DNA from: an uncultured Gemmatimonadota bacterium
GTDB taxonomy: Bacteria > Gemmatimonadota > Gemmatimonadetes > Gemmatimonadales > GWC2-71-9
Length of the DNA stretch: 55,886 nt
Reading direction: 5' to 3'
NCBI GenBank assembly: GCA_946887295.1
Contig: CAMPKP010000006.1
Coordinates: 1-55,886 of the forward strand
The translations under genes and the position numbers were made by a program. This document shows positions 1 through 55,886 of the stretch, piece by piece. Position 1 is the first letter of the stretch; the number at the start of each line of letters is the position of its first letter. The notes beneath the pieces are model-generated. The model was not told the DNA's origin. It saw only the letters and a program-made list of their open reading frames with translations, and searched no databases.

Positions 1-216
1 GGCATGGACTGCTCGAGCGTGCAAGTCCAATGCCGATCGGATGATGAACCTTGCGTCCTCGCCCGGCCGGCGGCCGCTGTGAGGTCACTCGCTGCCGACC
101 GGCAGATGGCCCAAACGGTTACAAGCTACTTACCTCGCCCGCACTCGCGCGGGTGACTTTCCCGGTCGCGAGCGCTGTAGTGCCGCCCGCAAAGCGGACT
201 CGTGCAGCCTGCAAAC
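1..216. other. Leading stretch without a supported gene
   Basis: I see no convincing coding region, RNA gene or promoter in the first 216 bases. The open frames here have no family signature and lie opposite the tail of the phosphatase gene. Confidence 0.5.
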
Positions 217-846
217 TCAGCGAGCCGGAAGATCCCAGGGGCCGATCCCGCCGATCCCATCGGTGAGCCAATTCACCGCGAGCACCAAAGGCTCGGACCC
301 GAGTCGCACCGCGCTCACCGAGGCGGGTGCGACCTCCAGTCTGAGCATGCAATCGAGCGGCATCCCCGCGTAGGCGGCCAGGAGAGCCCGGATGACGTCG
401 CCGTGAGTCACGGCGGCGACGAGCGCCTCGGGGTGCTCCGAGGCGATCCGCGACAGCTCCGCCGTCGCACGCGCCACCACCTCGCCCATGGTCTCGCCGC
501 CGGGAATGCGAGTCGATCCCCGCTCGGTGTTGAACCGCCGCCACTCCGGATCGTCCCGCAGTGCATCGAGGGTTCGCCCGGTCCACGCTCCGAAGTCCAG
601 CTCGTCGAGGCCGGGCGAGATCCGCACCGGGAGGCCGAGCAGCTCGGCCAGGGGACCCGCGGTCTCACGGGTGCGATCCTGCGGGCTGGAGTAGACCGCC
701 TCGATCGGCAGGGCCTTCAGCCGCTCGGCGAGTCCTCGGGCCTGGCGCACCCCGGTCGGGTTCAGGGGAGTGCCCGGGAAGCGTCCCGCGATGCTTCTGC
801 CGACCGCATCGCACAGTCCGTGACGGATCAGGAGCACGTCGCTCAT
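217..846 (-). CDS. Histidine phosphatase family protein (phosphoglycerate-mutase-like)
   Basis: A 209-residue member of the histidine phosphatase superfamily. The catalytic RHG motif is at residues 8-10 (LLIRHGLCD), the second catalytic histidine is in VTHGDVIRAL, and the TRETAGPLAE segment is the usual family helix. Members dephosphorylate small phosphorylated metabolites or sugars through a phosphohistidine; the substrate cannot be told from sequence. I chose the ATG at 846 because the RHG strand begins four residues later, as is normal; the frame is open to 915 but the extra residues look like non-coding translation. It is divergent from the hydrolase at 952. Its place beside the glycan cassette suggests a sugar or nucleotide-sugar phosphate substrate (inference). 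Confidence 0.85.
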   Translation of the reverse strand: MSDVLLIRHGLCDAVGRSIAGRFPGTPLNPTGVRQARGLAERLKALPIEAVYSSPQDRTRETAGPLAELLGLPVRISPGLDELDFGAWTGRTLDALRDDPEWRRFNTERGSTRIPGGETMGEVVARATAELSRIASEHPEALVAAVTHGDVIRALLAAYAGMPLDCMLRLEVAPASVSAVRLGSEPLVLAVNWLTDGIGGIGPWDLPAR

Positions 847-951
847 TTGCCCCAGGCCACAGCGCACAGGCCGGCCGTGACCCGGCTCATCCACCGGGCG
901 GCGCGCCGTGCGCACCTTTCAGCTAAGTAGCCATCGGGGTGAAGGGGTCGC

Positions 952-1836
952 ATGATCGAGGCCGTCAAGCTCTGGAACGAGCCCAACAACAAGTCGCACT
1001 GGGACTTCGAAGTGGACGAAGGCTGGGAGATCTTCGCGCGGACCATTCGGGCCGCGTCGAGCGCGATCCGGGCCGAGCGTCCGGCGCTCACTCGCGTGCT
1101 GGGAGGCATCTCGCCGATCGACCCCGGCTTCATCGTGAAGATGGGTGAGCTCGGCGTGCTGGACTGGGTGGACACCGTCGCGGTGCACGGCTTTCCGCTG
1201 GACTGGAACAACTGGCAGATCGGCGAGTGGCCGGCCCGGCTCCAGGAGATCCAGGCGGTGACCGATCTCCCGGTCTGGGTCACCGAGGTCGGAGTCTCCA
1301 CCTTCGGCGCGGAGGAGGTCCAGGAGTTCGGGCTGCGCCGTACCGCGGAGCTGCTGATCGGACGAGTCCCCCGGATCCACTGGTACAGTCTCTACGATCT
1401 GCCTCGAGCATGGCCCGCCACCACCCGGCATCGCGAGGCGGAAGGCTCGTCCTACTACCGGCATTTTCATATGGGCCTGCTGCGCGAGGACGGCACCCCC
1501 AAGCCCGCGACCGGGCATTTCGCGGAGTACGCCCCGATGCTCGGCATCTGCCAGTGGTTCCACTTCGAGGATCACCGCCTCGACGAGGCCGTGCACTGGC
1601 TGCGGAGGCTCGGCGTGCGTCACCTCCGCACCGGTCTGAGCTGGGCCGACAGTCACCGGCCCGGAGCCCTCGCCTGGTTCGACCGGCAGATGCGCGCGCT
1701 CGAGGCGTTCGACCTCACTCTCACCTTCTGCTTCACGCCCGAGTCGTGCGGACTCCGGCCGCATCACACGAGCCCCCCACGCGAGGTCGAACAGTTCGCC
1801 GATTTCTGCGCCGGCATGGTCCGGCGCTACGCCTGA
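952..1836 (+). CDS. Glycoside hydrolase, clan GH-A type, apparently circularly permuted
   Basis: A 294-residue protein with retaining clan GH-A signatures: the acid/base motif NEPNN at residues 9-13 and a nucleophile-type strand, VWVTEVGVST, near residue 110. The order is odd. The NEP strand (normally barrel strand 4) is at the very N-terminus. The C-terminal third (from GICQWFHFED to the closing MVRRYA) looks like strands 1-3 of the same kind of barrel, which normally precede NEP. Joining C-terminus to N-terminus would recreate the usual order, so I read it as a circular permutation. A gggtgaagggg stretch lies just before the ATG. The 3' end overlaps the convergent gene at 1827 by 10 nt. No signal peptide is visible, so it probably acts in the cytoplasm. 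Substrate unknown; beta-xylosidase-like families are nearest by eye. Confidence 0.75.
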   Translation: MIEAVKLWNEPNNKSHWDFEVDEGWEIFARTIRAASSAIRAERPALTRVLGGISPIDPGFIVKMGELGVLDWVDTVAVHGFPLDWNNWQIGEWPARLQEIQAVTDLPVWVTEVGVSTFGAEEVQEFGLRRTAELLIGRVPRIHWYSLYDLPRAWPATTRHREAEGSSYYRHFHMGLLREDGTPKPATGHFAEYAPMLGICQWFHFEDHRLDEAVHWLRRLGVRHLRTGLSWADSHRPGALAWFDRQMRALEAFDLTLTFCFTPESCGLRPHHTSPPREVEQFADFCAGMVRRYA

Positions 1837-3536
1837 GCCCAGTTTATCACCCCTTCCTCCAGGTGCTCCCCGAGCGCCGCTTCGTACCGGCGCACCTGCC
1901 GCGCGAACCTCCGGCCGTCGTCCGAATCACCGAGCGTCTCCACCGCGAGCGAGGCGTAGCCGATACGGGCCGCCAGATAGGCCACGGTGTAGTAGGGAAT
2001 GCGGCTCGCGACGGTGCGGTCGTGGCTGAGTCGGCGATACCTCTCCACCAGCCTGTGGCGCGCCGCCGCGCTCATGCCGAATTCGATGGCCGCGCCCGCC
2101 AGGTCCCACGCGATGTCCACCGGCCCCGGGAAGAAGTGATCGTCGTGGTGGTCCAGGGCGTCCACCTTCAGGTAGCCCCGTGCGGTTCGCAGCCACTCAT
2201 GCGGCATCATGCGGGCATCCACGGCGACCGGAGGCTCGAGGCCGGGCCTGGTCGTGCCGCGCAGCCGGTCGCCGAGGGGGTGGCCGGCGAGGTTCGTCTG
2301 GATCATCTCGTCCAGGTCGCTGGGGTCGGAGGAGGGCATGCAGAACCTGAGCCGCAGATGGGCCAGGTAGTCGGCGATGCGGTCCAGGAGCTGGAGATCG
2401 ATCTCTCCAGGGCTGAGCGGAGTGCCCGGCACGAACTCCCGCACCAGGAAGCCATGTGACAGCGCGCTGGGGTGGGGCGAGAACCCCGCGTCGCCGAGAT
2501 CCTGTGCCCGCGCCAGCTTCTCCGGACCGATGCTCCCCAGCCCCACGAAGCGGAGCAGCGCGCCCGGTGTCCTCAGCTTGCGGCGCTCGTGCTGCGGGTG
2601 CACGGCCGGCTGGCGGTCAGGCTGCGGAAGAAGCGCCGCACGCCAGCGACCGGCGGAGATATCGACGAGCGGCCCCGCGCCCGTGACGTCCGACAGGTGG
2701 CCGGACTGGAGCCAGACCTCCTCGAACCCCGCCACGAAGCGCCGGTGGCGGCGCCAGCGCGCCCGGGCCACCGGTGCACGGAGCGTCTCCGGGTCGGGGT
2801 CCCAGCTTGGCAGCAGGACGATGTGGTCGTCGGGGATGCCGAGCGCCGACAGCGCCGCGGCCGTGCCCGCGATCGACGATCCGCTGATCCCGGGCCCTTC
2901 GTCCACAACCACGAAGTGCGATCCCTCCGAGGTCGCCAGGAGGGCGCGGATCCCCTCGCTCAGCTTCGGCCGCCGATCGAAGGGGTGACCCCGCGGGCGA
3001 ATGGTGTAGGTCGAGACCGTGCAGCCTTCGTCCTCGAGGGCCGCCGCGACGAGAGCGGAGAGCGTGGTGCCGATGCTCCGAATGCCGAGGCAGACGGCCT
3101 TTCGGGGGGCCAATGCACGAAAGAGGCGTTCGGCCGCGACCAGATAGCACTCCGGAAAGAGGCCGTAGTGGGCGAAGCCTTCCGGCACGCTCACGCCGAT
3201 ATGGGAGGGAAGGGGCAGAGCGTTGCACGCCGCGAGCTCTCGGTCGAGCGCCTCCCGCCAGCGAGCAATGGAGGCCTCGCTCCGTCGCCACGATGCCGCC
3301 GCCAGGTGCCCGGCCGCGAGGGCCGCGCGGCGCAGCGCGCGGGTCACGGCCGTGTCCTCATCCGCGAGCGGACAGAGCGCATCCACGACCCCGGCCTCGA
3401 GTGCGCCGACGTCCACCAGCACGCTCACGATCGCATCGTGGTCCGTCCGGCGTGGCAGAGCCTCGACCCGCCGGCGCAGCCGCCGAAGCAGCTCGTCCGG
3501 CCGGGCGGACCGCTGTTGCTCGCGGTAGACGATCAC
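1827..3536 (-). CDS. Two-domain protein: phosphoribosyltransferase-like plus aminoglycoside-phosphotransferase-like
   Basis: A 569-residue protein, last gene of the minus-strand glycan operon. The middle resembles a type I phosphoribosyltransferase: KAVCLGIRSIGTTLS near 146-160 and the PRPP-loop-like VVVDEGPGISGSS at 209-221. From about residue 330 it resembles an APH-type kinase: LGSIGPEKLARAQ, FLVREFVPGTPL, and a metal-loop-like PVDIAWDLAG near 472-481. The N-terminal 110 residues are unassigned. I chose GTG at 3536 because it makes a GTGA overlap with the stop of the methyltransferase gene; the open frame extends upstream to 4205 but is antisense-like there. Possible roles are handling a phosphorylated sugar or nucleotide for the cassette; this is inference. 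I cannot name a known family for the fusion. Confidence 0.6.
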   Translation of the reverse strand: MIVYREQQRSARPDELLRRLRRRVEALPRRTDHDAIVSVLVDVGALEAGVVDALCPLADEDTAVTRALRRAALAAGHLAAASWRRSEASIARWREALDRELAACNALPLPSHIGVSVPEGFAHYGLFPECYLVAAERLFRALAPRKAVCLGIRSIGTTLSALVAAALEDEGCTVSTYTIRPRGHPFDRRPKLSEGIRALLATSEGSHFVVVDEGPGISGSSIAGTAAALSALGIPDDHIVLLPSWDPDPETLRAPVARARWRRHRRFVAGFEEVWLQSGHLSDVTGAGPLVDISAGRWRAALLPQPDRQPAVHPQHERRKLRTPGALLRFVGLGSIGPEKLARAQDLGDAGFSPHPSALSHGFLVREFVPGTPLSPGEIDLQLLDRIADYLAHLRLRFCMPSSDPSDLDEMIQTNLAGHPLGDRLRGTTRPGLEPPVAVDARMMPHEWLRTARGYLKVDALDHHDDHFFPGPVDIAWDLAGAAIEFGMSAAARHRLVERYRRLSHDRTVASRIPYYTVAYLAARIGYASLAVETLGDSDDGRRFARQVRRYEAALGEHLEEGVINWAQA

Positions 3537-4327
3537 GGCCCGCGAGCCACTCCCTGCCGGGAGCGTCCGGTTGCCGCCAGCAGCTCGGGCGAGTGCGCGA
3601 GCATGTGTTTGTCGGATCGGGCTTGCGCCGGCTCGCACAGGTAGATCTCGTGCCCGAGGTACGCCGCGACCGCGAGCCCGCTGGAGCGGAGCATGGCGAG
3701 CACGCCGGCGTGATTGGGGACCCACCAGTTGGTCGGGTCTCCCGCGAAGCTGTGCTCGATGAACGCCAGGGTAGGCCATCCGGGTCTGGTGAGCACCTCC
3801 CGATCCTCCAGCGGCTGGTCCAGGATTTCGTCCTCCACCTCGAAGCCCGGCATCGTCAGCGTCTGAAAGACCAGCAGCCGCCCGGTATGGGAGGCGACCA
3901 GATCGAGGCCGAGCATCGGGTAGCGGAGGTGATAGAACAGCCCCATGAACAGCACGAGGTCGAATTGCGCCTCGATCCCGGCGAGCTCGTACACCTGCAT
4001 CTGGCGGAACTCGATGGCATGCTGCAGACCGAATTCGCTGGCGGCCCACCGAGCCTGCTGCAGGTAGCGCTCGTCCAGGTCGATGGCCGTGACCCGTGCG
4101 CCACGCCGGGCGAGCTCGAAGCTGTAGAAGCCGGCGTTGCACCCCAGGTCGAGCGCGGTCCATCCATCCAGGTTCTCCGGGATATGGCGGCCAAGGACCT
4201 CCCACTTGTATCGGGGGAAATCACCGAGCCTGTGCTCCGGAGCGGTCTGGGTACCGTCGGGCAGATGAAGGTTGTGGAACCACGGCCCGAGTCGCTCCAC
4301 CATCTTTCCGCGGCCCGGCGAGGTCAT
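3533..4327 (-). CDS. SAM-dependent methyltransferase (resembles TIGR04290 type)
   Basis: A 264-residue class I methyltransferase. Motif I is ALDLGCNAGFYSFELA near residue 58, followed by the acidic AIDLDERYLQQA strand that binds the ribose of SAM. The flanking parts (WFHNLHLPDGTQTAP near the N-terminus, WWVPNHAGVLAML in the C-terminal third) recall, from memory, the Rta_06860/TIGR04290 methyltransferases, which occur in a conserved glycan-type cassette with glycosyltransferases and epimerases. The ATG at 4327 overlaps the upstream stop as ATGA, and the 3' end overlaps the next start as GTGA, so the gene is translationally coupled on both sides. The acceptor is probably a sugar or glycan intermediate made by the neighbouring enzymes; this is inferred from context only. 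Confidence 0.8.
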   Translation of the reverse strand: MTSPGRGKMVERLGPWFHNLHLPDGTQTAPEHRLGDFPRYKWEVLGRHIPENLDGWTALDLGCNAGFYSFELARRGARVTAIDLDERYLQQARWAASEFGLQHAIEFRQMQVYELAGIEAQFDLVLFMGLFYHLRYPMLGLDLVASHTGRLLVFQTLTMPGFEVEDEILDQPLEDREVLTRPGWPTLAFIEHSFAGDPTNWWVPNHAGVLAMLRSSGLAVAAYLGHEIYLCEPAQARSDKHMLAHSPELLAATGRSRQGVARGP

Positions 4328-5412
4328 GCCGCCGGCTCCCTGGCGAGGAGCTCGGCGACATAACCCTCCAGCTGCCGCGCCCGGTGGGCCGAGGTGTGCT
4401 CGTCGAGCACGCGCCGGCGGGCCTGCTCGCCCAGGGCCAGCCGCTCGCTCTCGGACATGTCGCGTAGCCAGGACATGACCTCACTGCCGGAGCGCGCCAC
4501 GAGGATCTCCCGGCCGGGGACCAGGAGCGTCTCGAGTCCTTCCCAATAGTCCGAGACGATGGGCGTGCCGCATGCCGCCGCCTCGAAGAGCCGCACGCTC
4601 GGCGAGTACCCGGCGGCCACCATCTCCGCCCGCGTCAGGTTCAGAGTGAAGCGCTGGGCGCAATACAGCGGCGCGTGCGCGGCCGGCTCCACGTGCGAGA
4701 GCCTCGTCACGTTGGCCGGCCAGCACACTTCGGGCGGGTATTGCGGTCCGGCCACCAGGAATCGGAGCGCGGCTGCGTGTGCGGCCGGCTCGAGCAGCAG
4801 CCGCTCGAGAGCCGTCTGTCGGTCGGCGCTGTAGGTCCCCATGTAGCCGAGATCCCAGCGAGGGGCGACGGCCAGCGGCTGGTAGAGCTCGGGGTCCACC
4901 GAGCAGTAGAGCGCCCGTGCTGCGGGAGAGCCGTACTCCCGCTCCAGCCGCTCGAGCGTGGGGCCGCCGGTGAACGAGAGATACAGGTGGTAGCGGGGAA
5001 TCAGCTCGGCCGAGAGATAGTCGTTGTCCCCGCGCGCCAGACGTGCCAGGGTGACCGGCGTGTCGATGTCGTAGAACGCGGTGACGCCGACCGCGGTGCG
5101 CACCACCCAGGATCCCACCGCGATGCCTTCCGGCACGAACGATCCAACGATGACCAGGTCGGCCTCGCGGACATCGCCGGCGAAGCGGTGCTCCAGCTCG
5201 GCCCTGTCCTGGTAGAGCTCGGTGCGGCCGTATGGCGGCCGCGGGAGGTCCCGGTTCTCGGCATACCAGGGGACGTCGCGCTCCAGAAAGAGGACGTCGT
5301 GTCCTCTGGCCGTCAGTTGTTTGACGAGCGCGCGGTAGGTCGTGGCGTGACCGTTTCCCCAGGACGACGTGATCGACAGGCCGAGGATCACGAGGCGCAT
5401 CGGCTCGGTCAT
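4324..5412 (-). CDS. CgeB-type glycosyltransferase (first of three)
   Basis: A 362-residue GT-B-like protein of the CgeB/Glyco_trans_1_2 kind. The N-terminus MRLVILGLSITSSWGNGHAT is the typical nucleotide-free Rossmann start; the C-terminal donor-binding region has SPSVRLFEAAACGTPIVSDYWEGLETLL followed by a helical tail ending HTSAHRARQLEGY. CgeB proteins are linked to spore-surface and other bacterial glycans. The start at 5412 overlaps the preceding stop as ATGA; the frame is open further upstream to 5655 but that part is low-complexity antisense. It lies between another CgeB-type gene and the methyltransferase. Donor and acceptor sugars unknown. Confidence 0.8.
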   Translation of the reverse strand: MTEPMRLVILGLSITSSWGNGHATTYRALVKQLTARGHDVLFLERDVPWYAENRDLPRPPYGRTELYQDRAELEHRFAGDVREADLVIVGSFVPEGIAVGSWVVRTAVGVTAFYDIDTPVTLARLARGDNDYLSAELIPRYHLYLSFTGGPTLERLEREYGSPAARALYCSVDPELYQPLAVAPRWDLGYMGTYSADRQTALERLLLEPAAHAAALRFLVAGPQYPPEVCWPANVTRLSHVEPAAHAPLYCAQRFTLNLTRAEMVAAGYSPSVRLFEAAACGTPIVSDYWEGLETLLVPGREILVARSGSEVMSWLRDMSESERLALGEQARRRVLDEHTSAHRARQLEGYVAELLAREPAA

Positions 5413-6506
5413 CCCACCGCCCCCGTCGAGATCGGGTGCAACCCTTCCAGCACCGTCTCCACCTGCGCGGCGCGGCGGGAGTAGGTGTGGTGCTCCAGGA
5501 TGCGCCGCCGCGCCCGCCCGCCGATGAGGCGCGCCCGCGCGGGCGTGAGTCGGTCGAGGTGCGCGGCGACGGCATCGCCGTCGTCGGCTACGAGCACCTC
5601 CGATTCCGGCTCCAGGAAGTGATCGATGCCTTCCCAGGCGTCGGTGACGAGACACGCGCCGGCGCCCGCGGCCTCGAAGACCCGTGTCGGGGGCGAGAAC
5701 CCGTAGCGCGCCATGCTCGCCCGGCTCACGTTGAGCACGGCCTGCGGCGAGCAGTTGAAGGCATTGTGGTCCCGGGTGTACACGTGCCCCACATAGCGGA
5801 CGTTGGAGGGCAGGTCACGGTCGCCCCATCCGCTGCCGCCGAGGACGAAGCTGCGGCCCGGTGCCAGTGCGGCCGGCCGCAGGAAGAATTCCTCCACCCT
5901 CGCCTCCCGGTCGGGGAGGCGGTTGCCCAGGAAGCCCAGCTCGCCTTCGAACCGGGCATCCAATGGTGCCGGATGGTGGGTGGTGGGATCCAGCGCGTTG
6001 TACACCGGCACACACTCCCTGGCGCCGTAGCGGCGGTACTCGCGAACCACGGGATCGCCGCCGCCATAGGTGAAGATCACGTCGTACTGGGGAATGAGCG
6101 GGCGGAAGGCGTCCAGCTCGTCACCGCCGATCCGGTCGAGCGTGGCGGGGGCGTCCACGTCCCAGAAGGCGACCAGGCTTCCGGGCCTCCGGCTCGCGAG
6201 CACCGCGCGCTCCAGCAGCTCGTCGAAGGCGCCCACGCCGCTCGCCTTCACGACCAGGTCCGCGCCGCTCGCGGCGTCCACCGCGCGCAGCGCCTCCCCG
6301 GCATCCTCGGGGTACACCACCACGGTTGCCCATTCGGGATCGGGCAGATCTCGATGCTGCTGGCGGCCGAACGCATCGGGCTCGTAGAAGGTGGTCCGGT
6401 GGCCCCGCTCGTGCAGCGCGCGGACGATGCCGCGATAGTAGGTGGCGGCGCCGTTCCAGTAGGCCGAGACCAGGCTCGAGCCGAAGAAGGCGATCTCGAG
6501 AGGCAC
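5409..6506 (-). CDS. CgeB-type glycosyltransferase (second of three)
   Basis: A 365-residue paralogue of its neighbours. It opens with IAFFGSSLVSAYWNGAATYYRG and carries the C-terminal signature FSPPTRVFEAAGAGACLVTDAWEG and the helix RRRILEHHTYSRRAAQVE, which aligns by eye with the tails of the genes on both sides. The start is GTG at 6506, with an AGGGA ribosome-binding stretch seven to eight bases upstream; the gap to the preceding stop is 15 nt. It ends in an ATGA overlap with the next gene. Presumed cytoplasmic glycosyl transfer in the cassette's glycan pathway. Confidence 0.8.
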   Translation of the reverse strand: MPLEIAFFGSSLVSAYWNGAATYYRGIVRALHERGHRTTFYEPDAFGRQQHRDLPDPEWATVVVYPEDAGEALRAVDAASGADLVVKASGVGAFDELLERAVLASRRPGSLVAFWDVDAPATLDRIGGDELDAFRPLIPQYDVIFTYGGGDPVVREYRRYGARECVPVYNALDPTTHHPAPLDARFEGELGFLGNRLPDREARVEEFFLRPAALAPGRSFVLGGSGWGDRDLPSNVRYVGHVYTRDHNAFNCSPQAVLNVSRASMARYGFSPPTRVFEAAGAGACLVTDAWEGIDHFLEPESEVLVADDGDAVAAHLDRLTPARARLIGGRARRRILEHHTYSRRAAQVETVLEGLHPISTGAVG

Positions 6507-6521
6507 GGGATTCCCTTCTCG

Positions 6522-7634
6522 CTAGCCCGGCCGCGCGGCGGGAGCGGGCTCGAGTGAGGCCACGATGCCGAGCAGCTCGTCCACCCGGTGGACGCAGGTG
6601 TGGCGGGCCAGGATGGTGCGGCGGCCGCGATCGGCCATGGCGCGGGCCGCACGCTCGTCCGAGAGCAGCTCGCGCATGAGGCCGCGCATCTCGCGGCCGC
6701 TTCGCGCCATCAGATAGTCGCGCCCCTCCATGAACAGCCCCTCGGCGTCCTCCCAGGGAGCGGAGAGGAGGGGAATGCCGCAGGCCAGGGCCTCGAAGAC
6801 GCGGATGGTGGGAATGCCCGGCAGGGCGTCGACGTAGGGGCGGCGCGGTATGTGGACCGTGGCCCGAAAGCGGGCGAAGACCGTCGGCACGTTGAAGTTC
6901 GGCGTCCATCCGGCGTACTCCACGCCGGCGCGCTCCAACCGGTCGATGGCCCCTTGCGGGTACCGCACGCCGTACATGCGGGGCCGGAGGCCGAGCGAGG
7001 CGGCGGGCTCGAGCAGGAATTCCTCGATCTCCGCGGTGCGCTCGTCGTCTCCCCAGTTGCCGATCCACACCAGGTCGCCGTCGACGCGCTTGCTCTCGAT
7101 GGGACGGAACATCCTGTGGTCGGCCGCCTCGTGCCAGGTCCACGCCCGTTCGGCCCATCCCGCCTCGACGTACCTGCGACGAACGACTTCGCCGAAGGCG
7201 AGCACGCCATCGTAGTGCTCGAGGTTGTACGCCGCCATCTCCGCCGGGCGGCTCACCGACCGGTGGTGGGTGTCGTGAAAGAACAGCCGATAGCCGCCGG
7301 AGACCGCGCGGTGTCGTCCGATGGCGGCGACCAGCGCCGGGTCGTTCCACTCGTGCACCAGCACGACGTCGGCGCCCGCGAAAATTCGGTCGAGATCCAG
7401 GTCGTCCGGGTGGTACTGCATGCTCGTGAGAGCGGGATAGGCGCGGTGGAACCGATCGATCGCCGCACTCCCGACCTGGGCCAGGAGATTGATCCGGCTC
7501 CAGGAGTCGCGGGGCTCCAGGACGGACACCCGATGCCCGCGCGCCAGGAGCTCGGTCGCAACGCCCCGAAGGAAGTGGGCGTTGCCGTGATTCCAGTCCG
7601 AGACGAGCGAGTGATAGAACATCACGAAGCGCAT
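6522..7634 (-). CDS. CgeB-type glycosyltransferase (third of three)
   Basis: A 370-residue protein with the same layout as the two CgeB-type genes downstream: MRFVMFYHSLVSDWNHGNAH start, a central FGEVVRRRYVEAGW acceptor-side helix, and IPTIRVFEALACGIPLLSAPWEDAEGLF near the C-terminus. The ATG at 7634 lies 13 nt inside the end of the preceding GT4 gene; the longer open frame to 8405 is antisense-like. Three tandem CgeB-like transferases suggest successive additions of different residues to one acceptor, or paralogous specificities (inference). Confidence 0.8.
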   Translation of the reverse strand: MRFVMFYHSLVSDWNHGNAHFLRGVATELLARGHRVSVLEPRDSWSRINLLAQVGSAAIDRFHRAYPALTSMQYHPDDLDLDRIFAGADVVLVHEWNDPALVAAIGRHRAVSGGYRLFFHDTHHRSVSRPAEMAAYNLEHYDGVLAFGEVVRRRYVEAGWAERAWTWHEAADHRMFRPIESKRVDGDLVWIGNWGDDERTAEIEEFLLEPAASLGLRPRMYGVRYPQGAIDRLERAGVEYAGWTPNFNVPTVFARFRATVHIPRRPYVDALPGIPTIRVFEALACGIPLLSAPWEDAEGLFMEGRDYLMARSGREMRGLMRELLSDERAARAMADRGRRTILARHTCVHRVDELLGIVASLEPAPAARPG

Positions 7635-8746
7635 GCGGTTGCCTCCCGCTCGCCCAGCAGGGCCGCGTACAGCTCGAGGTAGGCAAGCGCCATGCGACGG
7701 GCGGAGAAGCCGAGAGCCCGCCGCCGCGCCCGCATCGACAGCGTCTGCCTGAGCTGGGCGTCCTCGATCAGGGAATTGAGCGCGACATTGAGCATGCGCA
7801 CGTCGTCGGGAGGGACGAAGACGGCCACGCCGTCCCAGTGCTCGCGAAGGCTCGGAATGTCTCCCAGCACGAGGGCGCACCCGGCGAGCGCGGCCTCCAG
7901 TACCGAGAGTCCGAAGGGCTCGTATCTGGCGGGTGACGCGAATACCGCGGCGCGTGCCATCCAGGTGGCGAGCTCGTGGGGCGGGAGTGGGCCGAGCAGC
8001 TTCAGGTTGTCGAACGCGGCCGCCTCGGAGCGGCCCGGGGATTCGCGGGGACCGGCTGCGAAGGCCGGCCAGGCGAGCCCGGGAGCCGCCCGGTCGAGCG
8101 CCTCGGCGTTCTTCGCCCGATCCCACAGTCGCCCCGCGGTCAGAACGAAGCCGTGTTTGATGCCGGCCTGGAATCCGGTCGGGTCGAGTCCGTTCGGGAT
8201 GGCGCGGCCGTCGGGAGCCCCGTAGTACCGCTTCAGGTTTCCGAGCATCGCGCGCGACGGTGCGACTACCGCATCCGCCGCGGCGAGCCCCGCGCGCATC
8301 GCGTCGCGATAGCGCTCCCATGCCGGCGGGGCCGGCTGCCCCAGCACCGATTCCCACCAGGAGAGCACGCAGGAGTGCCCCACCGCGATGGTGGGCACTG
8401 TCCACGGCAGCGACGCGAGAACCGGCTCGCTCAGGTGCACCACATCGGGCTCGACCTCGTCGGCGAGCGAAGTGAGCCAGCGCCCTGCCGCCGCCATGTC
8501 ATCCCACGGATCCGCCATCCAGGGGAGGCGGCAGCGCCTGGTGTGGAGCGCGAGCCCTCGCCGCTCGGCGTCGTCGCGCTGCTGCCCGGAGGGCACGTCG
8601 CCCAGCGAAGCCACGATGACGTCGACCCCCTCCTGGCCGAGCGCGGTCGCCAGCTCCATCGTGTATGTCCAGACTCCGCCCACGGTGTCCGTGGTGAGCA
8701 GCAGCCGGTGGGGGGCCGAAGGCTCGGTGCCCATGGGCGGCGTCAT
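7622..8746 (-). CDS. Glycosyltransferase family 4
   Basis: A 374-residue GT-B transferase. The N-terminal strand RLLLTTDTVGGVWTYTMELA and the donor-binding segment ARYEPFGLSVLEAALAGCALVLGD (the EX7E motif of GT4) are clear. AIPNGLDPTGF marks the start of the second Rossmann domain. The ATG at 8746 overlaps the upstream stop as ATGA. It belongs to the minus-strand glycan operon and probably adds one sugar from a nucleotide donor. Donor unknown, though UDP-xylose or a derivative is available from the first gene of the operon. Confidence 0.85.
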   Translation of the reverse strand: MTPPMGTEPSAPHRLLLTTDTVGGVWTYTMELATALGQEGVDVIVASLGDVPSGQQRDDAERRGLALHTRRCRLPWMADPWDDMAAAGRWLTSLADEVEPDVVHLSEPVLASLPWTVPTIAVGHSCVLSWWESVLGQPAPPAWERYRDAMRAGLAAADAVVAPSRAMLGNLKRYYGAPDGRAIPNGLDPTGFQAGIKHGFVLTAGRLWDRAKNAEALDRAAPGLAWPAFAAGPRESPGRSEAAAFDNLKLLGPLPPHELATWMARAAVFASPARYEPFGLSVLEAALAGCALVLGDIPSLREHWDGVAVFVPPDDVRMLNVALNSLIEDAQLRQTLSMRARRRALGFSARRMALAYLELYAALLGEREATACAS

Positions 8747-9750
8747 GCGAGCGCCAGGCGTCGGGCCGGCATCCGGCGGTCGTAGATCGCGTCGATCGCC
8801 TCGGCCGTGGCGACGAAGCGCTCCGCCGCGGGATCGAACCGGCTCCCTTCCGCCACGCGCCAGGCCCACTCGACGATCGCCCGTCCGCTCCAGGTGTCGG
8901 GGGGCTTCGCCAGAATTTCCCGGCGGGTGCCCACGCAGTGCTCGGCGACGAAATCGTAGAACGAGCCGCCGACGTTGCGCAGCAGGACGCTGCCCTCGGT
9001 GCCGTACACCGATGCCTCGATGACGGCCTCGCGTCCCGCCGACAGCCGCCACGAACAGGCTACCCGCGCGGCGGCGCCGCCCTCGAGGTCCAGCGTGGCG
9101 ACCGCATAGTCCTCCACCGCACGCGGCTTGTGGGGAAGCGGCTCGCCCGCCGCGAAGAGCCGGCTCTCGACGTGCTCGATCCGCGGATCGCCCAGCAGCC
9201 AGAGCGCGAGGTCCACGAGATGGATGCCCAGATCCATCACGCAGCCGCCGCCGGAGCGGCGGCGGTCGTAGAACCAGTCCTTGTCCGGGCCGTAGGCATT
9301 GTGGAACACCATGTCCGCGGCGTAGATCCTTCCCAGCTCCCCGGATCGGCAGATCTCGTGCATGCGACGGACGCCTTCGAGACCGCGGTAGCTGTAGTCC
9401 ACGCCCAGCAGCCGGTCGGCGGCGCGCGCGGCCTCGACCACCCGCCTGGTCTCCTCGGCGCTGCGGGCGAGCGGCTTCTGGCAGAACACCGCCAGACCGC
9501 GCTCGAGCGCGGTCACCGCCTGAGCGGCGTGCATCGCGCTGGGCGTCGCGATGACCACGCCGTCGAGCGGCTCGGCCAGCAGCTCCTGATAGGTGCGGCA
9601 GACTCTCGCGGCTGGTGCCGCGGTCCGCGCCGCTTCGACCTCCGCCGCGGAGGGGTCGGCGATGGCCGCGATCTCGGCGACACCGCTGCGGGCGACGGCC
9701 TCCAGCCGATTGCGCCCGATCCAGCCGACTCCGAGGAATCCCAGCCTCAT
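8743..9750 (-). CDS. Gfo/Idh/MocA-family NAD(P)-dependent oxidoreductase
   Basis: A 335-residue sugar-oxidoreductase-like protein. The Rossmann motif GFLGVGWIG is at residues 4-12 and the second domain has GGGCVMDLGIHLVDLALWLLG, with the aspartate and histidine typical of the active site. The usual EKP motif reads CQKPLA: the catalytic lysine is kept but glutamate is glutamine. Family members oxidise or reduce ring hydroxyls of sugars or inositols. Start ATG at 9750 overlaps the dehydrogenase stop as ATGA; the long upstream open frame to 10557 is antisense. Probably works with the neighbouring epimerases to make an unusual sugar. Confidence 0.85.
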   Translation of the reverse strand: MRLGFLGVGWIGRNRLEAVARSGVAEIAAIADPSAAEVEAARTAAPAARVCRTYQELLAEPLDGVVIATPSAMHAAQAVTALERGLAVFCQKPLARSAEETRRVVEAARAADRLLGVDYSYRGLEGVRRMHEICRSGELGRIYAADMVFHNAYGPDKDWFYDRRRSGGGCVMDLGIHLVDLALWLLGDPRIEHVESRLFAAGEPLPHKPRAVEDYAVATLDLEGGAAARVACSWRLSAGREAVIEASVYGTEGSVLLRNVGGSFYDFVAEHCVGTRREILAKPPDTWSGRAIVEWAWRVAEGSRFDPAAERFVATAEAIDAIYDRRMPARRLALA

Positions 9751-10700
9751 GGCATCACCAGCGCCTTCAGGAACCCCTCCGGCCTCGTTCGCATCGCCTC
9801 CATGGCGCCGCCCAGGTCGTCGAGGGCGAAATGATGGGTGTAGAGCGGGTACGGATCGAGCCGCCCCTCGACGGTCGCGGCGATGGCTTCCCGCATCCCC
9901 TGCACGTATACGGCGGGATCGCGCTCGTGGGCGTTCACCACGTCGAGGCCACGCCAATTCCAGAGCTGCATGTCCACCGTCCGGAGCCCGTCCTGGTGGT
10001 ATCCCGCGATCACCAGCCGTCCCCGCACCCGGGTGAGCTCCGCCGCCAGGTCGAGGGGCTCCTGGAGACCGACCACCTCGAGCACACGGTCCGCGCCCTC
10101 GCCGCCGGTGAGCTCCCGGACGCGGTGCACGACGGATTCCCGCCCCTCGAGGGGGATGGCGACCTCGGCGCCGAGCGCCTGCGCCGTATTCAGGGCATAT
10201 CGGCGCCGGGAGATCGCGATCACTCGCGCTCCCGCCGAAGCCGCCAGCCCCGTGAGCAGCGCACCCAGGAATCCGATTCCTACCACGACCACGGTGTGAT
10301 CCCGACGAATGTCCGCGCGGCGGAAAGCGTTCATCGCACAGGCCAGCGGCTCGCCGGGGAAGGGCCGCCCGGCCAGGCTCGGCGGCAGCGCTACCGCGTC
10401 CGTCTCGGCGACGACATCGTATTCCGCGAACGCGTGGCTGGACAGCATGGCCACCGGGTCGCCCGGTGCCAGCCCCTCCACGCCCTCGCCGACGGCGTCG
10501 ACTTCTCCCCAACCCTCGTGGCCGGGCGCGCCGGGCTCCCCCGGATAGGAGAACCACGAGCGTCCCTCCCAGAAGGGCAGGTTCGAGCCACAGACGCCGC
10601 AGCCCTCCAGCCGCACTCGGATCTCGCCGGGACCCGGGTCGTTCACGGGCACGTGCTCCAGCCGGGCCCGGCCCGGCTCCGCGATCACGGCGCTCCGCAT
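9747..10700 (-). CDS. Zinc-dependent medium-chain alcohol dehydrogenase, short form
   Basis: A 317-residue MDR-family dehydrogenase. Catalytic-zinc residues are visible in GCGVCGSNLPFW and APGHEGWG; the cofactor site is TVVVVGIGFLGALLTGLAA. The four-cysteine structural-zinc lobe that usually follows the first domain is absent, which accounts for the short length. Start ATG at 10700 gives the usual MRSAVIAEPGRA beginning; an upstream ATG at 10829 would overlap the next gene and is unlikely. The gap to the preceding gene is 31 nt, one of the few real spacers in the operon. Likely substrate is a sugar or polyol in the glycan pathway (inference). Confidence 0.8.
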   Translation of the reverse strand: MRSAVIAEPGRARLEHVPVNDPGPGEIRVRLEGCGVCGSNLPFWEGRSWFSYPGEPGAPGHEGWGEVDAVGEGVEGLAPGDPVAMLSSHAFAEYDVVAETDAVALPPSLAGRPFPGEPLACAMNAFRRADIRRDHTVVVVGIGFLGALLTGLAASAGARVIAISRRRYALNTAQALGAEVAIPLEGRESVVHRVRELTGGEGADRVLEVVGLQEPLDLAAELTRVRGRLVIAGYHQDGLRTVDMQLWNWRGLDVVNAHERDPAVYVQGMREAIAATVEGRLDPYPLYTHHFALDDLGGAMEAMRTRPEGFLKALVMP

Positions 10701-10731
10701 GGTCGCGACACGGACGCCGCCGCCAGCCGGG

Positions 10732-11784
10732 CTAGTGGCCGGCACCGGCGGCCGCCCTGGGGGTCCAGGCTTTCCTCTGCTCGTGCTCCAGCCAATCGGC
10801 CAGGCGCTCGAGACCCTCCCGAACTCCAATCGCGGCTCGCCATCCGGTCGTCCGCCCGAACAGCCTGGTGTCCGAGACGTAGTACTTCTGATCGCCTGTT
10901 CTCCACCCTTCGAACTCCACTTCGGGGCGGCGTCCCGTGATCTCGGCGAGCAGGTCCAGCAGCTCCAGCAGGCTCACCGCGTTCTCCGGTCCGCCTCCGA
11001 TGTTGAAGGCTTGCCCCGCCTCCGTGCTCATCCGTCCGAGCGCGAGCAGGAGGGCCTCCACGAGATCGCCCACGAACAGGACATCGCGCACCTGACGCCC
11101 GTCGCCGTACACCGTGATCGGACGGTCCCGCATCGCCTGGATGAGGAAGTGCGCGACCCATCCCTGGTCTTCGGTGCCGAACTGGTGCGGACCGTAGATG
11201 CAGCTCATCCGGAACACGATGGTCGGCAGCCCGTAGGTGCGGGCATAGTCCCGGACGTACTGGTCCGCCGCGCCCTTGGAGCACCCGTAGGGACTGTGGA
11301 AATCCAGTGCTCGCTGCTCTCCGATGCCGTGATCCGACCCGTCGAGCGCAGACTCGTACCGCCGGTTGAGCCGGCGCAGCGGCAGGTCGGCCAGGGCCCC
11401 GTACACTTTGTTGGTGGAGGTGAACACCAGGGGAGGAGGCACCGGCCGGGCCCGGATGGCCTCGAGCACGTTCAGCGTGCCGCCGGCGTTCACCTGGAAA
11501 TCGTCCACCGGATCACAGAGACTGGTCGTGACGGCGACCTGTGCGGCGAAGTGAAAGACGGCGTCGGCGCCGGCCACCGCACGCCGGACCACGGTGTGGT
11601 CACGCACGTCCCCGATCTCCACGTCCACCCGCGAGCCGTAGGTATCCCGGAGCCAGCGCAGGTTCTCCTCGACACCCGGGCGCGCCAGACTGTCCAGCAC
11701 CAGCACGTCCCGGCCGTCGCTCAGCAGGCGGGCCGCGAGGTTGGTCCCGATGAACCCCGCCCCGCCGGTGATGAGGGCTCTCAT
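10732..11784 (-). CDS. NAD-dependent epimerase resembling CDP-paratose 2-epimerase (TyvE-like)
   Basis: A 350-residue extended SDR. GGAGFIG at residues 7-13 binds NAD, and FHSPYGCSKGAADQYV carries the catalytic Tyr-X3-Lys. The run STNKVYGAL, then DFHSPYGCSKGAADQY and YGPHQFGTEDQGWVAHF, is the characteristic pattern of TyvE, which epimerises C2 of CDP-paratose to CDP-tyvelose. The rest of the CDP-dideoxyhexose pathway is not in the window, so the true substrate may be a different nucleotide sugar. The start ATG at 11784 overlaps the previous stop as ATGA. Confidence 0.8.
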   Translation of the reverse strand: MRALITGGAGFIGTNLAARLLSDGRDVLVLDSLARPGVEENLRWLRDTYGSRVDVEIGDVRDHTVVRRAVAGADAVFHFAAQVAVTTSLCDPVDDFQVNAGGTLNVLEAIRARPVPPPLVFTSTNKVYGALADLPLRRLNRRYESALDGSDHGIGEQRALDFHSPYGCSKGAADQYVRDYARTYGLPTIVFRMSCIYGPHQFGTEDQGWVAHFLIQAMRDRPITVYGDGRQVRDVLFVGDLVEALLLALGRMSTEAGQAFNIGGGPENAVSLLELLDLLAEITGRRPEVEFEGWRTGDQKYYVSDTRLFGRTTGWRAAIGVREGLERLADWLEHEQRKAWTPRAAAGAGH

Positions 11785-12899
11785 ACCGTGAGACCTCGTG
11801 CCGCGAGCTCCGCCCGGGCCTCGTCAGCACGGTCGGTGGCCACCTGTCGCTCCAGCCAGGCCGCGAGCTCCGCCAATCCATCCTCGAGCGCCACCCTGGG
11901 GTCGAAATCGAGAACCGCGCGTGCGCGGGCGACGTCGGCGAAGCAGTGCCGGATGTCGCCGACGCGGTACTTGCCGGTGATGTCGGGCTGCAGGTCCTCC
12001 CGCTCCATCACCCGGGCGAGCCGGTGGGCGATTTCGGCGACGGTATACGAGTGCCCGCTCCCTATGTTGAAGACCTGTCCCGCCGCCGCCGGCCGCTGCG
12101 CCGCGAGGACGCACGCGCGGGCCACGTCGGACACGTGCACGAAGTCGCGCCGCTGCTCCCCGTCCTCGAACACGGCCGGGCGCTTCCCGTTGAGGATGCG
12201 GGAGGCGAAGATGGCCAGCACGCCGGTGTAGGGATTCGAGAGGGACTGGCGGGTGCCGAACACGTTGAAGAACCGGAGGGCCGTGGTGGGAATGCCGTAC
12301 GCCGCCCCGACGAGCAGGCACATTCGCTCCTGGTCGAACTTGGAGAGCGCGTAAATGGACGCGAGCGAGGGCGGCTTGCGCTCGGGGGTGGGCACGGGCG
12401 TGAGCGGATCTCCGTCGGGGCCGCGCGGCTCCCAGGCGCCGGCCTGGAGCTGGGCCCGATCGCGCTCCGCGATGTCCACCGGCCGCCCCTGTGGATCGTG
12501 ATACAGGCCCTCGCCGTACACGCTCATGCTCGACGCGACGACGAGACGTTCCACCGGACGCTCGGCCAGCGCCTCGAGCAGCACGGCGGTGCCATGGTTG
12601 TTGACGTCGGTGTAGTGGGCGATCCGGTACATGCTCTGGCCCACCCCGACGGCGGCGGCGAGATGGTAGACCACGTCCACGCCTTGCAGGGCCCGGTCGA
12701 CCGCCTCGCGATCGCGCACGTCGCCGACCACCAGCTCCACCTCATCGTCGAGGTACTCCGGCGCGGTCCGCTTGTCGCCGTGCACCTGCGGTGAGAGGTT
12801 GTCGAGGGCGCGAACCCGGTCCCCGGCGGCCAGGAGGGCATCGGCGAGATGCGAGCCGATGAATCCCGCGCCCCCGGTGATCAGTATCTGTCTGCTCAT
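11781..12899 (-). CDS. NAD-dependent nucleotide-sugar epimerase/dehydratase
   Basis: A 372-residue extended SDR with GGAGFIGSH near the N-terminus, serine in VVASSMSVYGEG, and tyrosine-lysine in SIYALSKFDQE. An insert of roughly 30 residues rich in Pro, Arg and Asp sits between the Ser and Tyr-Lys elements. ALRFFNVFGTRQSLSNPYTGV is typical of UDP-glucose 4-epimerase relatives. The start is ATG at 12899; the frame is open to 13097 but that part runs into the neighbouring gene. It probably interconverts the UDP-pentose or UDP-hexose made by the upstream decarboxylase. Confidence 0.8.
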   Translation of the reverse strand: MSRQILITGGAGFIGSHLADALLAAGDRVRALDNLSPQVHGDKRTAPEYLDDEVELVVGDVRDREAVDRALQGVDVVYHLAAAVGVGQSMYRIAHYTDVNNHGTAVLLEALAERPVERLVVASSMSVYGEGLYHDPQGRPVDIAERDRAQLQAGAWEPRGPDGDPLTPVPTPERKPPSLASIYALSKFDQERMCLLVGAAYGIPTTALRFFNVFGTRQSLSNPYTGVLAIFASRILNGKRPAVFEDGEQRRDFVHVSDVARACVLAAQRPAAAGQVFNIGSGHSYTVAEIAHRLARVMEREDLQPDITGKYRVGDIRHCFADVARARAVLDFDPRVALEDGLAELAAWLERQVATDRADEARAELAARGLTV

Positions 12900-12921
12900 G
12901 CGCTTCGCTCCTGATGCCTGG

Positions 12922-13932
12922 TCATGCGCGCAGGCGGTCGGTCCAGTGATTCGCCTCCGCATACGCGCGCCGCCGCTCGACGAAGGGTCCCTTGTGGGTC
13001 CGCCCGCGGTCCAGCAGTGCCCGGAAGTACGGGATGGTGCGGCGAAGTCCCTCCTTGAGGGATACCTTCGGCCGCCAGTCCAGCAGTTGCTCGGCACGGC
13101 CGATGTCGGGCCGTCGCTGTTTCGGATCGTCCTCGGGCAGGGGCCGGTGCTCGATCTCGAGCGGACGGCCGCACAGCGCGGCGATCTCGTCGGCGAGCTC
13201 CTTGATCGAGAACTCGCCGGGGTTGCCCAGATTCACCGGCAAGTGCGTGTCCGTCGCCATCAGTCGGATGAGTCCCTGCACCAGGTCGTCCACATAGCAG
13301 AACGAGCGGGTCTGCTGCCCCTCGCCGTAGATGGTCAGAGGCTCGCCGCGAAGTGCCTGCACGATGAAATTCGAGACGACGCGGCCGTCGGACTCGGCCA
13401 TCCTGGGCCCGTAGGTGTTGAAGATTCTGGCGATGCGGATGTCCACGCCGGTCTGCCGGTGGTAGTCCATCATGAGCGTCTCGGCGACCCGCTTCCCCTC
13501 GTCGTAGCACGAGCGGAGTCCGATCGGATTGACATGCCCCCAGTAGCCTTCCGGCTGCGGGTGGACGTCGGGGTCGCCGTAGACTTCCGAGGTGGAGGCC
13601 TGGAGGATGCGGGCGCCGACGCGCCGTGCGAGCACCAGCATGTTCAGCGCGCCGAGCACGTTCGACTTCACCGTCTTGATGGGGTCGTACTGGTAGTGAA
13701 TGGGCGAGGCGGGGCAGGCGAGGTTGTAGATCTGGTCCACCTGAAGGAGGAGCGGCTCGCACACGTCGTGTCGCAGCAGCTCGAAACGGCCGGATTCCAG
13801 CAGGTGGCGGACGTTCTCGCGCCGTCCGGTAAAGAAGTTGTCGAGGCAGATGACATCATAGCCCTGCGCCAACAGACTTTCGCACAGATGCGAGCCGATG
13901 AAGCCGGCTCCTCCCGTGACCAACACCTTCAT
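12922..13932 (-). CDS. uxs: UDP-glucuronate decarboxylase (UDP-xylose synthase)
   Basis: A 336-residue extended SDR, first gene of the minus-strand operon. [15 protein letters not shown] binds NAD; the family-specific run [13 protein letters not shown], then TSEVYGDP and [12 protein letters not shown] (catalytic Tyr-X3-Lys), and [12 protein letters not shown] are near-canonical for UDP-xylose synthase. It converts UDP-glucuronate to UDP-xylose through a 4-keto intermediate. The source of UDP-glucuronate is not in the window. Together with the following epimerases it suggests that the cassette builds a pentose-containing glycan. The ATG at 13932 is at the edge of a 185-bp divergent promoter region. 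Confidence 0.93.
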
Positions 13933-14071
13933 CGCTTACGCTGCCTGCTCAGGTGAATGCCTCGTCCCCTCGGGGTAAGTTCCCAGAGGCAGTCTCATCG
14001 TCGCGCAGCTACATGTCTGTGAGCGGAATCACCGGATGTGCACATTCGAAGTCCCCGATGGTTGGAATTGG

Positions 14072-14085
14072 GCCTCGCGCGAGGC
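14072..14085. repeat. Perfect 14-bp palindrome in divergent promoter region
   Basis: GCCTCGCGCGAGGC is fully self-complementary and lies 33 nt before the ATG of the NurA-like gene, within the 185-bp region that separates it from the divergent uxs operon. It could be an operator or a short hairpin; GC-rich DNA also makes such palindromes by chance. Confidence 0.3.
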
Positions 14086-14117
14086 GTTCTTCCAAGCCCT
14101 CGGCTACCTTACTGCGC

Positions 14118-15056
14118 ATGCACCTGAACAATCTGTCGGCGTTGCGGCGGCGCCTGGCCCTGCGCGGCCTCACTCCCGCCTCGGCCGTTCCGGAATCCAG
14201 TGGGGGGCGGTCCGAGGAGGCGTGCATCCGCCCGGCGCGACTGGTCGAGGATACCGAGCTCCGGTGCCGCGCGGTCGGAGCCGCCGAGCCGTGGCCTGGT
14301 CCACTGGCGTTCCTGGACGGCGTCCAGCGGATGCATCTGGTGGCGTACGCCGGCGCGGCGCCCATCTACGTCGCCGAGATCGCGGCTGCGATTCGGGAGC
14401 GGCGAAGCACCCGGCTCACCACGGTGATGGAGGATCGCCGCCGTGTGGTGATCGCGCGCCCCCGGGCGCTGGCCGCCGCGGGCGACGCTCTGGAGGGCCT
14501 GCCGACGCTGGCCACCCCCGAGGACGAGCCGGCCCATCCGGTGCGCGATCTCACGCAGGCGTCCCGGGCCCTCGACCGGGCTCGCGGGCAGCTGGAGCTG
14601 GAGCTCGGACGCCGCTTCAGGCTGACCTCGGACGGCTGGCTCCTGGTGGACGGGTCTCTGGCGGAGAGTCCCGACTGGGCCGCCGACCCGCGCATGATCG
14701 GAGTCTCCAAGAGCCACGCCACGCTGCCGTTCGACGGTGACGACCTGGACCGGTATCTCCGGCTGCCCCCGGGGCATCGTACCTCGATCTTCGCCCCCCA
14801 GACACGGAGCGTCGCGCCGGTCCACGCCTGGGCCCTTCGGCTCTGGGAGTGGGAGGCCAGGGATCTCTTCCATGGCCTGGTGCGGGTCGAAGTGTCCCCG
14901 GCCACCGGGCAGCCGGCCCTCGCCGATACCATCTCGCGCAGGCTCCTCGCCGAACGGGCACCCATCAGCACTCCCGATCCCCGGTGGGACCGGCTGCTCT
15001 ACGGCATCCATTCCGTGGAGCAGTACTTGCACGCCCGCGCCGGAGCACTGGTCTGA
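14118..15056 (+). CDS. NurA-like 5'-3' nuclease domain protein
   Basis: A 312-residue protein with a probable NurA fold. The first acidic strand is GPLAFLDGVQRMHLVAYA near residue 60, and the second block is LLVDGSLAESPDWAAD followed by MIGVSKSHATLPF, the arrangement of metal-binding aspartates in NurA domains. NurA works with the HerA ATPase and Mre11-Rad50 in DNA-end resection. All three partners are downstream in the same operon (16741, 18712, 19890), which strongly supports the call. Start ATG at 14118; the open frame reaches 13953 but those residues look non-coding. The stop overlaps the next start (TGATG). Confidence 0.65.
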   Translation: MHLNNLSALRRRLALRGLTPASAVPESSGGRSEEACIRPARLVEDTELRCRAVGAAEPWPGPLAFLDGVQRMHLVAYAGAAPIYVAEIAAAIRERRSTRLTTVMEDRRRVVIARPRALAAAGDALEGLPTLATPEDEPAHPVRDLTQASRALDRARGQLELELGRRFRLTSDGWLLVDGSLAESPDWAADPRMIGVSKSHATLPFDGDDLDRYLRLPPGHRTSIFAPQTRSVAPVHAWALRLWEWEARDLFHGLVRVEVSPATGQPALADTISRRLLAERAPISTPDPRWDRLLYGIHSVEQYLHARAGALV

Positions 15057-16729
15057 TGGCCCGCGCGCTGGCCGCCCTCGCGGGCCGGGAATTCGACGTG
15101 CTCGTGGTCGGCGGCGGGATCACCGGAGCCGTCACGGCCTGGGACGCCGCGCAGCGCGGGCTGTCCGTCGCCCTCCTGGAGCGGGGTGATTTCGGAGGCG
15201 CCACGTCGGCCGAGTCACTGAAGGTGGTACACGGCGGGGTCCGCTACCTCCAGCATCTCGACGTCGTGCGGGTGCGCGAGTCGAGCCGCGAGCGCCGCGC
15301 GCTGCTGCGGATGGCCCCGCATCTGGTGCACCCCATGCCCTTCGTGGTGCCGACCTACGGGCACGGCATGCGGGGACCCGAGATCCTCGGCGCCGCCTTC
15401 GTCATTCTCAATGCGCTCACCGCAGACCGGAACCGCGGCCTCACGGACCCCTCCAGGCGGGTTCCCGCCGCGGGCATCGTCTCCCGGGCCCGGGTGCTGG
15501 AGTGGTTTCCCGATATCAATAAGGAAGGGCTGACCGGGGCCGGCGTGTTCTACGATGGCCAGATGTTCAACCCGCCGCGGCTGGTCTGGGCCATGGTCCG
15601 CACTGCGGCGCGCGCCGGCGCCGCGGTGGCGAACTACTGTGACGTGACCGCTCTCCTCCTGCAGGGAGGCCGGGTCACCGGTGTCCGGGTCGAGGATCGG
15701 CTGGGCGGCGAGAAGTTCGAGGTCCGCGCCCGCACCGTGGTGAATGCCGCCGGTCCCTATGCCGAGGCGCTGCTGGTGCGCTCCGGCATCCGGGCGGGGA
15801 GGAGCGTCCCATTCTCCCGCGACATGGCGCTCGTGCTCAAGCGGCAGTTCGTCGACGGGCGCGCGCTCGCGCTCCAGACCCGCTACCGGGACCCGTCCGC
15901 GGTTCTGACCCGGGGCGCGAGGCACCTCTTCCTCGTGCCGTGGCGCGGCAGGACGCTCGTCGGTGTCAACAGTCTGATCTGGCGCGACGAGCCGGACAGC
16001 CTTCGGGTGACCGAGAGCGAGGTCGCCGACTTCGTCGCCGAGATCGCCGAGGCCGATCCCAAGCTCGGCCTCACCATGGCCGACGTGGGGCTGGTGATGG
16101 CGGGGCTGCTCCCGGTCGAGAAGGGCGACGAGCAGACCGGCGACGTGAGCTTCGGCAAGCGGCCGCTGGTGGTGGACAACGCCAAGACCGACCGCGTCCA
16201 GGGACTGGTCTCCGCCATCTCCAATCGCTACACCGTCGCGCGCGGCGTGGCCGAGCGCGCAGTCGATCTCGTCTATCGGAAGCTGAGCCGCGAGGTCCGT
16301 CCGTCGCGGACCGAAGTCACCCGGATCCACGGCGCTGATTTCTACCGCTTCGCCGATCTGGTGCGTGAGGTGGGTGAGGCACTGCCTCCCGGGGTGGATC
16401 GCGGCATCGCCGATCGCTTCGCCCGGGACCACGGCTCCGCGTACGGCGAGGTGCTGCGGCTCGCACGCGAGCGGCCCGAGCTGGCGGTGACCATCGGCGG
16501 CAGCGACATATTGCGGGCCGAAGTGGTGCATGCCGCCCGGAGCGAGATGGTCTGCAAGCTGTCCGACGCGGTCTTCGGACGCACCGGCCTCGCCACTGCC
16601 GGCGATCCCGGACCCGCCGAGCTCGAGGAGTGCGCCGACCTCGTGGCCGGCCAGCTCGGCTGGGATGCCGGGCGCCGGGAGAAGGAGCTGCGCGAGGTGC
16701 GGGACCGCATTCCGTTCCGCCGAAGCTGA
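15056..16729 (+). CDS. glpD: Glycerol-3-phosphate dehydrogenase (FAD-dependent, GlpD family)
   Basis: A 557-residue flavoprotein. The FAD motif VLVVGGGITGAVTAWDAA is near residue 16; LKVVHGGVRYLQHLD matches the family's HGGLRYL element; LSDAVFGRTGLATAG near the C-terminus is the GlpD C-terminal domain signature. It oxidises sn-glycerol-3-phosphate to dihydroxyacetone phosphate and passes electrons to the quinone pool at the membrane. The usual SSKLIHGG reads SAESLKVVHGG, so substrate specificity could differ. It is coupled to the NurA-like gene by TGATG and sits between NurA and HerA, an odd place for a lipid/carbon-metabolism enzyme. Confidence 0.85.
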   Translation: MARALAALAGREFDVLVVGGGITGAVTAWDAAQRGLSVALLERGDFGGATSAESLKVVHGGVRYLQHLDVVRVRESSRERRALLRMAPHLVHPMPFVVPTYGHGMRGPEILGAAFVILNALTADRNRGLTDPSRRVPAAGIVSRARVLEWFPDINKEGLTGAGVFYDGQMFNPPRLVWAMVRTAARAGAAVANYCDVTALLLQGGRVTGVRVEDRLGGEKFEVRARTVVNAAGPYAEALLVRSGIRAGRSVPFSRDMALVLKRQFVDGRALALQTRYRDPSAVLTRGARHLFLVPWRGRTLVGVNSLIWRDEPDSLRVTESEVADFVAEIAEADPKLGLTMADVGLVMAGLLPVEKGDEQTGDVSFGKRPLVVDNAKTDRVQGLVSAISNRYTVARGVAERAVDLVYRKLSREVRPSRTEVTRIHGADFYRFADLVREVGEALPPGVDRGIADRFARDHGSAYGEVLRLARERPELAVTIGGSDILRAEVVHAARSEMVCKLSDAVFGRTGLATAGDPGPAELEECADLVAGQLGWDAGRREKELREVRDRIPFRRS

Positions 16730-16740
16730 GCCCGCTCCAC

Positions 16741-18681
16741 ATGACCGCACCGCCGCCAGTCGGCCGAGTCGTCGCCACCGAGCAGAAGCCCTCGACGCCG
16801 CACCAGTTCCACTTCTGGACCGCGCGCGAATCGGCCATCGGCATCGGCGCGATCGTCCGGGTCCAGGAGCCGGGGCGCACCGTGTACGGAGTCGTGACCG
16901 ACGGGTTCGCCTACTCGGACCTGGTGACCCCGATGCATGCCGTCCTCGGCGCCGACGGCGATCCCGTGGCCGCAGGCCAGGAGCCTACCGCCCGCGCCGA
17001 GATCCGGCTCTTCACCGCGGCGGTCCTGCGCCAGATTCCGGAGGAGCCGCTCCAGCCGGTGCCGCTCGGTCCGGTCTGGCTGGCCGATGACGCCGATGTG
17101 TTGCTCGCGCTTCGCATGGACGGCTACACCGGCGGCGAGCGGGCGAGCGGCGTGCCCGTCGGGCTCTACGCTGCCGGCGGACTGGAGTCGCCGGTCTATC
17201 TCGACTGCGACTTCCTCCTCGGTCCCGAGGCGGCCCATCTCAACATCACCGGCGTCTCCGGGCTCGCCACCAAGACCAGCGCGGTCGAGTTCCTCCTCTC
17301 GAGCATCTTCCAGACCTTCCCGCGGCACAAGGGCTCGGTGGCCGCGCTCTGCTTCAACGTGAAGGGGCCGGACCTCTGCTTCCTCGACCAGCCCACCGCG
17401 CTGTCCGACGAGGATCGGCGGATCTACCAGCGTCTGGGACTTCGCGCCGAGCCCTTTCCGGACGTCCACTACTACGCCCCGCTTCGCCCCGACGGCGTGA
17501 ACCTCAATACCCTCCGCACCAACGAGGCTCTCGCCGGGAATACCGAGCCCCTCATCTGGGGACTCCGCGAGGTGCTCGACTACGCCGAGGTCGTGCTCAA
17601 TCGGGACGACGTGGACGCCAAGGCGGACGCCTTCATCGATTTCCTGGCCGAGCGGGTCGTGGGCCGGGAGTATCAGGACGACATGCTGCGGGGCCGCCCC
17701 TTCCAGGTGCAGAGCTTCGCCGATCTGGAGGAGTTCTTCCGCGCCATCTTCGATTTCATGGAGGTCCTGGGGAAAGGCGGAGAGGTGTGGAAGACCCACC
17801 ACCTGGCCACCATCCGCAAGGTGCGCAACCGGCTGAGCAACATCTCGACGCGCTCCAAGGGCCTGGTGACCGACGATGGCGCGGCCAACGATCTGCCCTG
17901 GGGGTGCTTCGCCGACCGCAGCGTCCACGTGGTGGACGTGGCCGGTCTGGATCCGCTGGCCCAGGACCTGGTCTTCGCGCGCATCGTCTCCAAGCTGCGG
18001 GAGCATCTGGAGCGGCGGGATCTCGGCGTGGACCACGTCGTGGTGTTCGTGGACGAGCTCAACAAGTACGCGCCCGGCGACGGCCCTGAGACCTACGTTC
18101 GCAAGATGCTCCTCGACCTCTCCGAGCGGGGGCGCTATCTCGGACTGGTCCTCTTCTCGGCCCAGCAGTTCAGGTCCCAGGTGCAGCGGCGAGTGGTGGG
18201 GAACGCGGGGACGGGCGTCTACGGGCGGATGGATGCCGACGAGCTGGCGACGCCCGGCTACGCCACGCTCTCGCCCGCCACCAAGATCAAGCTCGCCACG
18301 CTTCCCAAGGGCGAGCTGATGGTGCGCCATCCGCACTTCACCCAGCCGATCTTCGTCAAGTTTCCCCGGCCGCCGGTGCTCGGCGGCCGCGAGGGAATCG
18401 AGCGCTATCCCCCCTCGGGCGACGTCCCGTTCGCGGAGGCGGTCGCGCGCCGGCTTCGATCCCTCGACCGGCGGATCCCGGTCGAGGCGGTGTTCGCCGC
18501 CATCGACGGCCGCCGCGAGGACGATGTCCGGCGGGCCCTGTCGGCCACTCGACGCGAGCGGCCGGTCGATCCGCTCACCTATTTCGTGGCCTGCCTCGGC
18601 AAACGGGTGACGGCGGAGGTGGTGCTCCCCCGGCGCGGGATCCCTGCCGTCCGCCGGGGCGACGACGGCTACGGCGCTTGA
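16741..18681 (+). CDS. herA: HerA-like DNA-translocating ATPase
   Basis: A 646-residue ATPase of the HerA/FtsK superfamily. An N-terminal beta-rich region (AIVRVQEPGRTVYGVVTD) is the HAS-barrel-like domain. The P-loop at 171-180 is GVSGLATKTS, with threonine where GKT/S proteins have the final glycine. Walker B is VVVFVDELNKYAP (D438, E439). FSAQQFRSQVQRRVVGNAG is the sensor/arginine-finger-like region. HerA hexamers pump DNA during end resection with NurA and Mre11-Rad50, whose homologues flank it. The ATG at 16741 is 11 nt after glpD. Confidence 0.85.
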   Translation: MTAPPPVGRVVATEQKPSTPHQFHFWTARESAIGIGAIVRVQEPGRTVYGVVTDGFAYSDLVTPMHAVLGADGDPVAAGQEPTARAEIRLFTAAVLRQIPEEPLQPVPLGPVWLADDADVLLALRMDGYTGGERASGVPVGLYAAGGLESPVYLDCDFLLGPEAAHLNITGVSGLATKTSAVEFLLSSIFQTFPRHKGSVAALCFNVKGPDLCFLDQPTALSDEDRRIYQRLGLRAEPFPDVHYYAPLRPDGVNLNTLRTNEALAGNTEPLIWGLREVLDYAEVVLNRDDVDAKADAFIDFLAERVVGREYQDDMLRGRPFQVQSFADLEEFFRAIFDFMEVLGKGGEVWKTHHLATIRKVRNRLSNISTRSKGLVTDDGAANDLPWGCFADRSVHVVDVAGLDPLAQDLVFARIVSKLREHLERRDLGVDHVVVFVDELNKYAPGDGPETYVRKMLLDLSERGRYLGLVLFSAQQFRSQVQRRVVGNAGTGVYGRMDADELATPGYATLSPATKIKLATLPKGELMVRHPHFTQPIFVKFPRPPVLGGREGIERYPPSGDVPFAEAVARRLRSLDRRIPVEAVFAAIDGRREDDVRRALSATRRERPVDPLTYFVACLGKRVTAEVVLPRRGIPAVRRGDDGYGA

Positions 18682-18690
18682 TAAATCGCG

Positions 18691-18718
18691 GTCTCACATG
18701 ACATTTCCAGTGTGAGAC
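18691..18718 (+). promoter_or_regulatory. Inverted repeat covering the sbcD start codon
   Basis: GTCTCACA (18691-18698) and TGTGAGAC (18711-18718) are perfectly complementary arms with a 12-nt loop. The GTG start of sbcD (18712-18714) lies in the right arm, and no Shine-Dalgarno sequence is visible. In RNA the hairpin would hide the start. A five-codon frame, ATG at 18698 to TGA at 18713-18715, runs through the loop and ends in a GTGA overlap with sbcD. Confidence 0.45.
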
Positions 18719-19890
18719 TGGCCCACCTGGCCGATCCCCACCTGGGAGTTCGGCAGTATCATCGTCAGACTCCGTCCGGCATCAACCAACGGGAAGCGGA
18801 CGTTGCCCGCGCCTTTCGGCTCGCCGTCGACGGGGTCATCGCGGCGCGCCCCGACGCGGTCGTCGTGGCGGGCGACCTGTTCCATTCCGTTCGCCCCACC
18901 AACGCTGCGATCGTCTTCGCCTTCAAGCAATTCCAGCGGCTCCGGGAGTCGCTGCCGCAGGCCCCGATCGTGCTCGTCGCCGGCAACCACGACACCCCAC
19001 GCTCCGCGGAGACGGGCTCCATCCTCCGGCTCTTCGAGGAGCTCGGTGTGGATGTCGCGGTGGACCAGGCTCGCCGCCTCGAGTACCCGGCGCTCGATCT
19101 CTCGGTCCTGGCCGTGCCGCACCACGCACTCGTTTCCGCCGAGCGCCCCGAGCTGCGCCCGGACGGAGCCGCGCGCCATCGGGTGCTGGTGCTGCACGGC
19201 GAGATCGAGGGAGTGCTGCCCACCCAGCGGCACACCGTGGAATACGGCGGCGCCCTGGTCGGGCTTCGGGAGCTGGGCGTGGAGGAGTGGAGCTACGTCG
19301 CCCTCGGCCATTACCACGTGCAGCACGAGGTGGCCCCGAACACCTGGTACTCGGGCTCTCTCGAGTACGTCGGCACCAATCTCTGGGGCGAGCTGGCCGA
19401 CGAGGCGGAGCGGGGGATCCGCGGCAAGGGATGGCTGCTCGCCGATCTCGAGCGCGGCACGGTCAGCCGCGAGCCGGTGCCGGCCTCCCGCCCGATCATC
19501 GATCTCGATCCGGTGCACGGCGAAGGTCTCGGCCCGGAGGCGCTGGACAAGCTGATCCAGGAGCGGCTCCGCGCCATTCCCGGCGGCGTCGTCGACCGCA
19601 TCGTGAGGCTCCGGGTCTACGACGTCCCCCGGCACGTGGCGCGCGAGCTCGATCACGCGGCCATCCGCGCCTGCAAGGCCGAGGCGCTGCACCTCCATCT
19701 CGACATCCGCCGACCCGAGGTGAATCGGATCGTCGGTGTCGGCGCTCCCGGGCGGCGGCAGACCCTGCCCGAGCTGGTGCGCACGTACCTGAGCCGCCGT
19801 CCCCTCCCGGCCGAGCTCGACCGCGAGGCGTTCGTGCGGCTCGGCGACGAGCTGATGGATTCCGTCGAGCGCGACCTGGCGGGGACCTGA
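18712..19890 (+). CDS. sbcD: DNA repair exonuclease SbcD/Mre11
   Basis: A 392-residue calcineurin-like phosphoesterase. All five metal-binding motifs are visible: ADPHLG (D8, H10), GDLFH at 54-58, GNHD at 91-94, HGEIEG near 162, and GHYH at 199-202. It is the nuclease subunit of the SbcCD/Mre11-Rad50 complex that trims double-strand ends and hairpins. Start is GTG at 18712 because MRLAHLADPHLG is the standard N-terminus; the start codon is inside an inverted repeat. The stop TGA at 19888-19890 overlaps the ATG of sbcC (TGATG), so the two subunits are coupled. The length fits the family. Confidence 0.93.
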   Translation: MRLAHLADPHLGVRQYHRQTPSGINQREADVARAFRLAVDGVIAARPDAVVVAGDLFHSVRPTNAAIVFAFKQFQRLRESLPQAPIVLVAGNHDTPRSAETGSILRLFEELGVDVAVDQARRLEYPALDLSVLAVPHHALVSAERPELRPDGAARHRVLVLHGEIEGVLPTQRHTVEYGGALVGLRELGVEEWSYVALGHYHVQHEVAPNTWYSGSLEYVGTNLWGELADEAERGIRGKGWLLADLERGTVSREPVPASRPIIDLDPVHGEGLGPEALDKLIQERLRAIPGGVVDRIVRLRVYDVPRHVARELDHAAIRACKAEALHLHLDIRRPEVNRIVGVGAPGRRQTLPELVRTYLSRRPLPAELDREAFVRLGDELMDSVERDLAGT

Positions 19891-22310
19891 TGCAGATCGA
19901 CCGCATCCACCTCCGCAACTTCCGCCAGCACGAGGACACCGAGCTGGAGTTCGGTGCGGGCCTGACCGGGATCATCGGCCCCAACGGCGCGGGCAAGACC
20001 ACGATTCTCGAGGCCATCGCCTGGGCGATGTACGGCATGCCGGCCGCTCGCGGGAGCCGCGACACCATCCGGCGCCGCGGGGCGGGGCCGCGGGACCGCG
20101 TCGAGGTGGAGATGGAGTTCACCCTCGGCCCCCACCACTTCCGGATCGTGCGCTCGCTCGGTGGGGCCCAGCTCTACCAGGACGGCGACGCCTCGCCGGT
20201 GGCCAACAGCCTGGCCTCGGTCACCGAGCGCGTCACTCGCCTTCTGGGAATGTCGCGCGAGGAGTTCTTCAACACGTACTTCACCGGCCAGAAGGAGCTC
20301 GCGGTGATGGCCGCGATGAGCGCGCCGGAGCGAGCCCAGTTCCTGTCGCGCGTCCTCGGTTACGACCGGATCCGGATCGCGCAGGAGCGGCTGAGAGAGA
20401 AGCGCTCCGCCCTGCGCGCCCGGCTGGAGGCGCTCCGCGCGAGCCTCGGCGATCCCGCCGAGCTGGACGAGGACGAGGCCCGGGCGCGAGAGCGTGTCGC
20501 GGCGGCGGCCGCGGCCGAGGCCGCTGCCGGGGCGTCGTGGGAGGCGGCGGAGCGGCGGCTGGCCGAGCTGCGCCCCCGGGTGGAGCAGCTCCAGCAGCTG
20601 CGCGATGCCGCCCTCGGGCTCGAGGCCGAGCTGCGCGTCGCCGAGCATGCGGCGGGCTCCGCCGGTCAGAGCGTCGAGCGGCTCGAGCGCGAGATCGCCG
20701 AGGCCCAGGCCTCGGGAGCGAGGCTCGCGGAAGTCGCCCGGAAGCTCGAGGTGCTCCCGGGGCTGCGAGGCGAGTGCGAGATGCTGGACCGTCTGGCCGA
20801 GGCGCACGCCCGCCGCAAGGGGCTCACGGCGCAGCTGGCCGACGTGCGCAACCACCTGGCATCGGTCGAGGAACGGATGGGACGCCTGCCCGCGGGATCG
20901 AGCGTGGAGGCCGCACGGCTCCGCACCAGCGAGCTGCGCGCCTCGCTCACAGCCGTGACGCTCGAGGCCGAGAGCGCCCGGACTGCGTGGGTACGCGACG
21001 CGCAGGATGCCCGCACCAAGCGCCAGGGGCTGGTCGACCACTATCAGGAGCTGCGGGAGCAGCGCCAGAGGCTGGTGAAGGCCGGGCCGCAGGGAGACTG
21101 TCCCACCTGTACCCGTCCCCTGGGCGCGGAATACGAGAACGTGCTCGGCCTTCTGGACCGCCAGATGGAGGAGGTCGTCACCAACGGGAACTTCTACAAG
21201 CAGCGCATCGACCAGCTCCAGAACGAGCCGCCGGAGCTGGACCAGCTCGACGGGCTGCGCCTCCGCCTGGAGCAGAATCTCTCCGAGGTCACCGCCGAGC
21301 TGGGCCGGCTCGAGGCCCAGGCGCAGGACGCCGCGCCGTTGGCCGAGGAGCGGACGCGGCTGCTCGCCCGGGTGGCGGATCTGGAGGCGGCGGTCGGCGC
21401 GGAGCCGGCGGCATACGACGAGCGTCACCATCGCGAGATCCAGGCCGGCATCCGGGCGCTGGAGCCGCTCGCGCTGGAGGCGGAGCGGCTGCGCGTCGTC
21501 GGTGAGCGCGCGGCGGCGATCGGTGAGGAGCTCGATGGCGCCCGTCGTGACCTTGCGGCAGCGGTCGCGCGGGTCGCCGGGCTGCGGGCACGGGTGGCGG
21601 AGCTGGGGTACAGCGATCAGGCCCACAAGGAGGCGAGGGAGGCCGCGGCAGGGGCCGAGCGCGGGCGGCGGGAGGCGGAGCTGGCGCTGGCGCGCGCGAA
21701 AGGGGAGAGCGGGGCCGCCGCCGAGGCGGTGCAGGCCGCCGAGCGGCGCCGCCTGGAGTGGACCGCGCGGGAGCGCGAGTCCACCGCCACCGCGCGGGAC
21801 CTCGCGCTCCACCAGGAGCTGGACCGCGCCCTCTCGGATCTCCGGGGTGAGCTCAACGCAACGCTTCGGCCCGACCTCTCGGACCTGGCGTCCGCCTTCC
21901 TCCGCGATCTCACCAACGGGCGCTATACGGAACTGGAGCTCAACGAGGATTACGGAGCGATCCTGCTCGACGACGGCGATCCCAAGACCGTCATCTCCGG
22001 TGGGGAGGAGGACGTCGCCAATCTGGCGCTCCGCCTGGCTATCAGCCAGATGATCGCCGAGCGCGCGGGACAGCCGCTCTCGCTGCTGGTCCTCGACGAG
22101 ATCTTCGGCTCCCTCGACGAGGATCGACGGACGGCCGTGGTGGATCTGCTCCGCAGCCTCGCCGATCGCTTTCCCCAGGTCATTCTCATCACCCACATCG
22201 ACTCGGTGCGGGATGGGTTCGATCGGGTGATCCGGGTGGGACTGGACGTGGCGAGAGGGGTCGCCACGGCGCGGGACGAACCGCTGGCGGGGCACGATGT
22301 GGCGGCCTGA
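19890..22310 (+). CDS. sbcC: DNA repair ATPase SbcC/Rad50
   Basis: An 806-residue SMC-like ATPase. Walker A GPNGAGKTT is at 30-38, with the N-terminal lobe start MQIDRIHLRNFRQHEDTEL. Long Ala/Glu/Arg-rich coiled coils flank the zinc hook CPTC (C404, C407). The ABC signature ISGGEEDVANLALRL is near 702 and Walker B LLVLDEIFGSLDED near 732. It is on the short side for SbcC but close to Rad50-type proteins of archaea and deep-branching bacteria. It partners the SbcD product, and its 3' end overlaps the GNAT gene by 14 nt. Confidence 0.93.
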   Translation: MQIDRIHLRNFRQHEDTELEFGAGLTGIIGPNGAGKTTILEAIAWAMYGMPAARGSRDTIRRRGAGPRDRVEVEMEFTLGPHHFRIVRSLGGAQLYQDGDASPVANSLASVTERVTRLLGMSREEFFNTYFTGQKELAVMAAMSAPERAQFLSRVLGYDRIRIAQERLREKRSALRARLEALRASLGDPAELDEDEARARERVAAAAAAEAAAGASWEAAERRLAELRPRVEQLQQLRDAALGLEAELRVAEHAAGSAGQSVERLEREIAEAQASGARLAEVARKLEVLPGLRGECEMLDRLAEAHARRKGLTAQLADVRNHLASVEERMGRLPAGSSVEAARLRTSELRASLTAVTLEAESARTAWVRDAQDARTKRQGLVDHYQELREQRQRLVKAGPQGDCPTCTRPLGAEYENVLGLLDRQMEEVVTNGNFYKQRIDQLQNEPPELDQLDGLRLRLEQNLSEVTAELGRLEAQAQDAAPLAEERTRLLARVADLEAAVGAEPAAYDERHHREIQAGIRALEPLALEAERLRVVGERAAAIGEELDGARRDLAAAVARVAGLRARVAELGYSDQAHKEAREAAAGAERGRREAELALARAKGESGAAAEAVQAAERRRLEWTARERESTATARDLALHQELDRALSDLRGELNATLRPDLSDLASAFLRDLTNGRYTELELNEDYGAILLDDGDPKTVISGGEEDVANLALRLAISQMIAERAGQPLSLLVLDEIFGSLDEDRRTAVVDLLRSLADRFPQVILITHIDSVRDGFDRVIRVGLDVARGVATARDEPLAGHDVAA

Positions 22311-23256
22311 CCGAAGCGTGCGGGGGCCGGACCGACCGGGCTACCGGGACATCGATCCGCTCAACCGGGTCTTCGCCGAGGCGTTCACCGACCGCTACAG
22401 CCGCGACGGCCTGGTCGGAGTGCGAGTACCGCAGCTGAACCCGCTGGTCTGGCGCTACGCCATCGACGATGCCGGCGACGGGGCGATGGTCTGGCGCGAT
22501 ACCGAGGGCCACATGGTCGCGTTCAACATGGTCCACCGCTCCGGCACCGAAGGCTGGATGGGCCCGCTCGCCGTCCGGCCCGACCGCCAGGGCGAAGGGC
22601 TCGGCTCGCTGATGGTGCGGACCGGGATCGAGTGGCTCCGCGGCCAGGGGGCTACGACCATCGGCCTGGAAACCATGCCCCGCACGGTCGACAACATCGG
22701 CTTTTACAGCCGGATCGGGCTGGTGCCGGGACACCTGACGGTCACCCTGGTCCGCGACGTGCCGCGGCGCACCTCCGGAGCGGTGGAGCTCCTCTCGCGA
22801 GGTCCGGGCCCGGCGGAGCAGGGGATCGCGGAATGCCGGCGGCTCACCGAGTCGCTGCTGCCCGGTGTGGACTTCACCCGGGAGATCGCGCTGACGCGGG
22901 AGCTCGCCATCGGCGACATCACGCTGATCCGCGAGGCCGCCGAGCTGGTCGCGTTCGCGCTGTGGCACTCCACCCCGCTCGCCGCGGGGCGGCCCAAGGA
23001 CGAGCTGCGGGTGTTGAAGCTCGCCGCCCGGGATTCGGACGCCTTCGACCGGCTGCTGGACGCCCTCCCCGCGGCGGCGGCGGGCGAGCGGGTGAACCGC
23101 GTCTCCGTGCGCTGCCAGACCGAGTTCGCCTCGGCATATCTCCGGCTGGTGGCGCGAGGCTACCGGGTGCATTGGACGGATTTGCGGATGACGCTCGAAG
23201 GGTTCGAGCAGCGCGCGCCCGAGGGCGGGATCGTGATGTCCAACTGGGAGATCTGA
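22297..23256 (+). CDS. GNAT-family N-acetyltransferase, two-domain
   Basis: A 319-residue protein. The N-terminal half has the acetyl-CoA site MGPLAVRPDRQGEGLGSLMV (GNAT motif A, Q/RxxGxG/A as RQGEGLG) and the beta-bulge segment ETMPRTVDNIGFYSRIGL. The C-terminal half, from about residue 165, may be a second degenerate GNAT-like domain, ending TEFASAYLRLVARGYRVHW. Its ATG overlaps the sbcC stop region by 14 nt, so it is the last gene of the repair operon. Substrate unknown; it may acetylate a protein or small molecule and need not act in repair. Confidence 0.8.
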   Translation: MWRPDRSVRGPDRPGYRDIDPLNRVFAEAFTDRYSRDGLVGVRVPQLNPLVWRYAIDDAGDGAMVWRDTEGHMVAFNMVHRSGTEGWMGPLAVRPDRQGEGLGSLMVRTGIEWLRGQGATTIGLETMPRTVDNIGFYSRIGLVPGHLTVTLVRDVPRRTSGAVELLSRGPGPAEQGIAECRRLTESLLPGVDFTREIALTRELAIGDITLIREAAELVAFALWHSTPLAAGRPKDELRVLKLAARDSDAFDRLLDALPAAAAGERVNRVSVRCQTEFASAYLRLVARGYRVHWTDLRMTLEGFEQRAPEGGIVMSNWEI

Positions 23257-23258
23257 GC

Positions 23259-23281
23259 CGTCAGGCTCCTTCGGCCTGACG
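23259..23281. terminator. Hairpin between convergent GNAT and response-regulator genes
   Basis: CGTCAGGC and GCCTGACG form a perfect 8-bp stem around a 7-nt loop exactly at the convergent junction; it includes the last codons of the minus-strand gene. No T-tract follows on either strand, so it is a weak or Rho-assisted bidirectional terminator at best. Confidence 0.45.
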
Positions 23282-23692
23282 CCGCGCCGGCACTGGCCCG
23301 GAGGCCAGCAGCTCCTCGACAGACTCGATCAGCCTGGAGGGGAGAAACGGCTTGCGCAGCACGGGGACCGTCGGCTGGTACAGATGATGCGCCTCGAGAT
23401 AGGCGCGGGGATAGCCCGAGATGAACAGCAGCGGGAGCTCGGGACAGTGGCTCCTCATCCATTCCGAGACCTCGCGCCCGCCGAGGATGGGCATGACGAG
23501 GTCGCAGATGACGAGGTCTACCGACGGAGCGTCGCTTTCGAGCAATCCGATCGCCGCGGCGCCGTGGCTGGCCTGGAGCACCTGGTAGCCGGCCTCCCGC
23601 AGCGAGCGGGTGACCAGCCCGCGGACGATGTCCTCGTCGTCCACGATCAGGATCGTGCGTTGCTGGCTCGGTGAAGGATCCGACTGCGGCAA
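23261..23692 (-). CDS. Response regulator, receiver domain only
   Basis: A 143-residue CheY-like receiver. The acidic pocket is IVDDED near residue 16-21, the phosphoacceptor aspartate is in LVICDLVMP, the conserved switch serine is in LFISGYP and the lysine is in LRKPF. No output domain follows, so it must act through a partner or as a phosphate sink. The start is TTG at 23692: the in-frame stop directly upstream (23699-23701, the end of the glycosyltransferase gene) leaves no earlier choice. It lies just downstream of the glycosyltransferase gene in the same frame, so the two may be co-transcribed. No kinase is adjacent. Confidence 0.85.
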   Translation of the reverse strand: MPQSDPSPSQQRTILIVDDEDIVRGLVTRSLREAGYQVLQASHGAAAIGLLESDAPSVDLVICDLVMPILGGREVSEWMRSHCPELPLLFISGYPRAYLEAHHLYQPTVPVLRKPFLPSRLIESVEELLASGPVPARRQAEGA

Positions 23693-23698
23693 AGGCCT

Positions 23699-24862
23699 CT
23701 ACCGGAGGGTTGGGGACTCGCTACTTAGCTGAACGTCCCTCGATCGACCGTGACGGCCGTCACCTGCGGCGAGCACGTCCCGGTAGACGGCGAGCGTCCG
23801 GCCCACGCTGTGCTCCAGGGTGAAGTCGCCCTCGAACCGGCGGCGGCCGTTCATTCCCATTCGGATGCGCAGGTCGGGCGACCTCAGCAGCCGGCTCACG
23901 CGGTCGCGGAGCTGCTCCACGTCGCCGCGGGGCACCAGGTAGCCGTTCTCCTCGTCGCGCACCGATTCGCCGATTCCCCCCACGGCCGAAGCGACCACGG
24001 GCAGACCCGCGCGCATCGACTCCAGGATGCTGAGCGGAAAGCCTTCCCAGTTGGTGGCGAGCAGGCTGAGCTGCGCCTCGCTCAGGATCCGGGCCACGTC
24101 GGTGCGCTGGCCCATGAAGCGCGCCCGCCCGGCTAGGCCCAGGGTGGCCGCCAGCGACTTCATCTCGCCCATGAGCGGTCCGTCACCGATCAGATCCAGC
24201 TCCCACGCTTCGTCCCGAAGGCCGGCGAGAGCCCGAAAGAGCGTAGGATGGTCCTTCTGCGCCCCGAACCGCGCCACCATGACCAGTCGAGGGGGCACCC
24301 GGCCGGGCTGCGCTCGAAGGTCTTCCGACACGTCCGGCATTCCATTGTGGACGGTGACCATGCGATCCGCTCCCGCGATGCGGGCCGCCAGACCGAGCCT
24401 GCGGTCGAACTCGGAGACGGTGATGATCTTGCTGGCGAGCGGACCGACGAGCCGCTCCACCTGTCGGTACACCACCGCCTGCATCGCGGGTACTCCGGGC
24501 GTGAAGGCCCAGCCGTGGACGGTGAAGACGACGGGCACGCGGAGCGATCTGCCGGCGAGGCGGCCGAGGATGCCTGCCTTGGACGAGTGGGTGGCGAGGA
24601 GCTCGGGGCGCAGGTCGGCGAGGGCCGCGTGAATCTCGCGAAGCGCGCGCAGGTCCCGGATGGGGTGAATCGGCACCGAGAGGTGCCGCAGCACCACGAC
24701 CGGAATGCCCAGCTTTCGCAGGTCGTCGATGAACGGGCCGGTCCCGCTGGTGATCACCGACGGCTCATGGCCCTGGGCCAGCACCGCGGACGCGAGGTCA
24801 CGCACGTGGATCTGGGCCCCGCCGATGGGCGAGGCCGTCGTCACGATGTACGTGATCCTCAA
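23699..24862 (-). CDS. Glycosyltransferase family 4
   Basis: A 387-residue GT-B transferase. The N-terminus ITYIVTTASPIGGAQIHVRDLA and the donor site TNWEGFPLSILESMRAGLPVVAS (EX7E) are clear. I chose TTG at 24862 because a strong GGAGG lies nine bases upstream and the first beta-strand starts immediately; the ATG at 25072 would add about 70 low-complexity residues covering a GC-rich palindrome. It likely adds a sugar to the exopolysaccharide unit built by the region to the right, but its orientation puts it in its own transcription unit with the receiver gene. Confidence 0.85.
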   Translation of the reverse strand: MRITYIVTTASPIGGAQIHVRDLASAVLAQGHEPSVITSGTGPFIDDLRKLGIPVVVLRHLSVPIHPIRDLRALREIHAALADLRPELLATHSSKAGILGRLAGRSLRVPVVFTVHGWAFTPGVPAMQAVVYRQVERLVGPLASKIITVSEFDRRLGLAARIAGADRMVTVHNGMPDVSEDLRAQPGRVPPRLVMVARFGAQKDHPTLFRALAGLRDEAWELDLIGDGPLMGEMKSLAATLGLAGRARFMGQRTDVARILSEAQLSLLATNWEGFPLSILESMRAGLPVVASAVGGIGESVRDEENGYLVPRGDVEQLRDRVSRLLRSPDLRIRMGMNGRRRFEGDFTLEHSVGRTLAVYRDVLAAGDGRHGRSRDVQLSSESPTLR

Positions 24863-24958
24863 GTGGGGTGCCTCCGGAGAGGCGCAATCCTGGGCATCGA
24901 ACCTCGCGTCGCTGTGGCCGGAGGGGTCAGAGTCGCGCGTGAGATGGGGTACGGATTG

Positions 24959-24982
24959 GCCGGCCGCGGCACCGCGGCCGGC
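24959..24982. repeat. Perfect 11-bp inverted repeat in glycosyltransferase leader
   Basis: GCCGGCCGCGG and CCGCGGCCGGC are separated by two bases. It lies about 100 nt upstream of the TTG start of the minus-strand glycosyltransferase, so it would form a very stable hairpin in that leader RNA. No U-run follows. Confidence 0.4.
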
Positions 24983-25130
24983 GGGAATTATATCGTGGGG
25001 GAGGAGCGGGCGCGCCCTCTCCGGGAGTGCAGGGGGTCGTCCCAGGGAGCGCGGGGTGTCAACCGGGAGCATGCTGTATAGAAAATATACGCCTTTTTGT
25101 TACAATCGGCCAATATTCCAAGTCAATTAG

Positions 25131-25145
25131 CGTTGATTATTAACG
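25131..25145. promoter_or_regulatory. AT-rich near-palindrome, possible operator
   Basis: CGTTGATTATTAACG is self-complementary at 13 of 15 positions and lies between two TACAAT boxes in the AT-rich region upstream of the lipoprotein gene at 25305. It could bind a repressor or nucleoid protein; this is inference. Confidence 0.3.
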
Positions 25146-25304
25146 ACTTAGTACAATGCTACCGAAGCCTGACTTTCTGCAGTGTCTAAATCTTCTGCTT
25201 GAGATCCTCACTGGAATGCCGTAAATAGATCCAGCCCAAGGGTGGGAGTGGACTGACGGGAGGGTTGGGCACCGCGTGGGAATACCGTAAGGATCCTCCG
25301 AAAA

Positions 25305-27182
25305 ATGACGTACACCTACAAGCTTGCGCGCAGACTGGCCATCTCGCGAAAGTTGGGCATGGTCACCACCCTCGTCCTGCTCGCAGCCTGTGCGGGCGAG
25401 ACCACTGCGCCTGAAGCACCCACGATCCCGAATCCGCCTGCCGCACCCAGCGTCCCTGTCGGGTTCCGCGTCCTGCCGGGCACGGTGACCATCGAAACGG
25501 ACCAGCGAGTTCGCTTTCGTGGCGAAGTCAGGACCCTCAGGGGTCAGGTGTACGCGCCGTCCCTGGTCTGGGAAGCCAGCGGCGGCACCATCCATCGCGA
25601 CGGCACCTTCTCCGCGGCGAAGCCGGGCACCTACCGGGTGGTGGGTCGCGGCGAGGGCCGCGTCGAGGAGCGTGGCCGGGCGCACCACCAGCGCCCCGAT
25701 ACATCGGTGGTTGTCGTGGTGCCCAAGAGACCAGGCCTGGTCGACATCCAGGTGAAGCCGCGCGGGCTCGAGATCGAGCCCGGCGCGACCCGCACCTTCA
25801 CGGCCACCGGCCGGCTGGGCAACGGGTCCGAGGCGCCGATCGGGGTGGTCTGGAGTGCCACCGGCGGTACCATCGATCCGGGTGGCGTCTACCGTGCCGG
25901 CGACGCACCGGGCGTTCACCGTGTCATCGCGACCAACACCCGCGGAACGATCGCCGACACCGTCAAGGTGACGATCACCGCGCTCACCCCGCCCGATACT
26001 CTCCGGGCACCCGCGCCGGATCCGACTCCCGACCCGGCTCCCGCTCCGGCCGTCGCCCGCGTGGTGCTGAGGCCGGCCAAGGTCCTGCTCGCGCCCCTGG
26101 CGATTCACCAGTTTGCCGCGTTCGGACGCACCAGCGTCGGGGATAGCGTTGCGGTGGACGTGACCTTCCGCGCCAGCGGCGGCACGATCACCTCGACCGG
26201 CCTGTACACCGCCGGCCCGACCGCAGGCACCTTCCGGGTCATCGCGAGCGCCAGCGAGCTGGCGGACACCGCGGAGATCACGCTCGCGGCTACCTCAGGG
26301 GGCGGAACGCCGGTACCGAGTCCGACCCCCGAGCCGACGCCCGTCCCGACAGGCACCGGCATCCCGATGGGTCTGTCCGGCCTGTTGAGCAACGGCCTCG
26401 GCCGCTCGTACTACAACATGAGCCTCGACGGCTACACCGCGGACCGGATCGTCCTTCAGCTGGCCGATGCCCGCGCCAAGAAGCTCCACGTTCTGATGAA
26501 CATGACCGGCGGTCGCCACAGTAATTACATGACCGACGGCGTGTTCGACATGGCCAAGTGGAAGGCAAAGATGGACAGCTACAACACCCCGTCCATCAAG
26601 GCGGCGATCGCCCAGGCCGTCGCGGACGGCACGATCATCGGCAACTCGGTGATGGACGAGCCGGCCAACACCTCGCAGACCAACAGCTGGGGCCCGGAGG
26701 GCACGATGACCAAGGCCCGGGTCGACGGGATGTGCCGCTACGTCAAGGAGATGTTCCCCACGTTGACGGTCGGCGTGGTGCACGACCATCGGCTGCTCGA
26801 GCCGGAGAAGGGGTACCAGTACTGTGACTTCATCCTGTCGCAGTACCGGCTCTCGAAAGGCGACGTGAGGTCCTTCCGCGACGGCGGGCTCGCCTACGCC
26901 AGGCGGACCGGCATCGCGATAGCGTTCAGCCTCAACATCCTGCATGGCGGCACGCCGGGCACCGACTGCGATAAGTGGGGAGACGATCCCAACGGGAGAC
27001 TGTGCCCGATGAGCCCGGAGCAGGTGCGCGAGTTCGGACTCACGCTGGGCACCGCCGGCTGCGCGCTCAACATGTGGCGCTACGAGAAGGAGTACTTCGA
27101 CAAGCCCGAGATCCAGCGTGCGCTCCAGGAGGTCGGGGCGACGCTGGCGAGATTGCCCGGGAAATCCTGCCGGCGAGGCTGA
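25305..27182 (+). CDS. Secreted lipoprotein with three Ig-like repeats and a barrel-like C-terminal domain
   Basis: A 625-residue protein. A signal peptide ends in the lipobox LLAAC (about residues 25-29), so it should be lipid-anchored. Three Ig-like (BIG2-type) repeats follow, each with the pattern ASGGTI, then G-X-Y or GTF, then a V-I-A strand. Pro-rich linkers (PDPTPDPAPAP; PSPTPEPTPVP) separate repeats 2, 3 and the C-terminal domain, which starts near GIPMGLSG. That domain has FDMAKWKAK, DGTIIGNSVMDEP, LNILHGG and MSPEQVREFG, blocks shared with the protein at 47928. DEP may hold an acid/base glutamate of a hydrolase barrel (inference). An AAGGA ribosome site precedes the ATG. A strong hairpin follows the stop. 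Confidence 0.75.
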   Translation: MTYTYKLARRLAISRKLGMVTTLVLLAACAGETTAPEAPTIPNPPAAPSVPVGFRVLPGTVTIETDQRVRFRGEVRTLRGQVYAPSLVWEASGGTIHRDGTFSAAKPGTYRVVGRGEGRVEERGRAHHQRPDTSVVVVVPKRPGLVDIQVKPRGLEIEPGATRTFTATGRLGNGSEAPIGVVWSATGGTIDPGGVYRAGDAPGVHRVIATNTRGTIADTVKVTITALTPPDTLRAPAPDPTPDPAPAPAVARVVLRPAKVLLAPLAIHQFAAFGRTSVGDSVAVDVTFRASGGTITSTGLYTAGPTAGTFRVIASASELADTAEITLAATSGGGTPVPSPTPEPTPVPTGTGIPMGLSGLLSNGLGRSYYNMSLDGYTADRIVLQLADARAKKLHVLMNMTGGRHSNYMTDGVFDMAKWKAKMDSYNTPSIKAAIAQAVADGTIIGNSVMDEPANTSQTNSWGPEGTMTKARVDGMCRYVKEMFPTLTVGVVHDHRLLEPEKGYQYCDFILSQYRLSKGDVRSFRDGGLAYARRTGIAIAFSLNILHGGTPGTDCDKWGDDPNGRLCPMSPEQVREFGLTLGTAGCALNMWRYEKEYFDKPEIQRALQEVGATLARLPGKSCRRG

Positions 27183-27207
27183 GCCGGAAGTTGTAGACGC
27201 GCTGGTG

Positions 27208-27246
27208 ACAAGCCGGCCGGTGGAGACTCTCCACCGGCCGGCTTGT
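27208..27246 (+). terminator. Strong hairpin after lipoprotein gene
   Basis: Two perfectly complementary 17-nt arms (27208-27224 and 27230-27246) flank a 5-nt loop, 26 nt after the stop codon. No run of T follows directly, so termination may need Rho or the stem may protect the mRNA end. Confidence 0.7.
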
Positions 27247-27382
27247 GTCTCGGGGCACCGGCTGTGGGGCCTGCGCCACACTGGCGCCCCAAGCGACGCG
27301 CGCGTGTCGGCTCGACCTTGGCCGCCATTGTGTCGAGGAACACCGAGCCTGAAGCCCTCCGAGGTGAACTTCCGATCTGGCT

Positions 27383-27395
27383 GTGGTAAATTGTC
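27383..27395 (+). promoter_or_regulatory. Putative activator site A upstream of the export gene
   Basis: GTGGTAAATTGTC lies about 60 bp upstream of the -24/-12 element. Close copies occur upstream of the other three such elements (36765, 40081, 49936). The position fits an enhancer-binding protein site for a sigma-54 promoter. Confidence 0.5.
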
Positions 27396-27408
27396 TTGCG
27401 CCTCTCCC

Positions 27409-27420
27409 GGCGGAATGTCT
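27409..27420 (+). promoter_or_regulatory. Putative activator site B upstream of the export gene
   Basis: GGCGGAATGTCT resembles the second site before the sulfotransferase at 36889 (GGCGGAAATTGTC, 36805-36817). In both promoters a site A is followed by such a site B and then the -24/-12 element. Confidence 0.35.
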
Positions 27421-27445
27421 TCCCGCCGTGCGAGAACCCGTCCGG

Positions 27446-27460
27446 GGCATGGATTGTGCT
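27446..27460 (+). promoter_or_regulatory. Sigma-54-type (-24/-12) promoter of the export operon
   Basis: GGCATGGATTGTGCT has GG and GC dinucleotides exactly 12 bases apart, as in the consensus GGCACG-N4-TTGC. It lies 66 nt before the ATG at 27526 and is one of four near-identical copies in the window. Confidence 0.7.
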
Positions 27461-27525
27461 GAGAATGCGCCGGAATACCCTGATGGGCTTGGCCCGTCAC
27501 CACATTTCTTGCCTCGAAGAGGTCT

Positions 27526-28170
27526 ATGCGCACCCTGTCGGCCGTTGCCCTCCTGGCGCTTGTGGCGTTCTCTGCCCCCGCGTCGGCTCAGGAGTCCCGT
27601 GCTTCCAACGAGTCGGTGCTTTCGCCCGGAGATTCGGTTCGCATCGTGGTGTGGAGAAAACCGGAGTTCAGCGGAGACTTCGTAGTGGCACCCAACGGGA
27701 CCATCACCCACCCGCTGTACCGCTCCGTGACCGTGGGAGGTGTACCGTTCGCCACGGCGGAGGCCAACCTGCGCAGGTTCCTGGCGCGCTTCGAGGAAAA
27801 CCCCGAGTTCGTGATGGAGCCGCTCATTCGGGTGGCGATCTCGGGTGAGGTGGAGAAGCCCCAGGTGTTCGCGCTGCGACCCGAGACGACCATCGCCGAG
27901 GCGATCGCCCGGGCCGGCGGCACCACCGAGTTCGGGGCCCGCAACCGGATCCGGGTGCTCCGCCTCGAGCCCACCGGCCAGCAGGATCAGCTCGTCATCA
28001 ACCTCAGCGACCCCGGTGCCGGGTACGGCAGGATTCCCGTGCGGTCCGGGGACCAGATCATCGTCGACCGCAGGAAGTCCTTCCTGAAGGACGTCCTCCT
28101 GCCGACCCTCGGCGTCATCGGCTCGGTCGCGTCCCTTGGCCTGCTCATAGATCGCGTCAGCAGGAACTAG
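27526..28170 (+). CDS. Wza-like polysaccharide export protein
   Basis: A 214-residue protein. A cleavable signal peptide (ALLALVAFSAPASAQ) precedes the poly-export domain (LSPGDSVRIVVWRKPEFSG and VAPNGTITHPLYRSV) and one SLBB-like domain (VAISGEVEKPQVFALRPETTIAEAI). A hydrophobic helix ends the protein (LLPTLGVIGSVASLGLLID). It is shorter than E. coli Wza and has no lipobox, resembling the small periplasmic export proteins. It should form part of the channel that moves the polysaccharide across the periplasm and outer membrane. The gene is followed after 1 nt by the Wzc-like gene. Transcription probably starts from the -24/-12 element at 27446-27460. Confidence 0.85.
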   Translation: MRTLSAVALLALVAFSAPASAQESRASNESVLSPGDSVRIVVWRKPEFSGDFVVAPNGTITHPLYRSVTVGGVPFATAEANLRRFLARFEENPEFVMEPLIRVAISGEVEKPQVFALRPETTIAEAIARAGGTTEFGARNRIRVLRLEPTGQQDQLVINLSDPGAGYGRIPVRSGDQIIVDRRKSFLKDVLLPTLGVIGSVASLGLLIDRVSRN

Positions 28171-28171
28171 A

Positions 28172-30580
28172 ATGCCAATGCGCCCACCCGTTCCCCACGA
28201 TCGTCAGCTCCCCGCCGCCTTCGAGCCGGCTTTCCGGCCGTTGGAGCCGGTCGAATCGAGCGGGATGGTGACCTTCCGCCAGGCGCTGGCGGTGATTCGC
28301 CGGCGTTTCCAGCTCATCCTCGCCGTGACCGTGTGTGGCGCGGCGCTCGGCGTGTTTCTGGCGTCCCGCGAGCCGACCACCTACCGGGCCAGCGCGATGC
28401 TGCGGCTCGCCGGGGAGCGCCAGACGATCACCGGCGTAGCCGAAGAGGCGGCGCCGAGCCTCGGGCGCACGGCGGACCCGATGCTGTCGATCATCGAGCT
28501 GCTGCGCAGCCGAACCGTGGCAGGCGTGGTAGTGGACAGCCTGGGCCTCCAGCTGGTCAGCCAGACTCCGGAGTTTGTGGTCGAGGACCTCACCGGCGTT
28601 CGGGTCGACCCCCGCGCGGCCGGCGATTCGGTGCAGGTCCTCTTCCTCGAGGACCGGCTCACCGCCCGGCGCGGCCAGCGCACGGTGACCGCTCCCTACG
28701 GGCAGATGGTCAATCTCGGCGTGGTGCAGTTCGCCGTGCGAGCCCGGCCGGCGGTGGAGACGGCCGCGCTCGGGATCCGCTCGCGCGAGGCGGCGATCGA
28801 CGCGATGCTCGCGAATCTTCTGGTGTCGCGCCGGGAGCTGACCGACGTCATCGACGTGGCGTTCATTGCCCAGGATCCCCGGACCGCCCAGCGCGTCGTG
28901 AACAGCACGGTGCACGCCTTCCAGTCGCTCAACGTGCAGTGGGCCCGCGAGCGCTCCCGGCGCAAGGGCGAGTTCCTGGCCGAGCAGGTGGCCCAGACCG
29001 ACAGCATGCTGGAGCGGGCCCAGGCGGCGCTCGCCTCTTTCCGGAGTCGCCAGCAGCTCGCCAGCTCGCAGGACAAGCTCCAGGCCCAGCAGGCGGCCCT
29101 GCTGGCGCTCGACGCCCAGCGCGCGGAGATCGACGCCGACCGGCGCACCTTCGGGACGCTGCTCCAGCGGCTCAAGGGATCCGACGAGACCGCCCGCGAG
29201 GAGGCGCTGCGGGCGCTGGCCACGTCACAGGCGATGTCGGACAACCCCGCGGTCGGTGGGCTCTACCAGCAGCTGCAGAAGTACCAGAGTCGCATCGACT
29301 CGATGACCACCGGCCCCTGGCGCGCCTCGCCGAACAATCCGGACCTGATCCAGCTGAAGGCGCTGGCCAGCTCCACGCAGAACCAGCTGGTGCAGGCCGT
29401 GAGCAGCCAGGTCGGCTCACTGGACTCGCGGGAGGCGGCGCTCGGCGCCCTGCGGGAGCGCGCCGGAGCCTCCATGTCGATCCTGCCCGCCCTGGCGGAA
29501 GAGGAGATGCGCCTGACCCGGCGGGTGGACGCGCTCGCCAACATGTCCGATGACCTCCGCGCCGATTTCCAGCGGGCCCGCATGGCCGAGGAGGTCGAGG
29601 CCGGCGACATCGACGTGGTGGCCCTCGCCCCGTTGCCCTCCACGCCGCTCCTCACCGGCGGCGCGCTGAAGGTCGCCCTGGGGCTCTTCATCGGCCTCGC
29701 GCTCGGCCTGGTCATCGCCTACATCCTCGAGGCGCTCAACACCTCGATCCGGAAGCCCGAGGATCTCGAGGCGGTGCTGCACGTCCCCGGTCTGGCGGTC
29801 ATCCCGCGGATCACGGACGGCTCCCGCAGTGCGCAGTCTCACTTCCGCCGCCTGCTCGGATCGGGCAAGGCCGCCAAGGCGGCCGTGGGGTCGCCGCTCA
29901 CTGGCAACCAGACGTTCTCGATCGGGATCGAGGCGTTCCGGAACCTCCGGACCAGCCTCATCTGGTCCGACGGCGGCGAGGCGCTCCGCACCCTGGTGGT
30001 CACCAGCGCGGCGCCGGGCGAGGGCAAGACCATGACCGCCGCCAACCTGGCGGTCACCCTGGCCTACGATGGCCTGCGGGTGCTCCTGGTCGATTGCGAC
30101 ATTCGCCGGCCGCGGGTCCACGGCCTGTTCCAGCTGCCTCGCGCGCCGGGGCTGATGGAGCTGCTGAGGGCATCCACCGATCCCGACGCGCCGCCGGTCC
30201 AGGCCATCCGGAACACCCCGGTGGCCCGGCTCTCCGTCCTGACCTGCGGCGCGCTGCCGGTCAACGCCTCCAATCTGCTCAGCGGCACCCGGATGCGGGT
30301 GCTGCTGGGAGAGCTGCAGGAGCAGTTCGACATCATCGTGCTCGACACGCCTCCGGTGCTGGCGACGGCCGATGCGAGCATCGTGGCGTCGCTGACCGAC
30401 GGCGTGCTGCTCGTGGTCAGGGCCGGCACCACCGACCGGAACGCCGCCCAGCGAGCCTACCAGCAGCTCGCCAACGTCGGTGCCCGCGTGGTGGGCACCG
30501 TGCTCAACGATCCGGGTGGGGAGGTCGCCAAGGAGGGCGACTACTACTACCCGTACGACTACGCCGCACAGGACCAGTGA
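28172..30580 (+). CDS. Wzc-like polysaccharide co-polymerase with tyrosine autokinase domain
   Basis: An 802-residue inner-membrane protein. A first transmembrane helix lies near 45-65 and a second near 495-520 (LFIGLALGLVIAYILEAL), enclosing a periplasmic Wzz-type domain with long coiled coils. The cytoplasmic BY-kinase has Walker A APGEGKTMTAAN near 612, Walker A' VLLVDCDIRRP near 636 and Walker B IIVLDTPPV near 720. The C-terminus carries a tyrosine cluster (DYYYPYDY), the autophosphorylation site in this family. It controls chain length and export of Wzy-dependent polysaccharides. It forms an operon with the Wza-like gene. Length and order are typical of the fused proteobacterial form. 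Confidence 0.92.
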   Translation: MPMRPPVPHDRQLPAAFEPAFRPLEPVESSGMVTFRQALAVIRRRFQLILAVTVCGAALGVFLASREPTTYRASAMLRLAGERQTITGVAEEAAPSLGRTADPMLSIIELLRSRTVAGVVVDSLGLQLVSQTPEFVVEDLTGVRVDPRAAGDSVQVLFLEDRLTARRGQRTVTAPYGQMVNLGVVQFAVRARPAVETAALGIRSREAAIDAMLANLLVSRRELTDVIDVAFIAQDPRTAQRVVNSTVHAFQSLNVQWARERSRRKGEFLAEQVAQTDSMLERAQAALASFRSRQQLASSQDKLQAQQAALLALDAQRAEIDADRRTFGTLLQRLKGSDETAREEALRALATSQAMSDNPAVGGLYQQLQKYQSRIDSMTTGPWRASPNNPDLIQLKALASSTQNQLVQAVSSQVGSLDSREAALGALRERAGASMSILPALAEEEMRLTRRVDALANMSDDLRADFQRARMAEEVEAGDIDVVALAPLPSTPLLTGGALKVALGLFIGLALGLVIAYILEALNTSIRKPEDLEAVLHVPGLAVIPRITDGSRSAQSHFRRLLGSGKAAKAAVGSPLTGNQTFSIGIEAFRNLRTSLIWSDGGEALRTLVVTSAAPGEGKTMTAANLAVTLAYDGLRVLLVDCDIRRPRVHGLFQLPRAPGLMELLRASTDPDAPPVQAIRNTPVARLSVLTCGALPVNASNLLSGTRMRVLLGELQEQFDIIVLDTPPVLATADASIVASLTDGVLLVVRAGTTDRNAAQRAYQQLANVGARVVGTVLNDPGGEVAKEGDYYYPYDYAAQDQ

Positions 30581-30670
30581 CACCCACCGGTGTACGCTAG
30601 CGCCCGAGCACGCGCTGCAGGCCTTAGCGGAAGTTGATCCTGCGCCCGGCGGCACGGCCGCTTCACGCCG

Positions 30671-30699
30671 TTGTCGCTCGGGTGTGGTACGTGTAGACT
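30671..30699 (+). promoter_or_regulatory. Candidate sigma-70 promoter of the PAPS operon
   Basis: TTGTCG (30671-30676) and TAGACT (30694-30699) are separated by exactly 17 bp, about 60 bp before the cysN start. The sulfation genes thus seem to lack the -24/-12 element that marks the polysaccharide genes. Confidence 0.45.
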
Positions 30700-30759
30700 G
30701 CGCACCCCGCGCCCGGCCCGGCGGGCCGACCGACGCTCACGGAGGGATGCCACACTAGG

Positions 30760-32598
30760 ATGTCGTCTTCCATCGCACCCCACGAACCGCTCGTGGCCGC
30801 CCCGACCGCGGGGACCCAGCGGATGAACATCGTGATCGTCGGCCACGTGGATCATGGCAAGAGCACGGTCATCGGTCGTCTGCTGGCGGATACCCACTCG
30901 CTTCCCGAGGGGAAGCTCGAGCACATCCGGGCCCAGTGCGAGCTGAACTCGAAGCCGTTCGAGTACGCCTTCCTGCTCGACGCTCTCAAGGATGAGCAGG
31001 CCCAGGGCATCACCATCGACGCCGCCCGGGTGTTCTTCAAGAGCGACCTCCGTCACTATCTGATCCTCGACGCGCCGGGGCACATCGAGTTTCTGAAGAA
31101 CATGATCACCGGCGCCGCGCGGGCCGAGGCCGCCCTGCTGGTGATCGACGCCGCCGAAGGCGTCCAGGAGAACAGCCGCCGCCACGGCTACATGGTCTCC
31201 CTGCTCGGTATCAAGCAGCTCGCGGTGGTGGTCAACAAGATGGACCTGGTGGGATGGGACCGCGGCGTCTACGACCGGATCGTGCGCGAGTACGGCGCCT
31301 TCCTCGATCAGGTCGGCATCCGGCCCGCCTGCTTCATCCCGGTCTCGGCGCGCGGCGGCGACAACATCGCCGATCGCGCCGCGCATCTGGCCTGGTACCA
31401 GGGCCCCACGGTGCTGAACGCGCTGGACCAGTTCCACAGCGAGCCGGCGCCGGTGGCGCTGCCGTTCCGCATGCCGGTCCAGGACGTCTACAAGTTCACC
31501 AAGCAGGGAGACGACCGGCGCATCGTCGCGGGGACCATCGACGCCGGCGCGGTGAGCGTCGGCGATACGGTCATCTTCTATCCGTCGGGCAAGAAGAGCC
31601 GGGTGAAGAGCATCGAGGCGTTCAACCGCCCGACGCAGGCCCGCGCCGAGGCGGGATGGTCCGTGGGCTTCACCCTGCAGGAGCAGATCTACATCACCCG
31701 GGGCGAGGTGGCGACCGTGGAGGGCCAGCCGAGGCCCCAGGTCAGCACCCGGCTGCGGGTCAGCCTGTTCTGGCTCGGCAAGGAGGCGATGGTCAAGCGG
31801 AAGGAATATCTGCTCAAGCTCGGGACCACCCGGGTGACGGCTCGGATCGAGGAAGTCCTCCGGGTGATGGACGCCTCGACGCTCGACGCGACCGAGCAGC
31901 GGAGCTCGGTCCAGCGTCACGACGTGGCCGAGTGCGTGCTGCGGCTCGACCGGGCGATCGCGTGCGACGTGGCCGCGGACATCCCCGCCACCAGCCGCTT
32001 CGTGATCGTGGACGACTACGAGATCCGGGGCGGCGGCATCGTCCGGGAGGCGATGACCGACCGGCAGACCGCGGTGCGCGACAGCGTGATGCTCCGGAAC
32101 TACAAGTGGGAGCCGAGCATCATTCAGCCCGAGCACCGGGCGGAGAAGTACAACCAGAAGGCGGCGCTCATCCTGGTCACCGGGGAGCACGAGAGCGACC
32201 GCAAGGGCGTCGCCAAGGCGCTCGAAGGCAAGCTGTTCGACGACGGCAAGGTGGTCTACTTCCTCGGGATCGGGAACGTGCTCTACGGCGTGGACGCCGA
32301 CATCGAGCGGAAGCAGGAGAACCGGCTGGAGCACATGCGCCGTCTCGCGGAGGTCGCGAACCTGATGCTCGACGCCGGCATCATCCTGGTGGTGGCGGCG
32401 GCGGAGCTCACCCAGGACGACCTGGAGATCATCAAGACCGCCGTGCAGCCCGACTGGATCGAGACGATCTGGGCCGGCGACAGCGTCACCACCGACATCG
32501 CCTTCGACCTGCAGTTGCCCGGTGGCGCGGTGCCCGAGGCGGTGGATCGCCTCAAGGCCCACCTCCAGGACAAGGGCGTCATCTTCCGCCCATGGTGA
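30760..32598 (+). CDS. cysN: Sulfate adenylyltransferase GTPase subunit with degenerate APS-kinase-like C-terminus
   Basis: A 612-residue CysN-type GTPase that drives APS formation with CysD. G-motifs are G1 GHVDHGKST at 28-36, G3 DAPGH and G4 NKMD, followed by EF-Tu-like beta-barrel domains. From about residue 462 a CysC-like domain follows, but its P-loop reads [13 protein letters not shown] instead of GLSGSGKST, so kinase activity is probably lost; a complete CysC lies two genes downstream. The ATG at 30760 is preceded by GGAGGG at some distance. It starts the operon cysN-cysQ-cysC-cysD, which should supply PAPS to the sulfotransferases that follow. Confidence 0.9.
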
Positions 32599-33353
32599 CG
32601 AGCCACCTGCGGTCTGCGGTCGTCGACCTCGTGCGCGAGGCCGGCCGGGCCACCATGGTGTATTACGACGGCGCGGTGTCGGCCGACGTTCGCGAGAAGG
32701 ACGATCGCAGCCCGGTCACGCTCGCCGACGAGGTGGCCCACCGCATTCTGCTCGAGGGGCTTCACCGCCTCGACCCGGACACGCCGGTAGTCTCCGAGGA
32801 AGCCGAGGCGGCCGATTTCGAGACCCGCCGGGGATGGCGTCGGTTCTGGCTGGTGGACCCCCTCGACGGCACCAAGGAGTTCATCAAGCGCCGGGCCGAG
32901 TTCACGGTCAACGTGGGCCTGATCCAGGACGGGGAGCCGGTGTTCGGCGTGGTGGAGGCGCCGGCGCTGGACCTGGTGTACTGGGCCGTGAAGGGGGGCG
33001 GCGCCTGGCGGGAGGAGAAGGGCCGCGCCGCCGAGCGGATCTATTCCACGGCTCCGGCTCCGGGCACGCCGCTGACGATCGTGGAGAGCCTCTCCCATCC
33101 CTCGCCCGAGCTCGAGGAGTACCTCCAGACCATTCCGGTGGCCCGGCGGGTCAAGGCCGGCAGCTCCCTCAAGTTCTGCTGGGTCGCCGAAGGGCGCGCC
33201 GACCTGTACCCCCGCCTGGGGCCCACCATGGAGTGGGACGTGGCGGCCGGGGATTGCGTCTACCGGCAGTCGGGGCGGGAGGGTGAGCGCACGTCACCCC
33301 TCACCTACAACAAGCCCGACCTGCGGAACACCAGCTTCGTCATCGGTCTGTGA
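32592..33353 (+). CDS. cysQ: 3'(2'),5'-bisphosphate nucleotidase CysQ
   Basis: A 253-residue lithium-sensitive-type phosphatase of the inositol monophosphatase superfamily. Metal motifs are EEAEA ([10 protein letters not shown]) and [15 protein letters not shown], with WDVAAGDCV near the C-terminus. It hydrolyses PAP, the product left by sulfotransferases, to AMP and so removes product inhibition. The ATG at 32592 overlaps the end of cysN by 7 nt; a GTG at 32595 in GTGA overlap is an alternative. The stop overlaps the cysC start as GTGA. Its presence inside the operon fits heavy sulfotransferase use rather than only cysteine synthesis. Confidence 0.9.
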
Positions 33354-33910
33354 GCGATCGGTCTGTGAGCGCCGTGACCTCGTCGCCCCGGCCGGGAACC
33401 AGGGGCGCGGCGCCCGTGCTATGGTTTACGGGCCTGTCGGGCTCCGGCAAGAGCACCATCGCCGTGAGAGTGCACCAGGAGCTGGTGCGGCGGGGTGTGG
33501 ATGTGGAGTACATCGACGGGGATGCGCTGCGGGAGGTGTTCCCCGGGACCGGCTTCACCCGGGCCGAGCGCGAGGAGCACCTCCGCCGGACCGGGTACAT
33601 GGCGGGCCGCCTGGCGGCTCACGGCGTGACGGTGGTCGCCTCGTTCGTCTCGCCCTACCGCGAGTCGCGGGAGTTCATCCGCAGGCACTGCGGCGACTTC
33701 GTGGAGATCTACGTGGCCACGCCGCTCGAGGAGTGCGAGCGGCGCGACGTCAAGGGACTGTATGCCCGCGCGCGGCGCGGTGAGATCAAGAACTTCACGG
33801 GGATCGACGATCCGTACGAGACCCCCGAGCACCCGGAGCTGACGCTCGACACCCGCGCCCTGAGCGTGGAGCAATGCGTCGCGCTGGTGCTCGAACGGCA
33901 CGGAGGGTGA
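33350..33910 (+). CDS. cysC: Adenylylsulfate kinase CysC
   Basis: A 186-residue APS kinase. The P-loop GLSGSGKST is intact at 28-36; [34 protein letters not shown] and [16 protein letters not shown] are the family motifs for APS binding and the lid. It phosphorylates APS to PAPS, the sulfate donor for all the sulfotransferases in this locus. The start is GTG at 33350, coupled to cysQ by GTGA. Being complete, it explains how the degenerate domain in CysN can be tolerated. Confidence 0.93.
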
Positions 33911-33915
33911 CACCG

Positions 33916-34805
<890 letters not shown>

Positions 34806-34809
<4 letters not shown>

Positions 34810-35699
34810 GCGGCCCCGCCCCGATGCTTCCCACCTTCCTCATCGTTGGAGCGGCCAAGGCGGGGACGACGGCGCTGTACTGGTATCTCGCGGAGCACCC
34901 GGACGTGTTCATGAGCCAGGTCAAGGAGGCGAACTACTTCGCCTACGGCCTGGATGAGCAGGGGCGACTGGTCTACGGAGATCCGGACGTCCACCGCTTC
35001 CCGGTGAAATCACTGGGCGAATACCAGGCGCTCTTCGCCGGGGCGGGCGCGGCCGCCGCGGTCGGCGAGGCCTCTCCGATCTATCTCGAGTGCCCCCAGG
35101 CCCCCGGCCGGATCAAGGAGCTGATCCCCGGGGTACGGATCATCTGCAGCCTGCGCCAGCCGGTCGAGCGCGCCTACTCGGACTACCTGATGTACCTGCG
35201 GCGCCGGGGCCGCCGCTTCGACCCCGCGCGCGAGCTGACCGCCGCGGCCGAGTGGGCCCGGCCGGATTCCCGCTGGATGCAGGTCGGGCGCTACCATGCC
35301 CAGCTGGCGCGCTACTTCGAGGCGTTTCCCAGAGACCGGATCCACGTACAGCTGATCGACGACTTCAAGCCGACCCCACTGGGGGCGGTGCAGGACGTCT
35401 ACCGGTTCCTCGGAATCGATCCCACCTTCGTTCCTGACTTCGATACGCCGCACGCGCCCGGCGGCATGCCGGCGAGCACACTGCTGGAGGGCGTCTTCAC
35501 CAGCGGCACCCTCCTGTCCATGGTCAAGCCCTGGGTGCCGCTGCGAGCGGCCAACTGGATCCGGCGCCTGCGGACCCGCAACATGCGGAGGCCGCCCCCG
35601 CTGCCTCCGGCGCTCCGACGCGAGCTGACCGCGCCATTCCGGGACGACATCGTCCGGACCTCGCAGCTCATCGGCCGCGACCTGAGCCACTGGCTCTAG
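34806..35699 (+). CDS. PAPS-dependent sulfotransferase 1
   Basis: A 297-residue sulfotransferase. The 5'-phosphosulfate loop is [15 protein letters not shown] and the 3'-phosphate motif is [15 protein letters not shown]. It should transfer sulfate from PAPS to a carbohydrate hydroxyl. The start may be GTG at 34806 (GTGA overlap with cysD) or ATG at 34824, six codons later. The C-terminus is RDLSHWL, almost the same as the convergent paralogue at 35696, and the two genes overlap by 4 nt within a long inverted repeat. It is transcribed with the PAPS genes. Confidence 0.88.
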
Positions 35700-35720
35700 G
35701 TCCAGTGACTCAGGTCGCGG
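35675..35720. terminator. Long inverted repeat at convergent sulfotransferase ends
   Basis: Arms 35675-35693 and 35702-35720 are 19 nt each with 18 of 19 positions complementary, around an 8-nt loop that holds both stop codons. The repeat arises because both proteins end in the same RDLSHW residues. Either transcript would form a strong hairpin, so it may act as a bidirectional terminator or 3'-end stabiliser. Confidence 0.6.
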
Positions 35721-36601
35721 CTCAGAATCCTGGACAGCAGGGCCACTTCCTCGCGGAACGTCTCGACCAGCTCGGCCCGAAGTGCCGGCGGGAGCGGCGG
35801 CCGGCGTTCCCGCACCGTGTTCATCGCGACGATCTTCTTCTTCAAGGTGCTGATCCCTTCGGTCCCGACCGTCTGCTTGAGGCTGCGAATCGCCGCGCGC
35901 AACGCCGGGGGCGGCTTCCGGTAGAACCGCCGCAGCCAGGACACCCTCGATCGCTTGTTCTCGTTGATGCGGGGAAACTCTCGGCGGCCGTCGTGGGGAA
36001 TGCCCAGGAAGGCGATCACTTCGTCGTAGACCCGCTGGGGTGACGCGGCGAAGTCGTCGAACAGGAGCAGCTTGACCTGGTCCGCGGGAAAGGCCGACAG
36101 GACCCGCTGTGCCTGGGTCCCGAACCGGCCCACCTCGGCGTACTGGACCAGCAGCGGCGAGCGGATCGCCGGCGGAAGGTCGAGCCCGCGGGCGCGCCGC
36201 TCCTGCAGCCGCCACGCGGTCTCGAAGTCCTCCACGATCTCCTCGGAGACGTGCAGCAGCTGGGAGTGCAGCGAATACACCATGTCCACCGGGTTGCGGA
36301 ACATGGCGATGATCTTCGCGGCCGGATTGAACTCACGGATGGCCGGGATGGCCACGGTCGAGCGCAGGTAGTAGACCGATGCCTCTCCCACCGCCAGGTG
36401 CCGCCCGGTGCTTCCCGCGAAGAGCTGGGCGTAGGCGTCCAGCGTCTTGATCCGGGGATAGGTGCCCAGGTCTCTCGCGAAGAAGTGCGGCTCCTTGAGC
36501 TCCGGCATGAAGACGTGGGGGTGCGGCCGGAGGTACTCGTAGAGGGCCGTGGTGCCGCACTTGGGCGCGCCCACGAGGAAGAAGTTCGGTGTTGCTGCCA
36601 A
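35696..36601 (-). CDS. PAPS-dependent sulfotransferase 2
   Basis: A 301-residue sulfotransferase with VGAPKCGTTALYEYL (phosphosulfate loop) and MFRNPVDMVYSLHSQLL (3'-phosphate motif); EPHFFARDL and VGEASVYYL are typical of the carbohydrate family. I chose TTG at 36601: it has a GGGAG ribosome site about nine bases upstream and gives the normal short N-terminus; the ATG at 36841 would add 80 poor residues and cross an inverted repeat. It is the only sulfotransferase on the minus strand and converges on sulfotransferase 1, which it resembles at the C-terminus. A 9-bp inverted repeat (36650-36673) sits in its leader. Confidence 0.85.
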   Translation of the reverse strand: MAATPNFFLVGAPKCGTTALYEYLRPHPHVFMPELKEPHFFARDLGTYPRIKTLDAYAQLFAGSTGRHLAVGEASVYYLRSTVAIPAIREFNPAAKIIAMFRNPVDMVYSLHSQLLHVSEEIVEDFETAWRLQERRARGLDLPPAIRSPLLVQYAEVGRFGTQAQRVLSAFPADQVKLLLFDDFAASPQRVYDEVIAFLGIPHDGRREFPRINENKRSRVSWLRRFYRKPPPALRAAIRSLKQTVGTEGISTLKKKIVAMNTVRERRPPLPPALRAELVETFREEVALLSRILSRDLSHWT

Positions 36602-36649
36602 GTCGGGTGCTCCCGGGTCGTCCTGTGGGTTGGGGCCAGCGGCAGGATG

Positions 36650-36673
36650 CACTGTAGCGGTGTTGCTACAGTG
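36650..36673. promoter_or_regulatory. 9-bp perfect inverted repeat between divergent sulfotransferases
   Basis: CACTGTAGC and GCTACAGTG flank a 6-nt spacer. The element lies about 50-70 nt upstream of the minus-strand sulfotransferase start. It looks like an operator for a dimeric regulator, or a leader hairpin. Confidence 0.4.
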
Positions 36674-36764
36674 GGCCGGCGAATCTGTTGGGGACGTCGA
36701 TGTCGTTGCCCCGACTGCACATCGGCGGCCGCACGAAACAGGGGTGCCGGTCCCCGAAGGGACG

Positions 36765-36777
36765 GTGGTAGATTGTC
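36765..36777 (+). promoter_or_regulatory. Putative activator site A upstream of sulfotransferase 3
   Basis: GTGGTAGATTGTC matches the site at 27383-27395 at 12 of 13 positions and lies about 60-70 bp upstream of the -24/-12 element. Confidence 0.5.
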
Positions 36778-36802
36778 CCGGGCGGGTTCCACGGTCAAGC
36801 GG

Positions 36803-36818
36803 CCGGCGGAAATTGTCC
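36803..36818 (+). promoter_or_regulatory. Putative activator site B upstream of sulfotransferase 3
   Basis: CCGGCGGAAATTGTCC repeats the AAATTGTC core of site A and resembles site B at 27409-27420. Confidence 0.35.
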
Positions 36819-36836
36819 GGCGGGCCGGCCGTCCGA

Positions 36837-36851
36837 GGCATGGATCGTGCA
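36837..36851 (+). promoter_or_regulatory. Sigma-54-type (-24/-12) promoter of sulfotransferase 3
   Basis: GGCATGGATCGTGCA, with GG and GC 12 bases apart, lies 38 nt before the ATG at 36889. It matches the copies at 27446, 40222 and 49812 (minus). Confidence 0.7.
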
Positions 36852-36888
36852 CCTCCGCGGACGGATTCAGTGGGGCAACTCCTGAACC

Positions 36889-37830
36889 ATGCTCCTGGGA
36901 GTGAAGAACCGGCGAATGACGAAAATCACCAAGCCGATCATAATCATGGGGACGGGCCGCTGCGGCTCGACCCTGTTCCATCGTTTGCTGGCGACGCATC
37001 CCCGGATGATGTGGCTCTCGGGTTTCACCTATCGCTATCCGGACAAGCCGGCCCTGAACCGGTGGGCCGTCGTCGCGATGGGCAACCCGCTGCTGCACTC
37101 CCTGCTCGGTGGAAGGATCCGCCCCGGCGAGAACTACCGCTTCTGGGATCGCCACGCCTACGGCTTTTCGGAGCCCTGCCGCGACCTTCTCCGAACCGAC
37201 GTGAGCGCCCGGGTCAAGAGACAGGTGCGCGCCGCGCTGGAGCCGATGCTCACGCCGAAGCGCGACCGGCTGTTGATCAAGATCACCGGCTGGTCACGCA
37301 TCGGATTCCTGAACGAGATCTTCGAGGACGCGAAATTCATCCACGTCCTCCGGGACGGGCGCGCCGTTGCCAGCTCGCTGCTCCACGTGAACTTCTGGCG
37401 TGGGTGGCACGGCCCCCAGAGCTGGCGGGCCGGACTGCTGTCCGCCGAGGACCAGGCTCTCTGGGAGAGCTACGACCGGTCCTTCGCGGCTCTCGCCGGA
37501 ATCGAGTGGCGCATCCAGATGCGCGCGATCGAGTCGGCCAGGAGGTCGCTCGACCCCAAGCTCTTCCTCGAGGTGAAGTACGAGGATTTCTGCGAGCAGC
37601 CCGTGGAGACCTTCCGGCGAGTCCTGGATTTCGCCGAGCTGCCCCCCTCCGCGCAGTTCGAGCGGAAGGTCAGGGCCGCCTCCATACGCAGCACCAGCAA
37701 CCGCTGGCGCGACGACCTGGCGCCGGGCCAGCAGACCATTCTGGACGACCTGCTCCGCGAGGACCTTCTCCGCTACGGCTACGGCGATCGCGGCGGAGCC
37801 GGACGGATCGCGGAGACCGCCGCGCTCTAG
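36889..37830 (+). CDS. PAPS-dependent sulfotransferase 3
   Basis: A 313-residue sulfotransferase-family protein with IMGTGRCGSTLFHRLL (phosphosulfate loop, R in place of K) and IHVLRDGRAVASSLL (3'-phosphate motif). LEVKYEDFCEQPVETFRRVLDF is the family's C-terminal helix. The ATG at 36889 has no clear ribosome site; the ATG at 36916, nine codons later, has GGAGTGAAG upstream and may be the real start. It is the first gene after a -24/-12 element and begins a run of plus-strand polysaccharide genes. Confidence 0.82.
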   Translation: MLLGVKNRRMTKITKPIIIMGTGRCGSTLFHRLLATHPRMMWLSGFTYRYPDKPALNRWAVVAMGNPLLHSLLGGRIRPGENYRFWDRHAYGFSEPCRDLLRTDVSARVKRQVRAALEPMLTPKRDRLLIKITGWSRIGFLNEIFEDAKFIHVLRDGRAVASSLLHVNFWRGWHGPQSWRAGLLSAEDQALWESYDRSFAALAGIEWRIQMRAIESARRSLDPKLFLEVKYEDFCEQPVETFRRVLDFAELPPSAQFERKVRAASIRSTSNRWRDDLAPGQQTILDDLLREDLLRYGYGDRGGAGRIAETAAL

Positions 37831-37908
37831 CTTCATGCGCCGAGCCGCCCTTCATGCTGCTGCGGCGCGGGGCGGCGCCCTCCGGCGCCCGGCACCACTC
37901 CCCTCTCG

Positions 37909-39015
37909 ATGACCTCCCCGGCGAGACCGATCGCCTTCTTCCTGCCATCGGTGCGTGGTGGCGGAGCGCAGCGCGTGATCGTCAACCTCGCGCAGGGGAT
38001 CATCGAGCGCGGCCTCCCGGTGGACCTGGTCCTCGTGACCGCCGAGGGCGTCTTCCTCGACCAGCTGCCTCCGTCGGTGCGGGTGGTGGATCTGGGTGTT
38101 CGCCGCCTGCTGCGGAGCATCGTCCCGCTGGCGGCCTACCTCCGGCGGGAGCGGCCCAGAGTGCTGATCTCGTCCATGAGTCACGCCAACCTGATCGCGC
38201 TGTGGGCGGCGAAGCTGGCCAGGCAGGCGACGCCCGTCATCGCGACGGTGCACAACACCATGTCGCAGTCGACGCCCGACCAGGGCGGGCTGGCCGGCGA
38301 TCTCTCGCTTGGCCTGCTGCGCACATTTTATCCCTGGGCCAGGAGCATCGTTGCCGTCTCCCGCGGCGCTGCCGATGACCTCGCCCGCACGTCGGGGCTC
38401 GCTCGTGACGGGGTCGAGGTGATTTACAACCCCGTGATCACGCCGGCCATGCTGGCCCAGGCTCGACGGACGCCCGATCATCCCTGGGTTGGAAGCGGGC
38501 AGCCGCCCCTGATTCTCGGCGTCGGCCGTCTCACCCGGCAGAAGGATTTCCCGACGCTGATCCGGGCCTTCGCGGAGGTCCGGCGTCAGCGGCGGGCGCG
38601 GCTGATGATCCTCGGAGAAGGGGAGGACCGGCCGGCGCTCGAGGCCCTCATCGCGGAGCTCGGTCTGAGGGACGTCGTGGCTCTTCCGGGGTTCCGGGAC
38701 GATGCCATGGCTCTCATGGCGAGCTCCGCGCTGTTCGTGCTCTCCTCGGCATGGGAAGGGCTGCCCACGGTGCTGATCGAGGCGCTCGCCGCCGGGACGC
38801 GCGTGGTCTCGACCGACTGCCCCAGCGGCCCGCGCGAGATTCTCCAGGAGGGTCGCCTCGGCGCCCTGGTGCCCGTCGGTGACGCGGCCGCGTTGGGGCG
38901 AGCCATGCTCGCCGCCCTCGACGCACCCCCGGGGGCCGTTCCTTCCGACGCGCTGAAGCCGTTCACCAGGGACGCCGCGGTCGACAGCTATCTGCACCTG
39001 ATCGAGAACGTCTGA
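37909..39015 (+). CDS. Glycosyltransferase family 4
   Basis: A 368-residue GT-B transferase. FFLPSVRGGGAQRVIVNLAQG opens the first domain; ILGVGRLTRQKDFPTLIRAF starts the second; SSAWEGLPTVLIEALAAGTRVVSTDCPSG carries the EX7E donor-binding motif. The pattern is typical of GT4 enzymes of capsule and exopolysaccharide clusters. No ribosome site is obvious before the ATG at 37909, and the 78-nt gap to the sulfotransferase contains a short GC-rich hairpin. Presumably adds one sugar of the repeat unit at the cytoplasmic face. Confidence 0.88.
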   Translation: MTSPARPIAFFLPSVRGGGAQRVIVNLAQGIIERGLPVDLVLVTAEGVFLDQLPPSVRVVDLGVRRLLRSIVPLAAYLRRERPRVLISSMSHANLIALWAAKLARQATPVIATVHNTMSQSTPDQGGLAGDLSLGLLRTFYPWARSIVAVSRGAADDLARTSGLARDGVEVIYNPVITPAMLAQARRTPDHPWVGSGQPPLILGVGRLTRQKDFPTLIRAFAEVRRQRRARLMILGEGEDRPALEALIAELGLRDVVALPGFRDDAMALMASSALFVLSSAWEGLPTVLIEALAAGTRVVSTDCPSGPREILQEGRLGALVPVGDAAALGRAMLAALDAPPGAVPSDALKPFTRDAAVDSYLHLIENV

Positions 39016-39041
39016 CGACTCATCGGAAGGGAGCCGAGCAC

Positions 39042-40004
39042 GTGGGTTCAGCGAACGACGTTGCGGACGCCGAGTGGACGCCGATTCGGTACGTCTGCCT
39101 GCCGGGATGTCGCTTTACCGGATCCACCCTGCTGGGCTCGCTGCTGAACGAGCACCAGGACTGCGCCTCGATCGGAGCCGCGACCGGGCTGATCAGGCGG
39201 ACCGATCTGGCGACCTACCGGTGTTCCTGCGGCGAGCTGTTCCGGGAGTGCGAGTTCTGGAATTACATCGCGGCCAGAACCCGCGCGCTCGGCCACCCGG
39301 TGAACGTGTTCGAGACGAACTTCTGGAACACCCATCTGCGGCTGTCGCGGAATCACACGATCAACGCGCTCCTCGCCCGCTCGCTCGGATGGGACCCGCT
39401 CAATCGCGCCCGGGACGCGGTGGTCTCCATGTTCCCCGGAGCCAAGGCCGCCGTCTCCAGGATGGGCTGGAACACGTGGAGCCTGGCCAAGGCGGTTCTG
39501 GAGCGGACGGGGAAGACGGTGTTCGTCGATACCGCCAGGGATCACCAGCGGCCGAAGTACCTCCACGGCCTCCCGATGCTCGACGTCAAGGTGATCCACC
39601 TGGCCAGAGATCCGCGGGGAAACACCGCGAGCATCATGAAGCACTCGGGCGTCGACGTCGCCACCGCCGCCCGTCAGTGGACCCACGCCAACGTCGAGGC
39701 CGCCCGGGTGAGGCCCCATCTCCCGCCGGAATCGTGGATGTCGCTCCACTACGAGGAGCTCTGCGCCGATCCCGCGGGGGTCCTGGAGCGGATCTCGAGC
39801 TTTCTCGGCATCGATCGGCCCATGATGCAGCACGGATTTCAGAGCTCCGTCAGTCACATCATCGGAAACAAGATGCGGATGAAGGGGCTGGGGGAAATCC
39901 GGGAAGATCTCTCGTGGCAGACCACGCTGGGCAGCGCCGAGTTGTCCGTCATCGCCCGGGTCGCGGGGCCGGCCAGCCGAAGCCTGGGCTACCAATGGCC
40001 CTGA
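39042..40004 (+). CDS. Sulfotransferase-family protein 4, divergent phosphosulfate loop
   Basis: A 320-residue protein with the sulfotransferase layout. The loop near residue 22 reads PGCRFTGSTLLGSLL, lacking the usual K/R-S-G-T-T pattern but keeping GST. The 3'-phosphate motif IHLARDPRGNTASIM and the C-terminal SWMSLHYEELCADPAGVLERISSFLGI are clear. A cysteine-containing segment (YRCSCGELFRECEFW) follows the first domain and could bind metal. Start is GTG at 39042 with GGAAGGGAG upstream. It is 26 nt after the glycosyltransferase. Activity is likely but less sure than for the others. Confidence 0.7.
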   Translation: MGSANDVADAEWTPIRYVCLPGCRFTGSTLLGSLLNEHQDCASIGAATGLIRRTDLATYRCSCGELFRECEFWNYIAARTRALGHPVNVFETNFWNTHLRLSRNHTINALLARSLGWDPLNRARDAVVSMFPGAKAAVSRMGWNTWSLAKAVLERTGKTVFVDTARDHQRPKYLHGLPMLDVKVIHLARDPRGNTASIMKHSGVDVATAARQWTHANVEAARVRPHLPPESWMSLHYEELCADPAGVLERISSFLGIDRPMMQHGFQSSVSHIIGNKMRMKGLGEIREDLSWQTTLGSAELSVIARVAGPASRSLGYQWP

Positions 40005-40080
40005 TCCGCGCCGACTCCTCCGGCGCCACGGCAGCGGTTCCCATGACTCACGGCGGCGGCGCCCACCCGCTCGACCGCCC

Positions 40081-40093
40081 GTAGTAGATTGCC
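40081..40093 (+). promoter_or_regulatory. Putative activator site A upstream of the flippase
   Basis: GTAGTAGATTGCC matches the GTGGTARATTGYC pattern with one difference. It lies about 130 bp upstream of the -24/-12 element at 40222, still in the range for enhancer-type activation. Confidence 0.4.
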
Positions 40094-40221
40094 CTCCTTG
40101 TGTTTCCCCAACGCCCGGACGCCGACGAACCGAGGGGGCTGGCTGGTTGAGTCCACAAGTGTCATATCTGGAACGGTTTACCTGATGGGTTTCAAGCTGC
40201 CTGCCCGGGGGGATGGGGCAG

Positions 40222-40236
40222 GGCATGGATCGTGCT
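40222..40236 (+). promoter_or_regulatory. Sigma-54-type (-24/-12) promoter of the flippase-polymerase unit
   Basis: GGCATGGATCGTGCT has the required 12-base GG to GC spacing and is one of four near-identical copies. It lies about 100 nt before the chosen flippase start. Confidence 0.7.
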
Positions 40237-40335
40237 CCTCGAGGGCGAGCTCTTTCCTTCACCACCACTCACCCCGATGATCACGGCACTCCCGAGACAC
40301 GACTCAGCCGCGGCATCGGCCGCAGAGTATCACCG

Positions 40336-41928
40336 ATGACTCCGGAGCAGCCGTCCCCGGCCCGGCCGGAGGGGCAGCCGGCGAGAACGCCGCGCGGTCT
40401 GACCAACCGCGCGATCGGCGGCATGTTCTGGACATTCTCCGGCACCGGCGTGCAGGTCGTCGTCCAGCTGCTCGCCATCATGGCGCTGGGACGGCTGCTC
40501 ACCCCGGCCGAATTCGGTCTCATGGGTGCCGCGACCGTCGTCATCGCCTGCTCGCAGATCGTCTCCCAGGTCGGGGTCGGGCCGGCGATCATCCAGCGCC
40601 GCGAGCTGGACGAGATCCACGTCCGGGTCGCCGTCACGCTATCCGCCATCCTTGGGCTCCTGCTCGGCGCGCTCGTGTGGTTCGGGGCCGCCGAGATCGC
40701 CGCGTTCTATCGGATGCCCGAGCTGGAGCCGGTTCTTCGAGCGGTCGCCTTCCTGTTCCCCCTCGACGGGTTGAACACGGTCGCCAAGTCGGTCCTGACC
40801 CGCCAGCTGCGCTTCCGGTTGTACATCGCCCTCGACGTGGCGGCCTACGTCCTTGGCTACGCCCTCGTCGGAGTGGCGCTGGCGTGGCTCGGCTACGGGG
40901 TCTGGGCGCTGGTCGCCGCCAATCTGGCGCAGGTGGGCGTGCGCACGGTCCTCATGTACGGAGCCAGCCGGCACTCGCTCCGGCCGAGCCTGGACCGGCG
41001 CGCCACACGGGACCTGCTCGGCTTCGGCTTCGGACACTCGATGGCGCAGATCGGTACCCTGCTCTCCCAGCAGGGTGACAACCTCGTGGTGGGCCGGTGG
41101 CTCGGCCCCGCCGCTCTGGGCCTCTACGGCCGGGCGTACAACCTGATGGTGATGCCGGCCTCGGCATTCGGCCGGATCGTCAACCGCGTGCTCTTCCCGG
41201 TCATGTCGCAGGTCCAGGACGAGCGTGACCGGCTCGCCAACGCGTACGAGCGCGCGCTCGCGATCGTCGCCTTTGTCGCGCTGCCGCTGAGCACCTTCCT
41301 CTGGGTCGTCGCGCCGGAGTTCATCGCTCTGGTGCTGGGCCCCAGGTGGGGGGGCGTCGTGCTGCCCTTTCGACTGTTCAGCATCAGCCTGCTGTTCCGC
41401 ATGAGCAGCAAGATCAGCGATGCCTGCACCAAGGCGGCCGGCGAGGTCTACATCCGCGCCCTGCTGCAGCACGCCTATGCGGCGATGGTGGTGGTGGGAG
41501 CGATCATCGGGCAGCACTGGGGCGTGGGCGGGGTGGCGGTGGCCGTTTCCGTCGCCATGGGCCTCAACTGGCTCAGTATGGCCTGGCTCAGCCGGTCGGT
41601 GACGGGTCTCTCCTGGCTGCGCTTTGCCCGGGCACAGGGACCCGCGGCGCTGGTCGCCATCGTCGTCGCGGGCGCCGCCGCGGTGGTGGCGCATTGGGCG
41701 CGAGCTGCCCATCTCGGGACCATCCCCGTCCTCACGGCGGCAGGTGTGACGGCGGGAGCCGTGACGGTCATCGCGGCCAGACTGCGACCCGGACTGTTCC
41801 TGGGCTCACACGGACTCTGGGCGGTCGGGCAGGCTCAGCAGTTGCTTCGGCGTGGCGTTCAGCGGAAGGCCCGCGCGAGGGCCGCCCGCGAGGGGCTGGC
41901 TCCCGCGGGCGAGGCGAACTCGAAGTGA
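40336..41928 (+). CDS. Wzx-type polysaccharide flippase (MOP superfamily)
   Basis: A 530-residue membrane protein with about 12-14 predicted helices. The start RAIGGMFWTFSGTGVQVVVQLLAIMALGRLLTPAEFGLMGAA is characteristic of WzxC-like lipid-linked-oligosaccharide flippases, and GRAYNLMVMPASAFGRIVNRVLFPVMSQ is the family's mid-protein signature. A basic, Ala-rich cytoplasmic tail of about 30 residues ends it. It should move the undecaprenyl-linked repeat unit across the inner membrane. I chose ATG at 40336; the frame is open to 40213 but that would contain the promoter. The stop overlaps the next gene as GTGA. Confidence 0.9.
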   Translation: MTPEQPSPARPEGQPARTPRGLTNRAIGGMFWTFSGTGVQVVVQLLAIMALGRLLTPAEFGLMGAATVVIACSQIVSQVGVGPAIIQRRELDEIHVRVAVTLSAILGLLLGALVWFGAAEIAAFYRMPELEPVLRAVAFLFPLDGLNTVAKSVLTRQLRFRLYIALDVAAYVLGYALVGVALAWLGYGVWALVAANLAQVGVRTVLMYGASRHSLRPSLDRRATRDLLGFGFGHSMAQIGTLLSQQGDNLVVGRWLGPAALGLYGRAYNLMVMPASAFGRIVNRVLFPVMSQVQDERDRLANAYERALAIVAFVALPLSTFLWVVAPEFIALVLGPRWGGVVLPFRLFSISLLFRMSSKISDACTKAAGEVYIRALLQHAYAAMVVVGAIIGQHWGVGGVAVAVSVAMGLNWLSMAWLSRSVTGLSWLRFARAQGPAALVAIVVAGAAAVVAHWARAAHLGTIPVLTAAGVTAGAVTVIAARLRPGLFLGSHGLWAVGQAQQLLRRGVQRKARARAAREGLAPAGEANSK

Positions 41929-42761
41929 CGGCGGTTCCGGAGCCCGTGAAGGCGCCGTTGCGCCGGCTGCGGGCCGACTACCGGGCGCTGACCGCTCCCC
42001 TGCGCGGGCTGCCGTCGACCCTGGTGCTCGGAGCGCAGAAGAGCGGTACCACCTCGCTCTTCAATTACCTGGTGCGGCATCCCGACGTGCTGCCGCCGTT
42101 CGGCAAGGAGATCCACTACTTCGACCTGCACTACGAGAAGGGGGTCCACTGGTACCGGGGGCGCTTTCCGTTCCGGCATCGCCTGCGCGACGGGGCGATG
42201 ACGCTCGACGCCTCCCCATACTACCTGCTGCACCCTCGGGCGCCCGAGCGGGCCGCGCAGCTCTTGCCGGAGGCCAGGCTCGTCGCCGTGCTGCGCAATC
42301 CGGTGGACCGGGCCTTCTCCCACTATCAGCACGAGGTCCGGGGCGGGCGGGAGACGCTCCCCTTCGCCGAGGCGATCGAGCGAGAGGCCGAGCGGCTGGC
42401 CGGCGAGGAGGACCGCATTCGCGCCGACGCCGGCTACTACAGCTTCAATCACCACCGATACTCGTACATGCTCCGCGGGCGCTACGTGGAGCAGCTTCGC
42501 CGCTGGACCGAGCACTTTCCGCGCTCGCGCCTGCTGGTCCTCCAGAGCGAGTGGCTGTTCCGCGATCCTGGCGCGGCGGTCGATGCCGTGCAGAAGTTCC
42601 TCGGCCTGCCTCCGCACCGGGACGGAAGCTACAAGACGTTTCTGCAGGGCAGCTACGACCGTCACATGCCGGCCGAGCTGAGGCGAAGGCTGGCGGCGCG
42701 CTTCGAGCCCTGCAACGTCGAGCTCTATCGCTGGCTGGGTGAGGAATTCGACTGGACATGA
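41925..42761 (+). CDS. PAPS-dependent sulfotransferase 5, heparan-sulfate-type
   Basis: A 278-residue sulfotransferase. LVLGAQKSGTTSLFNYL is the phosphosulfate loop; VAVLRNPVDRAFSHYQHE is the 3'-phosphate motif; KEIHYFDLHYEKGVHWYRGRFP and DASPYYLLHPRAPERAAQLLP match the NDST/3-OST-like group that sulfates glycosaminoglycans in animals. Start GTG at 41925 is in GTGA overlap with the flippase stop, so sulfation and export genes are coupled. It probably acts on the polysaccharide repeat unit in the cytoplasm before flipping (inference). Confidence 0.9.
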   Translation: MTAVPEPVKAPLRRLRADYRALTAPLRGLPSTLVLGAQKSGTTSLFNYLVRHPDVLPPFGKEIHYFDLHYEKGVHWYRGRFPFRHRLRDGAMTLDASPYYLLHPRAPERAAQLLPEARLVAVLRNPVDRAFSHYQHEVRGGRETLPFAEAIEREAERLAGEEDRIRADAGYYSFNHHRYSYMLRGRYVEQLRRWTEHFPRSRLLVLQSEWLFRDPGAAVDAVQKFLGLPPHRDGSYKTFLQGSYDRHMPAELRRRLAARFEPCNVELYRWLGEEFDWT

Positions 42762-42777
42762 CGAGGATGGGATCCGC

Positions 42778-44043
42778 ATGACCTCGCTGGCATACATCCC
42801 CCTGTGGATCTTCGTCTTCTCGCTGCCGTGGGAGAGACTCCTGGTCCTCCCCGGCGTCGCGATCATCGCCCGGGTGACCGGCGCGCTGGCGCTGAGCCTC
42901 GCCCTCCTCGCGGTCGTGGTGACCGGACGGTTCCGCCGCTGGCACGTCTTCCACTTCGCGGCGCTGCTGTTCTGGCTCTGGGCGGGACTTACCCTCTTCA
43001 TCTATCACAGCGGCGAGCGGCTGCCCGCCAAGTACTGGACTTACGGCCAGCTGCTCCTGGTCGTCTGGATGATCTGGGAGATCGCTCCGACGGTGCGGCG
43101 GCAGCGCGGCCTGCTCACCGCCTACGTGTTCGGCGCCTACATCGCGGCCTTCGGCACGATCATGCTCTACCGCAGGGAGGCGGGCGCGCTGCGGCGCTTC
43201 GCCGTCGGAGGAGCGGATCCCAACGATCTCGCCATGGTGCTCGCACTGTCGATTCCGATGGCCTGGTACCTGGCGATGACCTACACCCAGCCCCTGCTGA
43301 AGTGGGCCTGCCGCGCCTACCTGCCCATCGGCATCGTCGCCATCGGGCTCACCGGCTCGCGCGGAGGCATGGCGGCTACGACGGTGGGGCTCCTGCTGGT
43401 GCCGCTCTCCATGACCAAGCTGTCGCCGGGGCGGCTGGTGGCCGCCATGGTGATGTTGGCTGTGGCCGGAACCCTTGCGGTGGTGTATGTCCCGGACACG
43501 CTGCTGCAGCGGCTGTCCACCATCGGGACGGAGCTGGAGGGTGGCCGTGTGGGCGGGCGCGGCAAGCTCTGGAAGGCGGGGTTGGAAGCCTTCGTGTACA
43601 AGCCGCTCGCCGGTTTCGGCACCGGCCACTACAAGACCGCGATCACGCCGATTCTCGGCGAAGCGGCCCAGGTGGCGCACAACTCGTACATCTCGGTGCT
43701 CGTCGAGCAGGGCCTCATCGGCTTCCTCCTCTACATGTCGATGCTCGTGACCGTGTTCCGCTCGGTGTTGAAGCCGAGGGGGCTGGAGCGACGATTCGCC
43801 CTGGTGCTCATGATGACGCTTGGCGTGACCATGCTCCCGCTGACGTGGGAGGACCGCCGGGTGGTGTGGTTCGTCATGGCGGTGCTGCTGGGATTCTCCC
43901 AGGCGATCGTCGCCGAGCGGCCCGCGGCGAGGCGGGCACCTCCCCGCGGCGCGCCTCCGATGGTGGTCCGATCTAGGGCGCCACGACAGCTCGAGGGACG
44001 CACCGCCCGCGGCGGGAGCGATCTCCCCGAGGCGGCGGAATGA
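42778..44043 (+). CDS. O-antigen-ligase/Wzy-type polymerase
   Basis: A 421-residue integral membrane protein with about ten helices. The O-antigen ligase domain is shown by GLTGSRGGMAATTVGLLL, the periplasmic-loop segment GRGKLWKAGLEAFVYKPLAGFGTGHY and AQVAHNSYISVLVEQGLIGFLLY. In this setting, with flippase, co-polymerase and export protein, polymerisation of the repeat unit is more likely than ligation to lipid A. I chose the ATG at 42778 (the first helix starts soon after, with gagg upstream); an upstream ATG at 42739 overlaps the sulfotransferase. The C-terminal tail is basic and disordered. The stop overlaps the next gene as ATGA. Confidence 0.85.
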   Translation: MTSLAYIPLWIFVFSLPWERLLVLPGVAIIARVTGALALSLALLAVVVTGRFRRWHVFHFAALLFWLWAGLTLFIYHSGERLPAKYWTYGQLLLVVWMIWEIAPTVRRQRGLLTAYVFGAYIAAFGTIMLYRREAGALRRFAVGGADPNDLAMVLALSIPMAWYLAMTYTQPLLKWACRAYLPIGIVAIGLTGSRGGMAATTVGLLLVPLSMTKLSPGRLVAAMVMLAVAGTLAVVYVPDTLLQRLSTIGTELEGGRVGGRGKLWKAGLEAFVYKPLAGFGTGHYKTAITPILGEAAQVAHNSYISVLVEQGLIGFLLYMSMLVTVFRSVLKPRGLERRFALVLMMTLGVTMLPLTWEDRRVVWFVMAVLLGFSQAIVAERPAARRAPPRGAPPMVVRSRAPRQLEGRTARGGSDLPEAAE

Positions 44044-44861
44044 CGCCCAGGGTGAGCGTGGTCAGCACGGTGTACAACGGCGAGGCCTTCTTCGATCGAG
44101 CGGTCCCTGGCATCCTGACGCAGACCTTCGAGGACTTCGAGTTCATCCTGGTGGACGACGGCTCGAGCGATCGCAGCCTCGAAAAGCTTCGGGAGCTGGC
44201 CGCGAGTGACCGCCGCATCCGGGTGTTCGCGCCCGGGCGTCTGGGCGCTGCCGCCGCCTACAACTACGGTGTGGCCCAGGCCGCGGGGGAGTACGTCGCC
44301 CGCCAGGATTTCGACGACCGCAGCTATCCTGACCGCCTGCGCCACCAGGTGGCGCTGTTGGACGCGCATCCGGAGCTCGGCATCGTGGGCGGATACTACA
44401 TGCTGGTGGACGAGCGCCGGGGTGAGCGCTACGTGCGGATGCCGCCGACCGAGCACGGCGCCATCATCACGGCGATGGCGCGCTACGTTCCCATTGCCCA
44501 CACCGTGGCGACGTTCCGGCGGCGGGCATGGACCGAGGCGGGCGGCTATCCCATCGTCAACAACCTGATCGACCTGCGATTCTACCTGCGGGTGGCCAAG
44601 CTCGGCTGGAAGTTCGCCAATGTCCCCGAGATCGTGGGCGAGCACCACGTGCACGACTCCAGCTGGTTCCATCGCACGCTGAAGTACGCCGAGCGCCAGC
44701 GGGACCTGGCGCGGGTGCAGGCGCAGGTGGTCCGCGAGCTGGGACTCCCGCGCTGGATGTACCTGTACTCCCTGGGCCGTCACGCGTACGCCCACATCCC
44801 CCCTGGTCTCAAGCGCATGGTGCGCCGCGGGGTCGTCGGCTCGCAGGAACGGGATGTATGA
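44040..44861 (+). CDS. Glycosyltransferase family 2
   Basis: A 273-residue GT-A transferase. VSVVSTVYNGEAFFDRAV starts the nucleotide-binding fold; ILVDDGSSD holds the first aspartates and ARQDFDDRSYPDRL is the DXD-like metal site, read as DFDD. It should use a UDP- or GDP-sugar at the cytoplasmic face of the membrane. Start ATG at 44040 overlaps the polymerase stop and its own stop overlaps the next start, both as ATGA, so the three genes are a coupled block. Confidence 0.9.
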   Translation: MTPRVSVVSTVYNGEAFFDRAVPGILTQTFEDFEFILVDDGSSDRSLEKLRELAASDRRIRVFAPGRLGAAAAYNYGVAQAAGEYVARQDFDDRSYPDRLRHQVALLDAHPELGIVGGYYMLVDERRGERYVRMPPTEHGAIITAMARYVPIAHTVATFRRRAWTEAGGYPIVNNLIDLRFYLRVAKLGWKFANVPEIVGEHHVHDSSWFHRTLKYAERQRDLARVQAQVVRELGLPRWMYLYSLGRHAYAHIPPGLKRMVRRGVVGSQERDV

Positions 44862-46003
44862 GGGTCTGCTTTCTCTCCACCAGCATGGGCATGGGCGGAG
44901 CGGACAGCCAGCTGCTCTCCGCCGCGCAGGAGCTGCGCTCCCGGGGCCACGAGGTGCTCATCGTCTCGCTCACGCCGCTCGGCCCGATGGGCCTCGAGGC
45001 GCGAAGCGCCGGCATAGCCACGGAGTCGCTGGAGATGCGCCGTGGCCTGCCGGACCCACGGGGACTGTGGCGCCTGGTGCGCCTGGTGCGGGCGTGGCGC
45101 CCCGACGTGCTGCACAGCCACATGGTTCACGCCAATCTGATGGCGCGAGTGCTCCGGCTCATCGCTCCGGTCCCGGCGGTGGTCTCGACCATTCACAACA
45201 TCTACGAGGGCGGCCGCATCCGGATGGCGGCCTACCGGCTCACCAATTCGCTGGTCGACCGGATGACGATCGTGAGCCAGGCCGCTTTCGACCGCTTCGT
45301 GACGGAAGGCATCGTCCCCAGGGAGCTTCTCCGCGTGGTGCCCAACGGCGTGGACACCGATCGATTCCGGAACATCCCTGCCGGCGCGCGCGAGTCGGTG
45401 AGAGGATCGCTTGGTCTGGGGGGGGAGTTCGCGTGGCTGGCGGTCGGCCGCTTCGAGGTGGCCAAGGACTATCCCAACATGCTGCGCGCCTTCGCGAAGG
45501 TTCGCGAGCAGCAGCCGGAGGCCGTGCTGCTGCTGGTGGGTCGCGGATCGCTCCAGGAGGAGACGGAGACGCTGGTGCGCGACCTTGGGATCGCCGGCGG
45601 GGTGCGCTTCCTGGGAGTCCGCAGCGACGTCGCGGAGGTCATGAGCGCCGCCGATGGCTACGTGATGTCGTCCGCCTGGGAAGGCATGCCCATGGTGCTG
45701 CTCGAGGCCGCGGCGGCGGGGCTTCCCATCGTTGCGACCAGGGTCGGCGGCAACCACGAGGTCATCCGGGAGGAGGAGAGCGGCTTCCTGGTGGCGCCCC
45801 GTGATCCCGAGGCGCTCGGCCTGGCGATGCTGAGGTTGGGCGGCCTGCCCGAGGCGGCGCGGCGCGCGATGGGCCAGCGGGGGCGCGAGCACATCCGGGC
45901 TCATTATGACCTCGGCCGGGTGGCCGAGCGCTGGGAGGACCTGTACCGCGAGGTCCTCTCGCAGAAGGGCCTGGCCCTCGCCCCGGAGCTACCGCGTTGC
46001 TGA
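44858..46003 (+). CDS. Glycosyltransferase family 4
   Basis: A 381-residue GT-B transferase with STSMGMGGADSQLLSAAQEL at the N-terminus, VPNGVDTDRFRNIPAG at the domain junction and SSAWEGMPMVLLEAAAAGLPIVATRVGGN as the EX7E donor site. By eye it resembles the WcaL/Wcl group of repeat-unit transferases. Coupled to the GT2 gene by ATGA. It ends the plus-strand unit and its last 15 nt overlap the convergent membrane mannosyltransferase gene. Confidence 0.88.
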   Translation: MRVCFLSTSMGMGGADSQLLSAAQELRSRGHEVLIVSLTPLGPMGLEARSAGIATESLEMRRGLPDPRGLWRLVRLVRAWRPDVLHSHMVHANLMARVLRLIAPVPAVVSTIHNIYEGGRIRMAAYRLTNSLVDRMTIVSQAAFDRFVTEGIVPRELLRVVPNGVDTDRFRNIPAGARESVRGSLGLGGEFAWLAVGRFEVAKDYPNMLRAFAKVREQQPEAVLLLVGRGSLQEETETLVRDLGIAGGVRFLGVRSDVAEVMSAADGYVMSSAWEGMPMVLLEAAAAGLPIVATRVGGNHEVIREEESGFLVAPRDPEALGLAMLRLGGLPEAARRAMGQRGREHIRAHYDLGRVAERWEDLYREVLSQKGLALAPELPRC

Positions 46004-47506
46004 CGTGGTGTCCAAGCCCGCGGGACCGGCGGGCGGGCACCGATAGACCTGAAGGTATTGCTGCCTGAAGTCCAGCCGCCCCCTGCCGATCGTATTGCTC
46101 ATCTGACAGTTCCCATACATCCAGTCCGCCAGTCCACCGGGCTTGAGATTGGTGCGCAGCGCGTGCGCCGGGGCCGGGGCGATGACCCAGACTGCCCGGC
46201 CCTCCGAGCGCTGCAGCTCGTTCAGCGCCTCGTCGAGCGGCGCGGGATTCGGGCGGAGCTTCTGGACCGCCGGGCCCTTCAGATAGTGCGCCAGGACCAT
46301 CGGCTGATCCGAGAAGACGACGTCACCCGGGGAAAGTCGCGGCTTCAGCCACTGCGCCACACCCCTGAAATCGAAGCGGCGCCCGTTGCGGTACTGCGAC
46401 ACGAGCGTCGGTGCACCGGCTGTGATGAAGAGGACGAGGATCGTGATCGGTACCAGCCACCGGGGACGCACGTGCCAGTCGACCTGAAAGATCCGCTCGA
46501 GCAGCACCCCCACGCCGAGGAAGAACACCGGTGCCGTCGGCAGGAGGTAGAAGGTGGAGACGGGTGTCCGGACCGAGACGAGGGCGATGAAAGCCAGCGG
46601 AAAGATCGCCAGGCTGGTGAGGAACATGCCCAGGGCTCGGTCGCGCTGCCAGATCAGGTAGACCCCGACTGCGCCTCCGAGCGCGACGGGAAGGGTCAGG
46701 CCTTCCAAGTACGCCGTCAGCAGCACCATCTGCTTGATCCCATGTCCGCGCTTGGGACCATGAAGGAATTGCCCCATTCCCGGATTCTGATCATGCATGG
46801 AGATCCATGATTGGAAGAGCGGGAACAGCCGGACCAGCGCCACAGCCACCAGCACGAGGCCGACCACCGCGCCCCAGCGAAAGCTCCGGTGATTCCACGC
46901 CTGCCGCAGGTACTGGGGCCGCAGGTAGGTCACCGCAAGCCAGATCGCGGGCCCGCCGACGAGCAGGATCGAGACCGGATGCGCCAGCACCGCGAGGACC
47001 GCGGTCACGAGACCGAGCGCGAGCGCCTTGCGGTTGCCGTCGCGCAGTCCGAGGTAGATGGCATACGGGTAGATGGCCGAGAGGAGGAAGACCAGCGACC
47101 AGTAGCGCGCGAACTGTGAGTAGAACACGTGCAGCCCGCTCACCGTCAGCATCAGCGCGCCGAAGAGCGCGGCGCGGGTCCCGATGAGGCGTCGGCCGAC
47201 CAGATAGAGGGCCGGAATGGCGAGGACGCCGAACAGGGCAGGGAGGATGCGAAGGCCGAGCTCGTCCAGCGGCCGGACCGCGCCCACCAGGTAGTAATTG
47301 AGCAGGTAGCCCAGCGGGCGCGGGTTGCCCCAGCGGGGGTTGAGGGAGTCCCGCAGGGTGAACATTTCGGTCGCTTCGAAGTTCCACTCGCCGAGCCGCC
47401 AGAATCTGAGTGCGATGGCCAGCACGGTCAGGCCGGCGATTACGAGGCCGGGGCTGAGCCCCGGCTCCTGGGTATCCCTGGCAGCCATTCCCCCTGCTGA
47501 ATCCAT
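45989..47506 (-). CDS. Membrane glycosyltransferase of the ArnT/PMT type (GT-C)
   Basis: A 505-residue protein with about ten to twelve helices. RLGEWNFEATEMFTLRDSLNP is the first periplasmic loop with the acidic residues of GT39/GT83 enzymes; LFGVLAIPALYLVGRRLIGTRAALFGALMLTVSGLHVFYSQFARYW is the conserved stretch across helices 2-4. Such enzymes use polyprenyl-phosphate sugars on the periplasmic side. The start is ATG at 47506 because a perfect GGAGGT sits seven bases upstream; the frame is open to 47716. A soluble domain of about 160 residues ends the protein. It may decorate the exported polysaccharide or a lipid (inference). Confidence 0.82.
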   Translation of the reverse strand: MDSAGGMAARDTQEPGLSPGLVIAGLTVLAIALRFWRLGEWNFEATEMFTLRDSLNPRWGNPRPLGYLLNYYLVGAVRPLDELGLRILPALFGVLAIPALYLVGRRLIGTRAALFGALMLTVSGLHVFYSQFARYWSLVFLLSAIYPYAIYLGLRDGNRKALALGLVTAVLAVLAHPVSILLVGGPAIWLAVTYLRPQYLRQAWNHRSFRWGAVVGLVLVAVALVRLFPLFQSWISMHDQNPGMGQFLHGPKRGHGIKQMVLLTAYLEGLTLPVALGGAVGVYLIWQRDRALGMFLTSLAIFPLAFIALVSVRTPVSTFYLLPTAPVFFLGVGVLLERIFQVDWHVRPRWLVPITILVLFITAGAPTLVSQYRNGRRFDFRGVAQWLKPRLSPGDVVFSDQPMVLAHYLKGPAVQKLRPNPAPLDEALNELQRSEGRAVWVIAPAPAHALRTNLKPGGLADWMYGNCQMSNTIGRGRLDFRQQYLQVYRCPPAGPAGLDTTSATR

Positions 47507-47593
47507 GCACGGACCTCCGAGCAGTATCTGGTGTAAGTGGTGACGCGGCAGGTGAATGTCGCGGGCCGCGTGGGTGCCCGGTAGGGGTGGGGC

Positions 47594-47611
47594 GGTGCAA
47601 GGAGTTGCACC
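47594..47611. repeat. Inverted repeat, possible operator
   Basis: GGTGCAA and TTGCACC flank a 4-nt spacer (ggag). Confidence 0.35.
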
Positions 47612-47644
47612 AGGCACTTGGGCCCTGCAAAACCACTTGACAAA

Positions 47645-47660
47645 GGTGACGGGCGTCACC
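47645..47660. repeat. Inverted repeat, possible operator
   Basis: GGTGACG and CGTCACC flank two bases, forming a 16-bp near-perfect palindrome just downstream of a TTGACA box. Confidence 0.35.
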
Positions 47661-47732
47661 AAACTTGTCCCCGGCGCGAGCTCAAGACAACGAGATGACA
47701 CCACCCTGGTGTTCATTCCTTCGTGCCCTGGC

Positions 47733-47749
47733 AGACTAGTTCCTAGTCT
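47733..47749. repeat. Inverted repeat, possible operator
   Basis: AGACTAG and CTAGTCT flank three bases (ttc). Confidence 0.35.
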
Positions 47750-47927
47750 CAGCGTACCCCGTAACTCACCATCACATCACTGGCTCCGGCGGTAACCCCG
47801 CCTGTGTCCGTTGCGCCAGGACTCATCTACGATGAGCCGCCGCTCTGGCCGTGCCGAGCGATGGCCCCTCGCCTGCCGCAATCAGTGTGTCCCCTCACGC
47901 CGTTGTTACGGAGAGGAAAATCCTCGT

Positions 47928-48911
47928 ATGGCCTACAGCTTCAAATTGTCCCGCAGGATTGCGCGCCTCCGAGCCCCCGCCTGTGCCGCTCTCATTGCAG
48001 CTCTCGCCGCGTGTGACAGCTCCGAGTCGCTCGACCCCAACAGCGGGATTATCCCGGACGCCGCCGATCAGAGCGGGATCACCGAGGTAACGGTCGAGGA
48101 TGCGGTCGACGCAGCGGCGGTCGGTGAGCCTACGCTGGCCTCGATCTCGTTTGCGGGAGGCATTCCCATCGGCATGGCGGCACAGCCGCTCAGCCTGTTC
48201 GGCTCGCGGTTCAACGGCGCCAAGCTCACGATCGCGCCGGGCCAGCTCATGAGCCAGCTGTCCTCCGTCAAGAACCGCGGCGGCAGGATCGTGCTCATGA
48301 TGGCCGGCAACCCGCGGCACTACAAGACCGACGGCCACTTCGACCTGAACAAGTGGAAGAACCGGGTCGACCAGTTCAAGGGCGTCAGGTTCGACTCGTA
48401 TGTCAAGGACGGCACCATCATCGGGCACTACCTGCTGGACGAGCCGAACGACCCGCGCAACTGGAACGGAAAGCCGGTCTCGCCCTCCACGCTCGAGGAG
48501 ATGGCCAGGTACAGCAAGCAGATCTGGCCCGACCTTCCCACCATCGTCCGCGTGGAACCCAGCTATCTCAGCAGCAGCCACAGGTACCTCGACGCCGCCT
48601 GGGCGCAGTACCTCTGGCGCCGCGGCAACGTCAACGAATACATCCGGGAGAACGTCGCGGCGGCCCAGAAGCGGGGGCTCGGTCTGGTCGTCGGGCTCAA
48701 CGTCCTCCACGGCGGCAACCCGAACGGCACCAAGATGAGCCCGAGCGAGGTGGAGTCCTGGGGCTCGGCGATGCTGAGCAGCACCTACCCCTGCGCCTTC
48801 ATCATGTGGCAGCACAACTCCACCTACCTGTCGACCAGCGGGATCGGCAGCGCGATGGAGGCCCTGCGCCGCAAGGCGGAGAGCCGGAGCTCGAGGAGCT
48901 GCCGCGGCTGA
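47928..48911 (+). CDS. Secreted lipoprotein with barrel-like domain, paralogue of 25305
   Basis: A 327-residue protein. The signal peptide ends in LAAC (about residues 26-29), so it should be a lipoprotein. After a 40-residue acidic linker the domain starts at GIPIGMAAQP and shares blocks with the C-terminal domain of the protein at 25305: FDLNKWKNR, DGTIIGHYLLDEP, LNVLHGG and MSPSEVESWG, with a similar Arg/Ser-rich CRG ending. It lacks the Ig-like repeats. DEP may carry a catalytic glutamate; a second catalytic acid could not be fixed (RVEPSY is one candidate). Start ATG at 47928 has GGAGAGG upstream. A perfect hairpin terminator follows. Confidence 0.75.
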   Translation: MAYSFKLSRRIARLRAPACAALIAALAACDSSESLDPNSGIIPDAADQSGITEVTVEDAVDAAAVGEPTLASISFAGGIPIGMAAQPLSLFGSRFNGAKLTIAPGQLMSQLSSVKNRGGRIVLMMAGNPRHYKTDGHFDLNKWKNRVDQFKGVRFDSYVKDGTIIGHYLLDEPNDPRNWNGKPVSPSTLEEMARYSKQIWPDLPTIVRVEPSYLSSSHRYLDAAWAQYLWRRGNVNEYIRENVAAAQKRGLGLVVGLNVLHGGNPNGTKMSPSEVESWGSAMLSSTYPCAFIMWQHNSTYLSTSGIGSAMEALRRKAESRSSRSCRG

Positions 48912-48934
48912 ATCAGGCCGGCAGCCAAGCACGC

Positions 48935-48969
48935 AAACGGGGGCCGCGGATCATCCGCGGCCCCCGTTT
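48935..48969. terminator. Bidirectional intrinsic-type terminator
   Basis: A perfect 16-bp stem (48935-48950 with 48954-48969) and 3-nt loop lies between convergent genes. It begins with AAA and ends with TTT, giving short T-runs in both directions. Confidence 0.8.
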
Positions 48970-48994
48970 CGCTCAGGCCCGTTTCGCTCAGGCC
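48965..48994. repeat. 15-bp tandem duplication
   Basis: CGTTTCGCTCAGGCC occurs twice without gap (48965-48979 and 48980-48994). The first copy includes the end of the terminator stem, which suggests slippage or template switching next to the hairpin. Confidence 0.7.
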
Positions 48995-49000
48995 TGCCGC

Positions 49001-49747
49001 TCACCAGCCGCCGCGGCGGAACAGAATGACGGGAATGGTCCGAAGCATGATGCGGAGGTCTTCCCAGAGGCTCTGGCGCCGGATGTACTCCAGGTCGTAG
49101 CGGACCTTGGTCCGCACGTCGTCGAGCGAGCGATCGTAGTGGTGGTTGATCTGGGCCAGCCCGGTGATCCCCGGCTTGGCCCGCTGGCGCAGCGGATACT
49201 CCGCGATGTGGCCCCGCAGCTCGGCGAAGATCGTGGGGCGCTCGGGCCGCGGGCCCACGATGTTCATCTCGCCCCGCATCACGTTGAGCAGCTGGGGGAT
49301 CTCGTCCAGCCGGTACTGGCGCAGGAAGCGCCCCACCGGGGTGATGCGGGGATCGTCCTGGGTGGCCCAGACCGCGCCGGTGCCGCTCTCGGCATCCACC
49401 CGCATCGTGCGGAACTTGTAGATGGTGAAGAGCCGGCCACCGTGGTCGAGGGTGCGCCGGTGGTTCCCGGCCTCGGCGCCGGGCGTGCGCCGGTCGAGCC
49501 CGACCCGCTCCTGGGTGTAGAGCACCGGGCCGCGCGAGGACAGCTTGACGGCCACGGCGATGAGAAGCAGGACGGGAAGCAGCGCGACCAGCGCGAGGAG
49601 CGCGAGCACGAAGTTGACCCAACGGGTCACCCGTGCGCCCACCGCGCTCCGGGAAGCGTCCGAGACGACCTCTCGATCCCTCTCGAGCGTCGCGAAAGTC
49701 TGCGGCGAAGATCCAACCCGCTCGACCAGGGCTTCCATCCAGCGCAT
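49001..49747 (-). CDS. Priming sugar-phosphate transferase (polyprenyl glycosylphosphotransferase)
   Basis: A 248-residue monotopic enzyme of the bacterial sugar transferase family. One hydrophobic helix (NFVLALLALVALLPVLLLIA) precedes the catalytic core: YKFRTMRVDAE, the conserved DE pair in YRLDEIPQLLNVMRGEM, IVGPRPERP and KPGITGLAQIN. It transfers a sugar-1-phosphate to undecaprenyl phosphate and so starts the repeat unit. I chose ATG at 49747 because the longer open frame (to 49852) contains the -24/-12 promoter at 49812-49826; a GTG at 49750 is also possible. An insert of about 15 residues (TPGAEAGNHRR) splits the region before KFRTM. Confidence 0.9.
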   Translation of the reverse strand: MRWMEALVERVGSSPQTFATLERDREVVSDASRSAVGARVTRWVNFVLALLALVALLPVLLLIAVAVKLSSRGPVLYTQERVGLDRRTPGAEAGNHRRTLDHGGRLFTIYKFRTMRVDAESGTGAVWATQDDPRITPVGRFLRQYRLDEIPQLLNVMRGEMNIVGPRPERPTIFAELRGHIAEYPLRQRAKPGITGLAQINHHYDRSLDDVRTKVRYDLEYIRRQSLWEDLRIMLRTIPVILFRRGGW

Positions 49748-49811
49748 CACGTAGATCGTCCGATTCCTGAGCCAGGGTGAAGGGCGGGAGCGTGCGCGGA
49801 ACCGCCTTTTT

Positions 49812-49826
49812 CGCACGATCCATGCC
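49812..49826 (-). promoter_or_regulatory. Sigma-54-type (-24/-12) promoter of the priming transferase
   Basis: On the minus strand the element reads GGCATGGATCGTGCG, with GG and GC 12 bases apart. It lies about 65 nt upstream of the ATG at 49747 and matches the three plus-strand copies. Confidence 0.7.
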
Positions 49827-49935
49827 CGCGATGCGGGGTCGCGAAATGGCATCGTGCAGGTGACATAGAATGTGTTGCGGCAACCACTTAGGGATACGAA
49901 TTAGAGTGACTTCTAGGTGGGAACGAACGGCGCTT

Positions 49936-49948
49936 GTGGTAAATCGCC
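49936..49948 (+). promoter_or_regulatory. Putative activator site upstream of the priming transferase (inverted)
   Basis: GTGGTAAATCGCC matches the motif at 27383 with two changes. It is on the strand opposite to the gene it would control, about 110 bp upstream of the -24 element; enhancer sites work in either orientation. Confidence 0.4.
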
Positions 49949-49977
49949 TACATTCACGGCCGCGTGCGGTGACAGGC

Positions 49978-50124
49978 TCACGCCCGCAGCGCCCACCATC
50001 GCACCAGCAGCGTGGCGCTTGCCGCCAGCAGCAGATGCACGGCGCCCGCGGTTACCGAGGCGAAGAAAACCAGCGCGATCCAGGCGAGCAGCGACACGAT
50101 CGCGGCCAGCAGCGTGAGCGACAT
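49978..50124 (-). CDS. 48-residue two-helix membrane protein (lmo0937/DUF5670-like)
   Basis: A tiny hydrophobic protein. Two helices, LTLLAAIVSLLAWIALVFF and AGAVHLLLAASATLLVRWW, are joined by a short turn. The second helix with its conserved histidine (TAGAVHLLLAASATLLVR) recalls the lmo0937 family of about 48 residues, whose function is unknown. The ATG at 50124 has a very good GGAGGGAG ribosome site seven bases upstream, which supports a real gene; the upstream in-frame ATG at 50172 does not. It is divergent from the candidate RNA gene. Confidence 0.7.
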   Translation of the reverse strand: MSLTLLAAIVSLLAWIALVFFASVTAGAVHLLLAASATLLVRWWALRA

Positions 50125-50156
50125 CGACTCCCTCCGGAATTGGGGCTTATCACACG

Positions 50157-50185
50157 TTGACGCTAGGCACACCGGTTTCTATCTT
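50157..50185 (+). promoter_or_regulatory. Sigma-70-type promoter of the candidate RNA gene
   Basis: TTGACG (50157-50162) and TATCTT (50180-50185) with a 17-bp spacer form the best housekeeping-type promoter seen in the window. No plausible coding start lies close behind it. Confidence 0.6.
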
Positions 50186-50191
50186 ACCATT

Positions 50192-50378
50192 CGCGGTGAC
50201 GGGGAGCCACATTATTGAGCCAACAGGTCCGATGATGGGTCCGAATGCCGTGGCGGATGCCATGCCCCTCGGGGGAAGGCAGAAGTCAAGGTGAGGACGC
50301 CGAGCATTCTCATTGGGCTTCAATAATCCTCTTCGTTGCCGTCCTAGACGCCGATCTCTTCGCGAGGTCGGCGTTTTT
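50192..50378 (+). ncRNA. Candidate structured non-coding RNA, 6S-like in outline
   Basis: About 185 nt between a sigma-70-type promoter and an intrinsic terminator, with no good reading frame. It folds by eye into a rod: GACGG (50198) pairs CCGTC (50339); ATTATTGA-GCC (50211-50221) pairs GGC-T-TCAATAAT (50316-50327); an asymmetric open region follows; GAATGC (50243) pairs GCATTC (50304); GGCG (50252) pairs CGCC (50298); and a terminal hairpin is TGCC..CCCC/GGGG..GGCA (50258-50281). Length, closing stem, central bubble and terminal stem resemble 6S RNA, which binds RNA polymerase, but I cannot confirm conserved bases. It could instead be a leader of the downstream pterin operon. Confidence 0.5.
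50348..50378 (+). terminator. Intrinsic terminator of the candidate RNA
   Basis: Arms 50348-50358 and 50364-50374 form an 11-bp stem with one G-U pair and a 5-nt loop, followed by five T residues. Confidence 0.8.
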
Positions 50379-50442
50379 GCTGCGACCGGCGCCCCGTCGG
50401 GCGCCCTAGCCCCGGTTCCCCGGACCCCCCATCTTCCCAGCC

Positions 50443-50856
50443 ATGCCTAGAGCGAGCGTCACCCGCAAGGTCCACTTCAACGCGGCCCACCGGGTGCACA
50501 ATCCCAGGTTTTCCGACGAGTGGAACCGCGAGACGTTCGGTGAGTGCAACAACCCGAACTATCACGGCCACAACTACGAGCTGGAGCTCACGGTCGAGGG
50601 CGAGATCGATCCCGACACCGGGTACGTCCTCGACCTCAATCGGCTGAAGCACCTCGCGGAAGAGCGCATACTCCGCCGACTGGACCACAAGAACCTGAAC
50701 CTCGACGTGGAGTGGTTCAGGGACCTGATCCCCACCTCGGAGAACGTCGCCCTGGTCTGCTGGAGAGAATTGCGGGCCGCGCTTCCCGAGACTCTCACCC
50801 TCCGGCTGCGACTCTGGGAGACGCCGAGGAACTATGTCGACTATCAAGGCGCATAA
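50443..50856 (+). CDS. 6-pyruvoyl-tetrahydropterin synthase-like (PTPS/QueD family)
   Basis: A 137-residue pterin synthase. Zinc ligands are H16 (FNAAHR), H41 and H43 (YHGHNY); the catalytic cysteine is C35 ([12 protein letters not shown]). The runs [28 protein letters not shown] and LWETPRN closely follow the animal PTPS pattern rather than the short bacterial QueD. It would convert dihydroneopterin triphosphate to 6-pyruvoyl-tetrahydropterin, or act as QueD in queuosine synthesis. FolE and an SDR follow with overlaps, which favours tetrahydrobiopterin. The ATG of folE lies inside its last 23 nt. Confidence 0.85.
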
Positions 50857-51466
50857 GAACCGCACCAGCGTGACGCACCCGGAGCTCGAGCCCTCTCACC
50901 TGGAGCCGTTCGCCGAGAAGGTGCGCGACATCCTGGGCGCGCTGGGAGAGGACCCGGGGCGGGAGGGCCTGGTGAAGACTCCCGAGCGGGTGGAGTCCTC
51001 GCTCCGCTGGCTCACCCAGGGATACCGGATGACGGTCGAGGACGCCGTGGGCGACGCGGTGTTCGAGGAAACCCACCAGAGCATGATCATGGTTCGAGAC
51101 ATCGAGCTGTATTCGATGTGCGAGCACCACCTGCTCCCGTTCTTCGGCCGGGCCCACGTCGCGTACATCCCCGACGGGAAGATCCTGGGCCTCTCCAAGG
51201 TCGCCCGCATCGTGGACGTCTTCGCCCGCCGGCTGCAGGTCCAGGAGCGGCTGACCGACCAGGTCGCCGATGCCATCATGGACGTGCTCCGCCCCACGGG
51301 TGTCGGAGTCGTCATCGAGGCGGCGCACTTCTGCATGATGATGCGCGGGGTCGAGAAGCAGAACTCGCGCACGGTCACCAGCGCCCTGCGTGGCATCTTC
51401 CGGGACGACTCCAAGACCCGGGTCGAGTTTCTCCGGCTCGCGCACGGCGGGCGAACCAACGAGTGA
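50834..51466 (+). CDS. folE: GTP cyclohydrolase I FolE
   Basis: A 210-residue type I GTP cyclohydrolase. Zinc ligands are C96 and H99 in MCEHHLLPF and C167 in [33 protein letters not shown] and [13 protein letters not shown] are family signatures. It makes 7,8-dihydroneopterin triphosphate from GTP, the substrate of the upstream PTPS-like enzyme. The gene overlaps PTPS by 23 nt and the SDR by GTGA, so the three are one translational unit. It may serve folate as well. Confidence 0.95.
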
Positions 51467-52200
51467 CGCCACTGGCGGGCCGGGTCGCGCTCGTCACCGG
51501 CGCGACCCGCGGGATCGGCGCCGCGGCGGCCGCGGCGCTGGCCGGGGCCGGCGCCCGGGTCGTGCGGGTCGCCCGCACCTTTCCCCGGCCTGAAGCAGGC
51601 CCGTATCTCGATGTCGCCTGCGATCTGACCGAGCCCGCGCAGGTCGAGGAGCTCGCCGCGCGCGTGCTGGCCGCGGAGGGCGTGCCGGCCGTGGTCGTCA
51701 GCAGCGCCGGCGGGTTCCTGCTCCAGCCGCTCGAGCGCACCACGCCGGCTGACTTCGAGGCTCAGGTCGCGGTCAATCTCCGGGCGCCGTTTCTCCTTGC
51801 CAGGGCGCTGCTGCCGGCCATGCGCGAGGCCGGTGGCGGCATCTTCATCAGCATCGGCAGCGTGGCCGACCACGTCGGACTCCCCGAGAACGCCGCCTAC
51901 GCCGCCAGCAAATACGGCCTCCGCGGGCTGCACGAGACTCTCGCCGCGGAGTATCGCGGAACCGGCGTTCGCCTCACACTGATCTCGCCCGGCGCGACCG
52001 ATACCGCCCTTTGGGATCCCTTCCATCCGGAGCGCCGCCCCGGCTTTCCTTCGCGTGCCGCGATGCTGCGGCCCGCGGATGTCGCGGACGCCGTCCTGTT
52101 TGCCGCCACCCGGCCCGAGCACGTGCACGTGGATTGGATGAGGCTGCAACCGTCCGGGCGTGCGCGCTCCAGCCCCGATCCATCGGATGCTCATGCCTGA
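51463..52200 (+). CDS. Short-chain dehydrogenase/reductase, possible sepiapterin-reductase role
   Basis: A 245-residue classical [12 protein letters not shown] (about 12-20) binds the cofactor; the catalytic triad is the serine in ISIGSVADH and tyrosine and lysine in AAYAASKYG; the PG motif is LISPGATDT. Start GTG at 51463 overlaps the folE stop as GTGA. By itself it could be a 3-oxoacyl-ACP reductase or other SDR. The position behind PTPS and FolE suggests it reduces the 6-pyruvoyl side chain as sepiapterin reductase does; this is inference from context. Confidence 0.7.
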
Positions 52201-53803
52201 ATCACCCCTGCCGGACCGTTCGCCGGTCCGTATCCTGCCCCGCCGGCTCCTGCTTTCCGCCGCTGCCGCCGCCGCCCCGCTCGGGACGGCGTGCGCCCAG
52301 GCCGATGTGCCGCCGCTTCCCGACAGCTCGGGGTGGGGCGTTCATGTCCTCGCCGCCTCGCATGCTCCCGATGGTGCGTTGTGGGTCGGAACCTATGGCA
52401 AGGGGATCTATCGGCTGTCGCGGGGCGCCGGGAGCTGGGAGGTGATCCGGAGCGACACGACGCCCGGCGCGCTCTCGTGGGACTTCGTCCACGCGTTCGG
52501 CTTCGGCCCCCGGGGCCAGATATGGTACGGCACTGTCGGGAACGGCTGGGGGCTGTCGGTGGACGGTGGCAAGACGTGGAAGAGCTGGACCTATGACCAG
52601 CTTGGTCCCGAGTGGCAGTACGTGGCCTCGGGCGGGATCGCCACGCGCGGCGACACCACGATGATCGCCACCGCCGACGGGCTCCAGGTCACGACCGATG
52701 ACGGTGCGCACTGGACCGCCATCGTGGACTCCGCCGGTCCGGCCGCCAGGGGCCCGGCGGACACCGCCGTCGCGCTCCTCGGCAACGAGTACGTGCGTCG
52801 GCTCGCGGCCGACGGACGCGGGTGGATCGTCTCCACGCTGCGAGGCGAGCAGCGGCTGCGACACACCGAGGCGGGATGGGTGGCCGAGCCGGCAAAGGAC
52901 GCGGTCTTTCCACGGCCCGACACGGTGACCCTGGGCGGGCGCCGGTACCGAGGCACCCCTTGCGGCCTGCGGCCGGGGGAGGACACCACCCCGTGCCTCC
53001 GCGGCGAGGCCAAGTCGGCCGAGGCGCCGGCGGCGCCACTGACCGTCTGGCTCAGGCGGCCGATCGCCGCCCGAGACAATCCGTTCATCGATCAGACCTA
53101 CCGCTACGGCTCGACGATGGGGGGCAACTTCCAGCAGCACCAGGGCGTGGAGTTCAACAATCCCGACGGCACGCCGGTGTTGGCGGCGGGCCCGGGCACG
53201 GTGGTCTTCGCCGGGCCCGCCGAGGCGGGTGCGCTCACTGTCACGGTGCGCCACGACACGACCGTCACGAAAGACGGTGTCACCTACCGGCTCTACTCGA
53301 CCTACTACCACAACTCCGCCCTGGGCGTGAAGCGGGGCGACCGGGTGCGGATGGGCCAGGAGCTGTCCAGGGTCGGCAACACCGGGCGAGCGACCAACGA
53401 TCACCTGCACCTCGAGCTGTCGGCGTCGCCGACCGACTCGCTGCCCGCCATCGTGGACTCGTCCCAGCGCTTTCCGCCGTACACCACCAACGCCGAGCTC
53501 TGGATCGAGCCCCTGCCGGGCACCGGCATCGTCGCGGGCCAGGTGCTCGGGTCCGACGGCGTACCGGTGAGGCAGGCGCGGATCTACGGGCTGGTGAAGC
53601 CCCAGCCGACCGAGACGCCGTTCTCCTTCGCGGAGACTTACGGGGACAAAGGTCACTCGCACCCGCTGTACGGGGAGCACTTCGCCGTGAGCGACGTGCC
53701 GGCGGGGCGCTATGTGGTGGGAACCGAGATCGAGGGCAAGCGGGTGCTTCGGCGGATCACCGTCGCGCCGGGGAAGCTGACCTGGGTGGTCTTCGAGCCC
53801 TGA
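52193..53803 (+). CDS. Secreted M23-family peptidase with propeller-like repeats
   Basis: A 536-residue exported protein. A twin-arginine-free signal ([21 protein letters not shown]) starts it; cleavage may be after ACAQ, or it may be lipidated at the Cys of GTAC. Residues about 40-180 hold two-component-type propeller motifs (GALWVGTYGKGIYRL, GQIWYGTVGNGW). Residues about 310-430 are an M23/LytM domain: HQGVEFNNPDGTPV (Glu replaces the usual Asp zinc ligand) and DHLHLEL (HLH). A C-terminal beta domain with GQVLGSDGVPVRQARIYG follows. Start ATG at 52193 overlaps the SDR end; ATG at 52187 is an alternative. The altered ligand may mean a binding rather than cleaving role. Confidence 0.78.
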   Translation: MPESPLPDRSPVRILPRRLLLSAAAAAAPLGTACAQADVPPLPDSSGWGVHVLAASHAPDGALWVGTYGKGIYRLSRGAGSWEVIRSDTTPGALSWDFVHAFGFGPRGQIWYGTVGNGWGLSVDGGKTWKSWTYDQLGPEWQYVASGGIATRGDTTMIATADGLQVTTDDGAHWTAIVDSAGPAARGPADTAVALLGNEYVRRLAADGRGWIVSTLRGEQRLRHTEAGWVAEPAKDAVFPRPDTVTLGGRRYRGTPCGLRPGEDTTPCLRGEAKSAEAPAAPLTVWLRRPIAARDNPFIDQTYRYGSTMGGNFQQHQGVEFNNPDGTPVLAAGPGTVVFAGPAEAGALTVTVRHDTTVTKDGVTYRLYSTYYHNSALGVKRGDRVRMGQELSRVGNTGRATNDHLHLELSASPTDSLPAIVDSSQRFPPYTTNAELWIEPLPGTGIVAGQVLGSDGVPVRQARIYGLVKPQPTETPFSFAETYGDKGHSHPLYGEHFAVSDVPAGRYVVGTEIEGKRVLRRITVAPGKLTWVVFEP

Positions 53804-54387
53804 TGTTCATCGAGCTCACCGACCACCTTCGCTGCCCCGCCGATCACGAGGAGGGCTACCTCGTCCTCCTGCCGGACCGCATGGACGATCGATCCGTACG
53901 CGAGGGGCGGCTGGGGTGCCCGCTGTGCGGTCGCACCTACACGCTCGACGACGGCATACTGGATCTCGGCGGCGGCGCGGCCGAGCCCCCTGCGACGACG
54001 CTGCTCGACCCCGAGCCGCTCACGGCGTTGATCGGGCTCGGCGGTCCCGGGGGCTATCTGGTCCTGGTCGGACGGCCGGCCACGGGCTGGCGCGAGGTGG
54101 CGCAGCTCAATCCCGGGGTCGGGCTGGTGGCGGTGAATCCTGGAAGGGACGTTGCCGATGCGCCCGGCATCAGCGTGGTGCGGGGCGCGACGCTTCCGCT
54201 CAAGTCCCGCTCGATGCGAGGAGTCGTGCTGGGCAGCCCCTACGGCGACGATCCGCGGTGGATCGCCGAGGCGTCGAGAGTGGTGTTGCCGGGACTGCGG
54301 GTGGCCGGGGAGGGCGCGGCCCCCGACGCGGCGATAGATCTGATGGCGACGGCGGGCGGGGTCTGGGTCGGCACACCCCGCCGCTGA
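53803..54387 (+). CDS. Trm112-like zinc-ribbon protein with methyltransferase-like remnant
   Basis: A 194-residue protein. The first 55 residues form a zinc-ribbon: DHLRCPADH and LGCPLCGRTYTLDDGILDLG, the arrangement of Trm112/YcaR-type domains. The rest has a Rossmann-like run (LIGLGGPGGYLVLVGRP, VGLVAVNPGRD, RGVVLGSPYGDDPRWIAEASRVVLPGLRVAGE) that resembles a SAM-methyltransferase core without the glycine-rich motif I. It is probably a degenerate or partner methyltransferase subunit; function unknown. The start overlaps the M23 gene as TGATG. Confidence 0.6.
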   Translation: MFIELTDHLRCPADHEEGYLVLLPDRMDDRSVREGRLGCPLCGRTYTLDDGILDLGGGAAEPPATTLLDPEPLTALIGLGGPGGYLVLVGRPATGWREVAQLNPGVGLVAVNPGRDVADAPGISVVRGATLPLKSRSMRGVVLGSPYGDDPRWIAEASRVVLPGLRVAGEGAAPDAAIDLMATAGGVWVGTPRR

Positions 54388-55886
54388 TCACCTCTCGGTG
54401 TAGAGCGCCTCGATCGCCACCCGGTGGCGCTCCTCCACGATCCTCCGCCGCACCTTGAGCGTGGGTGTGAGCTCTCCCGCCTCGACCGTGAAGTCACTCG
54501 CCAGGATCAGCACTTTCTTGGGCATCTCGAACTGCGCCAGGTCGCGCAGCGTCATTCGCACCTCGCGCTCGATCTTCTGCCGCACGTCCGGATGGGCGAG
54601 CAGCTGCTCGAGGCTGCCGTCGGGCAGGCCCTTGTACCCGACCCAACCCTTCACCTGCGCCTCGTCGGGCACCACCAGCATGATGGGGAAGGGGCGCCGA
54701 TCGCCGATCATCACCGCGCTGGAGATGAACTTGCTCCCTTTCGCGAGGTTCTCGATGGGCTGCGGCGCGATGTTCTTGCCGCCGGCGGTGACGATCAGGT
54801 CCTTCTTGCGGTCGGTGATGCTGAGGTACCCGTCGGCGTCGATCAGGCCGATGTCACCGGTGTGGAACCAACCGTCCTCGTCGACGGCTTCGGCGGTCGC
54901 GTCAGGCTTGTTGAAGTAGCCGCACATCACGTTGGGACCCCGGGTGACGATCTCACCGTCGGGCGCGATCCGGATCTCCACGCCGGGGATCGCTCTGCCC
55001 ACCGAGCCCAGCCGGTGGTGCTCGAAGGTGTTCACCGCCATCACCGGCGAGGTCTCGGTGAGGCCGTACCCCTCGAGGATCGGCAGCCCGGCGGCGTAGA
55101 AGAAGCGCGCGATGTCGGGTGCCAGCGGCGCGCCGCCCGAGATGAAGAACCGAATGCGCCCGCCGGTGCGCGCCCGGAGCTTGGCGAAAGCCAGCCGGTT
55201 CGCCACGGCGTGCCTGATCCGGAGCCCCGGCGGGATCGGCCTCCGGTCGATCGTGGCCTCGGCCCATCGCTCACCGACCTCCCTGGACCAGGCGAAGATG
55301 CGCTTGCGGAGCGGCGACGACGTCCGCACCGCGTCCAGCACCCGGGCGTACATCTTCTCGTAGAGGCGCGGCACCGACGCCATGAGATGGGGCCGGATCT
55401 CCCGCATGTTCTCGGGCACCGTGTCCACGCTTTCGGCGTAGTTGATCACCACGCCCGCGTGGAACATGCAGTAGTGCCCGAACATCCGCTCGAAGATGTG
55501 GGACAGCGGCAGGAACGAGAGGCACTCGTCCTCGGGATTGAAGCTGAAGAGCGCCACGCAGGTCGTCACGTTCGAGGCGATGTTCCCGTGGCTCAGCATC
55601 ACGCCCTTCGGGTCGCCGGTGGTGCCCGAGGTGTAGATGAGGGTCGCGAGATCGTCCTCGACCACCTCGAGCGCCGCCGCGCGCCAGTCGGGATGCCGCC
55701 CGCGGGCGGCGCGGCCCAGGCTCAGGACCTGCTCGAACCGGACGACGTCGGGCCCCGCCGCGGACTCGTCGAACGCTACGATGTGCTTGAGGGCGGGCAG
55801 CCGATCCCGGATCCGCCGCACTTTTTCCAGCTGCCCGGCATTCGACACCAGCACCGCCACGGCGCCGGAGTCCCGCAGGATGTACT
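54388..55886 (-). CDS. Long-chain acyl-CoA synthetase (AMP-binding), 5' end outside window
   Basis: At least 498 residues, cut by the window end. ANL-superfamily motifs are in order: IYTSGTTGDPKGVMLSHGN, LPLSHIFERM, the EGYGLTETSPVM adenine motif, WFHTGDIGLIDADGYLSI and DRKKDLIVTAGGKNIAPQ. It activates fatty acids to acyl-AMP and then acyl-CoA, usually membrane-associated. It converges directly with the zinc-ribbon gene (no gap). The frame stays open to the window edge, so the true start is beyond 55886. The N-terminal part of the family (first 100 or so residues) is missing here. Confidence 0.93.
   Translation of the reverse strand, partial: YILRDSGAVAVLVSNAGQLEKVRRIRDRLPALKHIVAFDESAAGPDVVRFEQVLSLGRAARGRHPDWRAAALEVVEDDLATLIYTSGTTGDPKGVMLSHGNIASNVTTCVALFSFNPEDECLSFLPLSHIFERMFGHYCMFHAGVVINYAESVDTVPENMREIRPHLMASVPRLYEKMYARVLDAVRTSSPLRKRIFAWSREVGERWAEATIDRRPIPPGLRIRHAVANRLAFAKLRARTGGRIRFFISGGAPLAPDIARFFYAAGLPILEGYGLTETSPVMAVNTFEHHRLGSVGRAIPGVEIRIAPDGEIVTRGPNVMCGYFNKPDATAEAVDEDGWFHTGDIGLIDADGYLSITDRKKDLIVTAGGKNIAPQPIENLAKGSKFISSAVMIGDRRPFPIMLVVPDEAQVKGWVGYKGLPDGSLEQLLAHPDVRQKIEREVRMTLRDLAQFEMPKKVLILASDFTVEAGELTPTLKVRRRIVEERHRVAIEALYTER

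Follow-up and report, generated by a model that had tools for sequence, protein, structure and literature searches.

Probable sigma-54 promoters before four polysaccharide gene units of a Gemmatimonadales bacterium, three of which carry a second upstream element

Sigma-54 has been proposed by Francke and colleagues (2011) to govern the bacterial exterior, and their survey, which includes Gemmatimonas, predicts such promoters close to genes for exopolysaccharide and for the envelope in many phyla (PMC3162934). A composite layout was reported by Haft and colleagues (2006), who found proteobacterial PEP-CTERM genes, alongside PrsK/PrsR, to be preceded by an upstream motif that a spacer of 32-92 nt separates from a sigma-54 motif (PMC1569441). 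For one gene of this kind, pepA of Aquincola tertiaricarbonis, a -24/-12 start (TGGCAC, CTGCTT) has been mapped, which is rpoN1-dependent and connected with floc formation (PMC9850573). The Gemmatimonadales locus reported here resembles the PEP-CTERM/EpsH systems in having an upstream motif, a spacer and a -24(GG)/-12(GC) motif, repeated before exopolysaccharide-linked genes; however, the controlled genes make polysaccharide here and encode PEP-CTERM proteins there, and motif 1 of those systems, compared by its ending, ends in TTTACA as against GTRGTARATTGYC in our locus (PMC1569441). With pepA it shares a -24/-12 element upstream of the gene, but pepA is a single proteobacterial PEP-CTERM gene with experimental proof (PMC9850573), whereas the promoters predicted here precede several biosynthesis units. 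The parts of the Francke survey available to us describe no such Gemmatimonadota regulon or tandem layout (PMC3162934). Among the top-ranked results of our literature searches there was neither an earlier account of a polysaccharide regulon under sigma-54 in Gemmatimonadota nor any promoter study in that phylum.

We analyzed a stretch of 55,886 bases, called the window here, with a G+C content of 69%. When its sugar transferase is compared with the genome collection, the best matches come from metagenome genomes of Gemmatimonadales, the top one being 84% identical (L001, in G001), and the gene order from 25548 to 42761 is preserved in a 16-kb stretch of G001 (L086). Four gene units are at issue. 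Unit 1 encodes a Poly_export/SLBB polysaccharide export protein (27526-28170, plus strand, assigned by Pfam) and a Wzz-type chain-length protein with a tyrosine autokinase domain (28172-30580, plus strand, start uncertain). Unit 2 (36889-40004, plus strand, assigned by Pfam) comprises a sulfotransferase, a glycosyltransferase and another sulfotransferase, and unit 3 (40336-46003, plus strand) a flippase (Polysacc_synt_3), a sulfotransferase, a Wzy_C ligase-type protein and two glycosyltransferases. Unit 4 is a priming sugar transferase (Bac_transf) on the minus strand (49001-49747). For the flippase, the start at 40336 is the likelier one, because the longest open reading frame, with its start at 40213 or 40225, would begin ahead of or within the third of the promoter sites described below. 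From this gene content we infer that the product of the four units is likely a sulfated extracellular polysaccharide. Five sulfotransferase-family genes (34806, 35696, 36889, 39042 and 41925) surround one sulfate-activation operon (window 34806-42761). The proteins encoded at 25305-27182 and 47811-48911 both lack a Pfam match and seem distantly related, since both match the same places in relatives.

The initial annotation of this DNA proposed that four near-identical sigma-54-type promoters define one polysaccharide regulon. Such copies are indeed present before the polysaccharide units: GGCATGGATYGTGC has exactly four matches in the window, all exact, against 0.00 expected from 100 shuffles; three copies are identical to one another. 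Site 1, GGCATGGATTGTGC, lies at 27446-27459 on the plus strand (predicted start near 27471). Sites 2 and 3, both GGCATGGATCGTGC, lie on the plus strand at 36837-36850 and 40222-40235, with predicted starts near 36862 and 40247, and site 4, again GGCATGGATCGTGC, occupies 49813-49826 on the minus strand (predicted start near 49801); the first three positions agree with those annotated, and for the fourth copy 49813 replaces the 49812 given there. The leader, counted between the final C of each site and the probable start codon, is 66 bases at site 1 (27526), 38 or 65 at site 2 (36889 or 36916), 100 at site 3 (40336) and 65 at site 4 (49747), and the resulting range of 38-100 nt agrees with the 35-105 nt given originally. 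The GG-to-GC distance of 12 bases, in GGCAY-N6-TGC, holds at all four sites and is that of the sigma-54 consensus, as had been claimed. A looser search with GGCAYN6TGC adds one window match (21-34, minus strand), and its total of 5 does not exceed the chance level (shuffle mean 6.3). A chance origin of the four sites was rejected on the expectation of 0.00 for the exact word and on the fact that GGCAYGN5TGC without mismatch occurs in the 55,886 bases at these four sites and nowhere else.

We scanned the upstream regions of export-gene and sulfotransferase orthologs in relatives, the export ones being chosen by protein similarity alone and not by the motif. GGCAYN6TGC stands within 250 bp before 10 of 13 export-gene orthologs (shuffle probability 0.008-0.03 per region), compared with 1 of 13 for the reverse-strand control, and it is absent from the three orthologs of lowest identity (54, 46 and 43%). 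It also stands before seven of eight sulfotransferase orthologs; some of these were on contigs picked via the motif, and the site is found at all three loci chosen without it (L114, L116 and L118). Sites occurred less often at the other units. Before the sugar transferase, a site was found at 5 of 10 loci examined (13 were returned by the search, and one lacked upstream sequence). Among 15 flippase loci, one has a site within the searched range and a second (G048) has it just outside; the place in G001 that is orthologous to site 3 reads GGCATGGAACCTGC, and in at least three relatives (L076, L078 and L083) the flippase lies downstream of a site-bearing sulfotransferase.

The promoters were aligned in 31 rows, of which the sugar transferase rows are the window plus the five relatives with a site and the flippase rows are the window plus G001 out of the 15 loci. 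Scoring the best match over 14 positions of equal weight and counting those with up to three mismatches, we obtained 27 sites, the other four rows being without one. The 24 mismatches are confined to 11 sites and all fall at positions 5-11; GGCA and TGC are invariant in all 27, and position 5 varies only from T to C. The base at -15 is G or C; the TTGC of the sigma-54 consensus usually has T at this position. A search of the relatives' loci from L014 upward with the canonical TGGCAYRN4TTGCW returned one site. The initial annotation had also held that the central bases, as a rule free, are conserved among the copies. This is so among near relatives, which keep the spacer GGATYG, but more distant orthologs have drifted to GTTTAG, ACTTCG or AAATTG, and we read spacer identity as reflecting near kinship and not a universal additional signal.

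Across the 288 genomes of the order, the exact 13-base core has 45 matches in 34 genomes, and the reversed pattern has 6. Surroundings were inspected for 41 of the 45: 16 matches, in 8 genomes, precede homologs of these polysaccharide genes, but the other 25 do not, and these are probably chance occurrences for the most part. The idea of one polysaccharide regulon is supported by the recurrence of the site before the same units in a clade of 8 genomes.

The sigma factor and its activators were sought in the relatives. rpoN is present in all four relatives tested, with an intact RpoN box (ARRTVAKYRD), and each of 10 relatives has 7-13 NtrC-family matches; PrsR (TIGR02915) did not pass its cut-off in any of 10 relatives. 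No activator site common to the promoters was found, nor an inverted repeat common to the sites. At L003:1161-6564 (G001), a second EPS sugar transferase is flanked by genes for a sigma-54 activator of NtrC type (L003:2330-3748), a histidine kinase and a GGDEF response regulator, and in G002, G050 and G051 as well a sugar transferase match has a TIGR02915-type match about 3 kb away or nearer; this NtrC-type protein is a candidate activator of the regulon. Because they have the right spacing, stand before orthologous genes and combine invariant -24/-12 elements with a drifting spacer, the sites behave as sigma-54 promoters, and with rpoN and NtrC-type activators in the relatives their annotation as such is well founded. 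They are very probably used by sigma-54, and we infer co-regulation of the four units.

Units 1-3 also carry a second upstream element, GTRGTARATTGYC, that the initial annotation had missed. Its distance from the sigma-54-type site is 63 bp in unit 1, 72 bp in unit 2 and 141 bp in unit 3. In unit 1 the element (27364-27395, plus strand) has the form GTGAAC-N17-TAAATT, its TAAATT lying within GTGGTAAATTGTC (27383-27395); in unit 2 (36744-36777, plus strand) it has the form GTGCCG-N19-TAGATT, its TAGATT lying within GTGGTAGATTGTC (36765-36777); and in unit 3 it reads GTAGTAGATTGCC (40081-40093, plus strand), where an NTG hexamer at 17-19 bp is missing. The window holds only these three and an inverted copy when one mismatch is allowed, against 0.05 expected. 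That inverted copy, with one mismatch at 49936-49948 (plus strand), 122 bp upstream of site 4, is doubtful: inverted copies at up to two mismatches occur in three of six aligned rows of the sugar transferase group, and the place has become an inverted repeat in G050, so we do not treat it as established. Two other features were seen in the same intergenic regions. GGTCAAGCG, at 36793-36801 between the unit 2 distal element and the sigma-54 site, recurs in 7 of the 31 clade promoters if one mismatch is tolerated, mostly ahead of sulfotransferase genes. Downstream of the gene that ends at 27182 and before the unit 1 distal element, two 19-bp arms pair perfectly around a loop of one base (27208-27246), and inverted repeats with arms of at least 8 bp are found within 350 bp upstream in seven of eight export-gene promoters (window included); the window copy could be a terminator or an insulator, and no T-run follows it.

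The pattern GTRGTARATTGYC was found by eye and written down after sites 1-3 had been seen, and the relatives are therefore its fairer test. In eight relatives it has seven exact matches, six of them within the polysaccharide cluster. The seventh, L100:1501-1520 in G002, reads GTAGTAGATTGTC and lies six bases ahead of a MatE-family start codon, as though this gene were leaderless. With the sugar transferase group left out, 18 of 21 aligned promoters have the distal element at up to two mismatches, 46-141 bp upstream. An NTG hexamer, noticed before it was tested, stands 17-19 bp before TARATT in 18 of 20 distal copies (inverted sugar transferase copies left out), where shuffling gives a mean of 3.2 and never as many in 2000 trials; it is GTG in 15 copies, mostly GTGMMC-like, and mostly just the TG of the usual TTG is kept. 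The spacing is that of the clade. Across 128 upstream regions, most of them from this clade, 17 is the favored spacing between TTG and TAnnnT (10 of 76, other spacings having at most 2), and the 10 distinct TTG-N17-TAnnnT sites are of the TTGCCS-N17-TAnnTT or TAnnCT type; the antisense strand of the same regions shows a 17-bp peak too (7 of 70), which is expected where the neighboring genes diverge, and TAnnnT itself is about as frequent on the antisense strand (79) as on the sense strand (84). In 11 relatives searched genome-wide, GTGMMC-N16-19-RTARATTG has nine matches, eight of which precede these polysaccharide genes; the ninth is antisense within a long open reading frame, which we take to be SAM-synthetase-like.

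Since an NTG lies at promoter spacing and the two-part pattern is found nearly always before these genes, we regard the distal element as probably a sigma-70-class promoter of unusually uniform sequence, arranged in tandem with the sigma-54 one. Our first reading was another, and we keep it as a rival that we hold possible though clearly less probable: the sigma-54 promoters are real, and GTRGTARATTGYC is the enhancer site of a dedicated activator, the role proposed for motif 1 in the PEP-CTERM system. The variable distance to the -24 box, the near-exclusivity of GTRGTARATTGYC to these promoters, the inverted copy close to site 4 and the similar layout in Haft et al. (PMC1569441) all speak for such a site. 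It was the NTG found ahead of TARATT, at the -35/-10 spacing of this clade, that weakened this reading; in addition, GTRGTARATTGYC does not show dyad symmetry, the exact copy in G002 sits before its MatE gene like the -10 box of a leaderless gene, and the supporting inverted copy turns into an inverted repeat in G050.

Two further alternatives concern the sigma-54-type sites themselves. The 14-base word might serve an ordinary dimeric regulator as its operator (GCAYG-N3-CRTGC) and be no promoter at all, a reading encouraged by the partly palindromic inner word and by the invariance of both GCA and TGC, but one that we consider unlikely: position 1 is G in all 27 aligned sites while its mirror, position 15, is variable, position 11 is G or C and thus not the partner of position 5, and the inner arms are lost in variants. 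Because a dimer operator would constrain both ends alike, this asymmetry favors a -24/-12 promoter over a dyad. That the copies are recent and possibly non-functional duplicates of one segment, as the identity of three of them might suggest, is highly improbable, given flanking sequence that differs on both sides and retention of the site before orthologs just 58-86% identical in protein.

Among the units with sigma-54-type promoters lies a sulfate-activation operon (30760-35699, plus strand) that encodes a CysN-like protein with an APS-kinase-like tail, an inositol-phosphatase family protein, an APS kinase, a CysD-like protein and a sulfotransferase. The initial annotation had assigned this PAPS operon a sigma-70-like promoter instead. 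TTGTCG-N17-TAGACT is present at 30671-30699 (plus strand), but our strict promoter scan did not return it, and of four relatives' PAPS operons two have a counterpart (L073 and L086) and two do not (L070 and L079). The sulfate-donor operon would be driven from its own sigma-70-like promoter, separately from the sigma-54 units.

In the explanation that we find best, and hold with considerable confidence as a whole, the four sites would be the -24/-12 elements of sigma-54 promoters, from which RpoN-RNA polymerase would start about 12 bases downstream, only when driven by an NtrC-type activator; the four units would be turned on together, leading to a sulfated extracellular polysaccharide, with the sulfate-donor operon under separate control; and units 1-3 would each combine a distal sigma-70-class promoter with a proximal, inducible sigma-54 promoter in tandem. 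A bolder generalization, which we offer only tentatively, is that this Gemmatimonadales clade has a tandem switch per unit, in which a near-regulon-exclusive GTGMMC-N17-19-TARATTGYC element is paired with a sigma-54 promoter, so that two sigma factors would serve one capsule.

The sigma-54 polysaccharide regulon appears to be clade-specific, and the tandem layout is its less expected part. It agrees with the proposal in the literature that the cell exterior is under sigma-54 control and offers a concrete predicted sigma-54 regulon in a little-studied bacterium, linking this sigma factor to genes that synthesize an exopolysaccharide, probably a sulfated one. With the two motifs as a pair, further members of the regulon and its activator could be sought. 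If the tandem switch is true, the distal promoter would perhaps be recognized by a sigma factor of its own, or else by sigma-70 acting with a special partner.
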